A stretch of DNA of 64,000 nt. Source: Scenedesmus sp. ARA3 (lineage: Eukaryota; Chlorophyta; Chlorophyceae; Sphaeropleales; Scenedesmaceae). The stretch spans positions 196,272 through 260,271 of the forward strand of contig RWJK01001206.1 in assembly GCA_004335835.1 (NCBI GenBank). Reading direction: 5' to 3'. The notes beneath the pieces were generated by a model. It was not told where the DNA came from, searched no databases, and saw only the letters and a list, made by a program, of their open reading frames with translations. Both the position numbers and the translations under genes were made by a program. Positions within the stretch are counted from its first letter, which is position 1, and the number at the start of each line of letters is the position of its first letter. This document shows, one piece after another, positions 1 to 64,000 of this stretch.

Positions 1-53
1 ACTTTCACCGGCTAGTGCAAATTGTAATCCCATCAGCAGCAAGACCAAACGTG

Positions 54-2842
54 CTATGCCAGGCTACGCCGGCCACCTGGAAGGTAGCTTTGCATCAAGC
101 TGCGCCAATTTGGCAGGAACACTTCAAACGACTCCAATTTGCAGCTGTTCCAGCCATGCCCCAGCTTCAGCCGCTGCAGCGGTAGCCTGCCTAACACTGG
201 AATCGCAGCATCAACGTCACCATCCACATGCACCTCAAGGTCCCTCAGGTTGCTCAACCTCAGAGCAACCGCACTCAGCCCAGCGGCTGTGACACCACAA
301 TGCGCCAGCTGCAGCCGCGTCAGCTGCGTGCCTGCTGCTGCTGCTGCCAGCGTGGCTGCCGCTCGCACACTCAACGGCAGGGCCAAAAGTCGAATGCTCT
401 GTAAGTTAGGAAGGCGTGCAATTGCTGCAGCTACTGCCTCCATTCCAGCCGCCTTGGCCTGGTCCAGCCTCTGCTCAACTGTCTGATTACCATCATTGTC
501 ATCTGCTCTGCCGTCTGGCAGCCAATCTAGTTTTAAGTGACCAAGCTGCAGGTGCTGCAGCGCGGTGCAGCGCGCAGCGTCGCTGCCAGCTGCGCAGGCG
601 GCGTATCCAGGCAGTCCACGCCCATCAACTTGAAACTCGTCAGGGCAGACAAGCTGCCGAGAGCTGCCACTGCTGCTGCGCTGAGCCCGTCAACCTCTCC
701 ATCCGGGAGACTCCCAAGACAGCACGGGCAGTTGATATGCAGCTCGCGCAGCTTGCTGGCCAGCGCAGGCCAAGCTGCTGCTGAGGCACTTGGTGTCAAC
801 TGCCGTTCATCCACACCTACATAGTAGTCTGCATTGAAGCTGTCAATGTCGTAATAGCCCAGGCTGATCTGTGTGAGGCCTGTCAGGCTGCTGAGGCGTG
901 CCAGCTGCTCTGATGTGCTGCGGCTGCTCTGGATCTCTAAGCGCCGCAGGTAGCGCAGCGGCAGCAGCGGCTGTATGTCCTGCAAGCGGCCGCACACCAG
1001 GTGCCGCAGGCTGCAAGGCAGCTTGGCATCGCTGAATATGGGGACCCAGTGGCCTGCAGCAGCAGCAAACAGGCAGGCACAGGGTCAGTGGGCAGCAGCA
1101 GAGGCGAACTTGTGGCACCAGCGGCGCCGACATCTAAGTTTTTGAACTCTGCTTCTCACTGCTGTGGTGCAGCCCAGATGTTCTTTCTGTATACATCTGC
1201 TTCATGTGGTACAATGGCAAGCTGCATGCACCATGCACGCCAGAAGCCTCCCCGCATGACCACTGCAGCAGCTCTGCTACTTCCTGCCACACACACCTGT
1301 TGTGAGCTTGGTGAGTGCTGTGAGGTGTGTCAGGTCCAGTGTTGCAGGCGCAGACTCCCACAGGTTCTCCCAGCAGTACTCTAGCTCCAGCAGGCTGGGC
1401 GGCAGGTGCTGCAGCGTCCTGCAGGCAGTGTGCAGCGATATGTGAGTCCCTGTGCTGGCAGAACATAGATGAAAAGTATCATGGAGTGCACGTGACAATT
1501 GCTGCAGCATCACGCCGCCACAGTGCAGGGATGATGATTGTGCTGAGCAGCGCGCCTTGAGCCGCCCGGGCTGTAGTTAAAGGCCTCTGCAACAGCACAT
1601 ACTGCAGCATGGTTTTGTGGGAAAGGATGCAAGGCAGCATGTGCTTGACCACCCTTGATTTCATGCATATGCTGTACCTACCTCACTACCTGCAGCTGCT
1701 GGGCATGTTCATACATGCTAAGCAGTGCTGCTGCTGTGCTGCTACAATAGAGGCGTACCAAAAGGGCTATAGCGTCATCTGGTAGCCACTACTGATATGC
1801 ACTCACCCCACAGACCACACCGAATTGAGGTTGAGGCTGGTCAGGTTTGTGAGCCCCAGCAGCGGCCGTGCATCCGGTTGCAGCAGCAGCGGGTCCACAT
1901 ACTTCAGATGCTCACATCTGCCACGGGCGTTGAGGCAGTCAACTACGAGCGACAGCTTGCGCAGCTGCTGAAGCTGCGGCAGTGCCGCCCTCACTCCTGC
2001 AAGCCGCTGCACGCACTCCGCCTCATTGTAGGGTCCTGTGAGGTCCAGATGCAGGTCCAGGCTGGTCAAAGTGTTGACCGGCAGCTGCTGCAGGATACAT
2101 GCGCAGTCCCAGTCAGCTGTTTGCAGCTTGCAGGAACGCAGGCGCAGCGTACTTCGGCGCAGGTCGTGAGGTGACTCTTCTGCCCACATCAGAGCAGTGC
2201 CGAGCGCTGTGAATGCTGCTGCTCGCTCCAGTTCAATTAGCCGGTCAGTGCGCCCATCAACCGGGTGGTCCAGCTCCATTTCAAATGACCCCAGCAGCGA
2301 GCCATACTTGCCGATCCAAGCAGCGATGCGCTCTACCTCCTCCATGGTGGCTGGCAGCAGCAAACGGCCGAGCAGCAACAGCAGCAGCAGTCACTGTGTC
2401 ACATCACAGCAGAGGGAGCTGAAGCATCACAGCAGGCCAACACGCCATGACTTGGTGTATGGCTGATACAGCTTGCAGGATTATGAAAGGAGCATACTTT
2501 TGACAGTAGATTACCATAAGTGACGAAGTCCACATGCAGCTGCAGCAAGCAGTGGTGTTGAAGAATAGAAATCACGCCACAGCCTGGCAAGTGACCGAGG
2601 CCTGTACAGCAGCATGCCATGCTCCATGAACGGCTCGCTGCCAGGGCGGTCAACTCACTTGGGCTGCAACTGAGGGGCACTGAGCAGTGTGCCAGAGCAG
2701 CATCCCGCATAGCCTTGGATGTTTGCAGCAGGGTGCAGGCTGTCTGCAGGTCCTCCACTCCTTGCTGCAGCACCAGGGGCAGGCAATGGTGCCCCAGCGG
2801 ACTGCGACTGCTCTTGCGGTCAATATCCATATCCAACAACAT
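54..2842 (-). CDS. Leucine-rich repeat protein A (F-box-like start), frameshifted near 3' end
   Basis: Exons read on the minus strand: 2842-2659, 2350-1807, 1418-1297 and 1053-54. All junctions are GT-AG and phases fit up to the last exon. The first exon contains a helical F-box-like stretch (LPLVLQQGVEDLQTACTLLQ). Later exons carry leucine-rich repeats of the form LTSLDLHLDL, LTHLTALTKL and LPLRYLRRLEIQSS. Such proteins usually present the LRR arc for protein binding, and F-box LRR proteins act in ubiquitin ligases; that role is inference. It is a paralogue of the plus-strand gene at 3776-6565, with the same intron positions and phases. In the last exon the frame changes near 563-575: compared with the paralogue there appear to be two extra bases just before the codons for ALQHLQLGHLKL. 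The gene may be a pseudogene, or the base call may be wrong. Start at 2842 was chosen by alignment to the paralogue; 2959 is possible. Confidence 0.6.
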
Positions 2843-3775
2843 CGAACGCTGTTTGATTGAAGCGAATGGGCTCAACAGACTTTGCCTTGCTGCTCGGCTG
2901 TATGGCCCTCCCTGTTTAAGCAGAGATCTAGTTGCCGCAGCGAATAAGCGAAGTACCACTATGTTTCATTGCGAGCCGCAATTCGTCACGGGGTTGCCGT
3001 GTTCCCGCAAAGTGTGCTGACGGAGTGACAGTCACGTGCTGTGGTTTGAATTGGTGTCAGCGTGCTGAAGCATGTTTAAGCGGGGCCCCTAAGCTCTCCT
3101 GCCCTCCCTTGCAGCATGAGAACACCCTAGGTCTGCCTTTGACCTCAAATATGCTTCAAAGCACACCTGCTGATGACATGCTGGCAAGCTATGTGGCTGT
3201 AGCCAGATGCACTGCTCATGACACTGCTGCCATCCTGCCGCAGATGTCGCGGCTTGCTGTGTGCTGCAACAGCAGTGACTGTAATGTGTTTCAAGCATCA
3301 GCAGTACATACATATCAAATGCTGGAAAGCGCACTGCATCATGCATATGGTGTGGGGGGCATCTGCATAGTGTGCTTCGTTCACAACGTACAAAGCAGTC
3401 TAAAGCCTCTTGTGACGTTTGAAGATGTTTGTTACTTCTAAAATAGCATTCTAAATGTGGGGCATGCGTTCCTGATCACCGCGATCCCTGTGTCACCCTT
3501 GTCAGACATGCATGGCACCTGAATAAGCCCCCCTGACTCAGATCCCCTGCCAAAGCCGTTCATTTGAGAAGTAACAAACCTCTGATGATTGTTTTGAGGA
3601 TTTCGACACAAATGAAAGCTCCAAGCTGCAGTCGCTTGCCTGGTTCCTCGCCACCATCTCGCTCTTCTCTGATCGTGAGCTGTACCAATTCCTTCAAGCC
3701 GAGCCGACACTCGCAACAACACTGTTCTCTCCGGATCTCTGCCGGTCGCACAAGCGCTTATACCTTCTGTTCACA
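2843..3775. promoter_or_regulatory. Divergent intergenic region between the two LRR paralogues
   Basis: About 930 bases lie between the two start codons of the head-to-head LRR genes. I see no gene of its own here; the open frames crossing it have no recognisable domain. It must hold both promoters, but I could not identify a clear TATA element. Confidence 0.45.
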
Positions 3776-6565
3776 ATGTCTTCGATGCTGTGGGACAAGG
3801 GTTCTTTGAGCAGGCCGAGCTGCTGCCCGCTGGGGCACGATGGCCTGCCCCTGCTGCTGCAGCAGGAAGTCGACGACCTGCGGACGTTGTGCCGCCTGCT
3901 GCAGACCTCAAAAGCCGCTCGAGATGCCGCCCTTACACACTGCTCCGTGCCACTGCTGTGCAGCCCAGGTAAGTGACTGGCTGCTGCTGAATTAGTCAGC
4001 AGGCTGACAGCATGTGCTCAACAACGGTTGCCAGTGCATGTGGCAGTTGCACCCAAATCCTCTGCAGCTTCTTGTAGCCAAAGTAAAGCTGCACCAGGCA
4101 TATACAGCCAATTTTTTTTGTGATGCGAAAATGCACCAGATCGCTACGAAACGGCTGGCTCTGTGAACAGACTCCAACCCACCTACGTCATGCCGCCATT
4201 GCCCCCGCTGCAACTGCCTGCTGCCACCGCCAGACACCCTGGAGCAGGCGGAGCGCACCGCTGCTTGGATCGCCAAATACGGCTCATCACTGAGCTCATT
4301 TGAGTGGCAGCCAAAGCTGGACAGGTCCCGCCACCCAAGCCTAGACCAAGATTCCAGGGCAGCAGCATTTGTAGCACTTGCTGCTGCCCTGCGAATGGCT
4401 GAAGCTACCCCTCGCGGCCTCAGCCTGTGTTCCTGCAAGCTGGCAAGTGTCAACTGGGACTGCGCCATCATCCTGCAGCAGCTGCCGGTCAACACTCTGA
4501 CCAGCCTGGAGCTGTCGTTCGACTTCAACAGCACCACCAACAGCGTCACCAGCGTGCAGCAGGAGAAAGAGAAGCTTGCAGGAGTGGTGGCAGCACTGCC
4601 GCAGCTGCAGCAGCTGCGCAAGCTGGTGCTGGAAGTGGATGGCCGTGATTACCTGCAGCATGTTGACCCGCTGCTTGAGCCGTTGTCTAGCCTGACAAAC
4701 CTGACACGCTTGGAGGTTGGGCCGCTGTGGTCACTCAGGTGAGAGCCTGTGCAAGCTCACGTCATACATTGTTTTTCAGGTATGCAGTTCGCATGGCCCT
4801 GCAGCAGAGCAGTGCATGGACAGAGCATTGACAGGGGCAGCGCTCAGCATGCAGTGCAGCACTCATCGGTGCTTGCAAACGCTCCTGCACATGCATGTGG
4901 ATGTACTGCTTTGGGCACACCAACCCGCCGCCTAACTGCCGTTGCCCCTCCGCACATTTGCCACACACACATGCTGGCAGCCCTGCCTGCACATCCTTGT
5001 AGCCAGTGTGCGTTTGTTCAAAGCCAATGCGGCTGCAACTTGGTGCCTGCCTGCAGGGAGCTGCAGCACGCGCCGCCTGGCCTGCTAGAGCTGTACTATG
5101 ACTGGGAGGTGTTTGAGGCAGCCAACCCCTGCTATCACCCGCTGAAGCTGACACACCTCACAGCACTCACCAAGCTGACAACAGGTGCGTGCGTATGTCG
5201 CAGGACCCATAGTTGCCTGCTCTGCCTGCCTTTTGGTGCATGCTGGCAGTGCGCTCGCTGCTGCGGCCAGTATTACATGCGTGCATGCCAGCGCTTGCAT
5301 GTACAGGCCTAACAAGGATTGAGGTCTTCTGGGCTGCATTGCCTCGGCTGCCCTCCATGTCGGCTGCGCCGATACCACTGCAAAACAAGCTTGAGGCATA
5401 CCAGCGGCTGGCAGACAGGCCCATGCACAGGCAGCATAATGCTGGCACTGCCAGTCACAGCGAAGACGCCTCCTCTTAGTGCTGCTTGTCCTGCATTGTG
5501 ATGTAAGGTGCTGAGATTCCAGCATGCGCTGTTCTGCCATAACATAGTATGCGCGGGCGCCTCAACGTGCCGTACATTCACCAGGCACTGCCTGAGGCAT
5601 ACCACTGACACTCTCATATCTGCTGCTTTGTCCACTGCTGGCGCAGGCCACACAGCAGAGATTTTCTACGGCACAGAGCTGCCCCTCTCCCTGAAGGAGC
5701 TGCAGTGTGGGAGGCTCCCAGATGCTGACCCGCTGCTGCCGCTGCGCTACCTGCAGCGGCTGGAAATCCAGAGCTGCATGAGCAAGGCAGCAGAGCTGCA
5801 GCGCCTGAGCAGCCTCACAAGCCTCACACATATCAGCATCTGCTACGTAGACACGCAGTATTCAAACCCAGACTACTACGACAGCACACCAGACGATGAG
5901 ATAACACCAGATGCTGCGTCAGCAGCCTGGCCTGCGCTGACCAACAAACTGCGCGAGCTGCACATCGTCGACCATCGCGCAGGGTTGCCGGACTACCACC
6001 AGCCATACCAGCTCAGCGCAGACGCGGTCGAGGAGCTGGGCAGACTCACTGCACTGACCAGCCTCAGCTTGATGTACCTGCAGTGCCCAGAAGTGACGCC
6101 TCAGCAGCTAGCTGCAGCGCTGAAGCGCTGCACTGCCCTGCAGGAGCTAGAGCTTGGCGGCAGCTGCAGTGGGGTGCTATTGAGGGTCTGACAGGAGATG
6201 GGGGGCTTGCTGCAGCCAAGGCGCGTGGCATGCAGGCAGTAGCAGCAGGCATTGCCAGCTTGCCGAGCCTGCAGAAGCTGAGCCTCAGCCGGCTGCCTGT
6301 AGACATGCATGCAGCGGCGGCGCTGGCAGCAGCAGCAGGGGCAGGCACGCAGCTGACGCACCTAAGCTTGAAGGACTGCAAGCTGTCAGACTGCAGCATG
6401 AACGTGCTGGCACTTGGGCTGACAAGCCTGAAGAGCTTGGAGATTAGGTACTGCGATGTAGGCGATGCATCACTGCCGGCACTGGTGAGGCTGCAGCTGC
6501 AGCTGCTGCAGTGGAGCGGCTGCAAGTTCACTGATGCTGCACTGGACCTGTTCATGCCGAGGTGA
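3776..6565 (+). CDS. Leucine-rich repeat protein B, paralogue of A, frameshifted near 3' end
   Basis: Exons 3776-3968, 4171-4738, 5057-5184 and 5647-6565 join with matching phases (1, 2, 1). The product begins with an F-box-like segment (LPLLLQQEVDDLRTLCRLLQ) followed by LRRs such as LTSLELSFDF, LTHLTALTKL and LQKLSLSRLPV. It aligns over its full length with gene A on the opposite strand, so the pair arose by inverted duplication. In the last exon the frame read from 5647 meets a stop at 6189-6191, while the LRR homology continues in another frame (KARGMQAVAAGIASLPSLQ) to the stop at 6563-6565. The shift lies around 6165-6180. Either a one- or two-base indel is present, or the gene is decayed. 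The 3' end of the last exon is repeated immediately downstream. Confidence 0.62.
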
Positions 6566-6585
6566 TGTACGATCACGCATGCAGT

Positions 6586-6714
6586 TTGGAAGTTGGCTAC
6601 TGTGATGTGGGAACTGCTGCGCTGCCGGCGCTGGCGAGGCTGCAGCTGCAGCTGCTGCAGTGGAGCGGCTGCCGCTTCACTGATGCTGCGTTGGACCTGT
6701 TCATGCCAAACTGA
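6586..6714 (+). repeat. Tandem copy of the end of LRR gene B
   Basis: Positions 6586-6714 repeat 6439-6564 with scattered substitutions. Both encode the same LRR end (LPAL.RLQLQLLQWSGC, then FTDAALDLFMP) and both keep an in-frame stop. The second copy lies after the stop of the first, so it should not be translated unless the gene ends are alternative. Confidence 0.8.
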
Positions 6715-8113
6715 TGTACGCTGACACGTCATGCTTGTTACGCTTGAGTTGTTGGGCTTGTGGACAGGCTTTGTGATAGCAGGCCACACTTTGTTAGTGA
6801 GAACTACAGCAGATACCCAAACCTTGGTGGTTGATAGATCATATCTCAAGTTGTTTAAGTGAGCTAGGATGTGCGGTTGTGATGATACCCCCGATTGCAC
6901 TGTCAGCAGTCAATAGTATATCACAGTTCCAGGCTTGCCGGCAGCGATAGCATGTTCATCATCATCATCATCATCAGCGATAGCATGTTGTCATGCTGCT
7001 GTCTTGCAGCTGCAGCTAGCTGCCTTGATGGTGCGCAGCGGTTGTGTTGGTCCTGCGTCAGCACTGGCTGTTGAGTGTAGTGCTTCAAGCAGTTGAAGTG
7101 CATGAGTTTGCGCAGGCCGTGATATCAGCAGGCACAGTAAAGAGTTACAACGTGCATGCAAGGCAGCGCAGAACGGCAGCTGGCTGGCATAGTGCTTGGG
7201 ATAGTGAGGACGCTTTGGTCGTTGATAGAGGGAGTGCATTTGATCATGTACAGAGAGAATTGTTACACAGGTAACATTATGTATGTTAGCTCTGCGTTTG
7301 CCAGCCGCTCATGACCCAACTGCTGGCACGACAATGCTATATCTAAACAGCAGTGCCAACACAATGCATGCGCACTTACGAAAGCCTCCACCACTTGGAG
7401 GGATGACGAATGGTCAAAGCGCGACCTGCAGGGCCCATAATGCTGCACAGCTGCCACACCACAACCAAAACCTTAAGGTTGAAGCTTCATCACCATCATC
7501 AGCGTCACCACCTACTGTGTACATCATCAATTCAGCCGTCAACTGAACCATGCACATGTTGCAAAGCAGCAGCCCCTACCACCCAGCAGTGGAACTCAGC
7601 CACCAGTATCAAAAGTTGCAGGCAATACAAATTGCAACAGCACAACGCAACAGCCAGCAGCACACTGTTGCTGTGGATGGGCAGCAGCAGGCGCAGATAC
7701 GACTGCCTGCGTCATCCAGCTCCTCACGCCATGACCGCACTAGCAGTATTTGCCGTGTAGTGTACAACAAAAATCGTCCGCAAGCTTTGCTTTTGCTGCT
7801 GAGCAAAACCCTTGCCGCAAATGGCGTTGCTGTTTGCAACCACAACGATAAAGATGAAGGTCAGATGCCGTGCATGCGCATACATCATGAGCCCCGCCAG
7901 ATACATACGATGATAGATTCCAAAACAAGTGCACCCGTGCCGCAGACACAGTGTCAAAACCCACCAACTGTCAGCGCTGACAACACAATCAGCAACACCT
8001 GTTACTGTGCAACCACATGCATTCCTGCAGGCAAGGCTTGCATGTGCCTGTTGTGGCAGGCTGATAAACCTGGTTGCAGTTGGCAAGCTGCCGCCAAGAC
8101 ATGATGCTGCACT
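6715..8113. other. Gene-free stretch with a small GAT/ATC microsatellite
   Basis: No convincing coding sequence was found. A short (ATC)n run lies at about 6957-6977. Open frames in this stretch have no domain pattern and no paired exon structure. It separates the convergent 3' ends of LRR gene B and the PPR-like gene. Confidence 0.5.
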
Positions 8114-8560
8114 TCATTTTGAAGTTAGCATCGCTTGCATGCAGTGGCCATATATATGCAGCAACTTCTCACACGGCAATGCTAGACATGCCTGTCCCGC
8201 CAAAGCATCCCTACAGCTGCCAAATGCACAGCCCTGCAAAAACAGCAACAGCTCACCCAGTATTGCTTCTGCTGAGCATCCAGACAGCACCACACAGCGC
8301 AGCAGTACAGCAAGCTGCAACTTGCTGATCAGATGATGCTGCGGTTGTGAGTTCTGCAGCTGCTTGCATGCTGTCTGATACATATGCAACCACTTTTCAC
8401 ACGGCAATGCTTGACATGCCTGTCTTGCCAACGCAGCCCCTGCAGCTGCCATATGCACAGCCCTTTGCAAACAACCACAACTGAACCAGCACTGCGTCTG
8501 CTGAGCATCCAGACAGCACCACACTGCGCAGCACCCTGAACCACGCACCATGCACAACTA
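8114..8560. repeat. Two tandem copies of a ~230-base unit
   Basis: The block around 8150-8310 is repeated around 8380-8530. The shared sequence CTTYTCACACGGCAATGCT appears near 8165 and again near 8394, followed in both by similar text and by GCTGAGCATCCAGACAGCAC. A weaker third trace lies near 8010-8060. Minus-strand reading gives an open frame through both copies (motif ALPCEK in each), but no known protein is suggested. Confidence 0.75.
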
Positions 8561-8884
8561 ACCAATGCACAAGGCAAGCATCCATAACCAGTGTTGTGAC
8601 ACCAAAGAGTAAGCGGTGTTTGCGCTTGACTGACGCGGTTTGGACACAATTGCTAGCAGCCGAAAACCCAAGAGCCCATCACACCAGCTGCAGCCCACGC
8701 ACCGACAGAATGCAACACCCAGAAAGCACAGGGCTCACACATTGCTGAACTGTGCTGCCAACCCATCTCAATGCCTGTGGCTGGCATGCGCACAGCACCC
8801 GCAGACGGCAGAATCCAGCTGCTGCGCACATGAACAGTTCATGCAACTCACACGCCCACAGCAGCCCATGCACCAGTCGATGCT

Positions 8885-10816
8885 TCAGTCCCGCATCCTG
8901 CCATGCCCACTGGACGGGCTGTAGTGGCTAGCTGCAGGGCCCTCCCCTGTGCTTTCATCGCCGCTGCTACTGCTGCCGCCGCTGCTGCGCTGCGACTGTG
9001 CCGCAGTGCGTCGCACAGTACGAGCACCACCGCCAGCAGCAGCAGCAGCGGCGGCGGCAGCAGCAGCAGCAGCAGCGGCAGATGCATCTAGGCCTGAGCC
9101 TGCACTGCTCAGTGGCACCCACACACCCTTCGGGATAGCACTGCTGCTGCTGCTGCTGCTGCTGTTGCTGCCAGCGCTGCCATGCGCTGACGGCGCTGAT
9201 GGCGCTGCACCCTGACTGCTGCTGCTGCTGCTGCTGCTGGGTGCTGCGGAGTGGCTGTGCATGCTGCTGCTGCTTGCTGTGCGAGCAGCTTCAGGGAAAG
9301 GCCGTGGGAAGTATTGGAACAGGTCCTGCATGCGCGTGAAGGTGTGTTCATCCAGGTGCATGCTGACTGCCATGGCCATCTGAGTCAGCTGGGTTCAAAA
9401 GATGAAGAAGAAACAGAGCAAGGGCAGAAAAGACGGCAAAGCAGCAGCGGCGGCAGGTGCAGAAATTTGTGAGAAGGGTGTATGAAGGCAAGGGCGGGAG
9501 CACAAGGGCGGGAACGCATAGGCAGCGCATGTTTAGGCAGGCTGACTTGGTGCAGACCACCCCTGGCTTTGGGATTAGATGGCATAGTGATGGTAATAGG
9601 CAAGATTGCAACAGTTCCTCTGCTTGGTACTAAGGCAGTGCAGCTGAGGCACAGAGGTTTTTCATGGGGTTGAACCTCATTTGAGTGACAGCCCGAGCTG
9701 AGCTGTTTGCAGCTTCAAATCCTTTCAGGTGTTAGTGGTGGCGTATGCCGCGTGAGTACACCAGCGTAACCCCTCTCTCTCGCTGAGGCAGTGCATTGAC
9801 GGTTGATCGACAGGCAGGCAGGCTGTCACAATTTGTATGCTTGCACATGCTGCTGCCACTGGTAGCACTCCTCAGCATGTGTGACTGCTCATGCCAGCCG
9901 CTGCTCCTGCTGCTGCTATACGTGCAGCTACCGGCTGCTGCCACAGCGCAAAAACAATCATTCACCTTGTGTGCTGAGGCCACATCCCCATGGGCGTCAC
10001 ACAGCCTCAGCAGCTCATTGTACGAGTCCAGCGGGGGAGCGGTCTGGGTCTGCATTAAACAGAATGATAAGGCGGCAGCATGCAACAGTGCGCAGCGTGC
10101 AGTGTTTGAGTGGATGCCAGCTTCAACCAAGATCGTGCACTGTCTGCAACCACGTTGTGAGTGATGCAGTGTGTGCCTCTGCTGTTTAGAGAAGTGTGCC
10201 GCACTCCTGAGGCCCACTCCCACTGCTGCTGCTGCTGCTGCTGCAACCACCAGCGTTCCCTGAACATTGTCAAGATGAAGTGACTGCTGAAATCATTATA
10301 TGCTTATGAAAATGTTGCAGGCAGCTCTGCTACTACCTCTGGTATCAGACATATGTTGTGGGCCATTACTGACACTGGCTGTCAAGCCAGGACCTCATCC
10401 CCTGCACTGCTGCTGCAGCAGCTCACCGTGACGCAGTGCTTGGACAGCACGTCCACAATGTCATGCAGCTTTTCAGGGCTTGCCCTTGCAGATAACAACA
10501 CCTGCAAAGCACGTAAGTCAAGGAGCACGAGGTTAGGCACCTGCTGCTGCTGTTGCTGCTGCTGATACGCAGTGCTAGTACCGCAGGCTGTCTCGCTCGA
10601 TGCACGTACCTTCTCCCATACAAAGTTGAGCCGCCCAGCGCTCCTGTGGCTATCAGATGAATGGGTCCGAATGGCTCCGAGCCATGTGAGTGCGACAGCG
10701 GCACCAGCCGGTCCTTGACCAGCTAGGCTACGGTATGTATTTAAAAGCATTGTATTGGAGTCGAATCGGGCAGAACACGGATCAATGAGCCACGAAACCT
10801 GCAAGCCAGGCAACAC
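8885..10816 (-). CDS. Pentatricopeptide-repeat-like protein
   Basis: Minus-strand exons 10816-10610, 10540-10427, 10049-9966 and 9379-8885 join in phase 0 and give 299 aa. The stretch DSYNELLRLCDAHGDVASAH followed across an intron by AMAVSMHLDEHTFTRM has the spacing and helix pattern of a PPR motif. The N-terminal exon (LAGQGPAGAAVALTWLGAI) is compatible with an organelle-targeting or a further degenerate PPR segment. PPR proteins bind organellar RNA; with only one clear motif the role here is tentative. The last 110 residues are low complexity, rich in Ser and Ala, and are encoded by CAG/CTG-type repeats. The start could instead be the Met at about 10750. The gene shares a short divergent promoter with the TTM gene. 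Confidence 0.5.
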
Positions 10817-11142
10817 TCTCTCCGTGACGACGAGGAAGAGAGGGACGGTTCACTGAAACCTGCACACATGCAAGCATCAACGGTTTACACAGAAAGATCA
10901 TGATACAAGCATGGGGCTCTGGGCGATGGGCAGTTCGTCCAGGGTTCTCAACGAATATGACACAGGCAAAGGCGTGCCTGATGCGGGGGTGGCTACTTCT
11001 CGTTAGTATGTCAAGAAATATATCAGTTTTGGCCGCACACGCCATGAAACAAACACCATACAATACGCGGGGTATGCGACCGTACTGCTGAGCCGTTGAA
11101 TGTAGATTACTTATGTTCAGTTTATAAATAAGCGTAATAAAG
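10817..11142. promoter_or_regulatory. Short bidirectional promoter, PPR-like gene / TTM gene
   Basis: Only 326 bases separate the start codon of the minus-strand PPR-like gene from the proposed start of the plus-strand TTM gene. Both promoters must overlap. An AT-rich segment with TTTATAAATA-like sequence lies at about 11118-11130, a few bases upstream of the TTM start, and could be a TATA-type element or part of the leader. Confidence 0.45.
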
Positions 11143-14100
11143 ATGACTGGTGGCGATCGGGCTGGTGCACCAGCAAAGAGCAGGGTGCGTTTGCAACTTT
11201 GCAGGCGCTGCTGCCGGCGAGCTGGTTGCATGTGTAGGCTTGAGACAGTGATTACAACAACAGTTCACTGTAGATGAGGACAGGGTGGATGGGCAGCGGA
11301 TCAGCACTGCTTTTGATGGTGCAGGGCCACTGCAGCAGTAGCACAGTCACCCATGCCTCAGCTCATGCCATCCTGCTGCACTCACCTGCTTCAGCACCTG
11401 CTATCATAACCGCCCACATAACTAGTCGATTCGCACTCAATGTTCTCTGAAGCAGTGATCAGGCATTACCAGAGCCACCCTCAACTGCCGCAGCACTACA
11501 CATGCTTCCAGCCAGCAACGAAGGCTCTGCGCATGCACACTGGCTAGCAAGAGCACCTGCCACTGCAGCACTGCACCCAACACGCATCCTCACACCAACC
11601 CCCAGCCCCTGAATCAGATCAACACCCCCTAAACCCCTCAATACACTCAAAAAAATAACAAACTTCCTGCAGGGCCTGCTCAAGGAGAAGCTCGAATTGG
11701 AGAAGGTGAAGACCAAGGATGGCAGGACACGCGTCACGCTCAAGCCTATTCCCGATGACCTCACCTTTGACAAGGTGCGGGCACTGGGGTTTTAGTGGGT
11801 AGTGTGGGTTAATGGGTTTTAGTGGTGCTGGGGTTTGTTGAGCATGTGCATTTCAAGCCCATCCCCGATGACCTCACCTTCGACAAGGTACGGGCACTGG
11901 GGGTTTTGGCAAGTCATTTGCATGGTGCTGGGGTTGACAGCATGTGCATGTGAAGCCTATCCTTGACGACCTCACCTTTGACAAGGTACGGGCTGGGGTC
12001 TTAGTGGCTAGTGCAATTGCATGGTGCTGGGGTTGAGAGTGCGCATTGCATTCCAAGCCCATCCCNNNNNNNNNNNNNNNNNNNNNNNNNNNNNNNNNNN
12101 NNNNNNNNNNNNNNNNNNNNNNNNNNNNNNNNNNNNNNNNNNNNNNNNNNNNNNNNNNNNNNNNNNNNNNNNNNNNNNNNNNNNNNNNNNNNNNNNNNNN
12201 NNNNNNNNNNNNNNNNNNNNNNNNNNNNNNNNNNNNNNNNNNNNNNNNNNNNNNNNNNNNNNNNNNNNNNNNNNNNNNNNNNNNNNNNNGACAAGGTACG
12301 GGCGCTGGGGTGTTAGTGGCTAGTGCAATTGCATGGTGCTGGGGTTGAGAGTGCGCATTGCATTCCAAGCCCATCCCTGATGACCTCACCTTTGACAAGG
12401 TACGGGCGCTGGGGTTTTAGTGGCAAGTGTGGTTTAATGGTGCCGGGGTTTGCGTGGCTAGTGTGGTTTAATGGTGCTTGGGTGCTGGGGTTTGTTGAGC
12501 ACGTGCATTCCAAGCCCAGCCTTGATGACCTCACCTTTGACAAGGTACGGGCTGGGGTTTTAGTGGCTAGTGTGGTTTCATGGGTTTTAGTGGTGCTGGG
12601 TTTATTTGAGCATGTGCATTCCAAGCCTAGCCCCAATGACCTCACCTTTGACAAGGTGCGGGCGCTGGGGTTTTAGTGGCTAGCGTGGTTTAATGGTGCT
12701 GGGGTTTGTCTTAATGGTGCTGGGGTTTGTTGAGCATGTGCATTTCAAGCCTAGCCTTGCTGACCTCACCTCTGACAAGGTGCGGGCACTGGGGTTTTTT
12801 TTTGTCAGCAAGTGCTTTCAACTGTGCTGGGGTGGAGAGCATGTGCAATCAGAGCCTAGCACTGGCGTTCATTGCAGCCGTGGCAGCCTCTCACAGGCGC
12901 TTCTGCTGTCCATCCTTCAGCATGTGCCTACTAAACAGCATGTAGGTGCTATTTGAAGTGCTTGAACCACGCAATGCATGCAATGCACGCTGCTGCTGCT
13001 GCTGCTGCTGCAGGGCTTCTACGTGTTCATCCGAGCGCTGCAGCTGCTGCGCAGCCACAACGAGGGAGTGGTGCTGGTGGGGCTGGGAGGCGCCAGCGGC
13101 AGCGGCAAGACCGCATTCAGTGAAAAGGTGCGTGGGCGTCAAGGGAAACAGTTGTGGTGCAGCCACACCAGCAGCAGCAGCAGCAGCAGAGGGCCTTTAG
13201 GGCTTGGTGCTGGTCGTGCTGGGGGCCGCTAGTGGCAGCGGCAAGACGGCATTCAGTGAAAAGGTGCGCAGCAGCAGCAGCGGTGGCAGTTGATGGGGTG
13301 CACTGCTGGTGGGGCTGGGAGGGGTCAGCAGCAGCGGCAAGACCGCATTCAGCGAGAAGGTGCGGAGCAGCAGCAGCAGCAGCAGTGTGTTGGTTGGGGC
13401 AGGGTGCTGGTGGGGCTGGGAGGCGCCAGCGGCAGCGGCAAGACCGCATTCAGTGAGAAGGTGCGCATCAGCAGCATCAGCAGCAGCGGCAGCAGCAGCA
13501 GTGGTGTGTTGATTAAGGCAGGGTCCTCGTGGAGCTGGCAAGAAGCAGTGGCAGTGGCAGCAGCCGCAGAGTAGCAAGAGGCGCAGGAAGCAGCAGTGCA
13601 GTTTGAGCTGCGGTAGTCAACTGAGGGTGTCGGCTGCCAGCCGACCGCTGGCGCAGCAGTAGCGGCGGCGGCAGTGGTCATGGCAGCGGCAGCAGCACGG
13701 CGGCGGCGGCAATGTCGGCCAGCAGCAGCATGGCGCTGTGCGCACTAGAGTATTTTTTCATGAGCAACTGCATACAAGACAGTCGCTGATACTGTTGATA
13801 TCTGTGCTGCTGTGTCCTCAGGTGAAGGACTTCATGCCGGGCATCATGGTCATCAGCATGGACAACTACAACGACGGCTCCAAGGTGGTGGACGGCAACT
13901 TCGACGGTGAGCGCAGCTGCTGCTGCCGCTGCTGCTGCTAGCTGCTAGCTAGGCTAGGGTGATGCATGATGCAGCTGATGGCTCCAAGGTGGTGGACGGC
14001 AACTTCGACGGTGAGCTGATGCTCCGTTGCTGCTGCTGGTGGTGCTGCTGTTGCCGGCTGAGCTGGCAGCTGCTGCTGGCGTAGCTTGACTTGTTGTAGA

Positions 14101-16544
14101 GTGCAGAATCGCTTGTTATGTGACCGGCTGACGCAAGCTGTGCACCTTACCTGAGCGCTTGTCTGCACTGCCGCTGCCCTGCTCGTGTTGCGCACAATGG
14201 CGGCCCGCGTCTGTTACATTTTTGTCACATAAAAACCACCAGACCCGCGCCTGACGGACTACGACCTGCTGCTGTCCAACCTGTCAGACCTCAAGGCGGG
14301 CAAGTCGGCAGATGTAAGTGGCAGGCTGCCGTTGCCTTTGTTTTTTTGAATTTGAATGAATGCATTGGTGTGCACATGCATCGTGTGCGTCGCCTTGCAA
14401 CTGGGGGCAAGTGATTCTGCCGCAAGGTGTCTTGTGCGCCGCATGCTCGGTGGCCTGGCGAGCAGTGCTCTTGTGCTCTCTGCTCACTTGCATTACTTCT
14501 GCAAATCCCAGAACTTTCAAGTAGTCCAAGCGCATTGGCTTCACCAACGCAGATCATACTCTCTCCATTTCTCTCTTCATTTCATCTTCGTTTCTGCTGC
14601 TTGCTGCCCAGCAGATCCCCATCTATGACTTCAAGCAGTCAAAGCGTGTTGGCTTCACCACCACGCCAGTGCCCTCCAGCCGTGTGGTGGTGCTGGAGGG
14701 CATCTATGCGCTGAATGAGAGGCTGAAGCACCTGCTGGACCTGCGTGTCAGCATTGCAGGTGAGGCTTGCAGGAAACACGTGCCGCTGGAGGAGCTTGGG
14801 CGGCTTGCAGGAGACGTCTGCAGCTTGCAGGAAACACATGAGCCTTGCAGGAAACATGCATGGCCCAAAGACATGCGCTTGAGCGCCGCGGTGAACGGGT
14901 GACATGCACATCTGTTGCTGGATGCGGTTCGTACGACTTGCAGGCAACACGTGCGGCTTGCAGGAAAACACACGCGGCTTGCAGGAACCTTGCGGGCTTG
15001 CAGCGCATTAAGGCACCTGCTGGACCTGTGCGTAAGCAGTGCAGGACGCCGCGCAGATAGTGTGCAGTTGGTTGCTGTGTTCCTTTGTCCTGTCATTGCA
15101 ACTCCTCCATCTTTGCTGCTGCTAACACTGTTGTGGCTGCTGCTGCTGCTGGATGGCAGGTGGCGTGCACTTTGACTTGGTCAAACGCGTGCTGCGCGAC
15201 ATCAGCAGGAGCGGGCAAGGCCCTGAGGAGATCATCCAGCAGGTGGGAGCTGCTGCTGCTGCTGCTTGAGGGGTTCAGCCTCCTCATGTCATGTTGTTGG
15301 TTCAAGCTCCTGCTCTGCCAATTGTGGGTGCGCTGTGTTACTCAGACAACTGTTGTCGTGTTGACCCTGAACATGCCCCTTGTCTACAACCTCAGCCTCA
15401 CTAGTTGAACACCCTGTCACCAGCACTTGTTGCAACACACGCAGACTTGTTGCAACACACGCAGATCACGGACACGGTGTACCCAATGTACAAGGCCTTC
15501 AATGAGCTTGGCCTCAATACTGCTCAGCCTCACCACCGTTCTTTCACAGCCTCAGTCTTACCTGTCACAATGACTGTTACTAACACATGTCATGTAACAC
15601 ACGCAGATCACGGACACGGTGTACCCCATGTACAAGGCCTTCATCGAGCCGGACCTCAACGCTGCTCAGCTGAAGATCCACAACAGCTTCAACCCCTTCA
15701 CCGGCTTCATGAACGCCACATATATTTTGAAGGCCAAGAGGCAGCAGGAGCTGTCGCAGCAAGCCGTGGTGGCGGTGCTCGGGGTAAGGGTTTGCGGTTT
15801 AACATGCGGTTTGTTTGATCATCAGGGTTTTAAGTTTGGTGTAAGGGTTTGGTTTTATGAACGCGTACTTTCTCAAGGCCAAGAGGCAGCAGGAGCTCAG
15901 TCAGCAGGCGGTGGTGGGGGAGCTCGGGGTGAGGGTTCTGCAGTTATCAGAGATGCACGACATCCACCTGCTGCCGCCAAACGAGGAGCCCGAGACCTGC
16001 GCCAGCTGGCTGCAGATCACTTGGCTTCACTTGCAAAATTGGCTGTGGCGCTGACCGAGTATGGTGCTTTCTTCTTGTCATTTTCTGTCGTTTTATGTTG
16101 GCAGGCTGACGCAGTGACAAAGACCGAGTCGGAGATGTACGACATCCACCTGCTCCCGCCAAACGAGGACCCGGAGACCTGCGCCAGCTGGCTGCACACC
16201 ATCCTGTCATAACCTCCGCCCATTCTGCTTTCTGGATTCCTGACTAACGTGTCAAAGGTGTTGCCAAAACCTCTATCTGACCACATTTCTGTCTTGTTTC
16301 TAACTGCGTGCTGGTCTTTACAACTTCAACTTCTGCATGCGCGCAGGCTGACGCGGTGACCAAGACGGAATCCGAGATGTACGACATCCACCTGCTGCCG
16401 CCAAACGAGGACCCCGAGACATGCGCCAGCTGGCTGCGCATGCGCAACAGGGACGGCCGCTACACGCTGCTCTTCGAGGAGTGGGTGACTGAGGGGCCTT
16501 TCATCATCAGCCCGCGGTGAGTGTATTGCTGCTGCTGCTGCTGC

Positions 16545-16585
<41 letters not shown>

Positions 16586-16794
16586 CGGCTGTGTCCAATC
16601 TGAGGTCAGCGTGCTTGTTCTGTGTGGCATGATGTCTTTTGACTACCACATCGGCACCATCATGCGCCGCACCTCACGCCCCTCCTCCTGCTGCTGCTGC
16701 TGCAGGATCCAGTTTGAGGTCAGTGTGCGCGTGCTGGGTGGGCTGATGTCCCTGGGCTACCAGATCGGCACCATCATGCACCACACCTCAAGTC

Positions 16795-16842
<48 letters not shown>

Positions 16843-18640
16843 GCAGGATCCAGTTTGAGGTCAGTGTGCGTGTGCTGGGTGGGCTGATGTCCCTGGGCTA
16901 CCAGATCGGCACCATCATGCGCCGCACGAGCACCATCGTCAGCGGCGCTGATGGTGTCACCAGCGTCAAGTTTGATGATGTGGAGGGGCTGGGCAAATAC
17001 GTGCAGGTGGGTGTGGGTGTGTGGTGGTGGGGGTGGTGAGGGGAGGGGGGCAGGGGTGGCTGGGAGGGATGTTGCTGGCTTTCCCGGTCTGGCTGCTGGC
17101 ACTGTGTGGACCTGAGCTTGTTGTGACTCACATGCATGAATAAACACAGCATGTCGACACACCAGTTGGCAGCATCCTGCTCGCTACGCAACTGGCGCGT
17201 CCGTCCAAGTTGCTGTCCCTTTGCTGCTTTTTGATGTTACAGGTGCAAGGCAAGGACCGCGACAAGGTGGCGTCCACAGCCGAGGCACTCGGCCTCACCG
17301 ACTTCATCCCGCGCTCATACATCGAGCAGGTGCAGCTTTCAAAGCTCGTCGACAACTTCCAGACTTTTACAGATGACGTCAAGCGCCGCTTCAGCATGAG
17401 CAGCAACCCCTCTGCAGCACCAGATGATGTGTATGGCCAAAGCCCTCCACTGTTTGGTGGGCTGTTAGGCCGCAGCCCGCTTGGCGGCAGCAGGGGAGCA
17501 GCAGGGTTGCGCGGCGGGCGCTTCGGCCGCCACGCGCGCGGCTCAGCGGCGGCCGCAGCAGCGGCAGCAGCGTTTGGTGATGACGATGACGATGACGGAG
17601 CAGCGGAGTATGGGGGTTCAGGGCTAGGGGATGAGGCGCTGCTGTCATGTTCGGCGCCGGTCCGAGGTTCTAGGCCGATCGCGATCCAGCCGCCGGCACG
17701 TAAGGCAGCAGCAGCAGGCGGCAGCAGCAGCCTCACGTCTGCTGCTGCCGGCGGCGGCGACATAGTGAGTCCCAGCAGCAGCGCAGCAGCAGCGGCAGGC
17801 AGCACGGTGGGTTGCGGCAGCATTGTGAGTGCTGCAAGCAGCATCGACGGAAATGGCAGCCCAGCAGGCAGCATAGAAAACGGCTCAGCTGCCGCTGCTG
17901 CTGCTGCTGCCGGCTTCCCTAGCAGCGCAGGTGGTGCAGCAGCAAGGGTAGCAGGTGTGCCACCTAGCGGCCACATTGCCGCTGGTGGCAGTGGCGGCAG
18001 CGAGAGCAAGCGCACTAGTTTGCTGGGTCAGCAGCTGCGGCGCGGCAGCAACCACGGCAGCAGCAGCAGCCTGGGCGGCGGCGACGCCGCACCCGCAGCA
18101 GCAGCAGCAGCGCCGGTCGGCACTCCTGAGGGGCAGTCAGGAGGGTTTGCGGAGCGTTCAGAGCGCTCGCAGCGGGTGTCTGCGATTGGCACGGGGGACT
18201 TTGGGGCAGAGGTTGGGGTTCAGGCTTTGCGGCGGCTGCAGGAACAGATGGAGGTTGTGGCAGAGGGGTTTAAGCGCCACTCGGGAATGCAGCTGCATCT
18301 GGATGCGCTTACGCATCAGTACAAGCACCTGAACGAGAGCATGGCAGCATTGACTGCGGCTACGCAGGCGCTCGGGGGGTGCGTGCAGCAGCTGCAGCAG
18401 CAGCAGCAAACTCAGCAGCCAGGACAGCAGCAAGCTAGCGGCAGCAGTAGCGGTAGCAGCAGCATCGCGGGAAGCACAACAGCAGCAGCAGCAGGCCTGG
18501 GAGCATGGCTGCCGAGGAGCCTGCTGCAGGGCGGCAGCAGTAGCAGCAGCAGTGTAGGTCTAGGGGTATTGGGTGCAGGGGTGTTGCTGGGTGCTGCAGC
18601 CGGCGCTGCGCTGTCACGTGCTGCTGCTGCTGGCCGGTAG
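11143..18640 (+). CDS. TTM: Triphosphate tunnel metalloenzyme with P-loop kinase-like domain (TTM1/2 type)
   Basis: Eleven exons join without a frame break to 848 aa: 11143-11184, 11673-11774, 13014-13127, 13822-13906, 14243-14313, 14615-14759, 15160-15242, 15607-15783, 16347-16516, 16847-17006, 17243-18640. The product follows the order of plant TTM1/TTM2. It has a uridine-kinase-like domain with Walker A GASGSGKT (residues ~74-81), then MDNYND and VVVLEGIYAL. A CYTH domain follows (EMYDIHLLPPNEDPETC, RMRNRDGRYTLLFEEWVT, FEVSVRVLGGLMSLGYQIG, VQGKDR). The C-terminal half is long and Ser/Ala/Gly-rich, and the protein ends in a hydrophobic GVLGAGVLLGAAAGAAL segment that looks like a tail anchor. 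Plant homologues hydrolyse pyrophosphate and sit on mitochondria. MYDIHLLPP stands where classical CYTH proteins have ExExK, as in plant TTM1/2. Several exon edges are repeated in the introns. Exon 1 is the least certain. Confidence 0.92.
11743..12800 (+). repeat. Array of at least eight copies of TTM exon 2 3' end plus its donor site
   Basis: The intact exon 2 ends DDLTFDK at 11774 followed by GT. The same end (GATGACCTCACCTTTGACAAG then GT) recurs with donor positions near 11888, 11987, 12297, 12400, 12546, 12658 and 12779, and more are probably hidden in the N run. The unit is about 100-145 bases and includes intron text (GCGCTGGGGTTTTAGTGG). Copies differ by substitutions. A truncated trace follows near 12840. 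Confidence 0.9.
12066..12289. other. Assembly gap (224 N)
   Basis: A run of N lies inside the exon 2 edge array of the TTM gene. The flanks on both sides are copies of the same repeat unit, so the gap probably hides further copies and its true length is unknown. Confidence 0.98.
13066..13465 (+). repeat. Four tandem copies of the P-loop exon end of TTM
   Basis: The intact exon 3 (13014-13127) encodes GLGGASGSGKTAFSEK and is followed by GT. Three partial copies end at about 13263, 13361 and 13459, each with GGxxSxSGKTAFSEK and a GTGCG donor. The second decoy reads GLGGVSSSGKT, so the Walker A motif has drifted. CAG runs separate the copies. Confidence 0.92.
13971..14012 (+). repeat. Decoy copy of TTM exon 4 3' end
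   Basis: Positions 13971-14012 repeat the end of exon 4 (GATGGCTCCAAGGTGGTGGA onwards, encoding DGSKVVDGNFDG) including the GTGAG donor that follows 13906. Confidence 0.85.
14765..15052 (+). repeat. Short repeats and a decoy of TTM exon 6 end
   Basis: From 14765 to 15000 the intron holds a dispersed series of GCTTGCAGGAAACACGTG-like units at irregular spacing. At 15006-15052 there is a diverged copy of the exon 6 end (RHLLDLCVSSAG versus KHLLDLRVSIAG). Confidence 0.7.
15458..16200 (+). repeat. Decoy copies around TTM exons 8 and 9
   Basis: 15463-15520 copies the acceptor side of exon 8 (ITDTVYPMYKAFNELGLN). 15846-15932 copies its donor side (LKAKRQQELSQQAVVGELG then GTGAGG). 15946-16013 and 16106-16200 copy the acceptor side of exon 9 (MYDIHLLPPNEDPETCASWL); the second keeps the AG acceptor and GCTGACGC start. 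The intact exon 9 begins at 16347. Confidence 0.88.
16520..16846 (+). repeat. Two decoys of TTM exon 10 start, with (CTG)n tracts
   Basis: Segments at about 16584-16675 and 16706-16790 repeat the start of exon 10 (FEVSVRVLGGLMSLGYQIG then TIMxxTS). The first has diverged to SEVSVLVLCGMMS. Each is preceded by (CTG)n; the run at about 16799-16842 directly precedes the acceptor CCGCAG of the intact exon at 16847. Confidence 0.9.
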
Positions 18641-18768
18641 CCGGCTATTGCCAAGGCGCCGCAAGGTTCATGCCATGCCGCACCTTTCGGTTGCCAAACA
18701 GGCCGTTTTCAGCTGTTGGCGAAGTCCGGCACCTTCAGTTGGCATCTGTGTCGTCTTGGATGGAGTAC

Positions 18769-18773
18769 TGTAA
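18769..18773 (+). terminator. Candidate poly(A) signal of the TTM gene
   Basis: TGTAA occurs about 130 bases after the stop codon at 18638-18640. TGTAA is the usual poly(A) signal of chlorophycean algae. Support is only the motif and its distance. Confidence 0.45.
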
Positions 18774-19084
18774 GACGGGGCCGTGCAATGCTTGACGGCC
18801 GTTGTGCATAGCAGTACGAAGCCGGGCTCACAAGGAGGGAATTTTTGGGGGGGGGGGACTGATCAGGGAGAGGGTATGAAATTTTTTTGAGGAGCGCGCA
18901 GCGCCCCTGCTATCACACTGCTAGCAGTTCCCGACCCACATAATGTGTTCCCCCTATGAGCCTCTCGTTGGCTCCTGACTGGGGTTCCCACTCCTCGTTG
19001 AGTGGAGCATGTAATGTAATGTAATGTATGTGTTGGCATATTCTGGCAAACAACATGAAACTTTCCGTGCTCTCCAGCAACTGC
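18774..19084. other. Intergenic, no gene seen
   Basis: Contains a G run at about 18847-18858 and a TAATG-type short repeat at about 19010-19026. No coding pattern was recognised. Confidence 0.5.
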
Positions 19085-19860
19085 ACAGTGAGTGCCAACC
19101 CTGGTGACATGCACACACATCACAGCAGCACCAGCCAAGGTCAACTGTAACTGCACCATATACATGTGTACAAGATGTGCCGTGCTGCTGTGAACTGGGT
19201 GCAGCCAGATGCATACAGTAGGCAGGCAGCTTGCAGCAGCACTGGCACTAGCAAGCACCGGACATCTAGCCTGAAAATTGCAACCCCCGGTGACATGCAC
19301 ACGCAGCGCAGCAGCACCAGCCAATGCCAGCAGTAGATGCACCATATAAATGAGTATAAGATGTGCTGTGCTGCTGTGAACTAGGGCCAGCTGAAAGCAC
19401 ACAGCAGGCAGGCAGGGCAGCAGCACTGGCACTAGCGAACACCGGACATCTGGCCTGAAACTTGCAACCCCTGGTGACACGCACACACAGCGCCACAGCA
19501 CCAGCCAAGGCCAGCTATAAATGCACTATGTAGATGTGTATAAAAATATGCTGGTCTGCTCTGCATTGGGTGCAGCCAGATGCACACAGTAGGCAGGCAG
19601 CTTGCAGCAGCACTGGCACTGGTAAACACCGGACAGCTGGCCTCATCATCATCATGTTACTCATCAAGCCATAGCATCAACGCCATCAAGTGACAGCTGG
19701 CCTGAGACATGTCAACCCCTGTGACATGCACACGCAGCGCAACAGCACCAGCCAAGGCCAGCAGTAGATGCACCACATACATGTGTATAAGCTGTGCTGT
19801 GCTGCTCTGAACTGGGTGCAACCAGATGCACACAGTCGGTAGGCAGCTTGCCGCGCTGAA
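19085..19860. repeat. Satellite of about 185-base units, four copies
   Basis: The anchor GGTGACAYGCACAC recurs near 19102, 19289, 19472 and 19719. Each unit also holds a CAGCACCAGCCAA block, a TATAxATGxGTATAA segment and a GTAGGCAGGCAGCTTGC block. The last interval is longer because a ~60-base insertion (TCATCATCATCATG onwards) sits near 19643. Copies are about 80-90% alike by eye. Confidence 0.85.
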
Positions 19861-22574
19861 ACTGAATTACAAAGCAGTACAGCATGTCAGTCAGACGTTG
19901 TGTAGGTCGATGTGCACCACATGTCATAAGAGTATAGCACACAAAAGCTATATATGTGCCTTTGTGATGGCTTTGCAGTCCGCAACTCTACAGATATGAC
20001 GGTGTATGACGGTGTATGCGTGACAATGCTTGTTGAAGGGTGACTCAAGGCATCAGAAAGAAACCTAACTCTGACAGCAGGCTGCATTGGTCAGAGCAAT
20101 TTCATGATGAAATAAGCTACTTAAACATGCATTTCTGACGAGATTTCGGCGGCTGCGCCGCCCCTACTGCACATACAACCAGCAAAAGGAGCCCCTAACC
20201 TGATCAAACCCAAGGTTGCATCTGCAGTCGTTATAGTCCTCAGCTGGTGCACGCCGCACATCACAAAATTGTTTACATATATATAGCCTTCGGAGCATGC
20301 GGTGATGCTTGCGGAGATCCCTCCTTGCCTTCATACTTCTCTACTGTACTACTGTCTCACACCCGCCCTGCTGTCTGGCACCAAGAAGCGCCTATACAGA
20401 ATCATCCCCCTTTGTTTCCAACTTTGAAAGTAAAAGACGCATACGTGAGGTGCCTGGCACCGTATCAGCCGTGCAATCGAGCGTAACTTGGGCAACAACA
20501 CGGAGCTGGGGGTGCTGACGCTGTGTGCTACGATGAGCCAAATGCAGCGAGGATAGTCTTAATAATGATATTATTAAACGTTCAACGGGCCGCAGTAGTC
20601 GCTGCGCTGCAAAAATCCATCCAAAACATTGGGTCAGTATGGGAGTATTAAGTCCCGGTCCCGGTCAGTAGGGGAGGTGTGAAGGCGCAGCAAAACAGCA
20701 AGCAAGGAACTCGTGATGTGGCTGTGCCATATGGATGCATCTTCCCCTTTAAAGGCTGATAGCTACAGTCATGTACTGTTGCAAGCAGATCCTGCAAGGC
20801 AACCTGCAACACACATGGCCCAGCTCATGCACTCCAATCTGCCTAAGGCGGAGCTCACCTGCAGGTCGCTCCTGCAGCCGTCAGCTGCCTTGTTGCAGTG
20901 CTGTGGCGGTTGCTGCGCGCGGGGTGTGCAGGACTCATCAGGCATTCGCCTAGCCTGCACACCCACTGAAAAAACGCGCAGCTCCATACCACGCGGGGCG
21001 AACCCAGCCTTCACAACTGCTTGCAGGACAAGTCCCGCACAGCAGCTGTGCCGGCCTGCAAGAGGCCCCGGCTGGCACACGCTGCTGTAGCAACAGCATG
21101 GCGGTGCAGAGGTGCAAGAGTAGGCGGACCCCTCTTGACAAGGCTGTGTTGAAAAAAACAGCAAACACCTCTGCTGCAGTGCGCCCTTGTGTCGAATGGT
21201 GTGTCATAAGGCAGCAACCAGATGCTGCACACCTGCGCCAGCAGCCTGCAACTAGCACACACGCAGAGCATGCAAGCACCCAAGCAACCATGCAAGCGGC
21301 AGGTGGTGCTTGCAGCAGCCAACTGTAGCTAGCTACCACTGTTTGTGACCACTGCAGCTGCTGCTGCGGCTGTCAAAGCTGCCATGCAAAGGCTTTGTAT
21401 CACAAAGATAAGTATACTGCTGCTAAGGTGCAGTCGCTGAGAAAGTTGGAGCGTAGTTGGAACGTAGACTGCACCAGTATGTGCCCACTGAAGGAAGCGG
21501 ACCATTAGGACACCCAAGAGGCGAAACAACGAAGCAGACTCAGGCATGTTGCATCAGGCCGTGTTAAGGACCTGTTGGATGCAAGACACCTGCTAACAAT
21601 AGCGTGTTGCAGGGGCCGTGTGAAGGACCCATAGTGTGCAACAGACTGTCTGAGATGCAGCATGGTTGCCGCTTATGTTGCAACTTGCATGGAAGCCCAG
21701 CAGGCATAGCATGGCTACAGTAGTGACAGTCGCCACATCAGCGTTCGAGATGAATTCGAGGTGCGTCAGCAGCGCCGCGGCTTTCACAAGAAGCTCAACT
21801 TGTGACTGGAGGCATGCTGCAGCTGTGATGCACTTGCCAGCTTCCCCAATGCAGAGCAATCTTTGGGACAAGCTTGCTGCTGACAGCAGGACTGTTCAGC
21901 AAATTTGAGAGTGCCAATGCTGTCGCTATTGCTGAAGCTTCTTTTACATGTGTATCACAGGCGGTTAAATATGCTCTCGCAGCGTCACCTGAATTTTGGC
22001 GGGAGGAGCTTCTTTGATGAACAGCATGTGCTGACAAAGTCAACGAAGTTCTCGAACATATGACACACTAGTTGAATTTCGGTTCAATAGGCAAAGGGTG
22101 CGTCAGCAGCTTGCGCTCCTGTTCAAGGTCGAATGTGCAATAAGGCTCGCCGAGTCGGGTTGGGTTCAGCTCGCAGTTTACTTTGCCAGCTCAAGATGTG
22201 GTATGTAAGCCTAATCAAATCGATTGTGTTGCAACAGTTTCGTATGTGCAGTAGTAGTGACATGAAGTGGTTCTGCAACGGTCGGGCACCACTGCAGTGC
22301 TCTGTACAGCTGTGTGCAAGTCCGTGCCACTTCTGGTGACCCATTGCACGTGATAGAATCATATTCGATCTCCTTCCGTACAGATGCCTACACCCAGCTG
22401 GACCAGTAGCTCAGCCTGACATGACGCTATGGCAGCACTTGGGTCACCACATGGGCAGCAGCAACATTGCATCCCACCGTGCATGCCACCGCGTGTGGCA
22501 TGTAACCATTTGTGAGCGGACAAACCATCTTGACCGGCAGCACTGCAGCAGCTGCATCACTCCCGCAATCCGAA
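19861..22574. other. Intergenic region between convergent TTM and EndoG genes
   Basis: About 2.7 kb without a gene that I can support. Open frames here (for example minus 21164-20769 or minus 21871-21593) show no domain, repeated motif or plausible exon chain. A short palindromic stretch (GGCGGCTGCGCCGCC) lies near 20148 and an AT-rich stretch (AATAATGATATTATTAAACG) near 20561. Confidence 0.45.
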
Positions 22575-23219
22575 TCACTCGCCGTACTCCTGGTCTGCAT
22601 ATGCTGCTTCTGCAATCATTGCTGACTCCTGCCGGAATCCCTTGCCCCCCCTGCTGCCTGACCGTGGCAGGCCCTTGCTGCTGCTGCCGCCCTTGCCGCT
22701 GCCATTGTTCTCCCACCAGCGCTCTGCTGGCAGCTTGCAAGCCAGCACGTCACACAGGTGCACGGCACCCTCGCCATTCACTGCAGCAGCAGCAGCAGCA
22801 GCAGCAGCAGCACGAGGTAGGAAGCACAACCTGGAAAGGATAGTAACGATGACGACACTGGCAGCGTGGCAGATCCAGCTTCTGCTAGACAGCAGCCAAT
22901 GCCCACATGCATCACCAGGTGCCGGCTTCTGTTTCAGCCTGCTCAGGGCGCCTTTAGAGGCTAAGAAAGCGAGGGCGCTGCAGTCCCGCCACACGTGGCT
23001 GGCATGCAAGATGCCAGGCGAGCATGTACAGCGCCGCACAACCAAGCTGCATTGAGTGCTGGCACTGTCAAACCCAACCCACCTGTTTTCTGTTGCCGCT
23101 GCACGGAGTCCTGCGCTGCTGGAGCCGGTGGTGCCACTGCTGCTTTGCTGCTGTTATTGCCACGTGAGGTGGCTGCAGGAGCTGCAGAATGCAAAGGAGT
23201 CAGCAGCAGCAGCAGTAGA

Positions 23220-23268
<49 letters not shown>

Positions 23269-26200
23269 TAAGGGATGACGCAAGCACCTGATAAGACCCG
23301 CAAGCTGGCTGCAAGCATGTGCAATCACACAGAAGCACAGACAAGAAGCCGCAGCAGCAGTAACAGCATTGGTCGTTCAGCTGCTATGTACACCACGCAT
23401 GCTGCCTGCCGGTCAACAGACAATACAGACAACACATGCGGCAGGAGCTGCGGATACTTCCACACAACGAAGCTTCCAACGCCTGTTGCAGCAACTGCAG
23501 CAGCAACCCACCTGCTGCTTGTGCCGGCAGCAGCGCCGCATGGTGCTCTGCCACGCTCATGCGGTCCAGCACTTTGAGGCGCGACCTGCCATCGGCCTGC
23601 CAGCTGAGTGCTGCTGCATCCAGCGCTGCTCGCCGCTTGTCGTTGACGAAGCCAGGGAAAAACTTGGCACCTGCGGCAGTGACGGTGGCCAGAAAACAGG
23701 GAAAAAACGGGTTTAGCAGCAGTTCAGGACTGCCAGCTATGCGGCAGCGCTGCTCGCCGCTTGTTGTTGACAAAGCCGGGGAAGAACTTGGCACCTGCGG
23801 CAGTGATGACAGTAAGTTATATACAGGCACAGGCTTGGGGGCAGTTCAGGCCTGCCAGCAGTGCAGCAGCAGAACTTGGCGCCCTGCTGCCACATCATAT
23901 CAAGGTCGGCACAGGTTCAGCAGCAGTTTGGATCGGCCAGCTCAGCGCTCAAACCTTTGTACCGCCTTGTACAGCTGCCTGTATAACCACCATTTTTGCA
24001 GATACTGTCTGGTTCAAATGCCTGTACCGCTCGCCTGCCACGCTCCAGTGCATGTAGCAGCACACTATCAGGAGAGGTACTGCATGCACTGCCTGTGCAG
24101 CTCTGGCCGAACACAAGTTTAATGTGTACTGCTTGTACTGCCTGGCTCAAATGCATGTACTGCCTGTACTGCCTGTACTGCCTGGCTCTAATGCATGTAC
24201 TGCCTGTACTGCCTGTACTGCCTGGCTCAAATGCCTGTACTGCTCACCAGCCACGCTCTCCAGAGCACAAACTGCATGTAGAGTAATGCTTGTTTTGCAT
24301 CTGCTGCCTTGCACAACTGCCATATCAACTAGCACGTACTCCTTGGCTCAAATGCCTGTACCGCTCACCAGCCACGCTCTCAAGCGCTTCAAGCGGCACC
24401 GCGAATGCAGTCACCGGGGTTTGGGGGTCGATCGGAGCGTTGGGCATCACAAACGCGCCTACTGCTGCGCTGTGCTGGCCGTGCTTGCCGCTGCTGTTCT
24501 CTGCTAGCACCACCTTGTAGTAGTGCGTGGGCACTGACACCAGCTGCGGCGGCTTGCCTGCAAGGTGCGGCAACAGGTGCGGCATTTAGTAAGCCTACTG
24601 CTGAAGCAGCAGGTTCAGCACCGCCTTGTAATGTAATGTGTGGCTGCAGCAGCCACAGCACACATATGGTGTTGCACTGAGAAGTGCATTGCACATGCGG
24701 ACTGCTTTCTGCATGCTGCTGTGTGTCTCGATCAGCTGGCGCCTCATGGCGGCAAGCAAGGCCGTACTGTGTTTGCTGCATGACTGACCCTGCAGTTAAA
24801 GCAGCCAGAGCAGCAGCAGCTTGCTGTGCCGCACTCACCAATCATGGGGTGCCGCATCTCCCACTTGCCGGAGCCGCGTGCGTCCTGCTGCGGCAGCCAC
24901 AGCGGCCCTGTCACGATGTACACGCCATCAGACACCTGCACCAGTCAAAGCATCAGCAGCATCAGTAGCAGAATGTTAGTGATGCTAACTTCATAACTGC
25001 ATCCACCTTCTGTAGCACATGCAGCAGCGCCAACCTGATCTACGCTGAAACGCATCTGCATGCATCACTGCAGCACCCTGTCAACACAGCCGTCTGCTGT
25101 CCTCTTGGTCTGCGAGGTGGCGGCAGCTCGCTGACATGCCTAGAAAATGTGATTTATACAAGGGGGGCACAGAAGAAATTCCAGGACATCATCACAAAAA
25201 ACCCCAACGGGGTCCACCCCCCCCTTGCACTCACCTCAAAAATTTGCGCCTGCAGGCCCCTGACTTACTGATATGTTGATTGGGAGTAACAATAATGTAT
25301 ATTGACGACTGCAGCTGTGTTAACGTGTGGTTGCAGCAACCTGTCCGCCAGTTTGTTGACCAAAAAAATTGTTGCTGCTGAGATTCGACATGCGCCACAC
25401 CAGTGGTCAGTCGATGGTAAGCTGCTGCTCATGTAAATAAGTGCTCACTAGCCTTGAAAAGGTGTGCATTGGTTATTTTATGAGCCAAGCTTTCAAACAA
25501 GCTTATGCGTGTCTCAATCAGGCACCTGGCAAAAAAGTTATGAAATCCAAGACAAAAAGTTGACCAGGCCCCTGCCCCACCCCCCCCACCCCCCCACCCA
25601 AAAAGCACGCTGGATGGCCTTAAAAACTTTGCAGTAGGTGTTTTTTTTATGTTGAATTACATGTCCTAACGTTTTCAGGCCGAAAGGAATGATGATGCTG
25701 TCAGCGGATGGAGTGCCCCCCCCCCTGTTATATATGTAAAAATGTCAAACATGCCAAAGCAAGTGCCCACCTTGACTGCGTCCTTGACAAACTTCTCGAA
25801 GCGCGCCCAGTAGTCGCGGTTGAAGCCAGGGCCCACCTGCAGGAGGGTAAACCCCACAGGGTCAAAGTTTGTGATGTGTGTCGATGCCAGCAAGTTTGGC
25901 TTGCAAGGAGTGACCATACAACCTTTCCATTTCAACCATGAGCAAACAATCGGCTGAGTCAGTAGCAACACGGCATGCCGGACACCATGCTGCATGGACA
26001 TCAACAAGCGTGCAAAGCTCGCCTGCCTACGCTCCGGCACAGCTAGGGTTTGAAATTTGACGCACCTGCGGACTGATGTTGCTCAGGCTAAATGTGTCAT
26101 TCATCGCCTTCTGGCTGGCTCGGTGGTTGGCAGCAGGAGCCTGCAACACCATATAGCAGCAGCAGCAAACGGCACACCCGCAGGCAGCTGCTGATCAGTG

Positions 26201-28937
26201 GTTCACGTCTGTGAAAGCCCTGCTGCTTGCAAGCCCTGCCTGCCCAGAAACAGCCAAGGCACACCACTCGCATAACAGTGACAGCACCTTCCCCGAATCT
26301 TGCGGAATGCAAGGAGGCATACAGCTATATGCCCTATAGGGTTGACGTGCAAGCAACAGGCAGGCATTTCTGATGTTTGGCAAGCAGCAGGCAGGCATTT
26401 CAGATGTTCGGCTAAGGTGGTCTATCTGAAGGTTGCACCCAGCAGCAAGCTGGCGCACCATGTGCCCCCTGTCATATCCTGAGTCCTTGAAATCGTCCAG
26501 CCTGTTCCTCAGCCGCGGCTCCAGCCCCTGGTCCTCATAAAAGGAGGAAGACTCACTGCAGCAGCAGCAGCAGCAGCAGCAGCACCGGCAGCAGCAGCAG
26601 CAGCACTTGTTTGGTTATTTGGGGCTATGTAGTTGCGCGGCTCCAGCCCCTGGTCCTCATAGAAAGAGGACGGCTCCCTGCGGCAGCAGCAGCAGCAGCA
26701 ATAACAATGGTTGGGTAGTTGGGTCTGAGCAGTCAAGGCTCCAGGCCCTGGTCCTCATAGAAGGAGGACGACTCCCTGCGAGGGCGGCAGCAGCAGCAGC
26801 AGCAGCAGCAGGTTTAGGGACAAAGGTCTGTTTGACACCACCATAACGCTCATCCCACAAGTAATTGTCAGGCCTGCAACCAGCAGCTTGCGTATAGTAC
26901 CACATGCAACAGACGGTGACTATGTGTGCTGTCTGTCCTCAGACTGCGTACCAAGTGTCACGATGCATGCGCAGCAGCTGCCACAGTAAGCCGTCAACAC
27001 CTTCCTCCCATTGAAACTGGTGCTGTTTTCACATCTCACCAAGTCACAGACAGATGAGGTATTGACCTACTTGTCAGCTTTGGAACGTCACGCGAACGTT
27101 GAGGTTTATCTTTTCTACTACAAAAGTTGGCTTCCTTGCATCGATCGCGTGCCCTCCCACTGCAAGCTCTCTTTGGTGATGTGCTCCAGCACCCACATAA
27201 AACTGGTGATGTGGCCTAACATTTACTATTGCTTATCTTCACTTTGCGTAACTGAAGGGTCACACTGCAGGTGCAGCAGCCGCACTCGTCTGTCAAACAT
27301 CCGTCAGGGCCACCAGGGCGGTTTGAGGCGCTGTGATACACCCTATTGAAACCTATGCTTACCGCGTGCCCTCTCCCTGCAGGCTCTCCTTGGTGATGTG
27401 CTCCAGCACCCACTTAGGGTTGCAACATAAAATTGGTGATGTGGCCTAACATTTACTATTGGTTATCTTCACTCTGCATAACTGAAGGGTTACACTGCAG
27501 GTGCAGCAGCCGCACTAGTCTGTCAAAACATCAGTCAGAGCCACCAGGTCGGTTTGAGGCGCTGTGATACACCCTATTGAACCCTATGCTTACCGTGTGC
27601 CCTCCCCCTGCAGGCTCTCCTTGGTGATGTGCTCCAGCACCCATTTGGGATTGCGCGTGCGGCCGTCAAAGCTGGCCACAAAGCCCTCGTAAAACCGCAA
27701 CGTGTCTGTCTGGGGGATGCCTGCAGACAAGGCAAAGTAACAGTGATCTGTCAAAGCTGGCCACAAAGCCCTCGTAGAACCGCAACGTGTCTGTCTGGGG
27801 GATGCCTGCATCAACGCAAATCAACAGCAACCAGTCAAAGCTGGCCACAAAGCCCTCGTAGAAGCGCAGCGTGTCTGTCTGGGGGATGCCTGCAGCAAGG
27901 CAAAATTACACCAACTTTTTGATGGAGGCCAAAAAGCCCTGGTAAACGGCAGCGTGTCAATCTGGAGGATGCCTGCAGCATGGCACAGTGACTTGCCAAA
28001 GCTGGCCACAGAGCCCTCGTAACACTGCAGTGTCCATCTGGGGAATGCCTGCAGGCCAGAATACCAGCAGCGCATCACAAGGCGCACGAATGGGTAATCT
28101 TTGCCACACTGCTTTATGCTGTGGGTAAGATGACAGGAATGAGATCAGCGGATGCAGGGCCTGGTGTTTGCAGCTGTCCGTGCCAGGAGGCGGTCCCTGC
28201 CAGGAACTCGGCACATGCCTGGTATTAATGGCTGCAATCAAAGCATTCAACAGTGCTCAGCTCTGCTGCTGCTGCTGCTGCTGCTGCTGCTCACCAAACT
28301 TGAAGGCCGAGTGCACCCTGAACACAGATGCCTCATCAGAGGCTTTGGGCCCTGCACAAGTCACACAAATCAGCAGCACGGCGGATACGGCAGAAATTAA
28401 GCAGCCAATTGTCAGCAGTGGCTCCCACTGGACGCATAAACTACCAGACTATGATCCCCAGCTAAGTGTCTGCATTAAGCCTCAGCGGGGTAGATAGTGC
28501 ATGCATGCAGAGCATGGCAGCGCAGCAGTCCAGGACCATCTGCAAGTTGCTGCTCCTGCTCCTGCTCCTGCTGCTGCGTAATACACTGCAGTGTGTTTTT
28601 GCTCACCGCCAGGGATGAGGTCTGCTGCTGGGGCTTTTTGAACAACACTTGCAGGGGAGCGGTTGAGGTAGGCATAGGCGCCCCCTGCACCTATGCCTGC
28701 CCCAACAGCAATGCCTAGTGCGACACTCCTAAACCTGTGCCCATCGTATTTACAGCGTTCGCAGGAAAGTAAGATCAAAATCAGTTTGTGGTTAAGGGCA
28801 ACATGAGCAGCAGGTGTTGCTACAAGGACCAAGCACATGACAAGCAGCAGTAGCAGTAGCAGCACCAGCAGCAGTAGCAGTGCTGCCCACAGGTATACAG
28901 CAGACGCATCTGCGAAGGGACTGGTGCTGGCTAGCAA
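22575..28937 (-). CDS. ENDOG: Endonuclease G / NUC1, mitochondrial DNA/RNA non-specific nuclease
   Basis: Ten minus-strand exons join in frame to 467 aa: 28937-28607, 28351-28295, 27720-27594, 26555-26459, 26140-26066, 25836-25771, 24935-24839, 24557-24369, 23670-23512, 22780-22575. The catalytic motif DRGH is present in GYDRGHM at the end of exon 4. It is followed by APAANHRASQKAM, then NDTFSLSNISPQVGPGFNRD, then YIVTGPLWLP, then VPTHYYKVVLAE and FVMPNAPI, in the family order. The N-terminus has a Leu-rich segment and a Gly/Ala helix (GIAVGAGIGAGGAYAYLNR) like the membrane segment of yeast Nuc1. HLCDVLACKLP near the end matches the Cys-containing C-terminus of Nuc1. A basic Gly/Ser tail follows. 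The enzyme cuts DNA and RNA in the mitochondrial intermembrane space or after release to the nucleus. The exact start is uncertain because the first exon is largely CAG-repeat-derived Leu codons. Confidence 0.9.
23745..23935 (-). repeat. Decoys of EndoG exon 9 start
   Basis: On the minus strand the start of exon 9 (GAKFFPGFVNDKRRAAL) is copied at about 23810-23745 (GAKFFPGFVNNKRRAAL) with its GCAG acceptor. A more decayed copy lies near 23900-23865 (GAKFCC). The intact exon begins at 23670. Confidence 0.8.
24000..24270 (-). repeat. Decoys of EndoG exon 8 end and a TGTACTGCC minisatellite
   Basis: Copies of the exon 8 donor side (minus-strand GAGCGTGGCTGGTGAGCGGT) occur near 24265-24225 and 24040-24005; the intact donor is at 24368. 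Between them, 24120-24245 is a short minisatellite of CTGCCTGTACTGCCTG/GGCTCAAATG units. Confidence 0.8.
24940..25770. other. Long EndoG intron with poly-C tract
   Basis: This 835-base intron between EndoG exons 6 and 7 (minus strand) has no exon-edge copies that I can see. It contains C-rich runs at about 25215-25225 and 25577-25601, and A/T tracts. Confidence 0.6.
26590..26815 (-). repeat. Two decoys of EndoG exon 4 start
   Basis: The exon 4 start (SSSFYEDQGLEPR) is copied at about 26782-26738 and 26675-26630 on the minus strand, each preceded by a CAG acceptor and a (CTG)n tract. The farther copy ends in a stop (LEP then TGA). The intact exon begins at 26555 and continues to DRGHM. Confidence 0.9.
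27120..27435 (-). repeat. Two decoys of EndoG exon 3 end
   Basis: Minus-strand copies of WVLEHITKESLQ plus the donor lie at about 27420-27365 (donor GTAAGC kept) and 27210-27145 (donor changed to AT). The surrounding ~210 bases (TTTACTATTGGTTATCTTCA, GTGCAGCAGCCGCACT) are also duplicated between 27190-27400 and 27420-27600. Confidence 0.88.
27721..28055 (-). repeat. Four decoys of EndoG exon 3 start
   Basis: The exon 3 start (GIPQTDTLRFYEGFVASFD) begins at 27720. Copies lie upstream on the minus strand at about 27808, 27891, 27973 and 28050, each after an AG acceptor. Two are nearly identical; the outer two have frame-shifting changes (GILQIDTLPF, GIPQMDTAVL). Unit length is about 80-90 bases. 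Confidence 0.92.
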
Positions 28938-30165
28938 CTTTTTTGTTATACTGTGTGCTACTTAATGGTTTGGAAGAAGCAGGTGATTGCAGCAATTCGA
29001 AGAGAAATATCGCCAACCTGAGATCGAGCATTCTGCTATACTGCGGCCCTCGCCGCCTCAACACGGCAACAAAAGCTTTTAGATTATTCAGTTTTGGCCA
29101 GTCCAGAACTACAGGGGCGACGTATTTCCGTGATGTGGCCGATAGGTTTTGCTGGCAGTACAGCAGGCTGGCACTTTCAACGGCCGTGGGCGTGTCGCTT
29201 GCACGTGCTGTCAAAATTGCAAGCAATGGCTGTAGCCTGCGTCTGGTAACAGGTACGTAGAATGTGCACGTCCTGACACGTGCTAGCCGCATCATGTGCA
29301 GTAAAACCTGTACCGCTGCAACTGACAAACCAACTCAGGCTGTCAGCCTGAGGCAGATCGTACGCACACACTGTGACAGATGACACCATACTTGCCTCAG
29401 AACAGCCTGCCGGATGTTACACGTGCATTTGCACGCAATTCAAAATGCAAAAAAAGGGCACCCTAAAAAGCCAATGGCTTGCCTGCAGCACCCATACCAA
29501 CATACCCAGCCGAACATGCCCAGCTGGCATCTGCATGCTCGGCCTCAAGTTGTTCCCTACCAGTGCACAATGACCGACCACCAGAACACAATGACCTATC
29601 GATACACAAACACAGTTTCTGTCAGGCTGTACCATATCAATCAATCCGTTTAAGCCGCTGTGCGGGCATGCTGTGCTGGTTGCCCGGCTCATGTGCACCA
29701 GCTGTAGATGGAAGGGCGCATGCGCAGCATCATCGCCCTCAGTAGGCTTTGAGAGGCCTCAGATCCAGCCGCACCCATCCTCGATGCCGTGCTATGAGGC
29801 TACGGCATGCAGAGCACAAACAACCCATCAGTGACCTGCCTGCACAGATGAATGGCTGCCATCTATCTTGCACTGTACCTCTGACAGACACTGTCATTAC
29901 AGCGCAAGTGACAAAGCCAGCTGCACAGCCATGCCTCCAGCCCAGCTAACACCTTGCACCTCATACATGGACACAAAGGACAACACCAGTGCAGCAGCGC
30001 GATACATGTAAGTCTGTGGGTATCTGTGTGGATCCGCATAAAATGTTACTGCCCTGCTTGCATGTCTACACATGTAGCCTCGCTGTCAACATAATCGAGC
30101 CGCAACCCAAAAGCCTTCACCTTGGGTGGCTGAAGATTGAAGTGATGGTTGTACTGTACACCTTT
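28938..30165. other. Intergenic: EndoG upstream region to Maf 3' end
   Basis: About 1.2 kb between two minus-strand genes. It must carry the EndoG promoter and the Maf 3' untranslated region. No further gene was recognised; the minus frame at 29328-28792 runs into EndoG exon 1 but has no domain. Confidence 0.45.
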
Positions 30166-31246
30166 CTACTGCTTGCTGGCCTGCGCTGCTACTGCTGCCT
30201 CTGCTGCTGGCAGCGTCAGCAGGCCCTCCTGCAGCAGCTGCTGCACCTGCTGGCTGAACGAGTGCAGCGGGAAGCCCACCACGTTGAAATAACAACCTGT
30301 TATGCCTGTTACAAATGACGAGGCAGCGCCCTGGATGCCATAGCTGCCTGCCTTGCCAAACGGCTCGCCTGCAAGGCAAGTCAAGAGGGAGTGCAGCAGC
30401 AGCGCAGAGCAACATGATGTGCTAGCAGCAAGACAGATGAATGCGCAGGTGGTGGGCAAGATGCAATCTGGCCATGCTGCACACAGCAATGCAAAGTTAC
30501 GTGAACTATTTGTCTACAGCGCGAGGTGTCACTGGCTGACGCCCGTTTCTAATGTTTGATCTTGCTGCACGGGGGGCAAGCAGGTGAGCAGCCTGGAACG
30601 TATGGCAGCACGCACGATAGCTCACTGGCAGATGCAACTGCAGTCGCACCTGTGTGAATGTACGCGTCTATCAGTTCAGTAGGCAGCTCATGGAAGAGCA
30701 CGTTGGTGGTCTCAGAGAAGGTGCGGCAGAAGGGGCCCTCCTGGCCCTCTGGCACAGGCGCCTGCGGCAGCACCAGCGCCACGCCGGTGTGCACGTGGTG
30801 GCTGCTGCCGCTCAAGCTGCATGGAGGAAGCAGACAATTGTGTGAGCAGCGGCAGGTCAGTGTCAGCAGCAGTATGGCAGCGGCGACACCAGCGCCACGC
30901 CTGTGAGCACGTGGTGGCTGCTGCCACTCAAGCTGCAGCCCCAAAATAGGGAGTTTGTTGAAAACAGCGGCGGCAGGTTAGGAGTCAGTAGTATGGCAGC
31001 GGAAGCACCAATGCCACAAATGTGTGCACGTGGTGGCTGCTGCCGCTCAAGCTGCAAGCAGGGGCAGTTACATGTGTAAGCAGCGGCAGGTCAACGCAAC
31101 TGCCAGCTGCTGCAGGTCTGGCAGCCCCTGCAAACATCCCCCGCCTGCTGCAAGCTGGTGCGGTGCTGCACTGCTGTGTTGCTGCTTGGGCACTGCCCGT
31201 TGCTGCTGGTACTGCGGTGCACTCTCAAGCTCCAGGCGTGCTGACA

Positions 31247-31277
<31 letters not shown>

Positions 31278-31369
31278 ACGCACCTCTCCAGCATCTTACG
31301 GGCATGGCTGACGTCATCCGGCTTCTCCAATATGTAGCCGCCATGCTCCACAATCTGTTGATTACAATT

Positions 31370-31464
<95 letters not shown>

Positions 31465-32502
31465 CAACGTGTCAACATGACAGGAGCTCGAGTGGTGCTG
31501 GTGCAGCCTGCACCTGGCTTTGAGTGATTGGCTTGTACACACACTGCTGTGCTGCTTCCTCTTTGTTAACCAGTTGGACCTGTCTTGCACCCAAAAGCAT
31601 GCATGCACAGATTCGTGCAGAACACGTGCAGGATGCGGGTGCAATGCAGTCACTAATCGCTGTCAGATGATGCAGCTGTGCACTGCTCGCCTCTGCTGCG
31701 TGCAGCGCAGCTGTGTGTGACTCGGCACTGCAAGTTGCAAGTAAAGTCAAGCAACACTGCTGCCCCTCTGTGCACAACTGCGCAACAAGCGGGCAGCGCT
31801 TCCTCACACACTGCAGCACCAGCAGCTGCTGCTCCTGCTTCTGCTTCTGCTGCTGCTGCTGCTGCAGTCAGTTGCAGATGTTGCAAGCGCACCGTGTCTG
31901 CTGAGATGATGAGGTCCACTGGGGGCTTGCCTTTCTGCGCTGCACACACTTTTGCGACATCCAGCGCTTTGTGCCGCGCTGTCTCTACTGCGTAGTCTGC
32001 TGCATCCTCAAACCAGTGGTGTGGCAGGGTTTCTTCGAAGGATGAGACCACGATCTGCAGAGGGCAGCATGCATGGGCAGATGCGCAGTAGGATGCGAGG
32101 AATCACAGCCTGAGCAGCACCACTGCAGCACCGCAATAGAAGCAGCAGCAAGGCCTGCAGCGCTCGCAAGCTACTGGAGCAAGAAGATAAGAACCTTAGT
32201 TTGGCAGAGCTGCAACGTGTAAGCCCTGAAGAAAGCAGCGGGAGGCATAACTTCAAGCATCTTCACACCATCAGCTGCTGCTGCAGTACCTCAAATTTCA
32301 GGCCAAGATTCCCTAGCAGCTCCTTTCGCCTGGGCGAACCACTGGCTAGCACGATACGCTTTGTATTCAGGCCAGTGATATGTTGCAGGATCATGTTGCA
32401 CTGCCGTGACTCCTTGAGGCAAGAGTGACTGTAGGTGCTACTGCTGCTGCTCGCGAGTGAGTGAATGTCCAGGACCTTGCAAAAGTATAATCGTTTATCC
32501 AA
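30166..32502 (-). CDS. maf: Maf/ASMTL-type nucleotide pyrophosphatase
   Basis: Six-part minus-strand coding sequence from the family start: 32394-32290, 32054-31893, 31354-31284, 30816-30650 and 30368-30166 join in frame to 235 aa. An upstream in-frame Met at 32502 would give 271 aa. The Maf signature is complete: [15 protein letters not shown] near the start, then a Glu-rich EE segment, [19 protein letters not shown], then the HTGVALV core, [14 protein letters not shown] and NVVGFPL. Maf proteins hydrolyse non-canonical or methylated nucleoside triphosphates (dTTP/UTP/m5UTP-type substrates) and clean the nucleotide pool. The 5' end faces eIF3d across a short divergent promoter. The intron before 31354 contains a (CAG)31 run on the plus strand, that is CUG in the transcript. 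Confidence 0.9.
30880..31055 (-). repeat. Two decoys of the Maf exon carrying HTGVALV
   Basis: The exon starting at 30816 ([15 protein letters not shown]) is copied upstream on the minus strand at about 30940-30890 and 31055-31005, each with a GCAG acceptor and CTTGAGYGGCAGCAGCCACC. The intact exon is the one nearest to the downstream exon. Confidence 0.9.
31370..31463. repeat. (CAG)31 microsatellite in a Maf intron
   Basis: About 31 uninterrupted CAG units, one of the two longest repeats of this kind in the window. In the Maf transcript it reads as CUG and lies about 15 bases upstream of the acceptor at 31355. Confidence 0.97.
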
Positions 32503-32792
32503 AACGCATATAAACAGGTTGTAGACCTTTATGAACGTGGGGAAAGTGATCGCGTGGGATGCAGTTTGAACACTTCCTGGGGCTCAGGGCAGGACAGACA
32601 ACCGCTACTCTCAAGCCCGGTCCTTGCTGTCTCACGCTTGATCCTGCCGTTACGTCTCGTCTATTTTGTCTTTGCGTTGCCTGTGTGAAGCAGGCCGCCT
32701 GAATCTCACTGTTTTCAGGAGGGCATTCATAGACAGGTGCTAAGACTGGAACAAAACGAGATAAACTGGCGGATTCAGATTGGCAAGTAGTC
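32503..32792. promoter_or_regulatory. Bidirectional promoter, Maf / eIF3d
   Basis: Between 290 and 398 bases separate the possible start codons of the two divergent housekeeping genes. The segment has mixed composition without CAG runs, unlike most of the window. Confidence 0.55.
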
Positions 32793-34125
32793 ATGGCGCC
32801 ACTGCCTTACGCAGTCCCAGACATTCAAGATAACCCAGACGGCTGGGGTCCATGCGCTGTGCCAGACCACCTCAAGGATGTGCCGTTTGCGCCATTCAGC
32901 AAGGGAGATAAGCTAGGCAAGGCAGCAGACTGGACGCAGCAGGCATACCAGAGAAACCAGGGTGCGTGTAGTGCAGCACCATCCTGCAGGCCTGGCGTGC
33001 TCTGCTCGATCCCTGGCATGCAGCTTGCTAGCCTGCTGCAGACGCATCATCAAGCTTCTTGATATTGCTGCAGGTCGTTATGGCGCCAACCCCGCGAATG
33101 CAGTGTTCCAGTTCTTCCACACAGAAGAGGTGTGTGCGTGCAGCTGCTGCTGCTGCTGTGGTGACATGTTTGATGCTAGCTGCAATAGGGACATGGCAGC
33201 TACTCAGGGGAACCTTGCAGATCCTTCACAGCAACAGCAGAAACAGCAGCAGCAACAGCAGACAGCAGCAGTTGCAAGGCAGACGGTTCTGTAGACCCAC
33301 ACCATACTTGGCAGCAGTGGCAGGAGCAGATAGTTGCAGGATACAGGGACACAGCTATGCAGCTGTGTTGTTGCCCAGCCATATGTTTGGAAATGGCACT
33401 ATATATAGAGCAGGCCGTGCTGCAGTAGGCAACAGCAAGGGAGTCCTGCCAGCAACGCAGCTGTTGCTGTAGCAACTGAAACAGCCGCGCAGCAGCGTAC
33501 AGCATCCAGCAACAATCCGACAGCCGACATCACTGCCTGCGCATTGCATAAGCATCTGTCATCGTGCCGCAGTGGGTAGCGCAGTAGCCCCACTTGTCAC
33601 ACGCATGGCTGAGCTCATGTCACGGCCAGACCGCATTGTGCACAGTGTGCTCAAGTCAACACCGCTGCCCTTGTCTCACAGCTGACCGGCAACTAGCATC
33701 CAGCAGCCTAACAATTCGTGTCACACCATGCATCCCAACCCATGTTACAACACATGTCATAACATATGTTACATCTTGCAGGAGGACAGCTTCCACCTGG
33801 TGGACAACCGGCCCGCCAAGGCCACCAAGTTTGGGCAGCGCCGCTTCCAGCAGAACAAGTTTGCACAGCAGCGCCGCGAGCGCGAGGCGGCGCGCGCCGA
33901 GCGCGAGAAGCGCGAGGGAGGCGGCCCGCGGCAGCAGCAGAAGAAGAACCCGTGGCAGCAGCACTGGAGGGAGCAGCAGCGGGTGAGTGGCGAAGGGATG
34001 TGGCTAGCTGGCAGCAGCAGTGGCAGCAGCAGCAGAAGAGCCCGTGGTGGCAGCACTGGAGGGAGCAGCAGCTGGTGCGTGCGTGCTCAGGGTGTGCATG
34101 AGGGTCCTGCTACATGGCTGGCTGG

Positions 34126-34156
<31 letters not shown>

Positions 34157-36096
34157 GATCATCAGCAGCAAGGGTGGCTGGCAGCAGTGGCAAAGGCAGC
34201 AGCGGCAGCAGCAGTGATGCCTGGGTGGCTGGCAGCAGCAGCAGGGGAGTGCTGGGTGGTTGCATGTCGTGATTTAGGATGCTCAGGGACGGCACGAGGA
34301 CGAAGCACGGCAGCAGCAGTACAGGCAGCAGCCGTAAGAGTATCATGATGGTGTCATGTTTGTGATGCAGCAGCAGCAACAGCGCTGGGGGCAGCTGGTT
34401 ACGAAAGTGATGTAGAAGGGTGCAAGTGCGGCTACACAGCACAATTGGACGGCAGTGACAGCTGCGGCAGCAGCAGGGGCAGCAGCAGCTGTTTGAAAGC
34501 AGCACGTAGCCTGGTTGCTGGGTGCGATGAGCGTAGCGCAGCAGCAGCTTTGGGTCTCATGATGCATGTGCCAGCTGGCAGCTGGCGTGGCACACACAGA
34601 GCGCAGCAACAAAGGCCGATACCTGACCTACGCTGCACACCAGCTGATGCTTTCAATAGCGCATGCGTCAAACGAACGATCGCCACATGATTTGTTGCTT
34701 TCGTTTGCTGTTTGTCCCTGCAGCAAGTGCAGTACAGCAGCAGCGTGGACATCTGCCCCGAGTGGGCTGTCACATGTTGCAATGTGCCCGTTACCAACAC
34801 CTGCCACACACCTGCCAAATGTTGATTTCGTTCCGCCGTGCAGCAAGTGCAGTACAGCAGCAGCGTGGACATCCGCCCCGAGTGGGCTGTCACATGTTGC
34901 GTTGTGCCTATTACTGACACCTGCCAAATGTCTATTTCACTGCCCCCGCAGCAAGTGCAGTACAGCAGCAGCGTGGACATCCGCCCCGAGTAGGCTGTCG
35001 CACGTTGCAATGCGCATATCACCAACTAACACCTGCCACACACCTGCCAAATGCCCATTTCACTGCGCCGTGCAGCAAGTGCAGTACAGCAGCAGCGTGG
35101 ACATCCGCCCCGAGTGGGCCGTCAAGGAGCAAATTCCTTTCGCCAGCCTGGCCAAGCTCACCACCAGCGTGGGGGAGCCCAAGGACCTCCACAGTGCAGG
35201 GCAGCTGGAGTACTACGACAAGTGAGTGAAACATTCGCTTCTTATATTCTGTGCAGCGTCCATCAAACAGCTTTGCAATCATGTCCTACAATGGTAAACG
35301 AATATCTGGTGTGTGGGGCCATGGAGCAGGGTTTTAAGAGCTAGGGCAAGACCTGGCGACCAGCTTTGCGCGCATGCCGCCAGCTGACTTGCTGGCTGCC
35401 ATCACCACCTGCCTGGCGACATCGTTTGTCCTGCCGGCGCTGCTGCTGCTGCTGCTGCACCACGTGCCAGAAACAATTGACTTGTTTTTTTCACCATCTT
35501 GCTGCTGCTGCTGCGTGCACCGCCCAGGGCGTACGACAAGCTCACCACGCGCCAGGAGAAGCCGCTGGAGCGCACCAAGCGCGCCTTCAGGAGCGTGTCC
35601 ACCAGCGACGACCCCATCATCCGGTGAGCAGTTGATGGCAGCAGCAGCAGTAGCTGCAGCAGCAGCAGCAACAGTGCCAGCAGCAAAAGCAGTTGCAGCG
35701 CCATTGACGACTCTTTTTGAATGAGCAGCAGGAGCAGGAGCAGCATTAGCAGCAATGATAACACCATCGGATCATCTGGAGAAATGGCTTATACTGGTTT
35801 AGGCAGCCCTGCAGACTGCAGTTACAAGCCTGTCCAGCACTCTACAAAGCACTGCGTGATTGCCGCGCAACCCTCCTTGCTCTTCTTCTGCTTCTGCCGC
35901 TGTTGCCAAACCGCAGCAACCTGGCCTCAGAGGGTGCTGGCCGCGTGTTTGTCACTGACGCCATCCTCACCACCATCATGTGCGCAGCCGCTGCTGCTGC
36001 TGCTGCTGGTGTTGCTGCTGTCCAAATCGCAGCAACCTGGCTTCAGAGGATGCTGGCCGCGTGTTTGTCACGGATGCCATCCTCACCACCATCATG

Positions 36097-36133
<37 letters not shown>

Positions 36134-36992
36134 TTGCCAATTTGCAGCAACTTGGCCTCAGAGGATGCTGGCCGCGTGTTTGTCACGGACGCCATTCTGA
36201 CCACCATCATGTGCGCCGCCAAGAGCGTGTACAGCTGGGACGTGGTGGTCACACGTGTAGGGGACAAGCTGTTCTTCGACAAGCGCGAGGGCAGCAGCCT
36301 GGACCTGCTCACAGTGAATGAGACCGCGCCAGAGCAGGTGGGGCTTCTGAGTTGTGCCAGGCTGCATCTGGGGGTGTGTCGTCTGTCATTGCTTCAAGCA
36401 CACGGTGTGTGCGCGAGCAGTAACCCATCATGTACCTGGCTTCGTTCATGCATTGCTGGCAGTTGATGTATCCTACTGCAACCCTGTTGTGGCTGCTGCT
36501 GCTGCTGCTGCTGCTGCCAGGTGCCAGCGAACAAGGACAGCATCAACGGCGTGCAGCACACCTACCAGCTTGACCCTGCATCAAACATCACTGCCCTGCT
36601 GCTGCTGCTGCTGCTGCTGCCACCACAGGTGCCCGAGGACAAGGACAGCATCAACGGCGTGCAGCAGCTGAGCCTGGAGGCCACCATGATCAGCCAGAAC
36701 CTCAGCCAGCAGCTGCTGGTCAAGGGAGGCGAGAAGTGAGTACTGCTGTAGCACTCTGTGCTGTGACGACATTCTACCAGCTGCAGCATCAGGCATGAGA
36801 TATGAGAATTGAATCTAGCCAGCAGCTGTCAAGGGCGGGGAGGAGGGGGTGTGCTGCGAGACCAGCCCGCAGCCTGCCTCTTGGCCCGGCAGCGTCATCA
36901 TCATCACGCAGCGTTGCATGTTGACTAAGATGTATATAGCAAACGAAACCAACGTGTTGTATTGCTGCATGTGGCAGCTTGCCTAAGCTGAC

Positions 36993-37024
<32 letters not shown>

Positions 37025-37517
37025 GCTGCTGCCGCTGCTGCTGCTGCTGCTGCAGGTCCAGCCTGGGCAACCCCAACCCCTTCGACGACGGCACAGGGGA
37101 GCTGGCCAGCGTAGGATACAAGTGAGCGGTGCTTCATAATTTATTATCATGTTTGAAACCTTGCTGCAGACTGAACCTTGTTGCAGAATGACAGACCCCT
37201 TGTTGCAGAATGAGGAACCCTGTGGTATCTGCACCATGCACTGTGTTTGTGCTGTGCTGCGATGTGTGGGTGTGTCTCTCAGCAGTGTGTTCTGCTGCTG
37301 CTTGCCGGGCTTCTTTGCAGTATCCTTTTCACTGCAGGGATGCCGGCGTGGACCTTGCTGCTGCTTGTGTTTCACTCAACCTGCTGCTGCTGCTGCCACC
37401 ACTCTCCGCTTGCCTAATGTTGCAGGTACGGCCGCTGGACGCTCAACAGCGACGCTGGCGTGGACATCGTGGTGCGCTGCATGTGACCAACACTGCTGCT
37501 GCCGCACTGCCTTTCTG

Positions 37518-37555
<38 letters not shown>

Positions 37556-39227
37556 AGCTGCAGCTGTACAGGTACCGCCGCTGGACGCTCAACAGCGACG
37601 CTGGCGTGGACATCGTGGTGCGCTGCATGCGACCAACACTGCTGCTGACGCACTGCCTTTCGTCACTGATTGCTGCTGCTGCCGCTGCTGCTGTGCAGGT
37701 ACCGCCGCTGGACGCTCAACAGCGACGCTGGCGTGGACATCGTGGTGCGCTGCGAGATTGATGGCGTGATCAACAACAAGGGCGAGGACCAGCTGCTGAG
37801 CATCAAGGTGTGTGTGATGTGACTGGTTTGTATGGTGACTGTTGTGTCCATCACCATGTGCCAGTAGGAGTGGTGTGGCTGAGATCAAGTGGGCGAGGAC
37901 CAGCTGCTGAGCATCAAGGTGTCGTGTGTATTGGCTTTTATGTTGAGTTGTTGAACTGGGTGCAGGTGCTCGCGCATGCTGGCGGGCAGGGATGTGCAGC
38001 TGCTCAGATGCAGGGATTTGCAGCGACTAGTCACGCTTGCTGTTGCTCCTGCTGCTGCTGCTGCTGCTGCTGGTGCTGCTGCTGCTGCTTTCTCTCCCAT
38101 TAGGCGTTGAACGTCTTTGACCTGCCCGCCAGGGACTTACGCAAACCTGCTGGCTCCCTGCCCTTCTCACCTCCTGCAAGGTCAAAACTCACACTCCCGC
38201 TGCTGCTGCTACTGCTGCTCTGATCTGCAGGCGCTGAACGAATTTGACCTGCGCGCCACGGACTGGCGCAAGAAGCTGGAGAGCCAGCGCGGAGCAGTGC
38301 TGGCCTTTGAGGCCAAGAACAACCTGGCCAAGCTGGCCAAGTGGACCATGGCTGCACTGCTGGCTGGAGCTGAGCTGGTCAAGCTCGGCTATGTCAGCCG
38401 CGCCGGCCCTAAGGACAACGGCAACCACGTCATCCTCGGCACGCAGGTGTGTGGGTGTAGGCCTCAAGTGTGTGGACATGTGGTTAAGACAACGGTCTTG
38501 GATGTTGTGTTTTTGTGGATGTTGTGTTTTTGTGGGTGCGGCTTAGGAGGTGTGGTCGACATGTCGGGGTCAGCTGGGTGCTGCACCTGACACAACAGAC
38601 GAGCAAGCGGCACGACCTGGCCAGCCAGATGAGTCTCAGCTGTCGCTGCTTTGCACAATAACTCTGTCTGACTGTTGTAATTCTTCCAATATCTGCAGAC
38701 GAGCAAGCCGCGCGACCTGGCCAGCCAGATGTCCCTGAACCCGGAGCACTGCTGGGGCATCGTGCGCGCACTGGCTGACTGGCCAACTGCTGACTGCTGC
38801 TGCTGCTTGCTTTTTCAAACCTGCAGACGAGCAAGCCGCGCGACCTGGCCAGCCAGATGAGCCTGAACCCGGAGCACTGCTGGGGCATCGTGCGCGCACT
38901 GGCTGACTGGCTAACTGCTGACTGCTGCTGCTGCTGCTTGCTATTTTTAACCTGCAGACGAGCAAGCCGCGCGACCTGGCCAGCCAGATGAGCCTGAACC
39001 CGGAGCACTGCTGGGGCATCGTGCGCGCCCTGGTGGACATGCTGCTGCGCCAGCCCGAGGGCAAGTACCTGCTGGTGAAGGACCCCAACAAGGACCTGCT
39101 GCGGCTGTATGCTGTGCCCGAGGACGCCTTTGAGACAAACTATGTGGAGGAGCCGCTGGCGGATGCAGATGAGGTGCCTGCGGAGTCGGCACCAGCTGCA
39201 GCAGCAGATGAGGCCGGCGATGAGTAA
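32793..39227 (+). CDS. EIF3D: Eukaryotic translation initiation factor 3 subunit D
   Basis: Eleven exons join without a frame break to 541 aa: 32793-32961, 33074-33129, 33782-33982, 35076-35221, 35528-35623, 36148-36337, 36629-36735, 37056-37121, 37699-37807, 38231-38446, 38958-39227. Human eIF3d is about the same length. The start [17 protein letters not shown] and [14 protein letters not shown] match the family. The basic QRRxRE region then follows, and further on [85 protein letters not shown] and [10 protein letters not shown]. The tail is acidic. eIF3d binds the 40S mRNA entry side and can bind the 5' cap. The gene has the richest set of exon-edge decoys in the window, but the intact reading frame survives in all exons. 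Confidence 0.97.
34030..34080 (+). repeat. Decoy of eIF3d exon 3 end
   Basis: Positions 34032-34077 repeat the end of exon 3 (CACTGGAGGGAGCAGCAGC) with a GTGCGT donor in place of GTGAGT. The intact donor is at 33983. Confidence 0.85.
34715..35000 (+). repeat. Three decoys of eIF3d exon 4 start
   Basis: [15 protein letters not shown] is encoded at about 34724, 34841 and 34952 before the intact exon at 35076. All three have AG acceptors and 111-124 base spacing. In the third, the Trp codon TGG has become TAG. Confidence 0.95.
35900..36147 (+). repeat. Two decoys of eIF3d exon 6 start
   Basis: [21 protein letters not shown] is encoded at about 35910-35985 and 36029-36095. The intact copy begins at 36148. 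Both decoys have CGCAG acceptors and are followed by (CTG)n. Confidence 0.94.
36523..36628 (+). repeat. Decoy of eIF3d exon 7 start
   Basis: [12 protein letters not shown] at 36523-36559 copies [12 protein letters not shown] at 36629-36664, each after (CTG)n and CCAG or ACAG. Confidence 0.9.
37001..37055 (+). repeat. (CTG)n tract at an eIF3d acceptor
   Basis: The last ~60 bases of the intron before exon 8 are almost only CTG units, ending CTGCAG at the acceptor. Confidence 0.9.
37427..37698 (+). repeat. Two decoys of eIF3d exon 9 start
   Basis: [16 protein letters not shown] is encoded at about 37427-37482 and 37571-37627 before the intact exon at 37699. Both keep AG acceptors and end at CGCTGCATGYGACCAACACT, a shared intron-side continuation. 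Confidence 0.94.
37889..38150 (+). repeat. Decoys of eIF3d exon 9 end and exon 10 start
   Basis: 37889-37918 repeats GGGCGAGGACCAGCTGCTGA and the following bases of exon 9 with a GTGTCG donor. 38103-38150 repeats the start of exon 10 ([13 protein letters not shown] versus [13 protein letters not shown]) with a TTAG acceptor. Confidence 0.88.
38598..38957 (+). repeat. Three decoys of eIF3d exon 11 start
   Basis: [20 protein letters not shown] is encoded at 38699 and 38827 as well as in the intact exon at 38958. An older, diverged copy (ACGAGCAAGCGGCACGACCT) lies at 38598. The two recent copies are nearly identical over about 80 bases. Confidence 0.95.
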
Positions 39228-39249
39228 GCAGGAGCAGGATGGATGTCGT

Positions 39250-39510
39250 GGTGTGCTGCAGGCTGCTCAGATGAGGAGCCGCTCGCTGACGCCCATGAGG
39301 TGCCAGCGGAGTCGGCACCAGCAGCGGCAGCTGACAAGGCCGGCGATGAGCACGGAAGGAGGTTGTGTTGACAGCGTGTGACAGCATGTGACAGCACGTG
39401 GCGGTGACTGGGACACTTGGTCAAGGAGCTGCTGGCTGATGCTGGCGTGGTGCTGCAGAAGTCTGCACCGGCAGCAGCTGTGGGCGATGTCGGCAACAAG
39501 TGGGGTTGTG
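39250..39510 (+). repeat. Copies of the eIF3d C-terminal coding end after the stop
   Basis: 39265-39350 repeats the acidic tail ([20 protein letters not shown]) beyond the stop at 39225-39227. A weaker copy (GGAGCTGCTGGCTGATGCTG onwards) lies at 39425-39500. These would lie in the 3' untranslated region. Confidence 0.85.
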
Positions 39511-40300
39511 CTGCAGCTTGTAGTTTGTATGCGGCGCCTGTGCTGCAGGTGCTACAGATGTCACACAGATGCCGTGGCTGATGGGTCGGCAGCAAGAGTT
39601 TATGCTGCAGCATTTGTCGGTCATAGGCTGATTCGATGGCGTCAGAGAGCAGCAGCACGGCATAGTACCGGCAGTGTTGTTGCTCAGTTCTTATTGGCAG
39701 CTGCAGTACGTTGGCATCTGTACAGACTGGTCTGCACTGCGCTGTGCTCTGCACTGCGCTGTGCTCCTTATGCCTCATGTGCTCCATGCAGGTGGTTCTC
39801 TTTGCGTTGTGCGCTACACATGCACCTGGCATGCATGTGTGCGCGCACTCATCTGCTTGATGCTGTGATAAAGCACCTTGCATTGGTTTTGCTTTCGCCT
39901 TGCCCAAGGAGCCTGTCGTTGGCTCCCCAAACGGGCGAGGTAAATATTGTGTAATCAGGCTAGTACCGCATTGACCGGCGCCACTCGGCAGGTCCTGGTA
40001 AAGAATGTTGGTGAAGCAGATACTATCTGATCAGATTGGATCATCTGTATGAGTATGGGCGGTGGAACGGGTGAGACTTGTTAGGCTTACAAGAATTGCT
40101 GCATCACACGCCCGCAAGCTCAATTAGTCGCGTGTCGCGGTGCCAGGTATAAAATTGGTACAACGTGCAAGCAGGTCAATCATTTCAAGTATAATGCAGC
40201 ATAATGAGTACTCACATGGGTAGAACAGGCTGCAACTTGACTACATATGCATGCCGCCGCCTTCAGATCTGCACAAGCAGCTTCCATGTGCACTTCCCAG
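39511..40300. other. eIF3d 3' region and intergenic DNA
   Basis: A TGTAA motif at 39950-39954 is a possible poly(A) signal, about 720 bases after the eIF3d stop. No gene was recognised. Confidence 0.4.
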
Positions 40301-40317
40301 CACGTGGCACAATGCAT

Positions 40318-40545
40318 ATGCCGAACACGTGGCTGATGTAGTGCCAAACACGTGGCTGATGTAGTGCCAAACACGTGGCTGATGTANNNNNNNNNNNNNN
40401 NNNNNNNNNNNNNNNNNNNNNNNNNNNNNNNNNNNNNNNNNNNNNNNNNNNNNNNNTGCCAAACACGTGGCTGATGTAGTGCCAAACACGTGGCTGATGT
40501 AGTGCCAAACACGTGGCTGTGACAGCTGATGTGGTGCCAAACACG
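40318..40545. repeat. 23-base minisatellite carrying the G-box CACGTG
   Basis: The unit TGCCAAACACGTGGCTGATG plus TAG is repeated at least six times, three before and three after the N gap. Every unit has the palindrome CACGTG. The last unit has an inserted TGACAGC block and a CACGCG variant. Confidence 0.92.
40387..40456. other. Assembly gap (70 N)
   Basis: The N run lies inside the 23-base minisatellite, so array length is unknown. Confidence 0.98.
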
Positions 40546-41840
40546 CGAAGGACACCGTGCGATTGGCATTGTCAGGACGCCATATAATGCTCCCAACTTG
40601 ACACGGCCGTCAAGAAACCATGCACAATCGATCTGTTGACAAGTGCACGAGTGTGCTGACGGCTCCTTTTTTTTTCTTTTTTCGTGGACGGCTCCTTTTG
40701 AACAAACGCCGTGGCCCCGTGAAATAAAGTGCAGGCTGCTCAAGCACGTCACCTGCACTTGAAGTGCTTCATGTACTGAGATGATTTTGAACCACTGCTA
40801 GCTGGCAGTCAGCACAGCAGCATGTAGAGGACGTGGCAACATGATGTGGCAAGATGAAACTGCCAGTCTGTGTAAGGTGAGTGACGCTGCAGGGCGTGTG
40901 ATGCGCACACCATGCCAGGGGGAACTACAGACTGCTGTGCAATACGGCGCCGCACTGCGCACAAGATGGCATGCCGAGCAGAACAGAATGCCACGGACAG
41001 TGTAATATTGGTGATGTATGCTGTAACATGTAAGCAGTGTAGAGCACGGCATACCGCGCAGCTGCACAAAGACAAAAAGCAGCGCCCAAGCGCGCGAAAG
41101 CGTCAACCTCAGGCTGCCTGAAATTGGCCAGTCAACCTGCCTGAAGCCTGCCTGAAACTGCCTGCAACTGGCCATGGATGCGACTTTTCAACCACATCAT
41201 CTGGAAACAAAAAGAAATCTGTTGTTTGTGATCAGCAAATAACGTGCAGCAAGCAACCCTACGCCATACATATCAAGCAGATGCCTTCCCCTATCAGCAT
41301 TATGCATGTTTTGCACCCCAAGCCCGGGCATGCAGCCATAACAAAGGTCGCCACATGCAACACGACAAGTACACCGTTGCATTCAACTCGGCACGACAGA
41401 CCAGAAAACTGCGCAGCCGTGCACTTGCTGCCAGCTGGCCTGGACACAACAAGCATTGCCGTCACCACCGCCGTGCAAATAGTACAATCGGACTGCCTTT
41501 ATCTTGCTCTGTAATGATGGCAGCAGCACAATATGCTCTGGCAGAGTATTGATAATCAGCCACTATCCCCTCCCGTGAGAGCCCAGTCTTGGCTCTTGAC
41601 AGAGTTGTCTGCCGCTTGGTGTGTGTGAGTGGGCAGAAAGTCAAAGAGAAACCGAAGCAACACGTGGATAACGCCAGCAGCAGTATGGATACAAGCCACA
41701 TATCTGAATGTAAGATGGTAATCTGCAACACCAAGCCATCAATCCCACCACAGCTGCCACTGCTGCATGCGCACACACACCACCGCCATCAGCAACATGC
41801 AACATGCCGCCCATCCTAACATAGCCTCTGCTGCTGGGCC
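40546..41840. other. Intergenic, no gene seen
   Basis: About 1.3 kb. The open frames found here have no domain pattern. A T-rich run (CTTTTTTTTTCTTTTTTCG) lies near 40666. Confidence 0.45.
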
Positions 41841-42620
41841 TCACACAGGCACGCACTTGTTGTACCCATGGTTCGCCGGCTTATCAGGCGTCGTGCTCCC
41901 CGCCGCGCACTGCTTGCACACCGCCAGGCCCCGCACGTCCGCAAACTTCTCGCCATTGCACGGCGCCGGCGGCGCCGTCACTGTCGTGTTGCTCCCGCCA
42001 GCACACGCAAACCCTAGGGGACAATCCCTGCATGCCACAAGCTCCGGATTCACATACTGCCCTGGCTCACAGGGGCCCACGCCTACTGCTGCGCAGTCAT
42101 TGCATTGGTCAGGGACACAAAGCCTGCCCCAGCCAAATTTGGCAAGGATGCAGCGGCTTGCCGTGCCCATGCAGGGGCGGCGCTGCTGCTGCTGCTGCTG
42201 CATGTGCATATGCATTACCACCACCAGCAACATGCAACATGCTGTACGACAACCTCACACAGGAATGCACTTGTTGTACCCCTTGTTGGCCGGCTTTTCA
42301 GGCGTCGTGGTGCCCGCCGCGCACTGCTTGCACGCCGCCAAGCCCCGCACGTCCGCAAACTTCCCGCCATTGCACGGCGCCGGCGGCGCCGTCACTGTCG
42401 TGTTGCTCCCACCAGCACACGCAAACCCTAGGGGACAACCCCTGCATGCCACGAGCTCCGGATTCACAAACTGGCCTGGCTTGCACGGGCCCACTCCTAC
42501 TGCTGCGAAGTCATTGCATTGGTCAGGGACACACAGCCTGCTCCAACCGAATTTGGCCAGAATGCAGCGGCTTGCGGTGCCCATGCAGGGGCGGCGCTGC
42601 TGCTGCTGCTGCTGCTGCTT
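41841..42620 (-). repeat. Two further copies of the terminal exon of the cysteine-rich gene
   Basis: Minus-strand copies at about 42613-42255 and 42198-41841 encode nearly the same 118 residues as the end of exon 2 (RRPCMGTASRCILAKFGWG to KC.PV). Each has its own in-frame stop and follows (CTG)n CAG at a position equivalent to the middle of the exon. All Cys are kept in the copies, so they may be used as alternative last exons. Confidence 0.9.
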
Positions 42621-42672
42621 GTGCATATGCGTTACCACCATCAGCAACATGCAACATGCCGTAAATGAAACC

Positions 42673-44787
42673 TCACACAGGGATGCACTTGCTGTACCCC
42701 TGGTTCGCCGGCTTAGCAGGCGTCGTGGTCCCCGCCGCGCACTGCTTGCACTGCGCCAAGCCCCGCACGTCCGCAAACTTCCCGCCATTGCATGGCGCCG
42801 GCGGTGCCGTCACTGTGGTGTTGCTCCCGCCAGCACACGCAAACCCTAGGGGACAATCCCTGCATGCCACAAGCTCCGGATTCACAAACTGGCCTGGCTT
42901 GCAGGGACCCACTCCTACTGCTGCGCAGTCGTTGCATTGGTCGGGGACACACAGCCTGCCCCAGCCGAATTTGGCGAGGATGCAGCGGCTTGCGGTGCCC
43001 ATGCACGGGCGGCGCTGCTTGCCGTTGCGGCAGCGAGGTTTGCGCGGCAGGCAGGCCGCGTTGCAGCCGCCGCAGTACCTGCACATGCAGAGAGGCAAGC
43101 AGACAGGCAATGCGTCACTCGATAAAAACAAGGCATGCAGGCGAGTCAGGTGGGCAAGCAGGGAGGCAGGCCGTGTTGCAGCCGCCGCAAAACCTGCACA
43201 GTCAGGCCGGCAGGCGATTGCTGAGTCAGGCAGGCAGGCAGGGAGGCAGGCGTGGAGGCTGGCAGCACTGCTTGCGGGGCAGGCAGGCTGCGTTGCAGCC
43301 GCCGCAGTACCTGCACATGCAGACAGGCAAGCAGGCAGGCGATGCGTCACTCAATAAAGAAGGCACGCAGTCGAGTCAGGTGGGCAGGCAGAGAGGCAGG
43401 CCGTGTTGCAGCCACCGCAGTACCTGCACAGTCAGGCAGGCAGTGAGTCAGTCATGCAGTTGGTGAGTCAGTCAGTCAGTCAGTCAGTCAGAAAAGGCAG
43501 GCAGACAGGCAGGCAGCGCTGCTTGCCGTTGCGGCAGCGGGGCTTGCGGGCCAGGCAGGCGGCGTTGCAGCCGCCGCAGTACCTGCACATGCAGACAGGC
43601 AAGCAGGCAGGCAATGCGTCACTCAATAAAGAACGCACGCAGTTGAGTCAGGTGGGCAGGCAGAGAGGCAGGCCGTGTTGCAGCTGCCGCAGTACCTGCA
43701 CAGTCAGGCAGGCAGGCAGTTGGTGAGTTAGTCAGTCAGTCAGTTAGGAACAGGCAGGCAGGCAGGCGGCGCTGCTTGCCGTTGCGGCAGCGGGGCTTGC
43801 GGGGCAGGCAGGCCGCGTTGCAGCCGCCGCAGTACCTGCACAGGAAGATAGCAGCAGCAGCAGCGTTGCGCGAGTGAGTGAGTTAGTGAGTGAGTGAGTG
43901 AGTGAGTGAGTGAGAGTGATTGAGTGAGTGAGTGAGTGCGGGGTTGAAGCCACATCACAGCAAAGATGTTGTCACCAGCAGCCTTGCCTGCTTGCTGCCA
44001 TGCAGCAGCACGTACTCTGACCGCCCTTCAACTGCCTGCCGTCATATCACCAGTGCTGCTCACTGCCGAGTGCACCTCCTAGCACTCACATGTTCAACAC
44101 GGCCCACTCAGTGACTGCCAAATGCATCCAAGTCAGCAGCCGACCAACTCACTCTGAGGCGCAGTAGCGGTTGCCGGTGCAGTTCTTGGTGCTGCATGGA
44201 TCCACCAGGCAATTGACCAGCGAATCGCCGATGCAGAATTTCGCAGGATCCTCAGGCTCAGGGCTGGGGCTGGGCTTTGCAGGATTGTCAATCTCCCTGC
44301 ACTCTGCAGTGCACTTGCCACACCTCCGGGGGACGCAGAGAGTGCCGGTTTTGCACGTTGTTGCAATACACGGGTTGTAGGGGCATGGGACGGTTGCCAC
44401 TCCTGGGGGGCAGCTTTCTGCCGTGTCTGGGGTGACACAGAGAGGCACACACTTGCCGCCACAAGTGTACATCGCACAGACCTTATCTGGCATGCAGTCA
44501 ACCAGCTCGCAGGTGAATTGCGGGGGTGGGGTGCCTGCACATCCGGGGATAGCTTTTGCGCCAGTAACGGGGCACACTGCAGCGGCACTGCTGCTGCTGG
44601 AAGTGCTGCTGTCATCCTGTTGCAGGCGCCTGCTGCTGCTGGCATGCTGCTGCAGAGGCTTAGCGGGAGTTGCGTCGCTCATCTGCTGCTCGGTGCTGAG
44701 CAGGGCCTTGCCGGAGCTGGCATCAGCGGCGCTGCTGCAGAGGGCGTGTGCAGCGACCAACAGGGCCAGGAGCAGTGCTCGAGACAT
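42673..44787 (-). CDS. Secreted cysteine-rich protein
   Basis: Exon 1 (44787-44153) and exon 2 (43078-42673) join in frame to 346 aa. The N-terminus MSRALLLALLVAAHALCSSA is a signal peptide. A Ser/Gln linker follows, then about 100 residues with many Cys in short spacings (CPVTGAKAIPGC, CELVDC, CVPLC, CPYNPC, CGKC). Exon 2 adds CGGCNAACLPRKPRC, then CxxCPLGFAC and CKQCAAGTTTPAKP. The last resembles the GCC2/GCC3 or ephrin-receptor-like Cys-rich repeat. I do not recognise the family; an extracellular or cell-wall role is inferred from the signal peptide and likely disulphides. Met at 44787 was chosen because it opens the signal peptide; an in-frame upstream Met at 44904 has no such segment next to it. 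Two more copies of the last exon lie downstream. Confidence 0.72.
43160..43845 (-). repeat. Six decoys of exon 2 start of the cysteine-rich gene, with GCAGG repeats
   Basis: The acceptor and start of exon 2 (GTACTGCGGCGGCTGCAACG) at 43078 recur on the minus strand at about 43195, 43310, 43429, 43587, 43705 and 43837. Three of them continue into CRNGKQ codons; the others are shorter or altered. Between them are GGCAGGCAGGCAG runs, (CAGT)n at 43440-43490 and (GAGT)n at 43868-43940. Confidence 0.9.
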
Positions 44788-45192
44788 GACGGCCTTGCGG
44801 GACGGTTGATTGGCTTGAACAATTAAGATTGCGCTTAGAGTCTTGTGGGCCGATCCGGGATTGGAATGAAGCTGCTTGTCGGTAAGCTTTACAGAGCTGC
44901 TCACTGTGCTTCTTCCGGCCTTCCAACACGAGTTCGATCAGCACTGCACGGTTGCTTTTGGTCTGAGCAGGATGATGAGGCATCGGATAACTAGGATAAG
45001 CCAAGTCGCTGCTGGTAGCCAGGTGTCACTGCACCTGTCAGTAACACCTCGGGGGCCTGACGCATCAGCAGCTGGTGACACCAAATTTGGATAATGGCAC
45101 AGGGCCCAGTAAGGCAGCATTCCTCTGTACAGTTGCAAGACTATGCATTTGGACCCACGACGGCAGGTCCACAACCGCCAGGTCAAAGCCAG
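44788..45192. other. Upstream region of the cysteine-rich gene and 3' end of the transporter gene
   Basis: About 400 bases between two minus-strand genes. TTACA at about 44889 is TGTAA on the minus strand and may be the poly(A) signal of the transporter gene. No separate gene is seen. Confidence 0.4.
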
Positions 45193-45808
45193 TCAAAGCG
45201 TCATCTTCTCCCGCACTGCCGCATCCGCCTTTGCCAGCTGCTTATGGTGCTGGCCCAGCTTGTGTGCCGTGGCAAGCCACACAAAGCACATCGCAACACC
45301 TGCTGCTCCTACGCCAGCTTGGCCCAAGCTCCACTGGACATCTGCAGCACGGCAGCAGCAGCAGCAGCAGCAGTGCAGCTTGGCAACTTGCTTTGAAAGC
45401 GCCATGCAGCTTTCAGCAACACCAACCCAAACAAACGGCAACAACACGGGCTTGCTCAGCTGGTAAGGGAATTGCGTGTTTATCTGATAGCAGCGCGTTG
45501 TTTGGAAGATGCAGAAGCCACACGCATTGCATTGCTGGCTAGGTTGACTCACCCAGCACTTGGAAGGAAGCAGCAGCCAGCGCATCCCCCAGCTGCTGCA
45601 CCACCGTGGCAATGCGCATTGTGACAATGATCAGAACCAATGGTGCATGCAAGCACTAGAAACACTGCGCTGTCACCAGCAGTCCACCCACCCAGTACTT
45701 GGAAGGCAGCAGCAGCCAGTGCATCCCCCAGGCGTTGCACCACCGTGTCGATGACAAGCTTGGCCGAGTACTTCTCGTCACGTGACACTACAGTGAACAG
45801 CACCTGGA

Positions 45809-45843
<35 letters not shown>

Positions 45844-46714
45844 TTGATTAGTGCTGAAAGCTTGGCGAGTACTTCTCACTGCGTAACACAACGGTGAACA
45901 GCACCTGCCAGCAGCAGCAGAGCAGCAGCAGCAGCAGCAGCAGCAACAATGAGCATGAGCAGCAGGTGTGCGCCAGCTGCTACGAACTGCGAAAACTGCG
46001 CCAGCGCACAGCATGCATCACTACAAAACCCAACCCCATTGCACGCAACCTGCTAGAAAGTTTCAGCAGTCCAGTCCCTGATTGGGTGATGGAGAAGAGC
46101 AGGCAACACTCAACTACATATCTGCACGCACCTCCCGTGACGGCCTGTACATGGCACACGCAAAGACCTTGCGCACCACCTCAGACACAGCATCCCCATC
46201 AGGGCACTAACACAACAGCAACATACCAACAAACGTCCACGCACCTCCCGTGACGGTCTTACACAGCATACGCAATAAGACCTTGCCTACCACCCGAGGC
46301 ATAGCCACACTGGTATAACCACAACATAACCAACTGCAAACGCCTACCCACTCCCGTGATGGCCGATATACTGCGTAGGCAAAGACCTTGCGCACCACTT
46401 CAAACAGCAATACTGGCAGAACTAACAACATAACCAACTTCAAACGCCCACCCACCTCGCCTGAAGGCCTGCAGACGGCGTATGCAAAGACCTTGCGCAC
46501 CACCTCAAAGATAACAACCACGACAGGGCACAAACACACCAGTGAGCATAATAACACATGTGCACGCACCTCCCGTGATGGCCTGTACACTGCATAAGCG
46601 AAGACTTTTCGCACCACCTCAAACACAGCCACCATGGCAGGGCTGGGGGCGCTGCTGATGCTGCAGATGCCCGCCAGGCAGATCAGAGGACCCAGGCCCA
46701 AGGCGGCCTGCAGC

Positions 46715-46796
<82 letters not shown>

Positions 46797-48043
46797 CAGC
46801 AATTGTCAATGACATCAGCAGCACCACAGCAGGGCTGGGGGCGCTGCTGATGCTGCTGCAGCAGCAGCAGGATAGAATGTGTGTGACTTTGCGGCAGCAC
46901 CATTGAAGGTCTGGCAAGCTGCTCAATTACATCTACCATTGAAACAACTCTTAACTGGACATTCCAGCTGGCTGCTGGTTGCAAAGAGGTGCATCGGCAG
47001 GATGCACGCTTCTGCTGCTGCGATACAGTCTACTCTGTACAGAAACGCCAGCCGGCTGCAACACATAAAGCCGATAAACTTCCTGCAACCCACACCTGCA
47101 TGCCTAGGTAGCGCAGCAGGCTGCTCATGGCAAAGAGTTGCATCAGCAGGAGTGCAGTCTTTGTACACGGAAGGACTAGTCACTGCCGAGCACAAGCTGC
47201 TGAGTGGTTGAAACTCCCACCTATGCGCCTGGGCAGCGCAGCAGGCGCCACCCAGACACTATCATACACCCTTGCAACTGCAAAGACCAACCGACCAGCC
47301 AAACTCTTACCTGCATGCCTAGGTAGCGCAGCAGGCTGCTGGTGGCGAAGAGCTGCATCAGCAGCATGCATGCTGCGTATGCTTTACTGCACTCGTTTTG
47401 TGTGCAGAAGACCACCCTGATGCAGTACAATCTGCCTGTAATCCACCAACCTTACCTGCATGCCTAGGCAGCGCAGCAGGCTGCTGGTTGCAAAGAGCTG
47501 CATCAACAGGATGCATGCTGCGTATGCTTTACTGCACTCATTTCGTTGCAGATCCAGCCTGATGCAGTAAAATCTGCCATCAGTTTACAACCCTCACCTG
47601 CATGCCTAGGTAGCGCAGCAGGCTGCTGGTTGCAAAGAGCTGCATCAGCAGGATGCATGCAGCGGACCAGGTGTTGAGCGCAGCAAAGAAGGCTGTGCGC
47701 TGCGAGGGGCCCCGCACAGAGGTGGACACCACCAGCGCGCGCTGGAAGTACATCAGCGATCCCACAACCTGTTTGATAGGATAGCAGCAGCAGCAGCGGC
47801 GGCGGCGGCGGCGGTGACGCAGCAGCAGGGGATTTGAATGAAAGTGGACACCACTAGCGCGCGCTGGAAGTACATCAGCGAGCCGACCACCTGCAGGCAG
47901 CAGCAGCAGCAGCAGCAGTTATGGTCAGCTTTGTGTAGTAACAAAGGGCATCAAAGAAGGCTGTGCGCTGCGAGGGGCCCCGCACAGAAGTCGAGACTAC
48001 AAGAGCGCGCTGGAAGTGCATCAGTGAGCCGACGACCTGAGAG

Positions 48044-48074
<31 letters not shown>

Positions 48075-51000
48075 ACTGATGGTCAAGTTTGTGTATTAAC
48101 AATGGGCAGCAAAGAAGGCTGTGCGCTGCGAGGGGCAGCATGCGGAGGTGGGCACCACTAGAGCGCGCTGGAAGTACATCAGTGAGCCAACCACCTGAAA
48201 GACGCAACAGCAGCAGCAGCACTTATGGTCCCGTTCGTGTGGTAACAATGGGCAGCGAAGAAGGCTGTGCGCTGAGAGGGGCCCCGTACAGAAGTCGAGA
48301 CTACAAGAGCGCGCTGGAAGTACATGAGGGAGCCGACAACCTGTGTGGTTTTATCACAAGCGGCAGCAGCGGCGGCAGCAGCTGCAGCAGTAAGAACTAC
48401 GGCGCATTTAAGAACAGGGATGCCATACTAAGCAACATGACTTTTCATGGTCAAACGTCCCAATAACCTGAGGCACACGCGCACAGAATGCAGCGCAAAC
48501 GCAAACCCCTCTGCCAGCTCAGGGGCCTGCATGCGGTGCTGGAAGTTATCTTGCTGCGCACGACACCCACACTTCATACACACATGACTGCACCAAAACA
48601 ATTTCAAATTCAAAAAGGTACCACAGACTGCACTGCCGCCACTCACATAGGTCAGCAGCAGGTTGCCGCACAGCATCAGCAGGTATCTGCTGCGCAGGAT
48701 CATCTGGAAGCCCAGCAGCACATTGCGCAGCCTTAGCCCTAGCTGCTCCGGCAAGCTCCTGCTGCTGCTGCTGCTGCTGCCGCAGGGCGCTGCAGCCAGC
48801 TTCCCTTGCGCTGCTGCTGCTGCCGGCTCCGTTGCTGCTGCTGCTGCCACAGCTGCAGAAGCAGCAAGTTTAAATGTTACACTCCCTTTCTCAGCGTCAC
48901 TCGCGCGCCGCTTCAACTGCGCTGCCTCCCTGCTGCTGGCGGTTGTTAGGAAACAACATTCCTGCGCCGCAGCTGCGCTGCCAGCTGCTGCTGCTGCATG
49001 CCCATGCGTTCCCGCTGCCACCCCTGCTGCTGATGTGGCAGTAAAGCTATGCACACCCCCAGCCAAGGGCCGTACCCTGCATACCAGCTGTGCAGCCAGC
49101 AGCTGCAGCACCGCAGATCCTAAAATCAGCCCAGATGCAGGTGCTACTGCTGATGCGTCTCCTGCCCCTGCCGCACCACTGCCGCTGCTGCTGCTGCTGG
49201 CTCTTTCGGCCACAAGTCCTGCTGCCCAAGCAACCAGCATGGCCATGAGAGAGCCCATCAACTGCCCGAGTGTGGCACCAGCTGATATGAAGCCAAACAG
49301 GCGGGCACCGGCCTGCAACAGCAGCAGCAGCGGCAGCAGCAGCATGAATGGTAGGTGTGAGCCCATGAGCTGCCCCAGTGTGGCACCAGCTGAGATGCAG
49401 CCAAAAAGGCGAGCGCCGGCCTGCGGCAGCAGCACAGCACCTTCTAGTAAACAGATAGTCAGCACATATACACAAATAGTCAACAGAGTCATTATACAGT
49501 CAACACTAAATCACACCTCAGGCATGAAGGCGTCCAAGCGCAGCGCGCCCAAAAGCTGCTGATGCACAACAGGTTCATCACATTGACCCAACCCTGAAAT
49601 ATAACAATAAAACAGAAATAGAACGCACCTCAGGTGTGAAGGCGTCTGCGCAGCGCGCCCACAGGCTGCTGATGCACACCAGGTTCATCACGTTGACCCA
49701 CACGTAGAAGGCTCCACGCAGCAGCCGCTGCGGCCGGCTCAGCAATGGATCGCCGTGCCGGCTGCTGACAGAGCGCCTTCTGCTGCTGCTGCTGCTGGTG
49801 GTATTGCTGCTGCTTGCGCTTCTGTTGCTGCCCGCATCAGTGCCTTGGCTTTGTGGGGCTGCCTCATGTGCCTGCTGCACCTGCTGCAGAAGATGGCGAA
49901 GGGTGCCGGCAGCAGGGCCCGCTGCCGCTGCTGCTGCTGCCGCCGCTGCTGCAGGAGGGCAGCCACTGCTGGAGCTTCTGCTGCGCCTGCTGCCACGGCT
50001 CAGCAAGCTACTGCTGCTGCTGCTGCTGCTGCCGCTGCTTCTGCTGCTGCTTCTGCTGCCGTTGTTGCTGCCCCGCTGTGCATGGTGCGGCTGATGGCTG
50101 TTTGTGCCAGCGTGATATTGTTGTGCCGGATCCTGCCCTGGCGGTGAGTCTGATATGTGCAAACGTAGGCCATGATACACCGCATGCACTGGCACTGCTG
50201 CTGCTGCTGCTGTACTGTGAACCAAAGGTACATGTTGAAAAGATGGTCCATGCGCTAGCACCTGCCTGCTCCAATGCTGCTGCTGCTGCTGCTGCTGCTG
50301 CAAGTGCTGCTGGGTGAGTCCTACTGGCTCAACTGGCAGAAGCTGCGGCTTGCTGTGCTGCTGCTGCTGCTGCTGCTGCCAATGCTGTAAGTTCTGCTGC
50401 AACTGATGAGGTAACGCTCCTGCAAGGACTGAGTCAATGGCTGCATAGCTGTACAAGAAATAGAACACTGCATGGGAGAGGGATGCGTGAAACCGTCAGC
50501 AGCAGCAGCAGCAGCAGCGTGTCAGGTTAGAAAGTGCAATGTCAGACGGTATTAGTTGCAGGGGCAGTGCAGCAATGCATTATGATGCTCTGTATGTCAG
50601 CAGGCAGCGTGTGCTGCTGCATAATCAACAGTTCACAAGCCTGCCAGCTTACCTAGCAACACTCCTGCCATAAAGTAATAGAACTGCTGCAATGCTACCT
50701 CCCTGCAGCAGCAACAGCAGCATCGGCAGCAGCGTTGCAGTGTCAGCGATGCAGTGGCAAACACTGTTCTGAGCCAACTTGTGATGTTCGACGCGCTGCG
50801 TGGCATCGCTCCCAGTGCAGCTGCTGCTGCTGCTGCAGCTGCTGCTGTTGTCAAACGCACCTGCTGTTGGGGTGGCTTCTCGAAAGGAAGGCTGAGGCAG
50901 CTGGTATGAACAGCAGCGTCACAGCCAGCGTGCATGCACACAGTGCTGGCAGGCTTGATGTGCCTGCAGCCCACAGCACGAGGCAGTGCAAGCAAAGTGA

Positions 51001-51796
51001 ACATCAACAACATGGCGCACGGTGTCAAACCTAACACGCGCAGGTTACTATAAACCAAATCCTGGCAGCTGCCTGGGTGCATAGAGCAGTCTTGCACAAC
51101 GCTGCACTGCAATGCACCGCACTGACTGCAGAGCAGAGCAGAGCAGAGCATGCACGGATTAGCCTTGAGGACCCAGCTGCTTTGCTGCTGCTGGGCATGT
51201 TTGCCTGTATGGCAGGCCAGCCAGCCGCTGCAATGCAACCTGGCCATGGCTTTGCATTTGCAGAACCTGAATAATAAAAGACTATGAGCTCACCAAGGGA
51301 TATGCCTGCATCCTCCCGCAAAGGCAGCAGCAGGAAGTACGAACCCAGCAACTGCAGCACAAGGCGGGCAGCCAGTAGTGTCAGGAGCTTGTGGCTGCGC
51401 TTCTATAGCTCGTCCTGAACAATTGGGGCTTGGTGTAGCATGTGAGCAAGCAAGATTTTGAAACCACAGTGGTGCACAAGATGGTTTGAGCTATGGTTAG
51501 CCTGCTTGCATTTCCATAGTGTAGAGCAGCACTGCGTGGTGTGCAGGCAGATGCTGGCCATAGGCTGCGCCCACATATGTTCTACTTACACTGAAGAGGG
51601 CGAAGAAGCTGTACAGCACTGATGGCACCTGCAAGACGATCAACCCAGCATCCAAGGGTCATTGCTGCTGCTGTTGCTCCTGTTGCCCGCTCGGACTGCA
51701 TGCTGCCTGGCACCTTACCTCATGCGCGTGTACATGTACGAAGACACAAAGAGTGCGATGCAGCAGGCCGCGAAAGCTGCGTGCTGTCTTTTGCAT
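45193..51796 (-). CDS. ATP/ADP-translocase-like MFS transporter
   Basis: Ten minus-strand exons join in frame to 822 aa: 51796-51719, 51628-51590, 51402-51294, 50820-50653, 50467-49629, 49312-48647, 47768-47598, 46707-46570, 45803-45692, 45341-45193. The N-terminus HAHEVPSVLYSFFALFS then LGSYFLLLPLRED matches the start of bacterial NTP/NDP-exchange-type carriers. Further family blocks are AFYVWVNVMNL, ARLFGFISAGATLGQLMGS, QRTAFFAALNTWSAACILLMQL, VFEVVRKVFAYAVYRPSREV and the signature LFTVVSRDEKYSAKLVIDTV then QRLGDALA. Many hydrophobic segments are present. Two long low-complexity inserts (Gln/Ser-rich in exon 5, Ala/Ser-rich in exon 6) make it much longer than bacterial relatives. The substrate and membrane cannot be told from the sequence. 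Exon 4 reads a Cys run through a CTG tract and is the weakest part. Confidence 0.8.
45550..45642 (-). repeat. Decoy of transporter exon 9 end
   Basis: Minus-strand 45642-45551 repeats the exon 9 end (VVQQLGDALAAASFQVLG) and a GTGAGT donor. The intact donor is at 45691. Confidence 0.88.
45862..45945 (-). repeat. Decoy of transporter exon 9 start with (CAG)n
   Basis: Minus-strand 45904-45862 encodes VLFTVVLRSEKYSP, a diverged copy of VLFTVVSRDEKYSA at 45803. Both follow (CTG)n tracts in the transcript direction. Confidence 0.88.
46125..46515 (-). repeat. Four decoys of transporter exon 8 end
   Basis: Minus-strand copies of EVVRKVFAYAVYRPSRE plus donor lie near 46510-46450, 46407-46348, 46300-46240 and 46190-46128, after the intact exon end at 46570. 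Unit length is about 105-115 bases. Some carry frame changes (the third has an extra base near CGCAATAAGACC). Confidence 0.93.
46712..46875. repeat. Long (CAG)n run and duplicated exon 8 fragment
   Basis: About 26 CAG units at 46715-46795 precede (minus strand) the acceptor of transporter exon 8. At 46826-46870 the block AGGGCTGGGGGCGCTGCTGA, which is part of exon 8, is repeated. Confidence 0.9.
46960..47530 (-). repeat. Five decoys of transporter exon 7 end
   Basis: The exon 7 end (LLMQLFATSSLLRYLGMQ, intact donor after 47598) is copied on the minus strand near 47525-47455, 47372-47308, 47250-47215, 47160-47095 and 47000-46965. Most keep GT donors (GTAAGG, GTAAGA, GTGGGA, GTGTGG). Identity falls with distance from the intact exon. 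Confidence 0.94.
47835..48350 (-). repeat. Four decoys of transporter exon 7 start
   Basis: VVGSLMYFQRALVVSTSVRG, intact from 47768, is copied on the minus strand from about 47890, 48038, 48195 and 48343. All keep a CAG acceptor region. Unit length is about 120-155 bases. So exon 7 is flanked by arrays on both sides. Confidence 0.94.
49365..49432 (-). repeat. Decoy of transporter exon 6 start
   Basis: Minus-strand copy AGARLFGCISAGATLGQLMG at about 49426-49365; the intact exon (AGARLFGFISAGATLGQLMG) begins at 49312. Both follow GCAG. Confidence 0.92.
49510..49600 (-). repeat. Decoy of transporter exon 5 end
   Basis: Minus-strand 49592-49515 repeats the exon 5 end (WVNVMNLVCISSLWA) with a GTGTGA donor replacing GTGCGT at 49628. 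Confidence 0.88.
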
Positions 51797-52176
51797 TGCA
51801 GATTTTGGTCCCACGCTCCCAGTCCACGGCGTCGCCAAGCGATCAGAAGGACTTTGCTATCTTCTTTCGATAATCAAGTATTCATCCGTGATTTCATTTC
51901 AGCCCTTTACAAAGTACGCGGACAGCGCAGGCCCGACGCATTTCGTTCGTTGCTGTACACACTCGCATGTCGTCTGCAGTGAGTACCGTAAGAACACCAC
52001 TACAAAGCAATCAAAACATTACGTCAGGTCAGTGAGGGTGTGCTTCATCCGCGCACGCGCTCGGGCCCTTCAGTCAAACATACCAGTGTCACATGTGCAA
52101 CTTGACTGATCAATGCCAGCTGTCTGCAGCAAGGCAGCTGCAAGGCCCTGCCAATGCTTCCAGCAGTGCTGCTGAC
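51797..52176. promoter_or_regulatory. Upstream region of the transporter gene
   Basis: 380 bases between the transporter start codon and the stop of the RSPH14-like gene, both minus strand. It should hold the transporter promoter. No clear motif or gene was seen. Confidence 0.4.
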
Positions 52177-54244
52177 TCAAGGTTTCGCACAAACACCCGG
52201 CCAAGTAGCGAAGCTAGCCATGCGTGCTGCTGTTTCTGCTGCCTTGCAGATCAGGCTTGATGATGTCTGCTGCTGCAGATCCTGCACCAGCTCCTTTGCA
52301 CCAGCCTGCTGCAGCTGTGTCCGACACTGGGGGTGCTCAGCTAGGTTGGTCACTGTCTGCAGGATGTTGACTATCAGCTCCTCCTGCTGACTGCCTGGCT
52401 TCAGCTGCTCCAGCTGCCCTTGCTGGGCAGCCAGCACACGCACAAGCTGAGGCACTGCATCTGCCTGCAGCCAACAGGAGGCAGCAGCAATGTTGAGTAC
52501 AAGCAGCAAAAGTTCTAGTTTTCAGCAGTACCGTCAGGTTTTTTGTGAATGGTTTGGTGCAGCAGCTTTCTGCTGGTGTAGGCGCAGAGCTGCTGGAAAG
52601 CACAAGATGTGTGCACTCACCTCATGCAGCGCCACCTTTGCCTGCTTGGACAGTGACACCATCATTAATGCAGCAGCTGCGGCACACGCCTGGCCAGCGG
52701 ATGCTGCAGTCACCAGCTGTAGCAGCACCAGCACGCAGCCAGCTTCAACCGCCTGCAGGACAACAGGGGAAAGCTCGAATATAAAGATGCTCAAACAGCT
52801 GGTTGTTTCCATGGCTCCATCAAGGTGCTATGCCAGAGCACTGCTCAGCAACGCTATTTTGCAGAGACATGGAACCGGCATAAAAAAAGTACCTGCATAA
52901 ACAGCAGAGGCGACACGGCCCGCACCTGTGTCCTGCCATCCTCCTGTGTTGACATGAGGGCAGCTAGCAGCCTGGTTGCCCCCAGCCTCACTGGCTCTGG
53001 CGTGTTGCTGTTGCTGATGAGCGCTGCTAGCTTGGGTACTGCATGTGCTAAGTGAATGAGTTTGGTCAGCGCATCATGGTTGTGGCGAACCTGCGGATAT
53101 GCAGCACAGTAGCACATCTAAGAGCATGACATGCAGAAGCGCAATGAGCAGCAAGTTCTGCCTGTGGTAGCGATTAGTTGGCATTAACGGCTGGTGATCA
53201 CAGAGGGAGGGTAGGAATACATCACGCAAGTCAGACCACAGCAATCTGTCAATTCACTTTTGCAGGGCTGCCCTCCTGGCAGCTGGCTTACCTGTGTGCA
53301 GTGCACCAGCAGTTCCAGTGCTTGTGCTGCTCTGCCTGCCTCCTCCTGCTGCACATGCCCAAGCAGCTGCCTCATAGCCCCCTGTTCCTGCATGAGTGCT
53401 GTTCTCAGCGCCTCAAAGTGTGCTGCTGCACACAGCGCGCCATACACTGCGTCTTTGACTGCTGCACTGGGCTGCTTGAGTAGCTGCAGCAGCTGCGGCA
53501 GGCCACCATGCTGCAGCATGTCCCTGCAGCCAACTTCGCTGGCCACCAGGGACTGCAGGGTAGTGGCTGCTGATGCTTGCAGGGACTCATCAGGAGCCTG
53601 CAGGGGAACCACACAGATTATCGCTGTTCAACTCATGGCAATGTGATACAGCTGGCGGCGTTGGGTTCATTGTGGCGAGTGGCTAGTGCTGGGTGTTACG
53701 GTTCGCCAGCGCATAAAGCACAGCTGCTGTAAACAATGCTGCTCTGTCCATTATGTGGCACATATGCTGGCACATACCCCTAGCAGCTCCACCAACGCCG
53801 GTGTGATGCCTGCAGTGATGCACTGGATGCGCTTGAGTGGCATGCAGAGCATCTCCTTGGCTGCAACCACTGCCTTTGCCTTGATAACAGCATTGTCGCT
53901 GCGCAGCTGGCCTACCTGCAATGCCACCACAACCAAAAACACGTGTGATAATTGCAACTTGGATGAGGTTGCTGGAAGTGGTGGTGATCATGTAAGCAGG
54001 CCATGCGTGTGGCGTGCTGGGGTCACATGTCAACTGTGTGTCTCTTGTGGTGCGACCTGGCCCTTGCAGCTATACCAAGGCAGGTGCAAGCGTTGCTATT
54101 CTCAGTGCAAGCTGGACTCACGATCTTGCCATAAGCGTAGCCTTCAAATGCTGGTGTCACAGCATCTGATGGTTGCTGCTGGGGGTATGGCTTGGCAGCA
54201 AACCTTGCTATATGCTTGCTGTTGGCTTCAAAGCCTGAAGCCAT
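52177..54244 (-). CDS. RSPH14: Armadillo-repeat radial-spoke protein (RSPH14/RSP8 type)
   Basis: Six minus-strand exons, all phase 0, give 383 aa: 54244-54122, 53915-53778, 53597-53292, 53090-52926, 52752-52621, 52464-52177. ARM-type helices run through the protein (QLRSDNAVIKAKAVVAAKEM, GITPALVELL, GLPQLLQLLKQPSAAVKDAV, AVPKLAALISNSNTPEPVRL, AVPQLVRVLAAQ). The N-terminal AFEGYAYGKI and the C-terminal CKAAETAARMASFATWPG correspond to the ends of RSPH14, and the length is similar. RSPH14/RSP8 is a component of ciliary radial spokes. The neighbouring divergent gene is another radial-spoke protein, which supports the call. Other ARM proteins remain possible. Introns are short and clean, without decoy exon edges. 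Confidence 0.72.
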
Positions 54245-54601
54245 GTCACTAGTTGTATGCAGTCTGCTTCAGAAGCCAGCACACGGTGTTCAACCTAATG
54301 AGCTTCCGCAGCGACAACCCATACTTGCGATGTGATGACAGCAACCGTGGCCGCTGAGTTATGCATGTGCGTCGATAACTTGAATATTGTTTCAGTATCA
54401 ACACTTTAAAGATTAAGATCGGTTCACACCAGTCGTTGAGTGAATGAAAAGTGACCAGGGTTTGACTGACACATGACGTCGTGATTGGGACGTTTGACCA
54501 CAAGCTTGATGCACGAATACGTGTTTGTCGCAAACATTGGTTCAGTAGATGTGGTGGATTATGCTCGGCTGATCCGCTGTCACGTTACCAAGGAATTCCT
54601 G
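54245..54601. promoter_or_regulatory. Bidirectional promoter of two radial-spoke genes
   Basis: 357 bases lie between the start codons of the divergent RSPH14-like and RSP4/6 genes. Shared control of both axonemal genes is likely but inferred. I did not find an exact repeated operator-like motif. Confidence 0.55.
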
Positions 54602-56939
54602 ATGGCGAGCAGTAGTGCAGCCCAGGTGCAGGAGGCTCTCGCCCTGCTGCAAAAGACGTCTTCAACAAATGGAGGATCACTGTATGAACAGCTGACGAAG
54701 TTGATTGTCAAGGTGCTGCTTGACATCTGCTTCAGCCTGGCATGGCTATTTGTAGCAGGCACTATGCAAGTACTCAAGCAGCAGCTGTGTGGTCCTGTCT
54801 CAACAGGTGCTTGATGAGAAGCCAGCCAACCCAGTAGATGTGCTGGAGACAGCCCTTCTAAACAAGAAAGCTGCAGGCGGTGCCGGCAACACAGAGGTTG
54901 TGGGCCCAGCAGCGGTGAGCTCCATCCAGCAGCTCTTGCTTGGTATGCATGTGCTGTTGCTAGTGCGTACCCTGTGCTGTGGAATACAAAGGCTGACTTT
55001 TCCGCATCTCTGTTGATGCAGTCCATTGCAGACACAGCAAGGACTGTAGCAGCAACCAAGCTGTACGGGTGAGCAAGGACGTTCATGGATTCATCACCAC
55101 AGCTTCAAGCCACTGCAGGGCATCAGGCAGCCGCGTGTTCATGCAGTTGCCTTACGCAAAGCTCCAAACAGCCAGCACTACACGTTGCAGTTTTTTACAG
55201 ACATACCCCAGCATGTGCTTGCAATAGTTTTGAGCAGCAGGCATCATGTTGCTGCTGCGCAATTTGCCGTACTCCACGCTCCTGCTGCTGCAGGGCATCA
55301 GATGTGCCAATAGACCCAGAGACAGGCGAGCCAGTAGAAGTTGACACACCAAACGAGGTGAATTTGGACGCTGCTGCAGGCCACCAAGCCTTCTGCAGAA
55401 CAGCAGCTTTGATTGCAATGGCTCACATAAAGGACAGACATGACGGGTGGCGCAACACCCCCTGTGCACAGTCTTGCCATGGCTGCGTTGCTCGTAGCAT
55501 TGAACATGCTAAATACCCAACCATGCACGTCACTGCTCCTGCTGTTGCTGCCGCTGATGGCATATGGTGCTGGCTGCCGCTGCCCTTGCCCACATGCAGT
55601 ATGACTGTGAGGACATCCTGGGCGATGCTGCGCTGTTTGATGCACTGGGTGTGGGCCTGGGCAGGCGCGAGATGATGGACGTGGCGCTGGCAGTAAAGAA
55701 GCTGGGGGAGGACCCTCGCAAGGCAGTGGCGACGGTGCGTGCAGCGGTGTAAATGTGCAGCAGCAACGCATGCGGCAGCTGATGTGCAACAGGTGAGCTG
55801 CCATGCTCTGGCTGCAGCAGTGCAGTGGTTGCAGGAGCATGGGTTTGAACCCCAGCAATCATGTCCTTTGTGCTCAGACAAGCACGGGCAGCGACTGCCG
55901 CCAACTCTGATGTTGTGTCTGCTGCCGTTGATGTGGGACATCTGTTCGCAGGTGCGCTTCTTTGGTAAGTTTTTTGGCACGCATGCAGACTACTACGTGT
56001 TTGAGACCACGCTCAAGTCGCCGCCAGAAGAGCCAGAGCAGCAGCCGGGTGAGCAAGCAGCAGCACCCAAACAGCCTTGTGCACCACCAGCATGTTGCCC
56101 ATATGGATTCCAGGCATATATTGCACATAGCTCTCACACAGGCAGCCTTGCTGCTTAGGGCTGTGTAGCAGCAGGTGTATAGAGTGCTCCTCTGCAACGT
56201 TGTCGCTCCTGCAAGCAGTTCATACGGAATGCGCAACACACACCAACTCACGACAGCGCCCAAGCCTGACTAGCTGCTTGAAATTCATGGCCGCTGCTGT
56301 AGGCGAGGCTGAGGTTCCACTGGAGTGGAACAGCGGCTCCAACGGCTATGTCTACTGGGTGTCCAACTACCTGGGAGGGCCGCTGACTCAGCTGCCACAT
56401 GTGACGCCAGCACAGGTGCGGCAGCAGCAGCAGCATACCACAGCAAAGGTTTGTGCTTCAGCTGATGAAAAACTTGTCCCAGTATTACACCCAATGACGT
56501 GTGAGGATGAGCTGTGCAGCCAGATGATGCCATGCCGTGCATCACCATCACGCTCATTATGCAGTCACGACCACCTGCTGTTCACCCAAAGCTGAGCAAC
56601 ACCTGTTGGTGCATGTTCATTGGGTGCAGATCAAGGCGGCGCGCAGCCTGAAGCGGCTGCTGACGGGCCGACTCAGCAGCGCAGTCAGCAGCTACCCAGT
56701 CTTCCCAGGCAACGAGGCAAACTTCCTGCGAGCACAGGTGACAGCAACAGCAGCAACAGCACCGGCAGCAGCGGAGCATAACAGGCATGCAGGCTGCAAG
56801 CCATTTATGCGCATATCTTGACCGCTGAGGCGGCAAGTCGACCAGCAGCTGCAATGCTGCACGTACCCGGAGAACCCTGCCTTGATAGTTCTGCTGTATC
56901 TACCAGCGCCTCCCAGGATGAGCGGAGATGTAGACTGTG

Positions 56940-56988
<49 letters not shown>

Positions 56989-57867
56989 CCTACTGCAGAT
57001 TGCGCGCATCTCCTGCACCACAGTGGTGTGCCCTGCGGGGCTGTTTGTGGTGAACGAGGAGGGTGGCCTGGAGAATGCAGAGGAGTACAGCCAGCTGCCT
57101 GCCAGGGAGATGGGCACGACAGCAAACTGGAGCCACAGGTGTGTAAATGTGTACACATGCCCCTGCTGCAGCAGGCAACGCCGCAGTCATGTGCACCAGC
57201 ACAAACCCTGTCATTCCATGCTTGGCGCGTTGGTTCAACTTTCTTTTACGTGAGCAAGTCACATCACCTCTCTGTGATCTGGCCGCACCCAGGTACCCCC
57301 ACCTGAAGAAGCAGGGCCGCTGCGTGGTGCACAAGCGCGAGGCGCCAGAGGGCGAGGAGGACAGCTTTGAGTGGACTGAGGAGGAGCAGGAGGAGGGGCC
57401 GGAGCAGCTGGCAGCGCTGGAGGGTGACGAGGAGGTCGGCGGCGGCGCTGCGTGGAGCCCGCTGTTCAGCAGCAGCAACGAGCACGTGAAAAACCAGGTG
57501 GGCCAAATGGAAACAATTGTGCTCAGCAGCACGTTTGTATGGTGGGGTGGTAACGCCGTCATGTAGCATGGGGATGCATGGCAGCACTTTGATCACTGTA
57601 CTCACACCCTGTTTTGTGCTGCGCTGCTGCCGCCGCATCATCGTGCAGGTTGCCGGCCTGCGCAGCAACCTGTGGCCTGGCGCTGCCTGCGCCTGCCAGG
57701 GCAGCCGCTTCACCAACATTTATGTGGGCTGGGGCGTCAAGAACGCGCCGTTTGTGCCGCTGCCGCCGCCGCCTGTGTCGCGCGAGTATGATGCTGAGCT
57801 GGTGGAGTCTGCTGAGCTGCCGCCCAAGCCAAGGCCGGAGGGTGATGGCGAGGGCCAGGATGAGTGA
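54602..57867 (+). CDS. RSP4: Radial spoke head protein RSP4/RSP6
   Basis: Eleven exons join in frame to 448 aa: 54602-54712, 54807-54914, 55022-55068, 55294-55357, 55600-55734, 55952-56048, 56303-56415, 56630-56737, 56999-57138, 57293-57497, 57649-57867. Family blocks appear in order: [132 protein letters not shown] and [18 protein letters not shown]. Chlamydomonas RSP4 and RSP6 are about 460 aa. These proteins form the spoke head that signals to the central pair of motile cilia. The middle carries an acidic stretch ([19 protein letters not shown]). No exon-edge decoys were found in its introns, although (CTG)n precedes exon 9 (56940-56990). Confidence 0.95.
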
Positions 57868-57922
57868 AGCGGCTGGCTGAGCAATCAAGACATGGGCGAC
57901 AGCTGCTGTGTTGTGTGCGATA

Positions 57923-57927
57923 TGTAA
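57923..57927 (+). terminator. Candidate poly(A) signal of RSP4/6
   Basis: TGTAA lies about 55 bases after the stop codon, a typical place for the chlorophycean signal. Confidence 0.55.
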
Positions 57928-58527
57928 CGCATTCTGTTGTATTAGAAGGCATTGGGTGAGAAGTGCTGGCTGTGGTTTGTGCCAGCAAAGCTGAATGAGG
58001 CAGGCCACCTTGCTGCAGTAAAATGGGCAGGATCTACAGGGCCGGACTCGTGGCAGGTTACAGCTGTGGCTATGGTGACATACAGCGATTCCAGTAGCTT
58101 TATGTTCTCACTGTAACGTTATTTGCGTTGCAAAGGCGCCAAAGGCCCCCGGCCTGTCCGCTGCACTATTGGTTAAACCAGCAGTTCAATGCTGCGAGCT
58201 GCTGCCGCAGCGGCTGCGCATGGCTTGTGAGCTGTGAATGGCCAATTGCCGGCAAATGAAAACTGTCACAAAGGCTCCCAGTGCGCCCTTACATCATACC
58301 GCTGCTGCAACCCAACAAGTTTTGTGTCAGGTGGTGGGTACTGCTGTCACATTCGACGGTCCAATGTTGGTTTGTTACAATCTGTGTGTACACACCAATA
58401 TATCAAAGCAGGCGGCAATCCACTTCCCCTCTTTCTGAGACGATTCTTCTCAAGATCAAAAGCCTCAGTGGTCATTACCACGTCCATACAAGCACCAGTA
58501 TTGCAGCAACTTTCCCTCCCAAACAGC
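57928..58527. other. Intergenic between RSP4/6 and the MYND gene
   Basis: About 600 bases, no gene recognised. It should include the promoter of the plus-strand MYND gene. Confidence 0.4.
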
Positions 58528-59542
58528 ATGCAGTTCAGCTTGCAAAGTCGCTTGAGGCGTGAGCAGATCATGGAAGTCCTTTACAAACTCGCCCATGGTT
58601 CGCCTGAAACGTTTGATTCCCTGCAGCCACGCCTCGCGGAGGCCTTTCCGAGCCTGATATATGTATCGGAAGGGATACCCATGGCTATGCAGTGCGCTAA
58701 AGCATCACCTATGAAGGGAGGGCTTTAGGGTTTGGGGGATTAGGGTTGGGGTTTTTATGGGGGTTTATACACATGTGCATGTTTGTATGGCCAGTGCTCT
58801 CAATACGCGCAAGGCCTCAGGCTGACTGCTCCTTTCATGGTGCTATGATTGCTGCAGCGCTGCTGGCTCGCCTGCCAGAAGCATTCCGCCACATACAACA
58901 CGCGCTGCTGGGGTTGTGGCAGCAGCAGCAGCAGCAGGTGCCGCAACGCAAGCTGACCCAGCAGCAGCGCGCACAGCAGCAGCAGCAGCAACAAGAGCAC
59001 AAGCGGGTTCTGCTCAACCTCGCGATGTCAATGATGAACCTGTTTCGTAGCATAGCAAGCGGCTGGCCTGCAGGCAGCAGCAGCAGCAACAGCAGCAACA
59101 GCAGCCGCAGCCCCCTCAGTCTGTGCAGCGAGCTGTGCACAGCTGCTGATGCTGCGCAGCAGCTTGCTGTGGCAGTGCTGGCAGAATCTGATGGGCGGAA
59201 AGCATACGCGCTGTTCATTATGGAGTTGACAGTGCAGCTGTGCGACTGGCTGCAAGCTGAGATTGGCCCTGTGCCACTCAGAATTGCCTCAGATTACAAC
59301 AGCAGCACTGCTGGCAGCAGCAGCAGCAGCAGCAGCTGCTGCAGCGTGAGCTTGAGCCCAGGTGTGCAGCAGCTGCTGCGGTCCAAGCAGCTGCTGCTGC
59401 GGCTGCTGCCTGCAGCACAGGCGCTACATGCACAAGTGCTGCAGCGCAGAGCATGTGCTGCAGCTGGCTGCGGGACCTCTGGCAGCAGCAGCAGCAGCAG
59501 TGTTGCTGGCTTGGCAGCAGGCAGCCTGTTGCCATCATCTTC

Positions 59543-59573
<31 letters not shown>

Positions 59574-60302
59574 CTTGCTACACTGGACAGCAGCAGTGAA
59601 GCAAGCAGGCAGGTGCTGCTAGCTGCTGGGTACAGCTGGGCAGGTGCCGCAGCAGCGATTGTTCGTCATATTGAGGCTGTTTGCAGGGACATGGCAAGGG
59701 ACATTGAAGCTGCACTGTCGAGCATGGCTACAGTGGTGCAGTACATGTGTGAGGCAGATGCGCTACACAGCAGCAGCAGCAGCAGCAGCAGTGCAGGCAG
59801 TGGCGTTGCGAGAACCCCAAACCAGCTGCAACAGCAGCTGATCGACCTCCAGCTAGCGGCCCTCCTGCCGCCCTGGGCGCTGCTGCAAGTTGAAATACGG
59901 CCAGCCAGCAGAGGTGCCAAGCAGCGTGCCTGCAAGCACTGCTCGCAATGCTGTCACAAGCGGAGGGACTAGGCCCAGCTGTGGCAGACCCAATCAGGAG
60001 CAGCCTGCTGCAGCCGGTGCTGCTGCAGCTGCTGCCATGACTGCAGAGTGCTGGGGGTGGTGTTGGCAGGAGCAGCAGCAGCAGCAGCAGCAGTTCGGCT
60101 GCAGGTGCTGGTAGCAGCACTGGCGGCAATGCTGCTGCCACCAGCAGCAGCAGTGGGGCTGTGACGGCTAGTGAGTCTGAAGGCAGGAGCTCAGCAGCTG
60201 GAGCAGCCAGCAGCAGCAGCAGCAGCAAGAATCTGGACCTGTGTATGTCACTGCTAGTGCTGAAGCTGCTTGAGCTAGGTAAGGGCGCGTTGCGTTGCTC
60301 GC

Positions 60303-60345
<43 letters not shown>

Positions 60346-60893
60346 TGCTCACCTGGCGGCTGCCAGATCTCTTTTTGGTTGTAGCTGCGTGGCAGGGCCA
60401 GCCGCAAATGCGTTGAAGGCCTACTAATACTATGTTATACCCGTGCTTGGCCTGTGATGAGCTTAAATTGCTGCCAAGTGTGGAGCGCGATGCTGCACGT
60501 GGCTCTGCACGTCTTCAGAAGGCTTACCATCTCATGTCTTGCTGTGTCGTGTTAAATACAGCAGTCTGTCTCCTGCTTGTCCTGTTGCCCCCTGCGCAGA
60601 TGCCTCAGATGCTGCCAATCCACATTATGATGAAGTGCTAGGCATACTCAAAAGCAAGCCCTGCTCAATGCTGCGAGCCTATGAGCGCGCATTCAGGTGC
60701 CTGGCTGCTGCAGACACTGCTGGTGCAGCTGCAGCAGCAGAGTATGCAGGATCAGGAGCAGTAGCTGTCACAGCAGCGGTTCACTCGCCGCAGGTTGTGT
60801 TGCGGGCCGCCAGTGGAGCGCAGCAGCAGCAGCTGCTGCTGCATCAGCTGTTCGCGCTGCAGGTCAGCTGCCTCAAGATTGTGCTGCGGTTAG

Positions 60894-60935
<42 letters not shown>

Positions 60936-62018
60936 CAGCTGCTCAGCAAGAGCAGGAGGAACACAAATATGAACCATGGCGTGCGGTGGATCGTGTCATC
61001 TACATGTGTGAGACAGTGCTAGATGATCTCACTCAGCCAGGCAGCAGCAGCGCTGGTTCCAGCAGCTGCAGCAGCAGCAGCCGCCAGTATGAGGGTGGTA
61101 GTGCAGCAGCAGCAGCAGCGCCATGGGTGGCGCTGCTGGGCCGTTGCATGTTTGTTTTGGCAAGCATGCTGGACAGACCCGTTATTACAACCGCTGGCTT
61201 TGTGCGCAGCCAGTCTCAAGCAGCTGACATGCTGGATGCGCCTGCGTTGCATTTTGATTTGGACACGGCTACTCTGCTCAATATGGCAGTTGTATGGCAT
61301 GGCATTACAGCGCTGTCATGCGAACGTTATTTGAATGCAGCCGGGCTGAGTGCTGGCTGCACGCAGCAGCTGCAGCAGCAGCGGGCAGCAGTGAAGCAGC
61401 AGCTGAATAACCTGCAGGATGCACAGCAGAACAGAGCAGCAGCAGCTAGCAGCAGGCAGGCTGATGCAGTGGAGGCTGCTGATGTGCATTTGGCAGATAT
61501 GCAGGCAGCGGCAGCGAAAGCGCTGCGCGCCTTTGCGCAGGCAGTGGCGGGCCGCATCCCGCTCAGCACTGCCTGCAATAACCCTGGCTGTGTGAGCCTG
61601 GCGCAGCGCAGTGAGCTGCTGCTAGTGGGAGGCAAGAGCTGCGTGTGTGCCCGCTGCAAGGCGGCAAGGTGAGTGGAAAAAGGGTTTGGCAGCAGCCAAC
61701 ACAAGTCAGTTTGCAAGGCTTCAAACGCATTAATAAGGCTGCAAGAAACTACTGGCAATTGTGGTGCTTCAATTAGGGCTGTAGGCATGTATCTCAGGCC
61801 TGGCTGTTGCTTGCAGGCATCAGCTGTATCACACTTCTGCTCCCGCTGCGGTTGCTGCTGCTGCCGCTGCCGCGTCCTTTACTGGCAGGTATTGCTGCAA
61901 GGCCTGCCAGGTGGAGCACTACGAGTGGCACAAGGCGCTGTGCAGGAACAAGGCCCAGCCGGCAGCAGCAGCACCAGCAGCAGAGCCAGAGGGCCAAGAA
62001 ACAGCAGCCCAGCAGTAG
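58528..62018 (+). pseudogene. MYND zinc-finger protein gene with two coding interruptions
   Basis: The 3' end is clear: an exon ending at about 61671 (GCVSLAQRSELLLVGG then SCVCARCKAA) joins 61889-62018. The joint gives a MYND-type finger, CARCKAARYCCKACQ then VEHYEWHKALC, near the C-terminus. Upstream exons encode helical segments (LPEAFRHIQHALLGLW, RVLLNLAMSMMNLFRSIA, DEVLGILKSKPCSMLRAYER) and long Gln, Ser and Ala runs. Between 59880 and 60280 the homologous-looking frame (QALLAMLSQAEGLGPAVADP) differs from the frame before it, and it meets TGA at 60038-60040 before going on in the same frame to LDLCMSLLVLKLLEL. No plausible intron removes these. The gene is either decayed, or contains base errors or an unusual splice. 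The start at 58528 is a guess. MYND fingers bind proline-rich partners; the role is unknown. Confidence 0.55.
58722..58770 (+). repeat. Degenerate telomere-like motif
   Basis: TTTAGGG, then TTTGGGGG, ATTAGGG, TTGGGGTTT follow each other within 50 bases, resembling plant/algal telomere units (TTTAGGG). It lies in an intron of the MYND gene. Confidence 0.5.
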
Positions 62019-63270
62019 CAAAAATATGCGTGGCTGCCAGAAATGGTTGGCAGCAGGACCAGCAGCAACTGTGCAGCGGTGCAGGAGGCTTGAAGGCGTT
62101 AGTATTGCAATGCAGAGTGCGGCACTGCCGGCACTGCACGCTGCAGAAAGCAGCTGTGGGTGTGGTGGTGCAGGACGGTATGCGGTGGTGCAGGAAGGTA
62201 TGCAAGGCAAGGTTGCCGGGTGACCGGTCCGGTTGACCTGCATGGCAGGTTTCTCTGCTCTTCAGCACCTTGCTCAAGACCATGGTGTGTTACATGTTCG
62301 TCTCCTTGTGACTCTGGTGGTGTTGTTGAAAGGAGCCTGAAGGGAGGTGTGACCACCTCTGTTTGTTTAGCAGCTGCACGTCCTATGAGCCACGTGTATA
62401 CAGCATGCAAAACAGCGTACGGCTGTTGTTGACTTTGAACTCTGCAGTCTACATGTAAGCTTGCGTTATACCGTCAACAGCAAACCAAGACAACCGCCAT
62501 GTGCCATCTGATGGCCCAGCAGTCAAGCTGTGCTGTTTCACTTCGTTGCAGAATGGCACCTGGCAGGGTCTCTATGGCCAACAAAAAGCAGTCCACTGCA
62601 AGAATGCTGTTGCCTGCTGCCTCACAGCTAGCAAGACGTTGCTGCCATGCTGCTTACAAGCAGGCGTGCCGAAGCACACGCATTGCTAAAATCTGGCACT
62701 GTGTGCACAACACAACATCAAGGCTGGCCCCTGCCAGCGTCACGCGCCCAACAAGCCACCACTCCGCTGATAAGAAGGGCAAACACTCGTGAGGGCAAAC
62801 CTCGCGAACAATACCACACCACAGCAATGACAACTTATTCACGCACAAACGGCAACCTATGCAGCTACAGTCCTCAACAGCAGCAGCTGTGCCGCTGCCT
62901 GCAGCAGCCGACACGCTGCTACCTGCTGCCGCTGCAAAGTCGCTGGCATGCATCACAGCATGTGCCATTGCAGCAAATACACCACTGTCTCACAATTGCA
63001 GCACTGAGGGCTGCTTGCTTGCGCTGCAAGGACGGGGGTTGCTGCATGCACAGCACTAACCATACATAATGCTGGTCACCTCCTCGGCTGTTTTTAGGCA
63101 ATGATGTAGCCACCCCACACATTCCATACATAAGTCCGCAGCACCCAGCTCGCTGCCAGCAATCACAGAGCTCAGCACACTCGAACCCTGCAATCCCAAT
63201 GCAGTGAAGCTCCACGAGACAGCACTTGACCCACACCAGCAGCTGCCCTCCGCACTCAATGCCAGCTGCG
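62019..63270. other. Intergenic, no gene seen
   Basis: About 1.25 kb downstream of the MYND gene. Open frames have no domain pattern. Confidence 0.4.
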
Positions 63271-63800
63271 GAGAACGCATGTGCTTAGCATGTGCCCGCG
63301 CCGGCGTTCTTGATGCCGCACATGCGAGTGAAGGAGGAGGTCTTCAGGCTGTTGGTGCTCAGCCCCTGCACGCCACTGCTGGTCATCTGGCGCTCCACCT
63401 CAGCCAATGCAACAACCCTCTGACAGCAAAAGCACAGCTAAGGACATCACAACGTGCCTCAGCAGCACCTGTCAAAGCTAGCACCATGAAACAAGTCCAC
63501 GACGCAGCTCTTGCCCCACCACCACCTCAACGCAGAGCTTTGGTCAAGATGCTTAGAAGGTGCAAGCGCCAGCGTTGGGGATGCCGCACATGCGTGCGAA
63601 GGTTTTCAAGCTGTTGCTGTTGAGCCCCTGCACGCCACTGCTGGTCATCTGGCGCTCAACCTCAGCCAATGCAACAACTCTCTGACAGCAAAAGCACAGC
63701 TAAGGACATCAAAACATGCCGCAGCAGCACCTGCCAAAGCTAGCACCATGAAACAAGTCCACGACACAGCGCTTGCCCCACCAGGCGCTGTGCATGACGA
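63271..63800 (-). repeat. Two tandem ~260-base copies of the terminal exon at the window end
   Basis: GCTGGTCATCTGGCGCTC recurs at about 63378, 63640 and 63895. The first two intervals repeat the terminal exon of the gene at 63808-63944 and about 120 bases of flank (GACAGCAAAAGCACAGCTAA, AGCACCATGAAACAAGTCCA). Decoy copies have lost the clean reading frame near the C-terminus. Confidence 0.88.
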
Positions 63801-63807
63801 TCTATGC

Positions 63808-63944
63808 TTAGCAGGTGCCCGCGCCGGCGTTGGGGATGCCGCACATACGCGTGAAGGTTTTGAGGCTGTTGCTGTTCAGCCCCTGCACTCCGCTGCTGGT
63901 CATCTGGCGCTCCACCTCAGCCCACACAGCCTTGTCGCACAGGC
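63808..63944 (-). CDS. Terminal exon of an unidentified gene running off the window
   Basis: On the minus strand, after (CTG)n and a CAG acceptor at 63945-63946, an open frame encodes LCDKAVWAEVERQMTSSG, then VQGLNSNSLKTFTRMCG and IPNAGAGTC before a stop at 63810-63808. The rest of the gene lies beyond 64000. I do not recognise the family. Three Cys in a short tail could mean a secreted or metal-binding protein, but that is open. Confidence 0.5.
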
Positions 63945-63945
63945 C

Positions 63946-63946
63946 T

Positions 63947-64000
<54 letters not shown>
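63946..64000. repeat. (CAG)n run at the window end
   Basis: At least 17 CAG units continue to the last base. They precede the acceptor of the minus-strand terminal exon. Confidence 0.95.

Follow-up and report, generated by a model that had tools for sequence, protein, structure and literature searches.

Results

Genes and duplicated exon edges in the window

The window – the whole 64,000-nucleotide stretch of Scenedesmus sp. ARA3 DNA analyzed here – carries genes that gene models and Pfam matches identify as encoding a uridine kinase with a CYTH domain (g4/g5; 11143-18640, + strand), a DNA/RNA endonuclease (g6) and a Maf protein (g7), both on the - strand, and eIF3d (g8; 32793-39227, + strand). 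Armadillo model matches in g10 (- strand) are confined to the first part of the gene, and g2 and g3 are predicted genes without homology support. Comparison of the window with itself gives 94 direct repeat pairs at most 2.5 kb apart, no direct pairs beyond that distance, and six inverted pairs. An earlier sequence-only reading of this DNA had described introns containing partial copies of the neighboring exon edge with its splice site, or decoys; the self-comparison finds copies at the positions it gave, and its figure of more than 50 decoys agrees with our rough estimate of 65, obtained from array span and period. Clusters over splice junctions total 31 in the window, with one each in g2, g3 and g7, seven in g4/g5, five in g6, and eight each in g8 and g10 (Table 1).

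Table 1. Duplicated exon edges and associated features in the window
Gene	Feature	Position	Strand	Remarks
g4/g5	Exon-end copies with GT, downstream	11740..12847	+	Live donor after 11774; six decoys compared
g4/g5	Assembly gap inside the exon-end array 11740..12847	12066-12289	+	
g4/g5	P-loop exon-end copies, downstream of exon 13014-13127	13063..13559	+	Scored whole-exon because the gene finder retained copy 13332-13460 as an exon
g4/g5	Exon-end copy, downstream	13873..14037	+	Live donor after 13906
g4/g5	Exon-start copy, upstream	15451..15670	+	Intact exon begins 15607
g4/g5	Exon-end copy, downstream	15703..15945	+	Live donor after 15783
g4/g5	Exon-start copies, upstream of intact CYTH exon	15946..16440	+	Intact exon from 16347; model exon 16105-16212 is one copy
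g4/g5	Exon-start copies, upstream	16541..16927	+	Intact exon begins 16847
g6 (endonuclease)	Exon-start copy and exon-end copy	23621..24387	-	Live acceptor 23670; live donor 24369
g6 (endonuclease)	Exon-start copies (26555), exon-end copies (27594), 84-base array	26514..28054	-	
g7 (Maf)	One cluster over two predicted junctions	30764..31093	-	
g8 (eIF3d)	Weak cluster over predicted junctions	33930..34156	+	72% identity
g8 (eIF3d)	Exon-start copies, upstream	34713..35124	+	Intact exon begins 35096
g8 (eIF3d)	Two exon-start copies, upstream	35878..36220	+	Intact exon begins 36148
g8 (eIF3d)	Exon-start copy (36521), upstream	36493..36666	+	Intact exon begins 36629
g8 (eIF3d)	Two exon-start copies, upstream	37421..37753	+	Intact exon begins 37699
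g8 (eIF3d)	Exon-end copy, downstream	37780..37928	+	Live donor after 37807
g8 (eIF3d)	Exon-start copy, upstream	38074..38271	+	Intact exon begins 38231
g8 (eIF3d)	Three exon-start copies, upstream	38596..39033	+	Intact exon begins 38958; unit 131
g10	Eight clusters at predicted exon ends and starts	45547..49700	-	

The eIF3d gene offers an outside reference. In an alignment with human eIF3d, stretches that are repeated in the gene model have a single counterpart in the human sequence, and it is the last copy that continues into conserved sequence. Pfam places eIF3d at a single locus, with eight exon matches, at the intact copies, and elsewhere in the genome the region matches triplet-repeat stretches only, among the matches listed. 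The conserved reading requires the copies to be skipped, and homology thus argues against spliced copies in this gene.

Sample and gene models

The sample comprised the window and 20 further stretches of the same genome, with 241.6 kb scanned on 16 contigs; one stretch of 227 bases (L028) was left out of the scan. A radial spoke protein and CAG-rich sequence are in keeping with a green-algal source. A gene finder was built on the window and these stretches, and exons are predicted throughout. It mistook 57 copies for exons, and these were removed together with 33 internal exons of fewer than 20 bases, 90 predicted exons in all. Local direct repeats were mapped and then grouped as duplication clusters relative to predicted junctions. 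Of 82 clusters, 13 that are intergenic or at an edge were set aside, as were one in g9, whose model is probably on the wrong strand, and two in L021 with a repeat spacing of about 800, leaving 66; P values are based on 65, the exon-internal cluster being omitted. Five intergenic clusters are without coding signal. The 48 acceptor or donor clusters yielded 46 junction pairs, or 42 after removal of four with mis-called exons. The matches listed by a genome-wide protein search included exons but none of the known L011 decoys, so that this search is blind to decoys.

Orientation and structure of the copies

Among the nearest pairs, exon-end copies lie downstream in 21/21 and exon-start copies upstream in 21/25, and the orientation rule is obeyed in 42/46 pairs as scored. 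The four contrary pairs look like gene-finder errors: for those at 16105 and 36521 the exon running into conserved protein begins at 16347 and 36629 (Pfam match from 36626), and for those at 49420 and L027:7184 the model exon continues across (CTG)n/(GCA)n-like sequence that separates two copies. The direction rule that had been called strict thus largely describes the pairs, but it is mostly a matter of geometry and no independent finding, because tandem duplication itself dictates such an order.

The duplicated unit is mostly 100-190 bases long and includes a single live splice junction, with about 40-67 bases of exon edge and 70-99 bases of intron edge in the middle half of cases. The nearest decoy is 101-273 from its junction, with 0/42 below 100, and 12 junctions have arrays of two to six decoys. 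Intron-part similarity has z<4 in 11/42 pairs, although one of these, L017:6026, does align (95/111); at L023:9077 a near-identical exon edge lies beside an unrelated intron. That the copies arose through tandem duplication of segments spanning a junction, as the first reading proposed, is supported by intron-part similarity in at least 31/42 nearest pairs and by the whole-unit arrays reported by TRF.

Loss of splice sites, which had been listed among the differences between copies, proves rare, with GT or AG kept in 62/65 copies. In the exon-derived parts 12/13 indels are frame-shifting, not being multiples of 3, and indels are seven times rarer there than in intron parts, against an expectation of two times. 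Differences from the exon by codon position number 45/33/135 for the nearest copies and 23/23/79 for farther ones, a third-position weighting heavier than free decoys should show. Changes assigned to decoys fall 73/81/114, a tally in which some arrays are counted at both junctions, whole-exon arrays of three window genes are mixed in, and 29 sites are ambiguous. Exon divergence is nearly uniform across pairs (chi2 61, 41 df, P=0.023), whereas steady birth should spread it. The farthest copy is more diverged from the exon in 9/12 arrays, less in two, and tied in one (P=0.065), so that the different ages earlier ascribed to the copies have support that is suggestive only.

Predicted introns overlap clusters in 65/375 cases. 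Cluster-touched introns have a median of 363 versus 229, and clusters take up 15% of intron bases, in keeping with the suggestion that the process lengthens introns, which the first reading saw as a possible low-cost ratchet that might also supply competing splice sites.

Duplications are concentrated at splice junctions

The junction bias does not follow from duplication geometry and is the real finding. Over the 241.6 kb, 62/66 in-gene clusters lie over a predicted splice junction, three are intron-only, and one is exon-internal. Random placement predicts that about 45% of placements that are not exon-internal would be intron-only and about 55% junction-covering, and with simulated decay and detection loss the intron-only expectation is 40-44% across six simulation settings, compared with 3/65 observed. 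All 19 in-gene TRF arrays with a period of at least 84 lie inside junction clusters. The bias is present outside the window (31 junction versus three intron-only clusters) and among those four genes of the window that Pfam supports (21 versus zero). A masked, relaxed search gave 60 junction clusters and three intron-only ones, the latter overlapping clusters already classed as junction, with 0 matches in the control. Duplications of this size shun intron interiors in the sampled genome, and the possibility raised with the first reading, that junction-spanning duplications are no commoner than others, is not borne out in these 241.6 kb.

Two sources of bias were considered. Detection bias as the whole explanation is contradicted by the six simulation settings and the TRF result; against gene-finder bias stands a strongly coding exon remainder in 42/62 junction clusters, the other 20 being weaker. 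Clusters are clumped, with 4/18 loci of at least 4 kb lacking any, and the P values are too small for this reason.

Discussion

Origin of the copies

This sample establishes the copies and how they are oriented, the size of the unit, the bias toward junctions and the frame-shifting indels, and the copies are probably real tandem duplications of a unit holding one live splice junction. After repeated rounds at one junction, outer copies would line up in the intron, with a single copy still attached to the exon body; being half-exons, the outer copies would normally be passed over by the spliceosome, and introns would become longer overall. We infer that the copies formed by DNA-level tandem duplication, through break fill-in or template switching, followed by unequal exchange. 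That such duplications hardly ever lie wholly within introns might reflect mutational hot spots at exon edges, or an array renewed through continued pairing between the constrained exon and its copies.

A bolder and distinctly tentative proposal is that splice junctions are tandem-duplication hot spots in this lineage, in its boldest form through exon-limited pairing and a template jump. Homologues or sister strands would pair in exons only, because introns differ too much, and templates would be jumped where homology ends; the jump would deliver a second junction from the other allele, and introns would grow outward from splice sites. If true, this would jointly account for junction specificity, the allele-like third-position differences and the near-uniform divergence, and would also cover the intact splice sites and the juxtaposition of unrelated intron sequence with an almost identical exon edge.

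These last four features look equally allelic if unmerged contig ends, or a pair of diverged haplotypes, were interwoven in the assembly, doubling exon edges with different intron stubs. The assembly does contain N gaps, and the absence of copy spacings below 100 is reminiscent of short-read lengths. Such an artefact is nevertheless unlikely, in view of the two to six decoys at single junctions (12 junctions), the single eIF3d locus, whose region has only triplet-repeat matches elsewhere among those listed, the frame-shifting indels, and the location of both window N gaps inside tandem arrays.

A transposed, introner-like element would have relatives at unrelated loci. Genome searches with two regions of the window returned, for one, only itself and its local copies and, for the other, only itself and triplet repeats among the matches listed.

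It is improbable that the copies are in use as alternative or extra exons and kept by selection, although the third-position excess, the scarcity of indels in exon-derived parts, the retention of GT/AG and the 57 copies called exons by the gene finder would all suit this. Copies do not retain the reading frame expected of alternative or cassette exons: beyond the frame-shifting indels, the length to the best partner site is divisible by 3 in 19/45 cases, not clearly above 15. The repeated stretches are single in human eIF3d. Amino-acid constraint on the copies was assessed from the raw third-position excess and from the changes assigned to decoys (73/81/114 by codon position), the latter weighing against use.

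We give similarly little credence to random tandem duplication in which selection clears exon-internal events and the conserved exon eases detection of junction-spanning ones. More than half of non-exonic placements would cross a junction anyway, and the intergenic clusters without coding signal indicate that duplication is not restricted to junctions. Geometry and detection together, however, leave far more intron-only clusters than were seen; TRF, which does not favor the conserved exon, finds 0/19 intron-only, and counting all 13 intergenic or edge clusters as intron-only still gives 16/78. Intron gain of the potato kind would turn the copy into a new mini-exon and the inner part of the unit into a new intron. 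It involves a duplication crossing an intron-exon boundary, like acceptor-type units (PMC4974935), but is very improbable here, given that the conserved eIF3d reading requires skipped copies and that acceptor-like sequence at the seams of donor-type copies (9/21) does not clearly exceed its background frequency (28% of 1510 random intron sites).

If the preferred reading of real junction-spanning tandem duplications is right, the genome offers a dense natural test set for how the spliceosome chooses when near-identical sites compete, and for a possible influence of exon-intron borders on the location of DNA duplication. The 57 copies taken as exons here are a caution for gene finders and RNA aligners.

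Comparison with known systems

Intronic minisatellites share with the arrays described here the presence of tandem repeats in introns of the Scenedesmus sp. ARA3 genome. Short-period arrays (<60 bases) are distributed as 32 intron-only, 24 exonic and 12 intergenic, without junction bias, whereas the arrays with a period of at least 84 do not have a short unit independent of exons, all 19 lying in junction clusters. Fill-in at DNA breaks is a known route to small local tandem duplications, but these are described as mostly below 100 bases, and that description gives no exon-edge preference (PMC8355091).

The polyubiquitin gene UBC is similar in having a tandem array of repeated, dual-specific splice sites, but is described as consisting of coding monomers with sites used in isoforms (PMC10809524); here, partial exons lie in introns. 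The Rogers model, as outlined in PMC3443670, has introns gained through duplication of an AGGT-bearing exonic segment. It likewise has tandem duplication making extra splice sites, but its unit is exonic and its outcome a new intron, whereas the units here hold a live junction, with live intron sequence adjoining the splice site.

In searches of open-licence PMC papers, judged by titles and abstract openings, no genome-wide account of junction-spanning tandem duplication was recognized. The statement that no named system matches overlooks one published case, in the potato RdRp gene, of a genomic segment duplicated in tandem across the boundary of an intron and an exon (PMC4974935). The duplicated segment crosses the exon-intron boundary in the same way in 62/66 of our clusters. 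The potato report, as it describes the case, concerns one gene, in which RNA reads reveal splicing of the copy as an additional exon and, with it, a new intron (PMC4974935); here there are dozens of cases, on the donor side as often as on the acceptor side, and the copies are apparently skipped.

Results

Sample and presence of the copies

We scanned 241.6 kb of the 87.3 Mb genome (1567 contigs) of this one species, comprising the window (G000:C867:196272-260271) and 20 loci, on 16 contigs. Exons are those predicted by an unsupervised gene finder trained on the same sequence that was scanned, which converged on donor CAG/GTGAG and acceptor CTGCAG/G (478 donor sites). After 90 predicted exons were dropped (57 copies of a neighbour and 33 internal exons shorter than 20 bases), all stretches together held 428 predicted exons (median 135) and 380 predicted introns (median 251), with G+C contents of 62% and 54%, respectively, in CAG-rich sequence of 57% overall. 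The window encodes a radial-spoke protein (Pfam, 3.2e-97), and the product of the gene in stretch L011 we take, by eye, to be a dynein heavy chain. Together with the base composition, these proteins point to a green alga.

The partial exon-edge copies reported by the sequence-only reading are real: self-comparison of the window gave 94 local direct pairs and none at greater distance, and that of all stretches 189 local direct pairs, compared with seven at longer range and 12 in inverted orientation. In the eIF3d gene, each stretch repeated in the model has a single counterpart in human eIF3d, and it is the final copy that continues into conserved sequence; Pfam places eIF3d at one locus only, at the intact copies. 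Beyond the window, 13 loci hold junction clusters, spread over 10 contigs when the contig of the window is counted.

Duplications are biased to splice junctions

The actual finding is a bias of the duplications to splice junctions, not a direction rule. Among 82 clusters of local direct repeats, 66 are in genes and classifiable (acceptor 25, donor 23, whole exon 9, whole intron 5, intron-only 3, exon-internal 1) and 13 are intergenic or at an edge; some of the whole-exon class are acceptor or donor arrays retaining a decoy exon. Uniform placement in genes collapsed to pre-duplication length, with exon-internal placements left out, predicts 45% intron-only clusters, or 0.396-0.438 with simulated decay and detection (six settings). 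At 40%, three or fewer of 65 has P = 5e-11, the clusters being taken as independent though clumped. The bias is also seen, with the same assumption, in stretches new to the author of the sequence-only reading (31 versus 3, P = 6e-5). Of the three intron-only clusters, two are, by eye, minisatellites of short period (27 and about 15 bases), and the third resembles one of about 50 bases.

Tandem Repeats Finder (TRF), whose detection has no preference for conserved exon, placed all 19 in-gene arrays of period at least 84 within junction-classed clusters, six being inner stretches without their own contact to an exon. Unlike these, arrays of period below 60 bases were intron-only (32), exonic (24), intergenic (12) or set aside (7); periods of 41-83 gave three arrays only. 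With short repeats masked, a search at E = 0.01 gave classes A 25, D 24, E 8, W 3, I 3, X 3 and N 11, with two skipped; all three I matches overlap junction-classed clusters, and a block-shuffled control of this search gave no matches. Five intergenic clusters carry no coding signal, so duplication also occurs outside genes, and the copied eIF3d end indicates that it extends to coding edges lacking a splice site. Counting all 13 intergenic or edge clusters as intron-only, the worst case, gives 16/78, below 40%.

The pattern is unevenly spread, with no clusters in four of the 18 loci of at least 4 kb (L012, L015, L016 and L018). These are intron-rich and cluster-free, as is one window tract, the radial-spoke gene included.

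Features in the window (plain positions) and in other stretches (L numbers)
Position	Strand	Observation
317-970 and 5730-6359		Inverted pair, with four further stretches inward; predicted genes g1 (-) and g2 (+) resemble diverged members of an inverted gene pair
12066-12289; 40387-40456		N gaps, both within tandem arrays, as expected where reads failed to resolve repeats
13063; 16541; 34713		Whole-exon clusters retaining a decoy exon (at least these, by eye)
16105; 36521; 49420; L027:7184		Contrary exon-start copies
19093-19854		185-base unit, four copies, no coding signal; lies downstream of the uridine kinase gene
24003-24387; L017:3019-3171; L026:1609-1910		Masked-search I matches
39147-39350		eIF3d gene followed downstream by a copy of its final coding part
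41753-43034	-	Cysteine-rich coding end with stop codon, present three times at a period of about 418-435; plus-strand model g9 probably wrong
54509-58056		Intron-rich, cluster-free
63282-63922	-	262-base array with coding-like stretch; probably a further exon-edge array truncated by the window end
L023:8982-9420		Exon-end copy L023:9077

Anatomy and fate of the copies

For 42 nearest pairs (a junction and its closest decoy), junction-to-decoy distances are 101-273 bases (quartiles 121, 134, 155; 12/16/14 by remainder modulo 3), the exon part having quartiles of 40, 54.5 and 67 and the intron remainder 70, 80 and 99. Exon-end copies lie downstream in 21/21 cases and exon-start copies upstream in 21/25, the four exceptions looking like gene-finder errors. 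The rule had been proposed as strict; the arrangement stands, as mostly geometry, since tandem duplication spanning one junction leaves no other, and it thus indicates mechanism rather than a separate discovery.

GT or AG is retained in 62 of 65 copies (40/42 nearest), and the real site outscores the decoy in 29 of 42 pairs, with the reverse in 10 and three ties. In nine of 12 arrays, divergence is greater at the farthest copy than at the nearest; in two it is smaller, and one is tied (P = 0.065). In arrays with at least two decoys, changes by codon position are 8/1/21 when assigned to the exon and 73/81/114 when assigned to decoys, with 29 sites ambiguous and some arrays entered twice. Indels in exon-derived parts are not multiples of three in 12 of 13 cases. 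The copies fit drifting pseudo-exons.

Discussion

Tandem duplication of junction-spanning units is, on balance, the reading we favor. Most likely, DNA covering a live junction would be duplicated in tandem, duplication would recur at the same place, and the copies would be tolerated because the intact exon persists and the half-exons lack a partner site.

Several features are at odds with this reading. Raw exon-decoy differences by codon position are 45/33/135 for nearest and 23/23/79 for farther copies, against a ceiling of 1:1:2 for a free decoy compared with a constrained exon; the third-position excess in nearest pairs (P = 0.00025), an anomaly that a recheck firmed up, falls to P = 0.10 or 0.24 if third-position mutability is 1.35 or 1.48 times that of the other positions, factors guessed from the same data (1.48 being the decoy third-position count, 114, divided by the average of 73 and 81). 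Exon parts carry 0.0057 indels per site and intron parts 0.0406, a sevenfold difference against an expected twofold one. The intron part has z < 4 in 11 of 42 nearest pairs, with equal exon divergence (0.092 versus 0.093); one of these, L017:6026, aligns in BLAST (95/111), leaving at most 10 without intron homology. The exon-end copy L023:9077 matches its exon at 45 of 46 bases, but the intron is unrelated past GTATG, and unrelated intron flanks the copy on either side. Exon divergence across pairs is near-uniform, with more spread than Poisson at P = 0.023.

Copies differing like alleles from the outset would explain these anomalies, and such differences may come from diverged homologues that exchanged sequence or from haplotypes that were misassembled. 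As a general answer, however, misassembly is improbable, given that 12 junctions carry two to six decoys and eIF3d is at a single locus.

No genome-wide account of junction-crossing duplications was recognized in searches of open-access papers, judged by titles and the starts of abstracts. In the excerpts available of the papers cited here, fill-in at breaks is reported to produce small tandem duplications (PMC8355091), and an exon-edge preference does not appear there. The duplicated sequence of the AGGT model is exonic (PMC3443670), whereas the units here span the junction, and the repeated splice sites of polyubiquitin, a further difference, are used (PMC10809524). One case of a tandem duplication across an intron-exon boundary, in potato RdRp, is described there, as intron gain (PMC4974935). 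Junction-crossing duplication itself is therefore, from that excerpt, already known, and the new element here is the junction bias.
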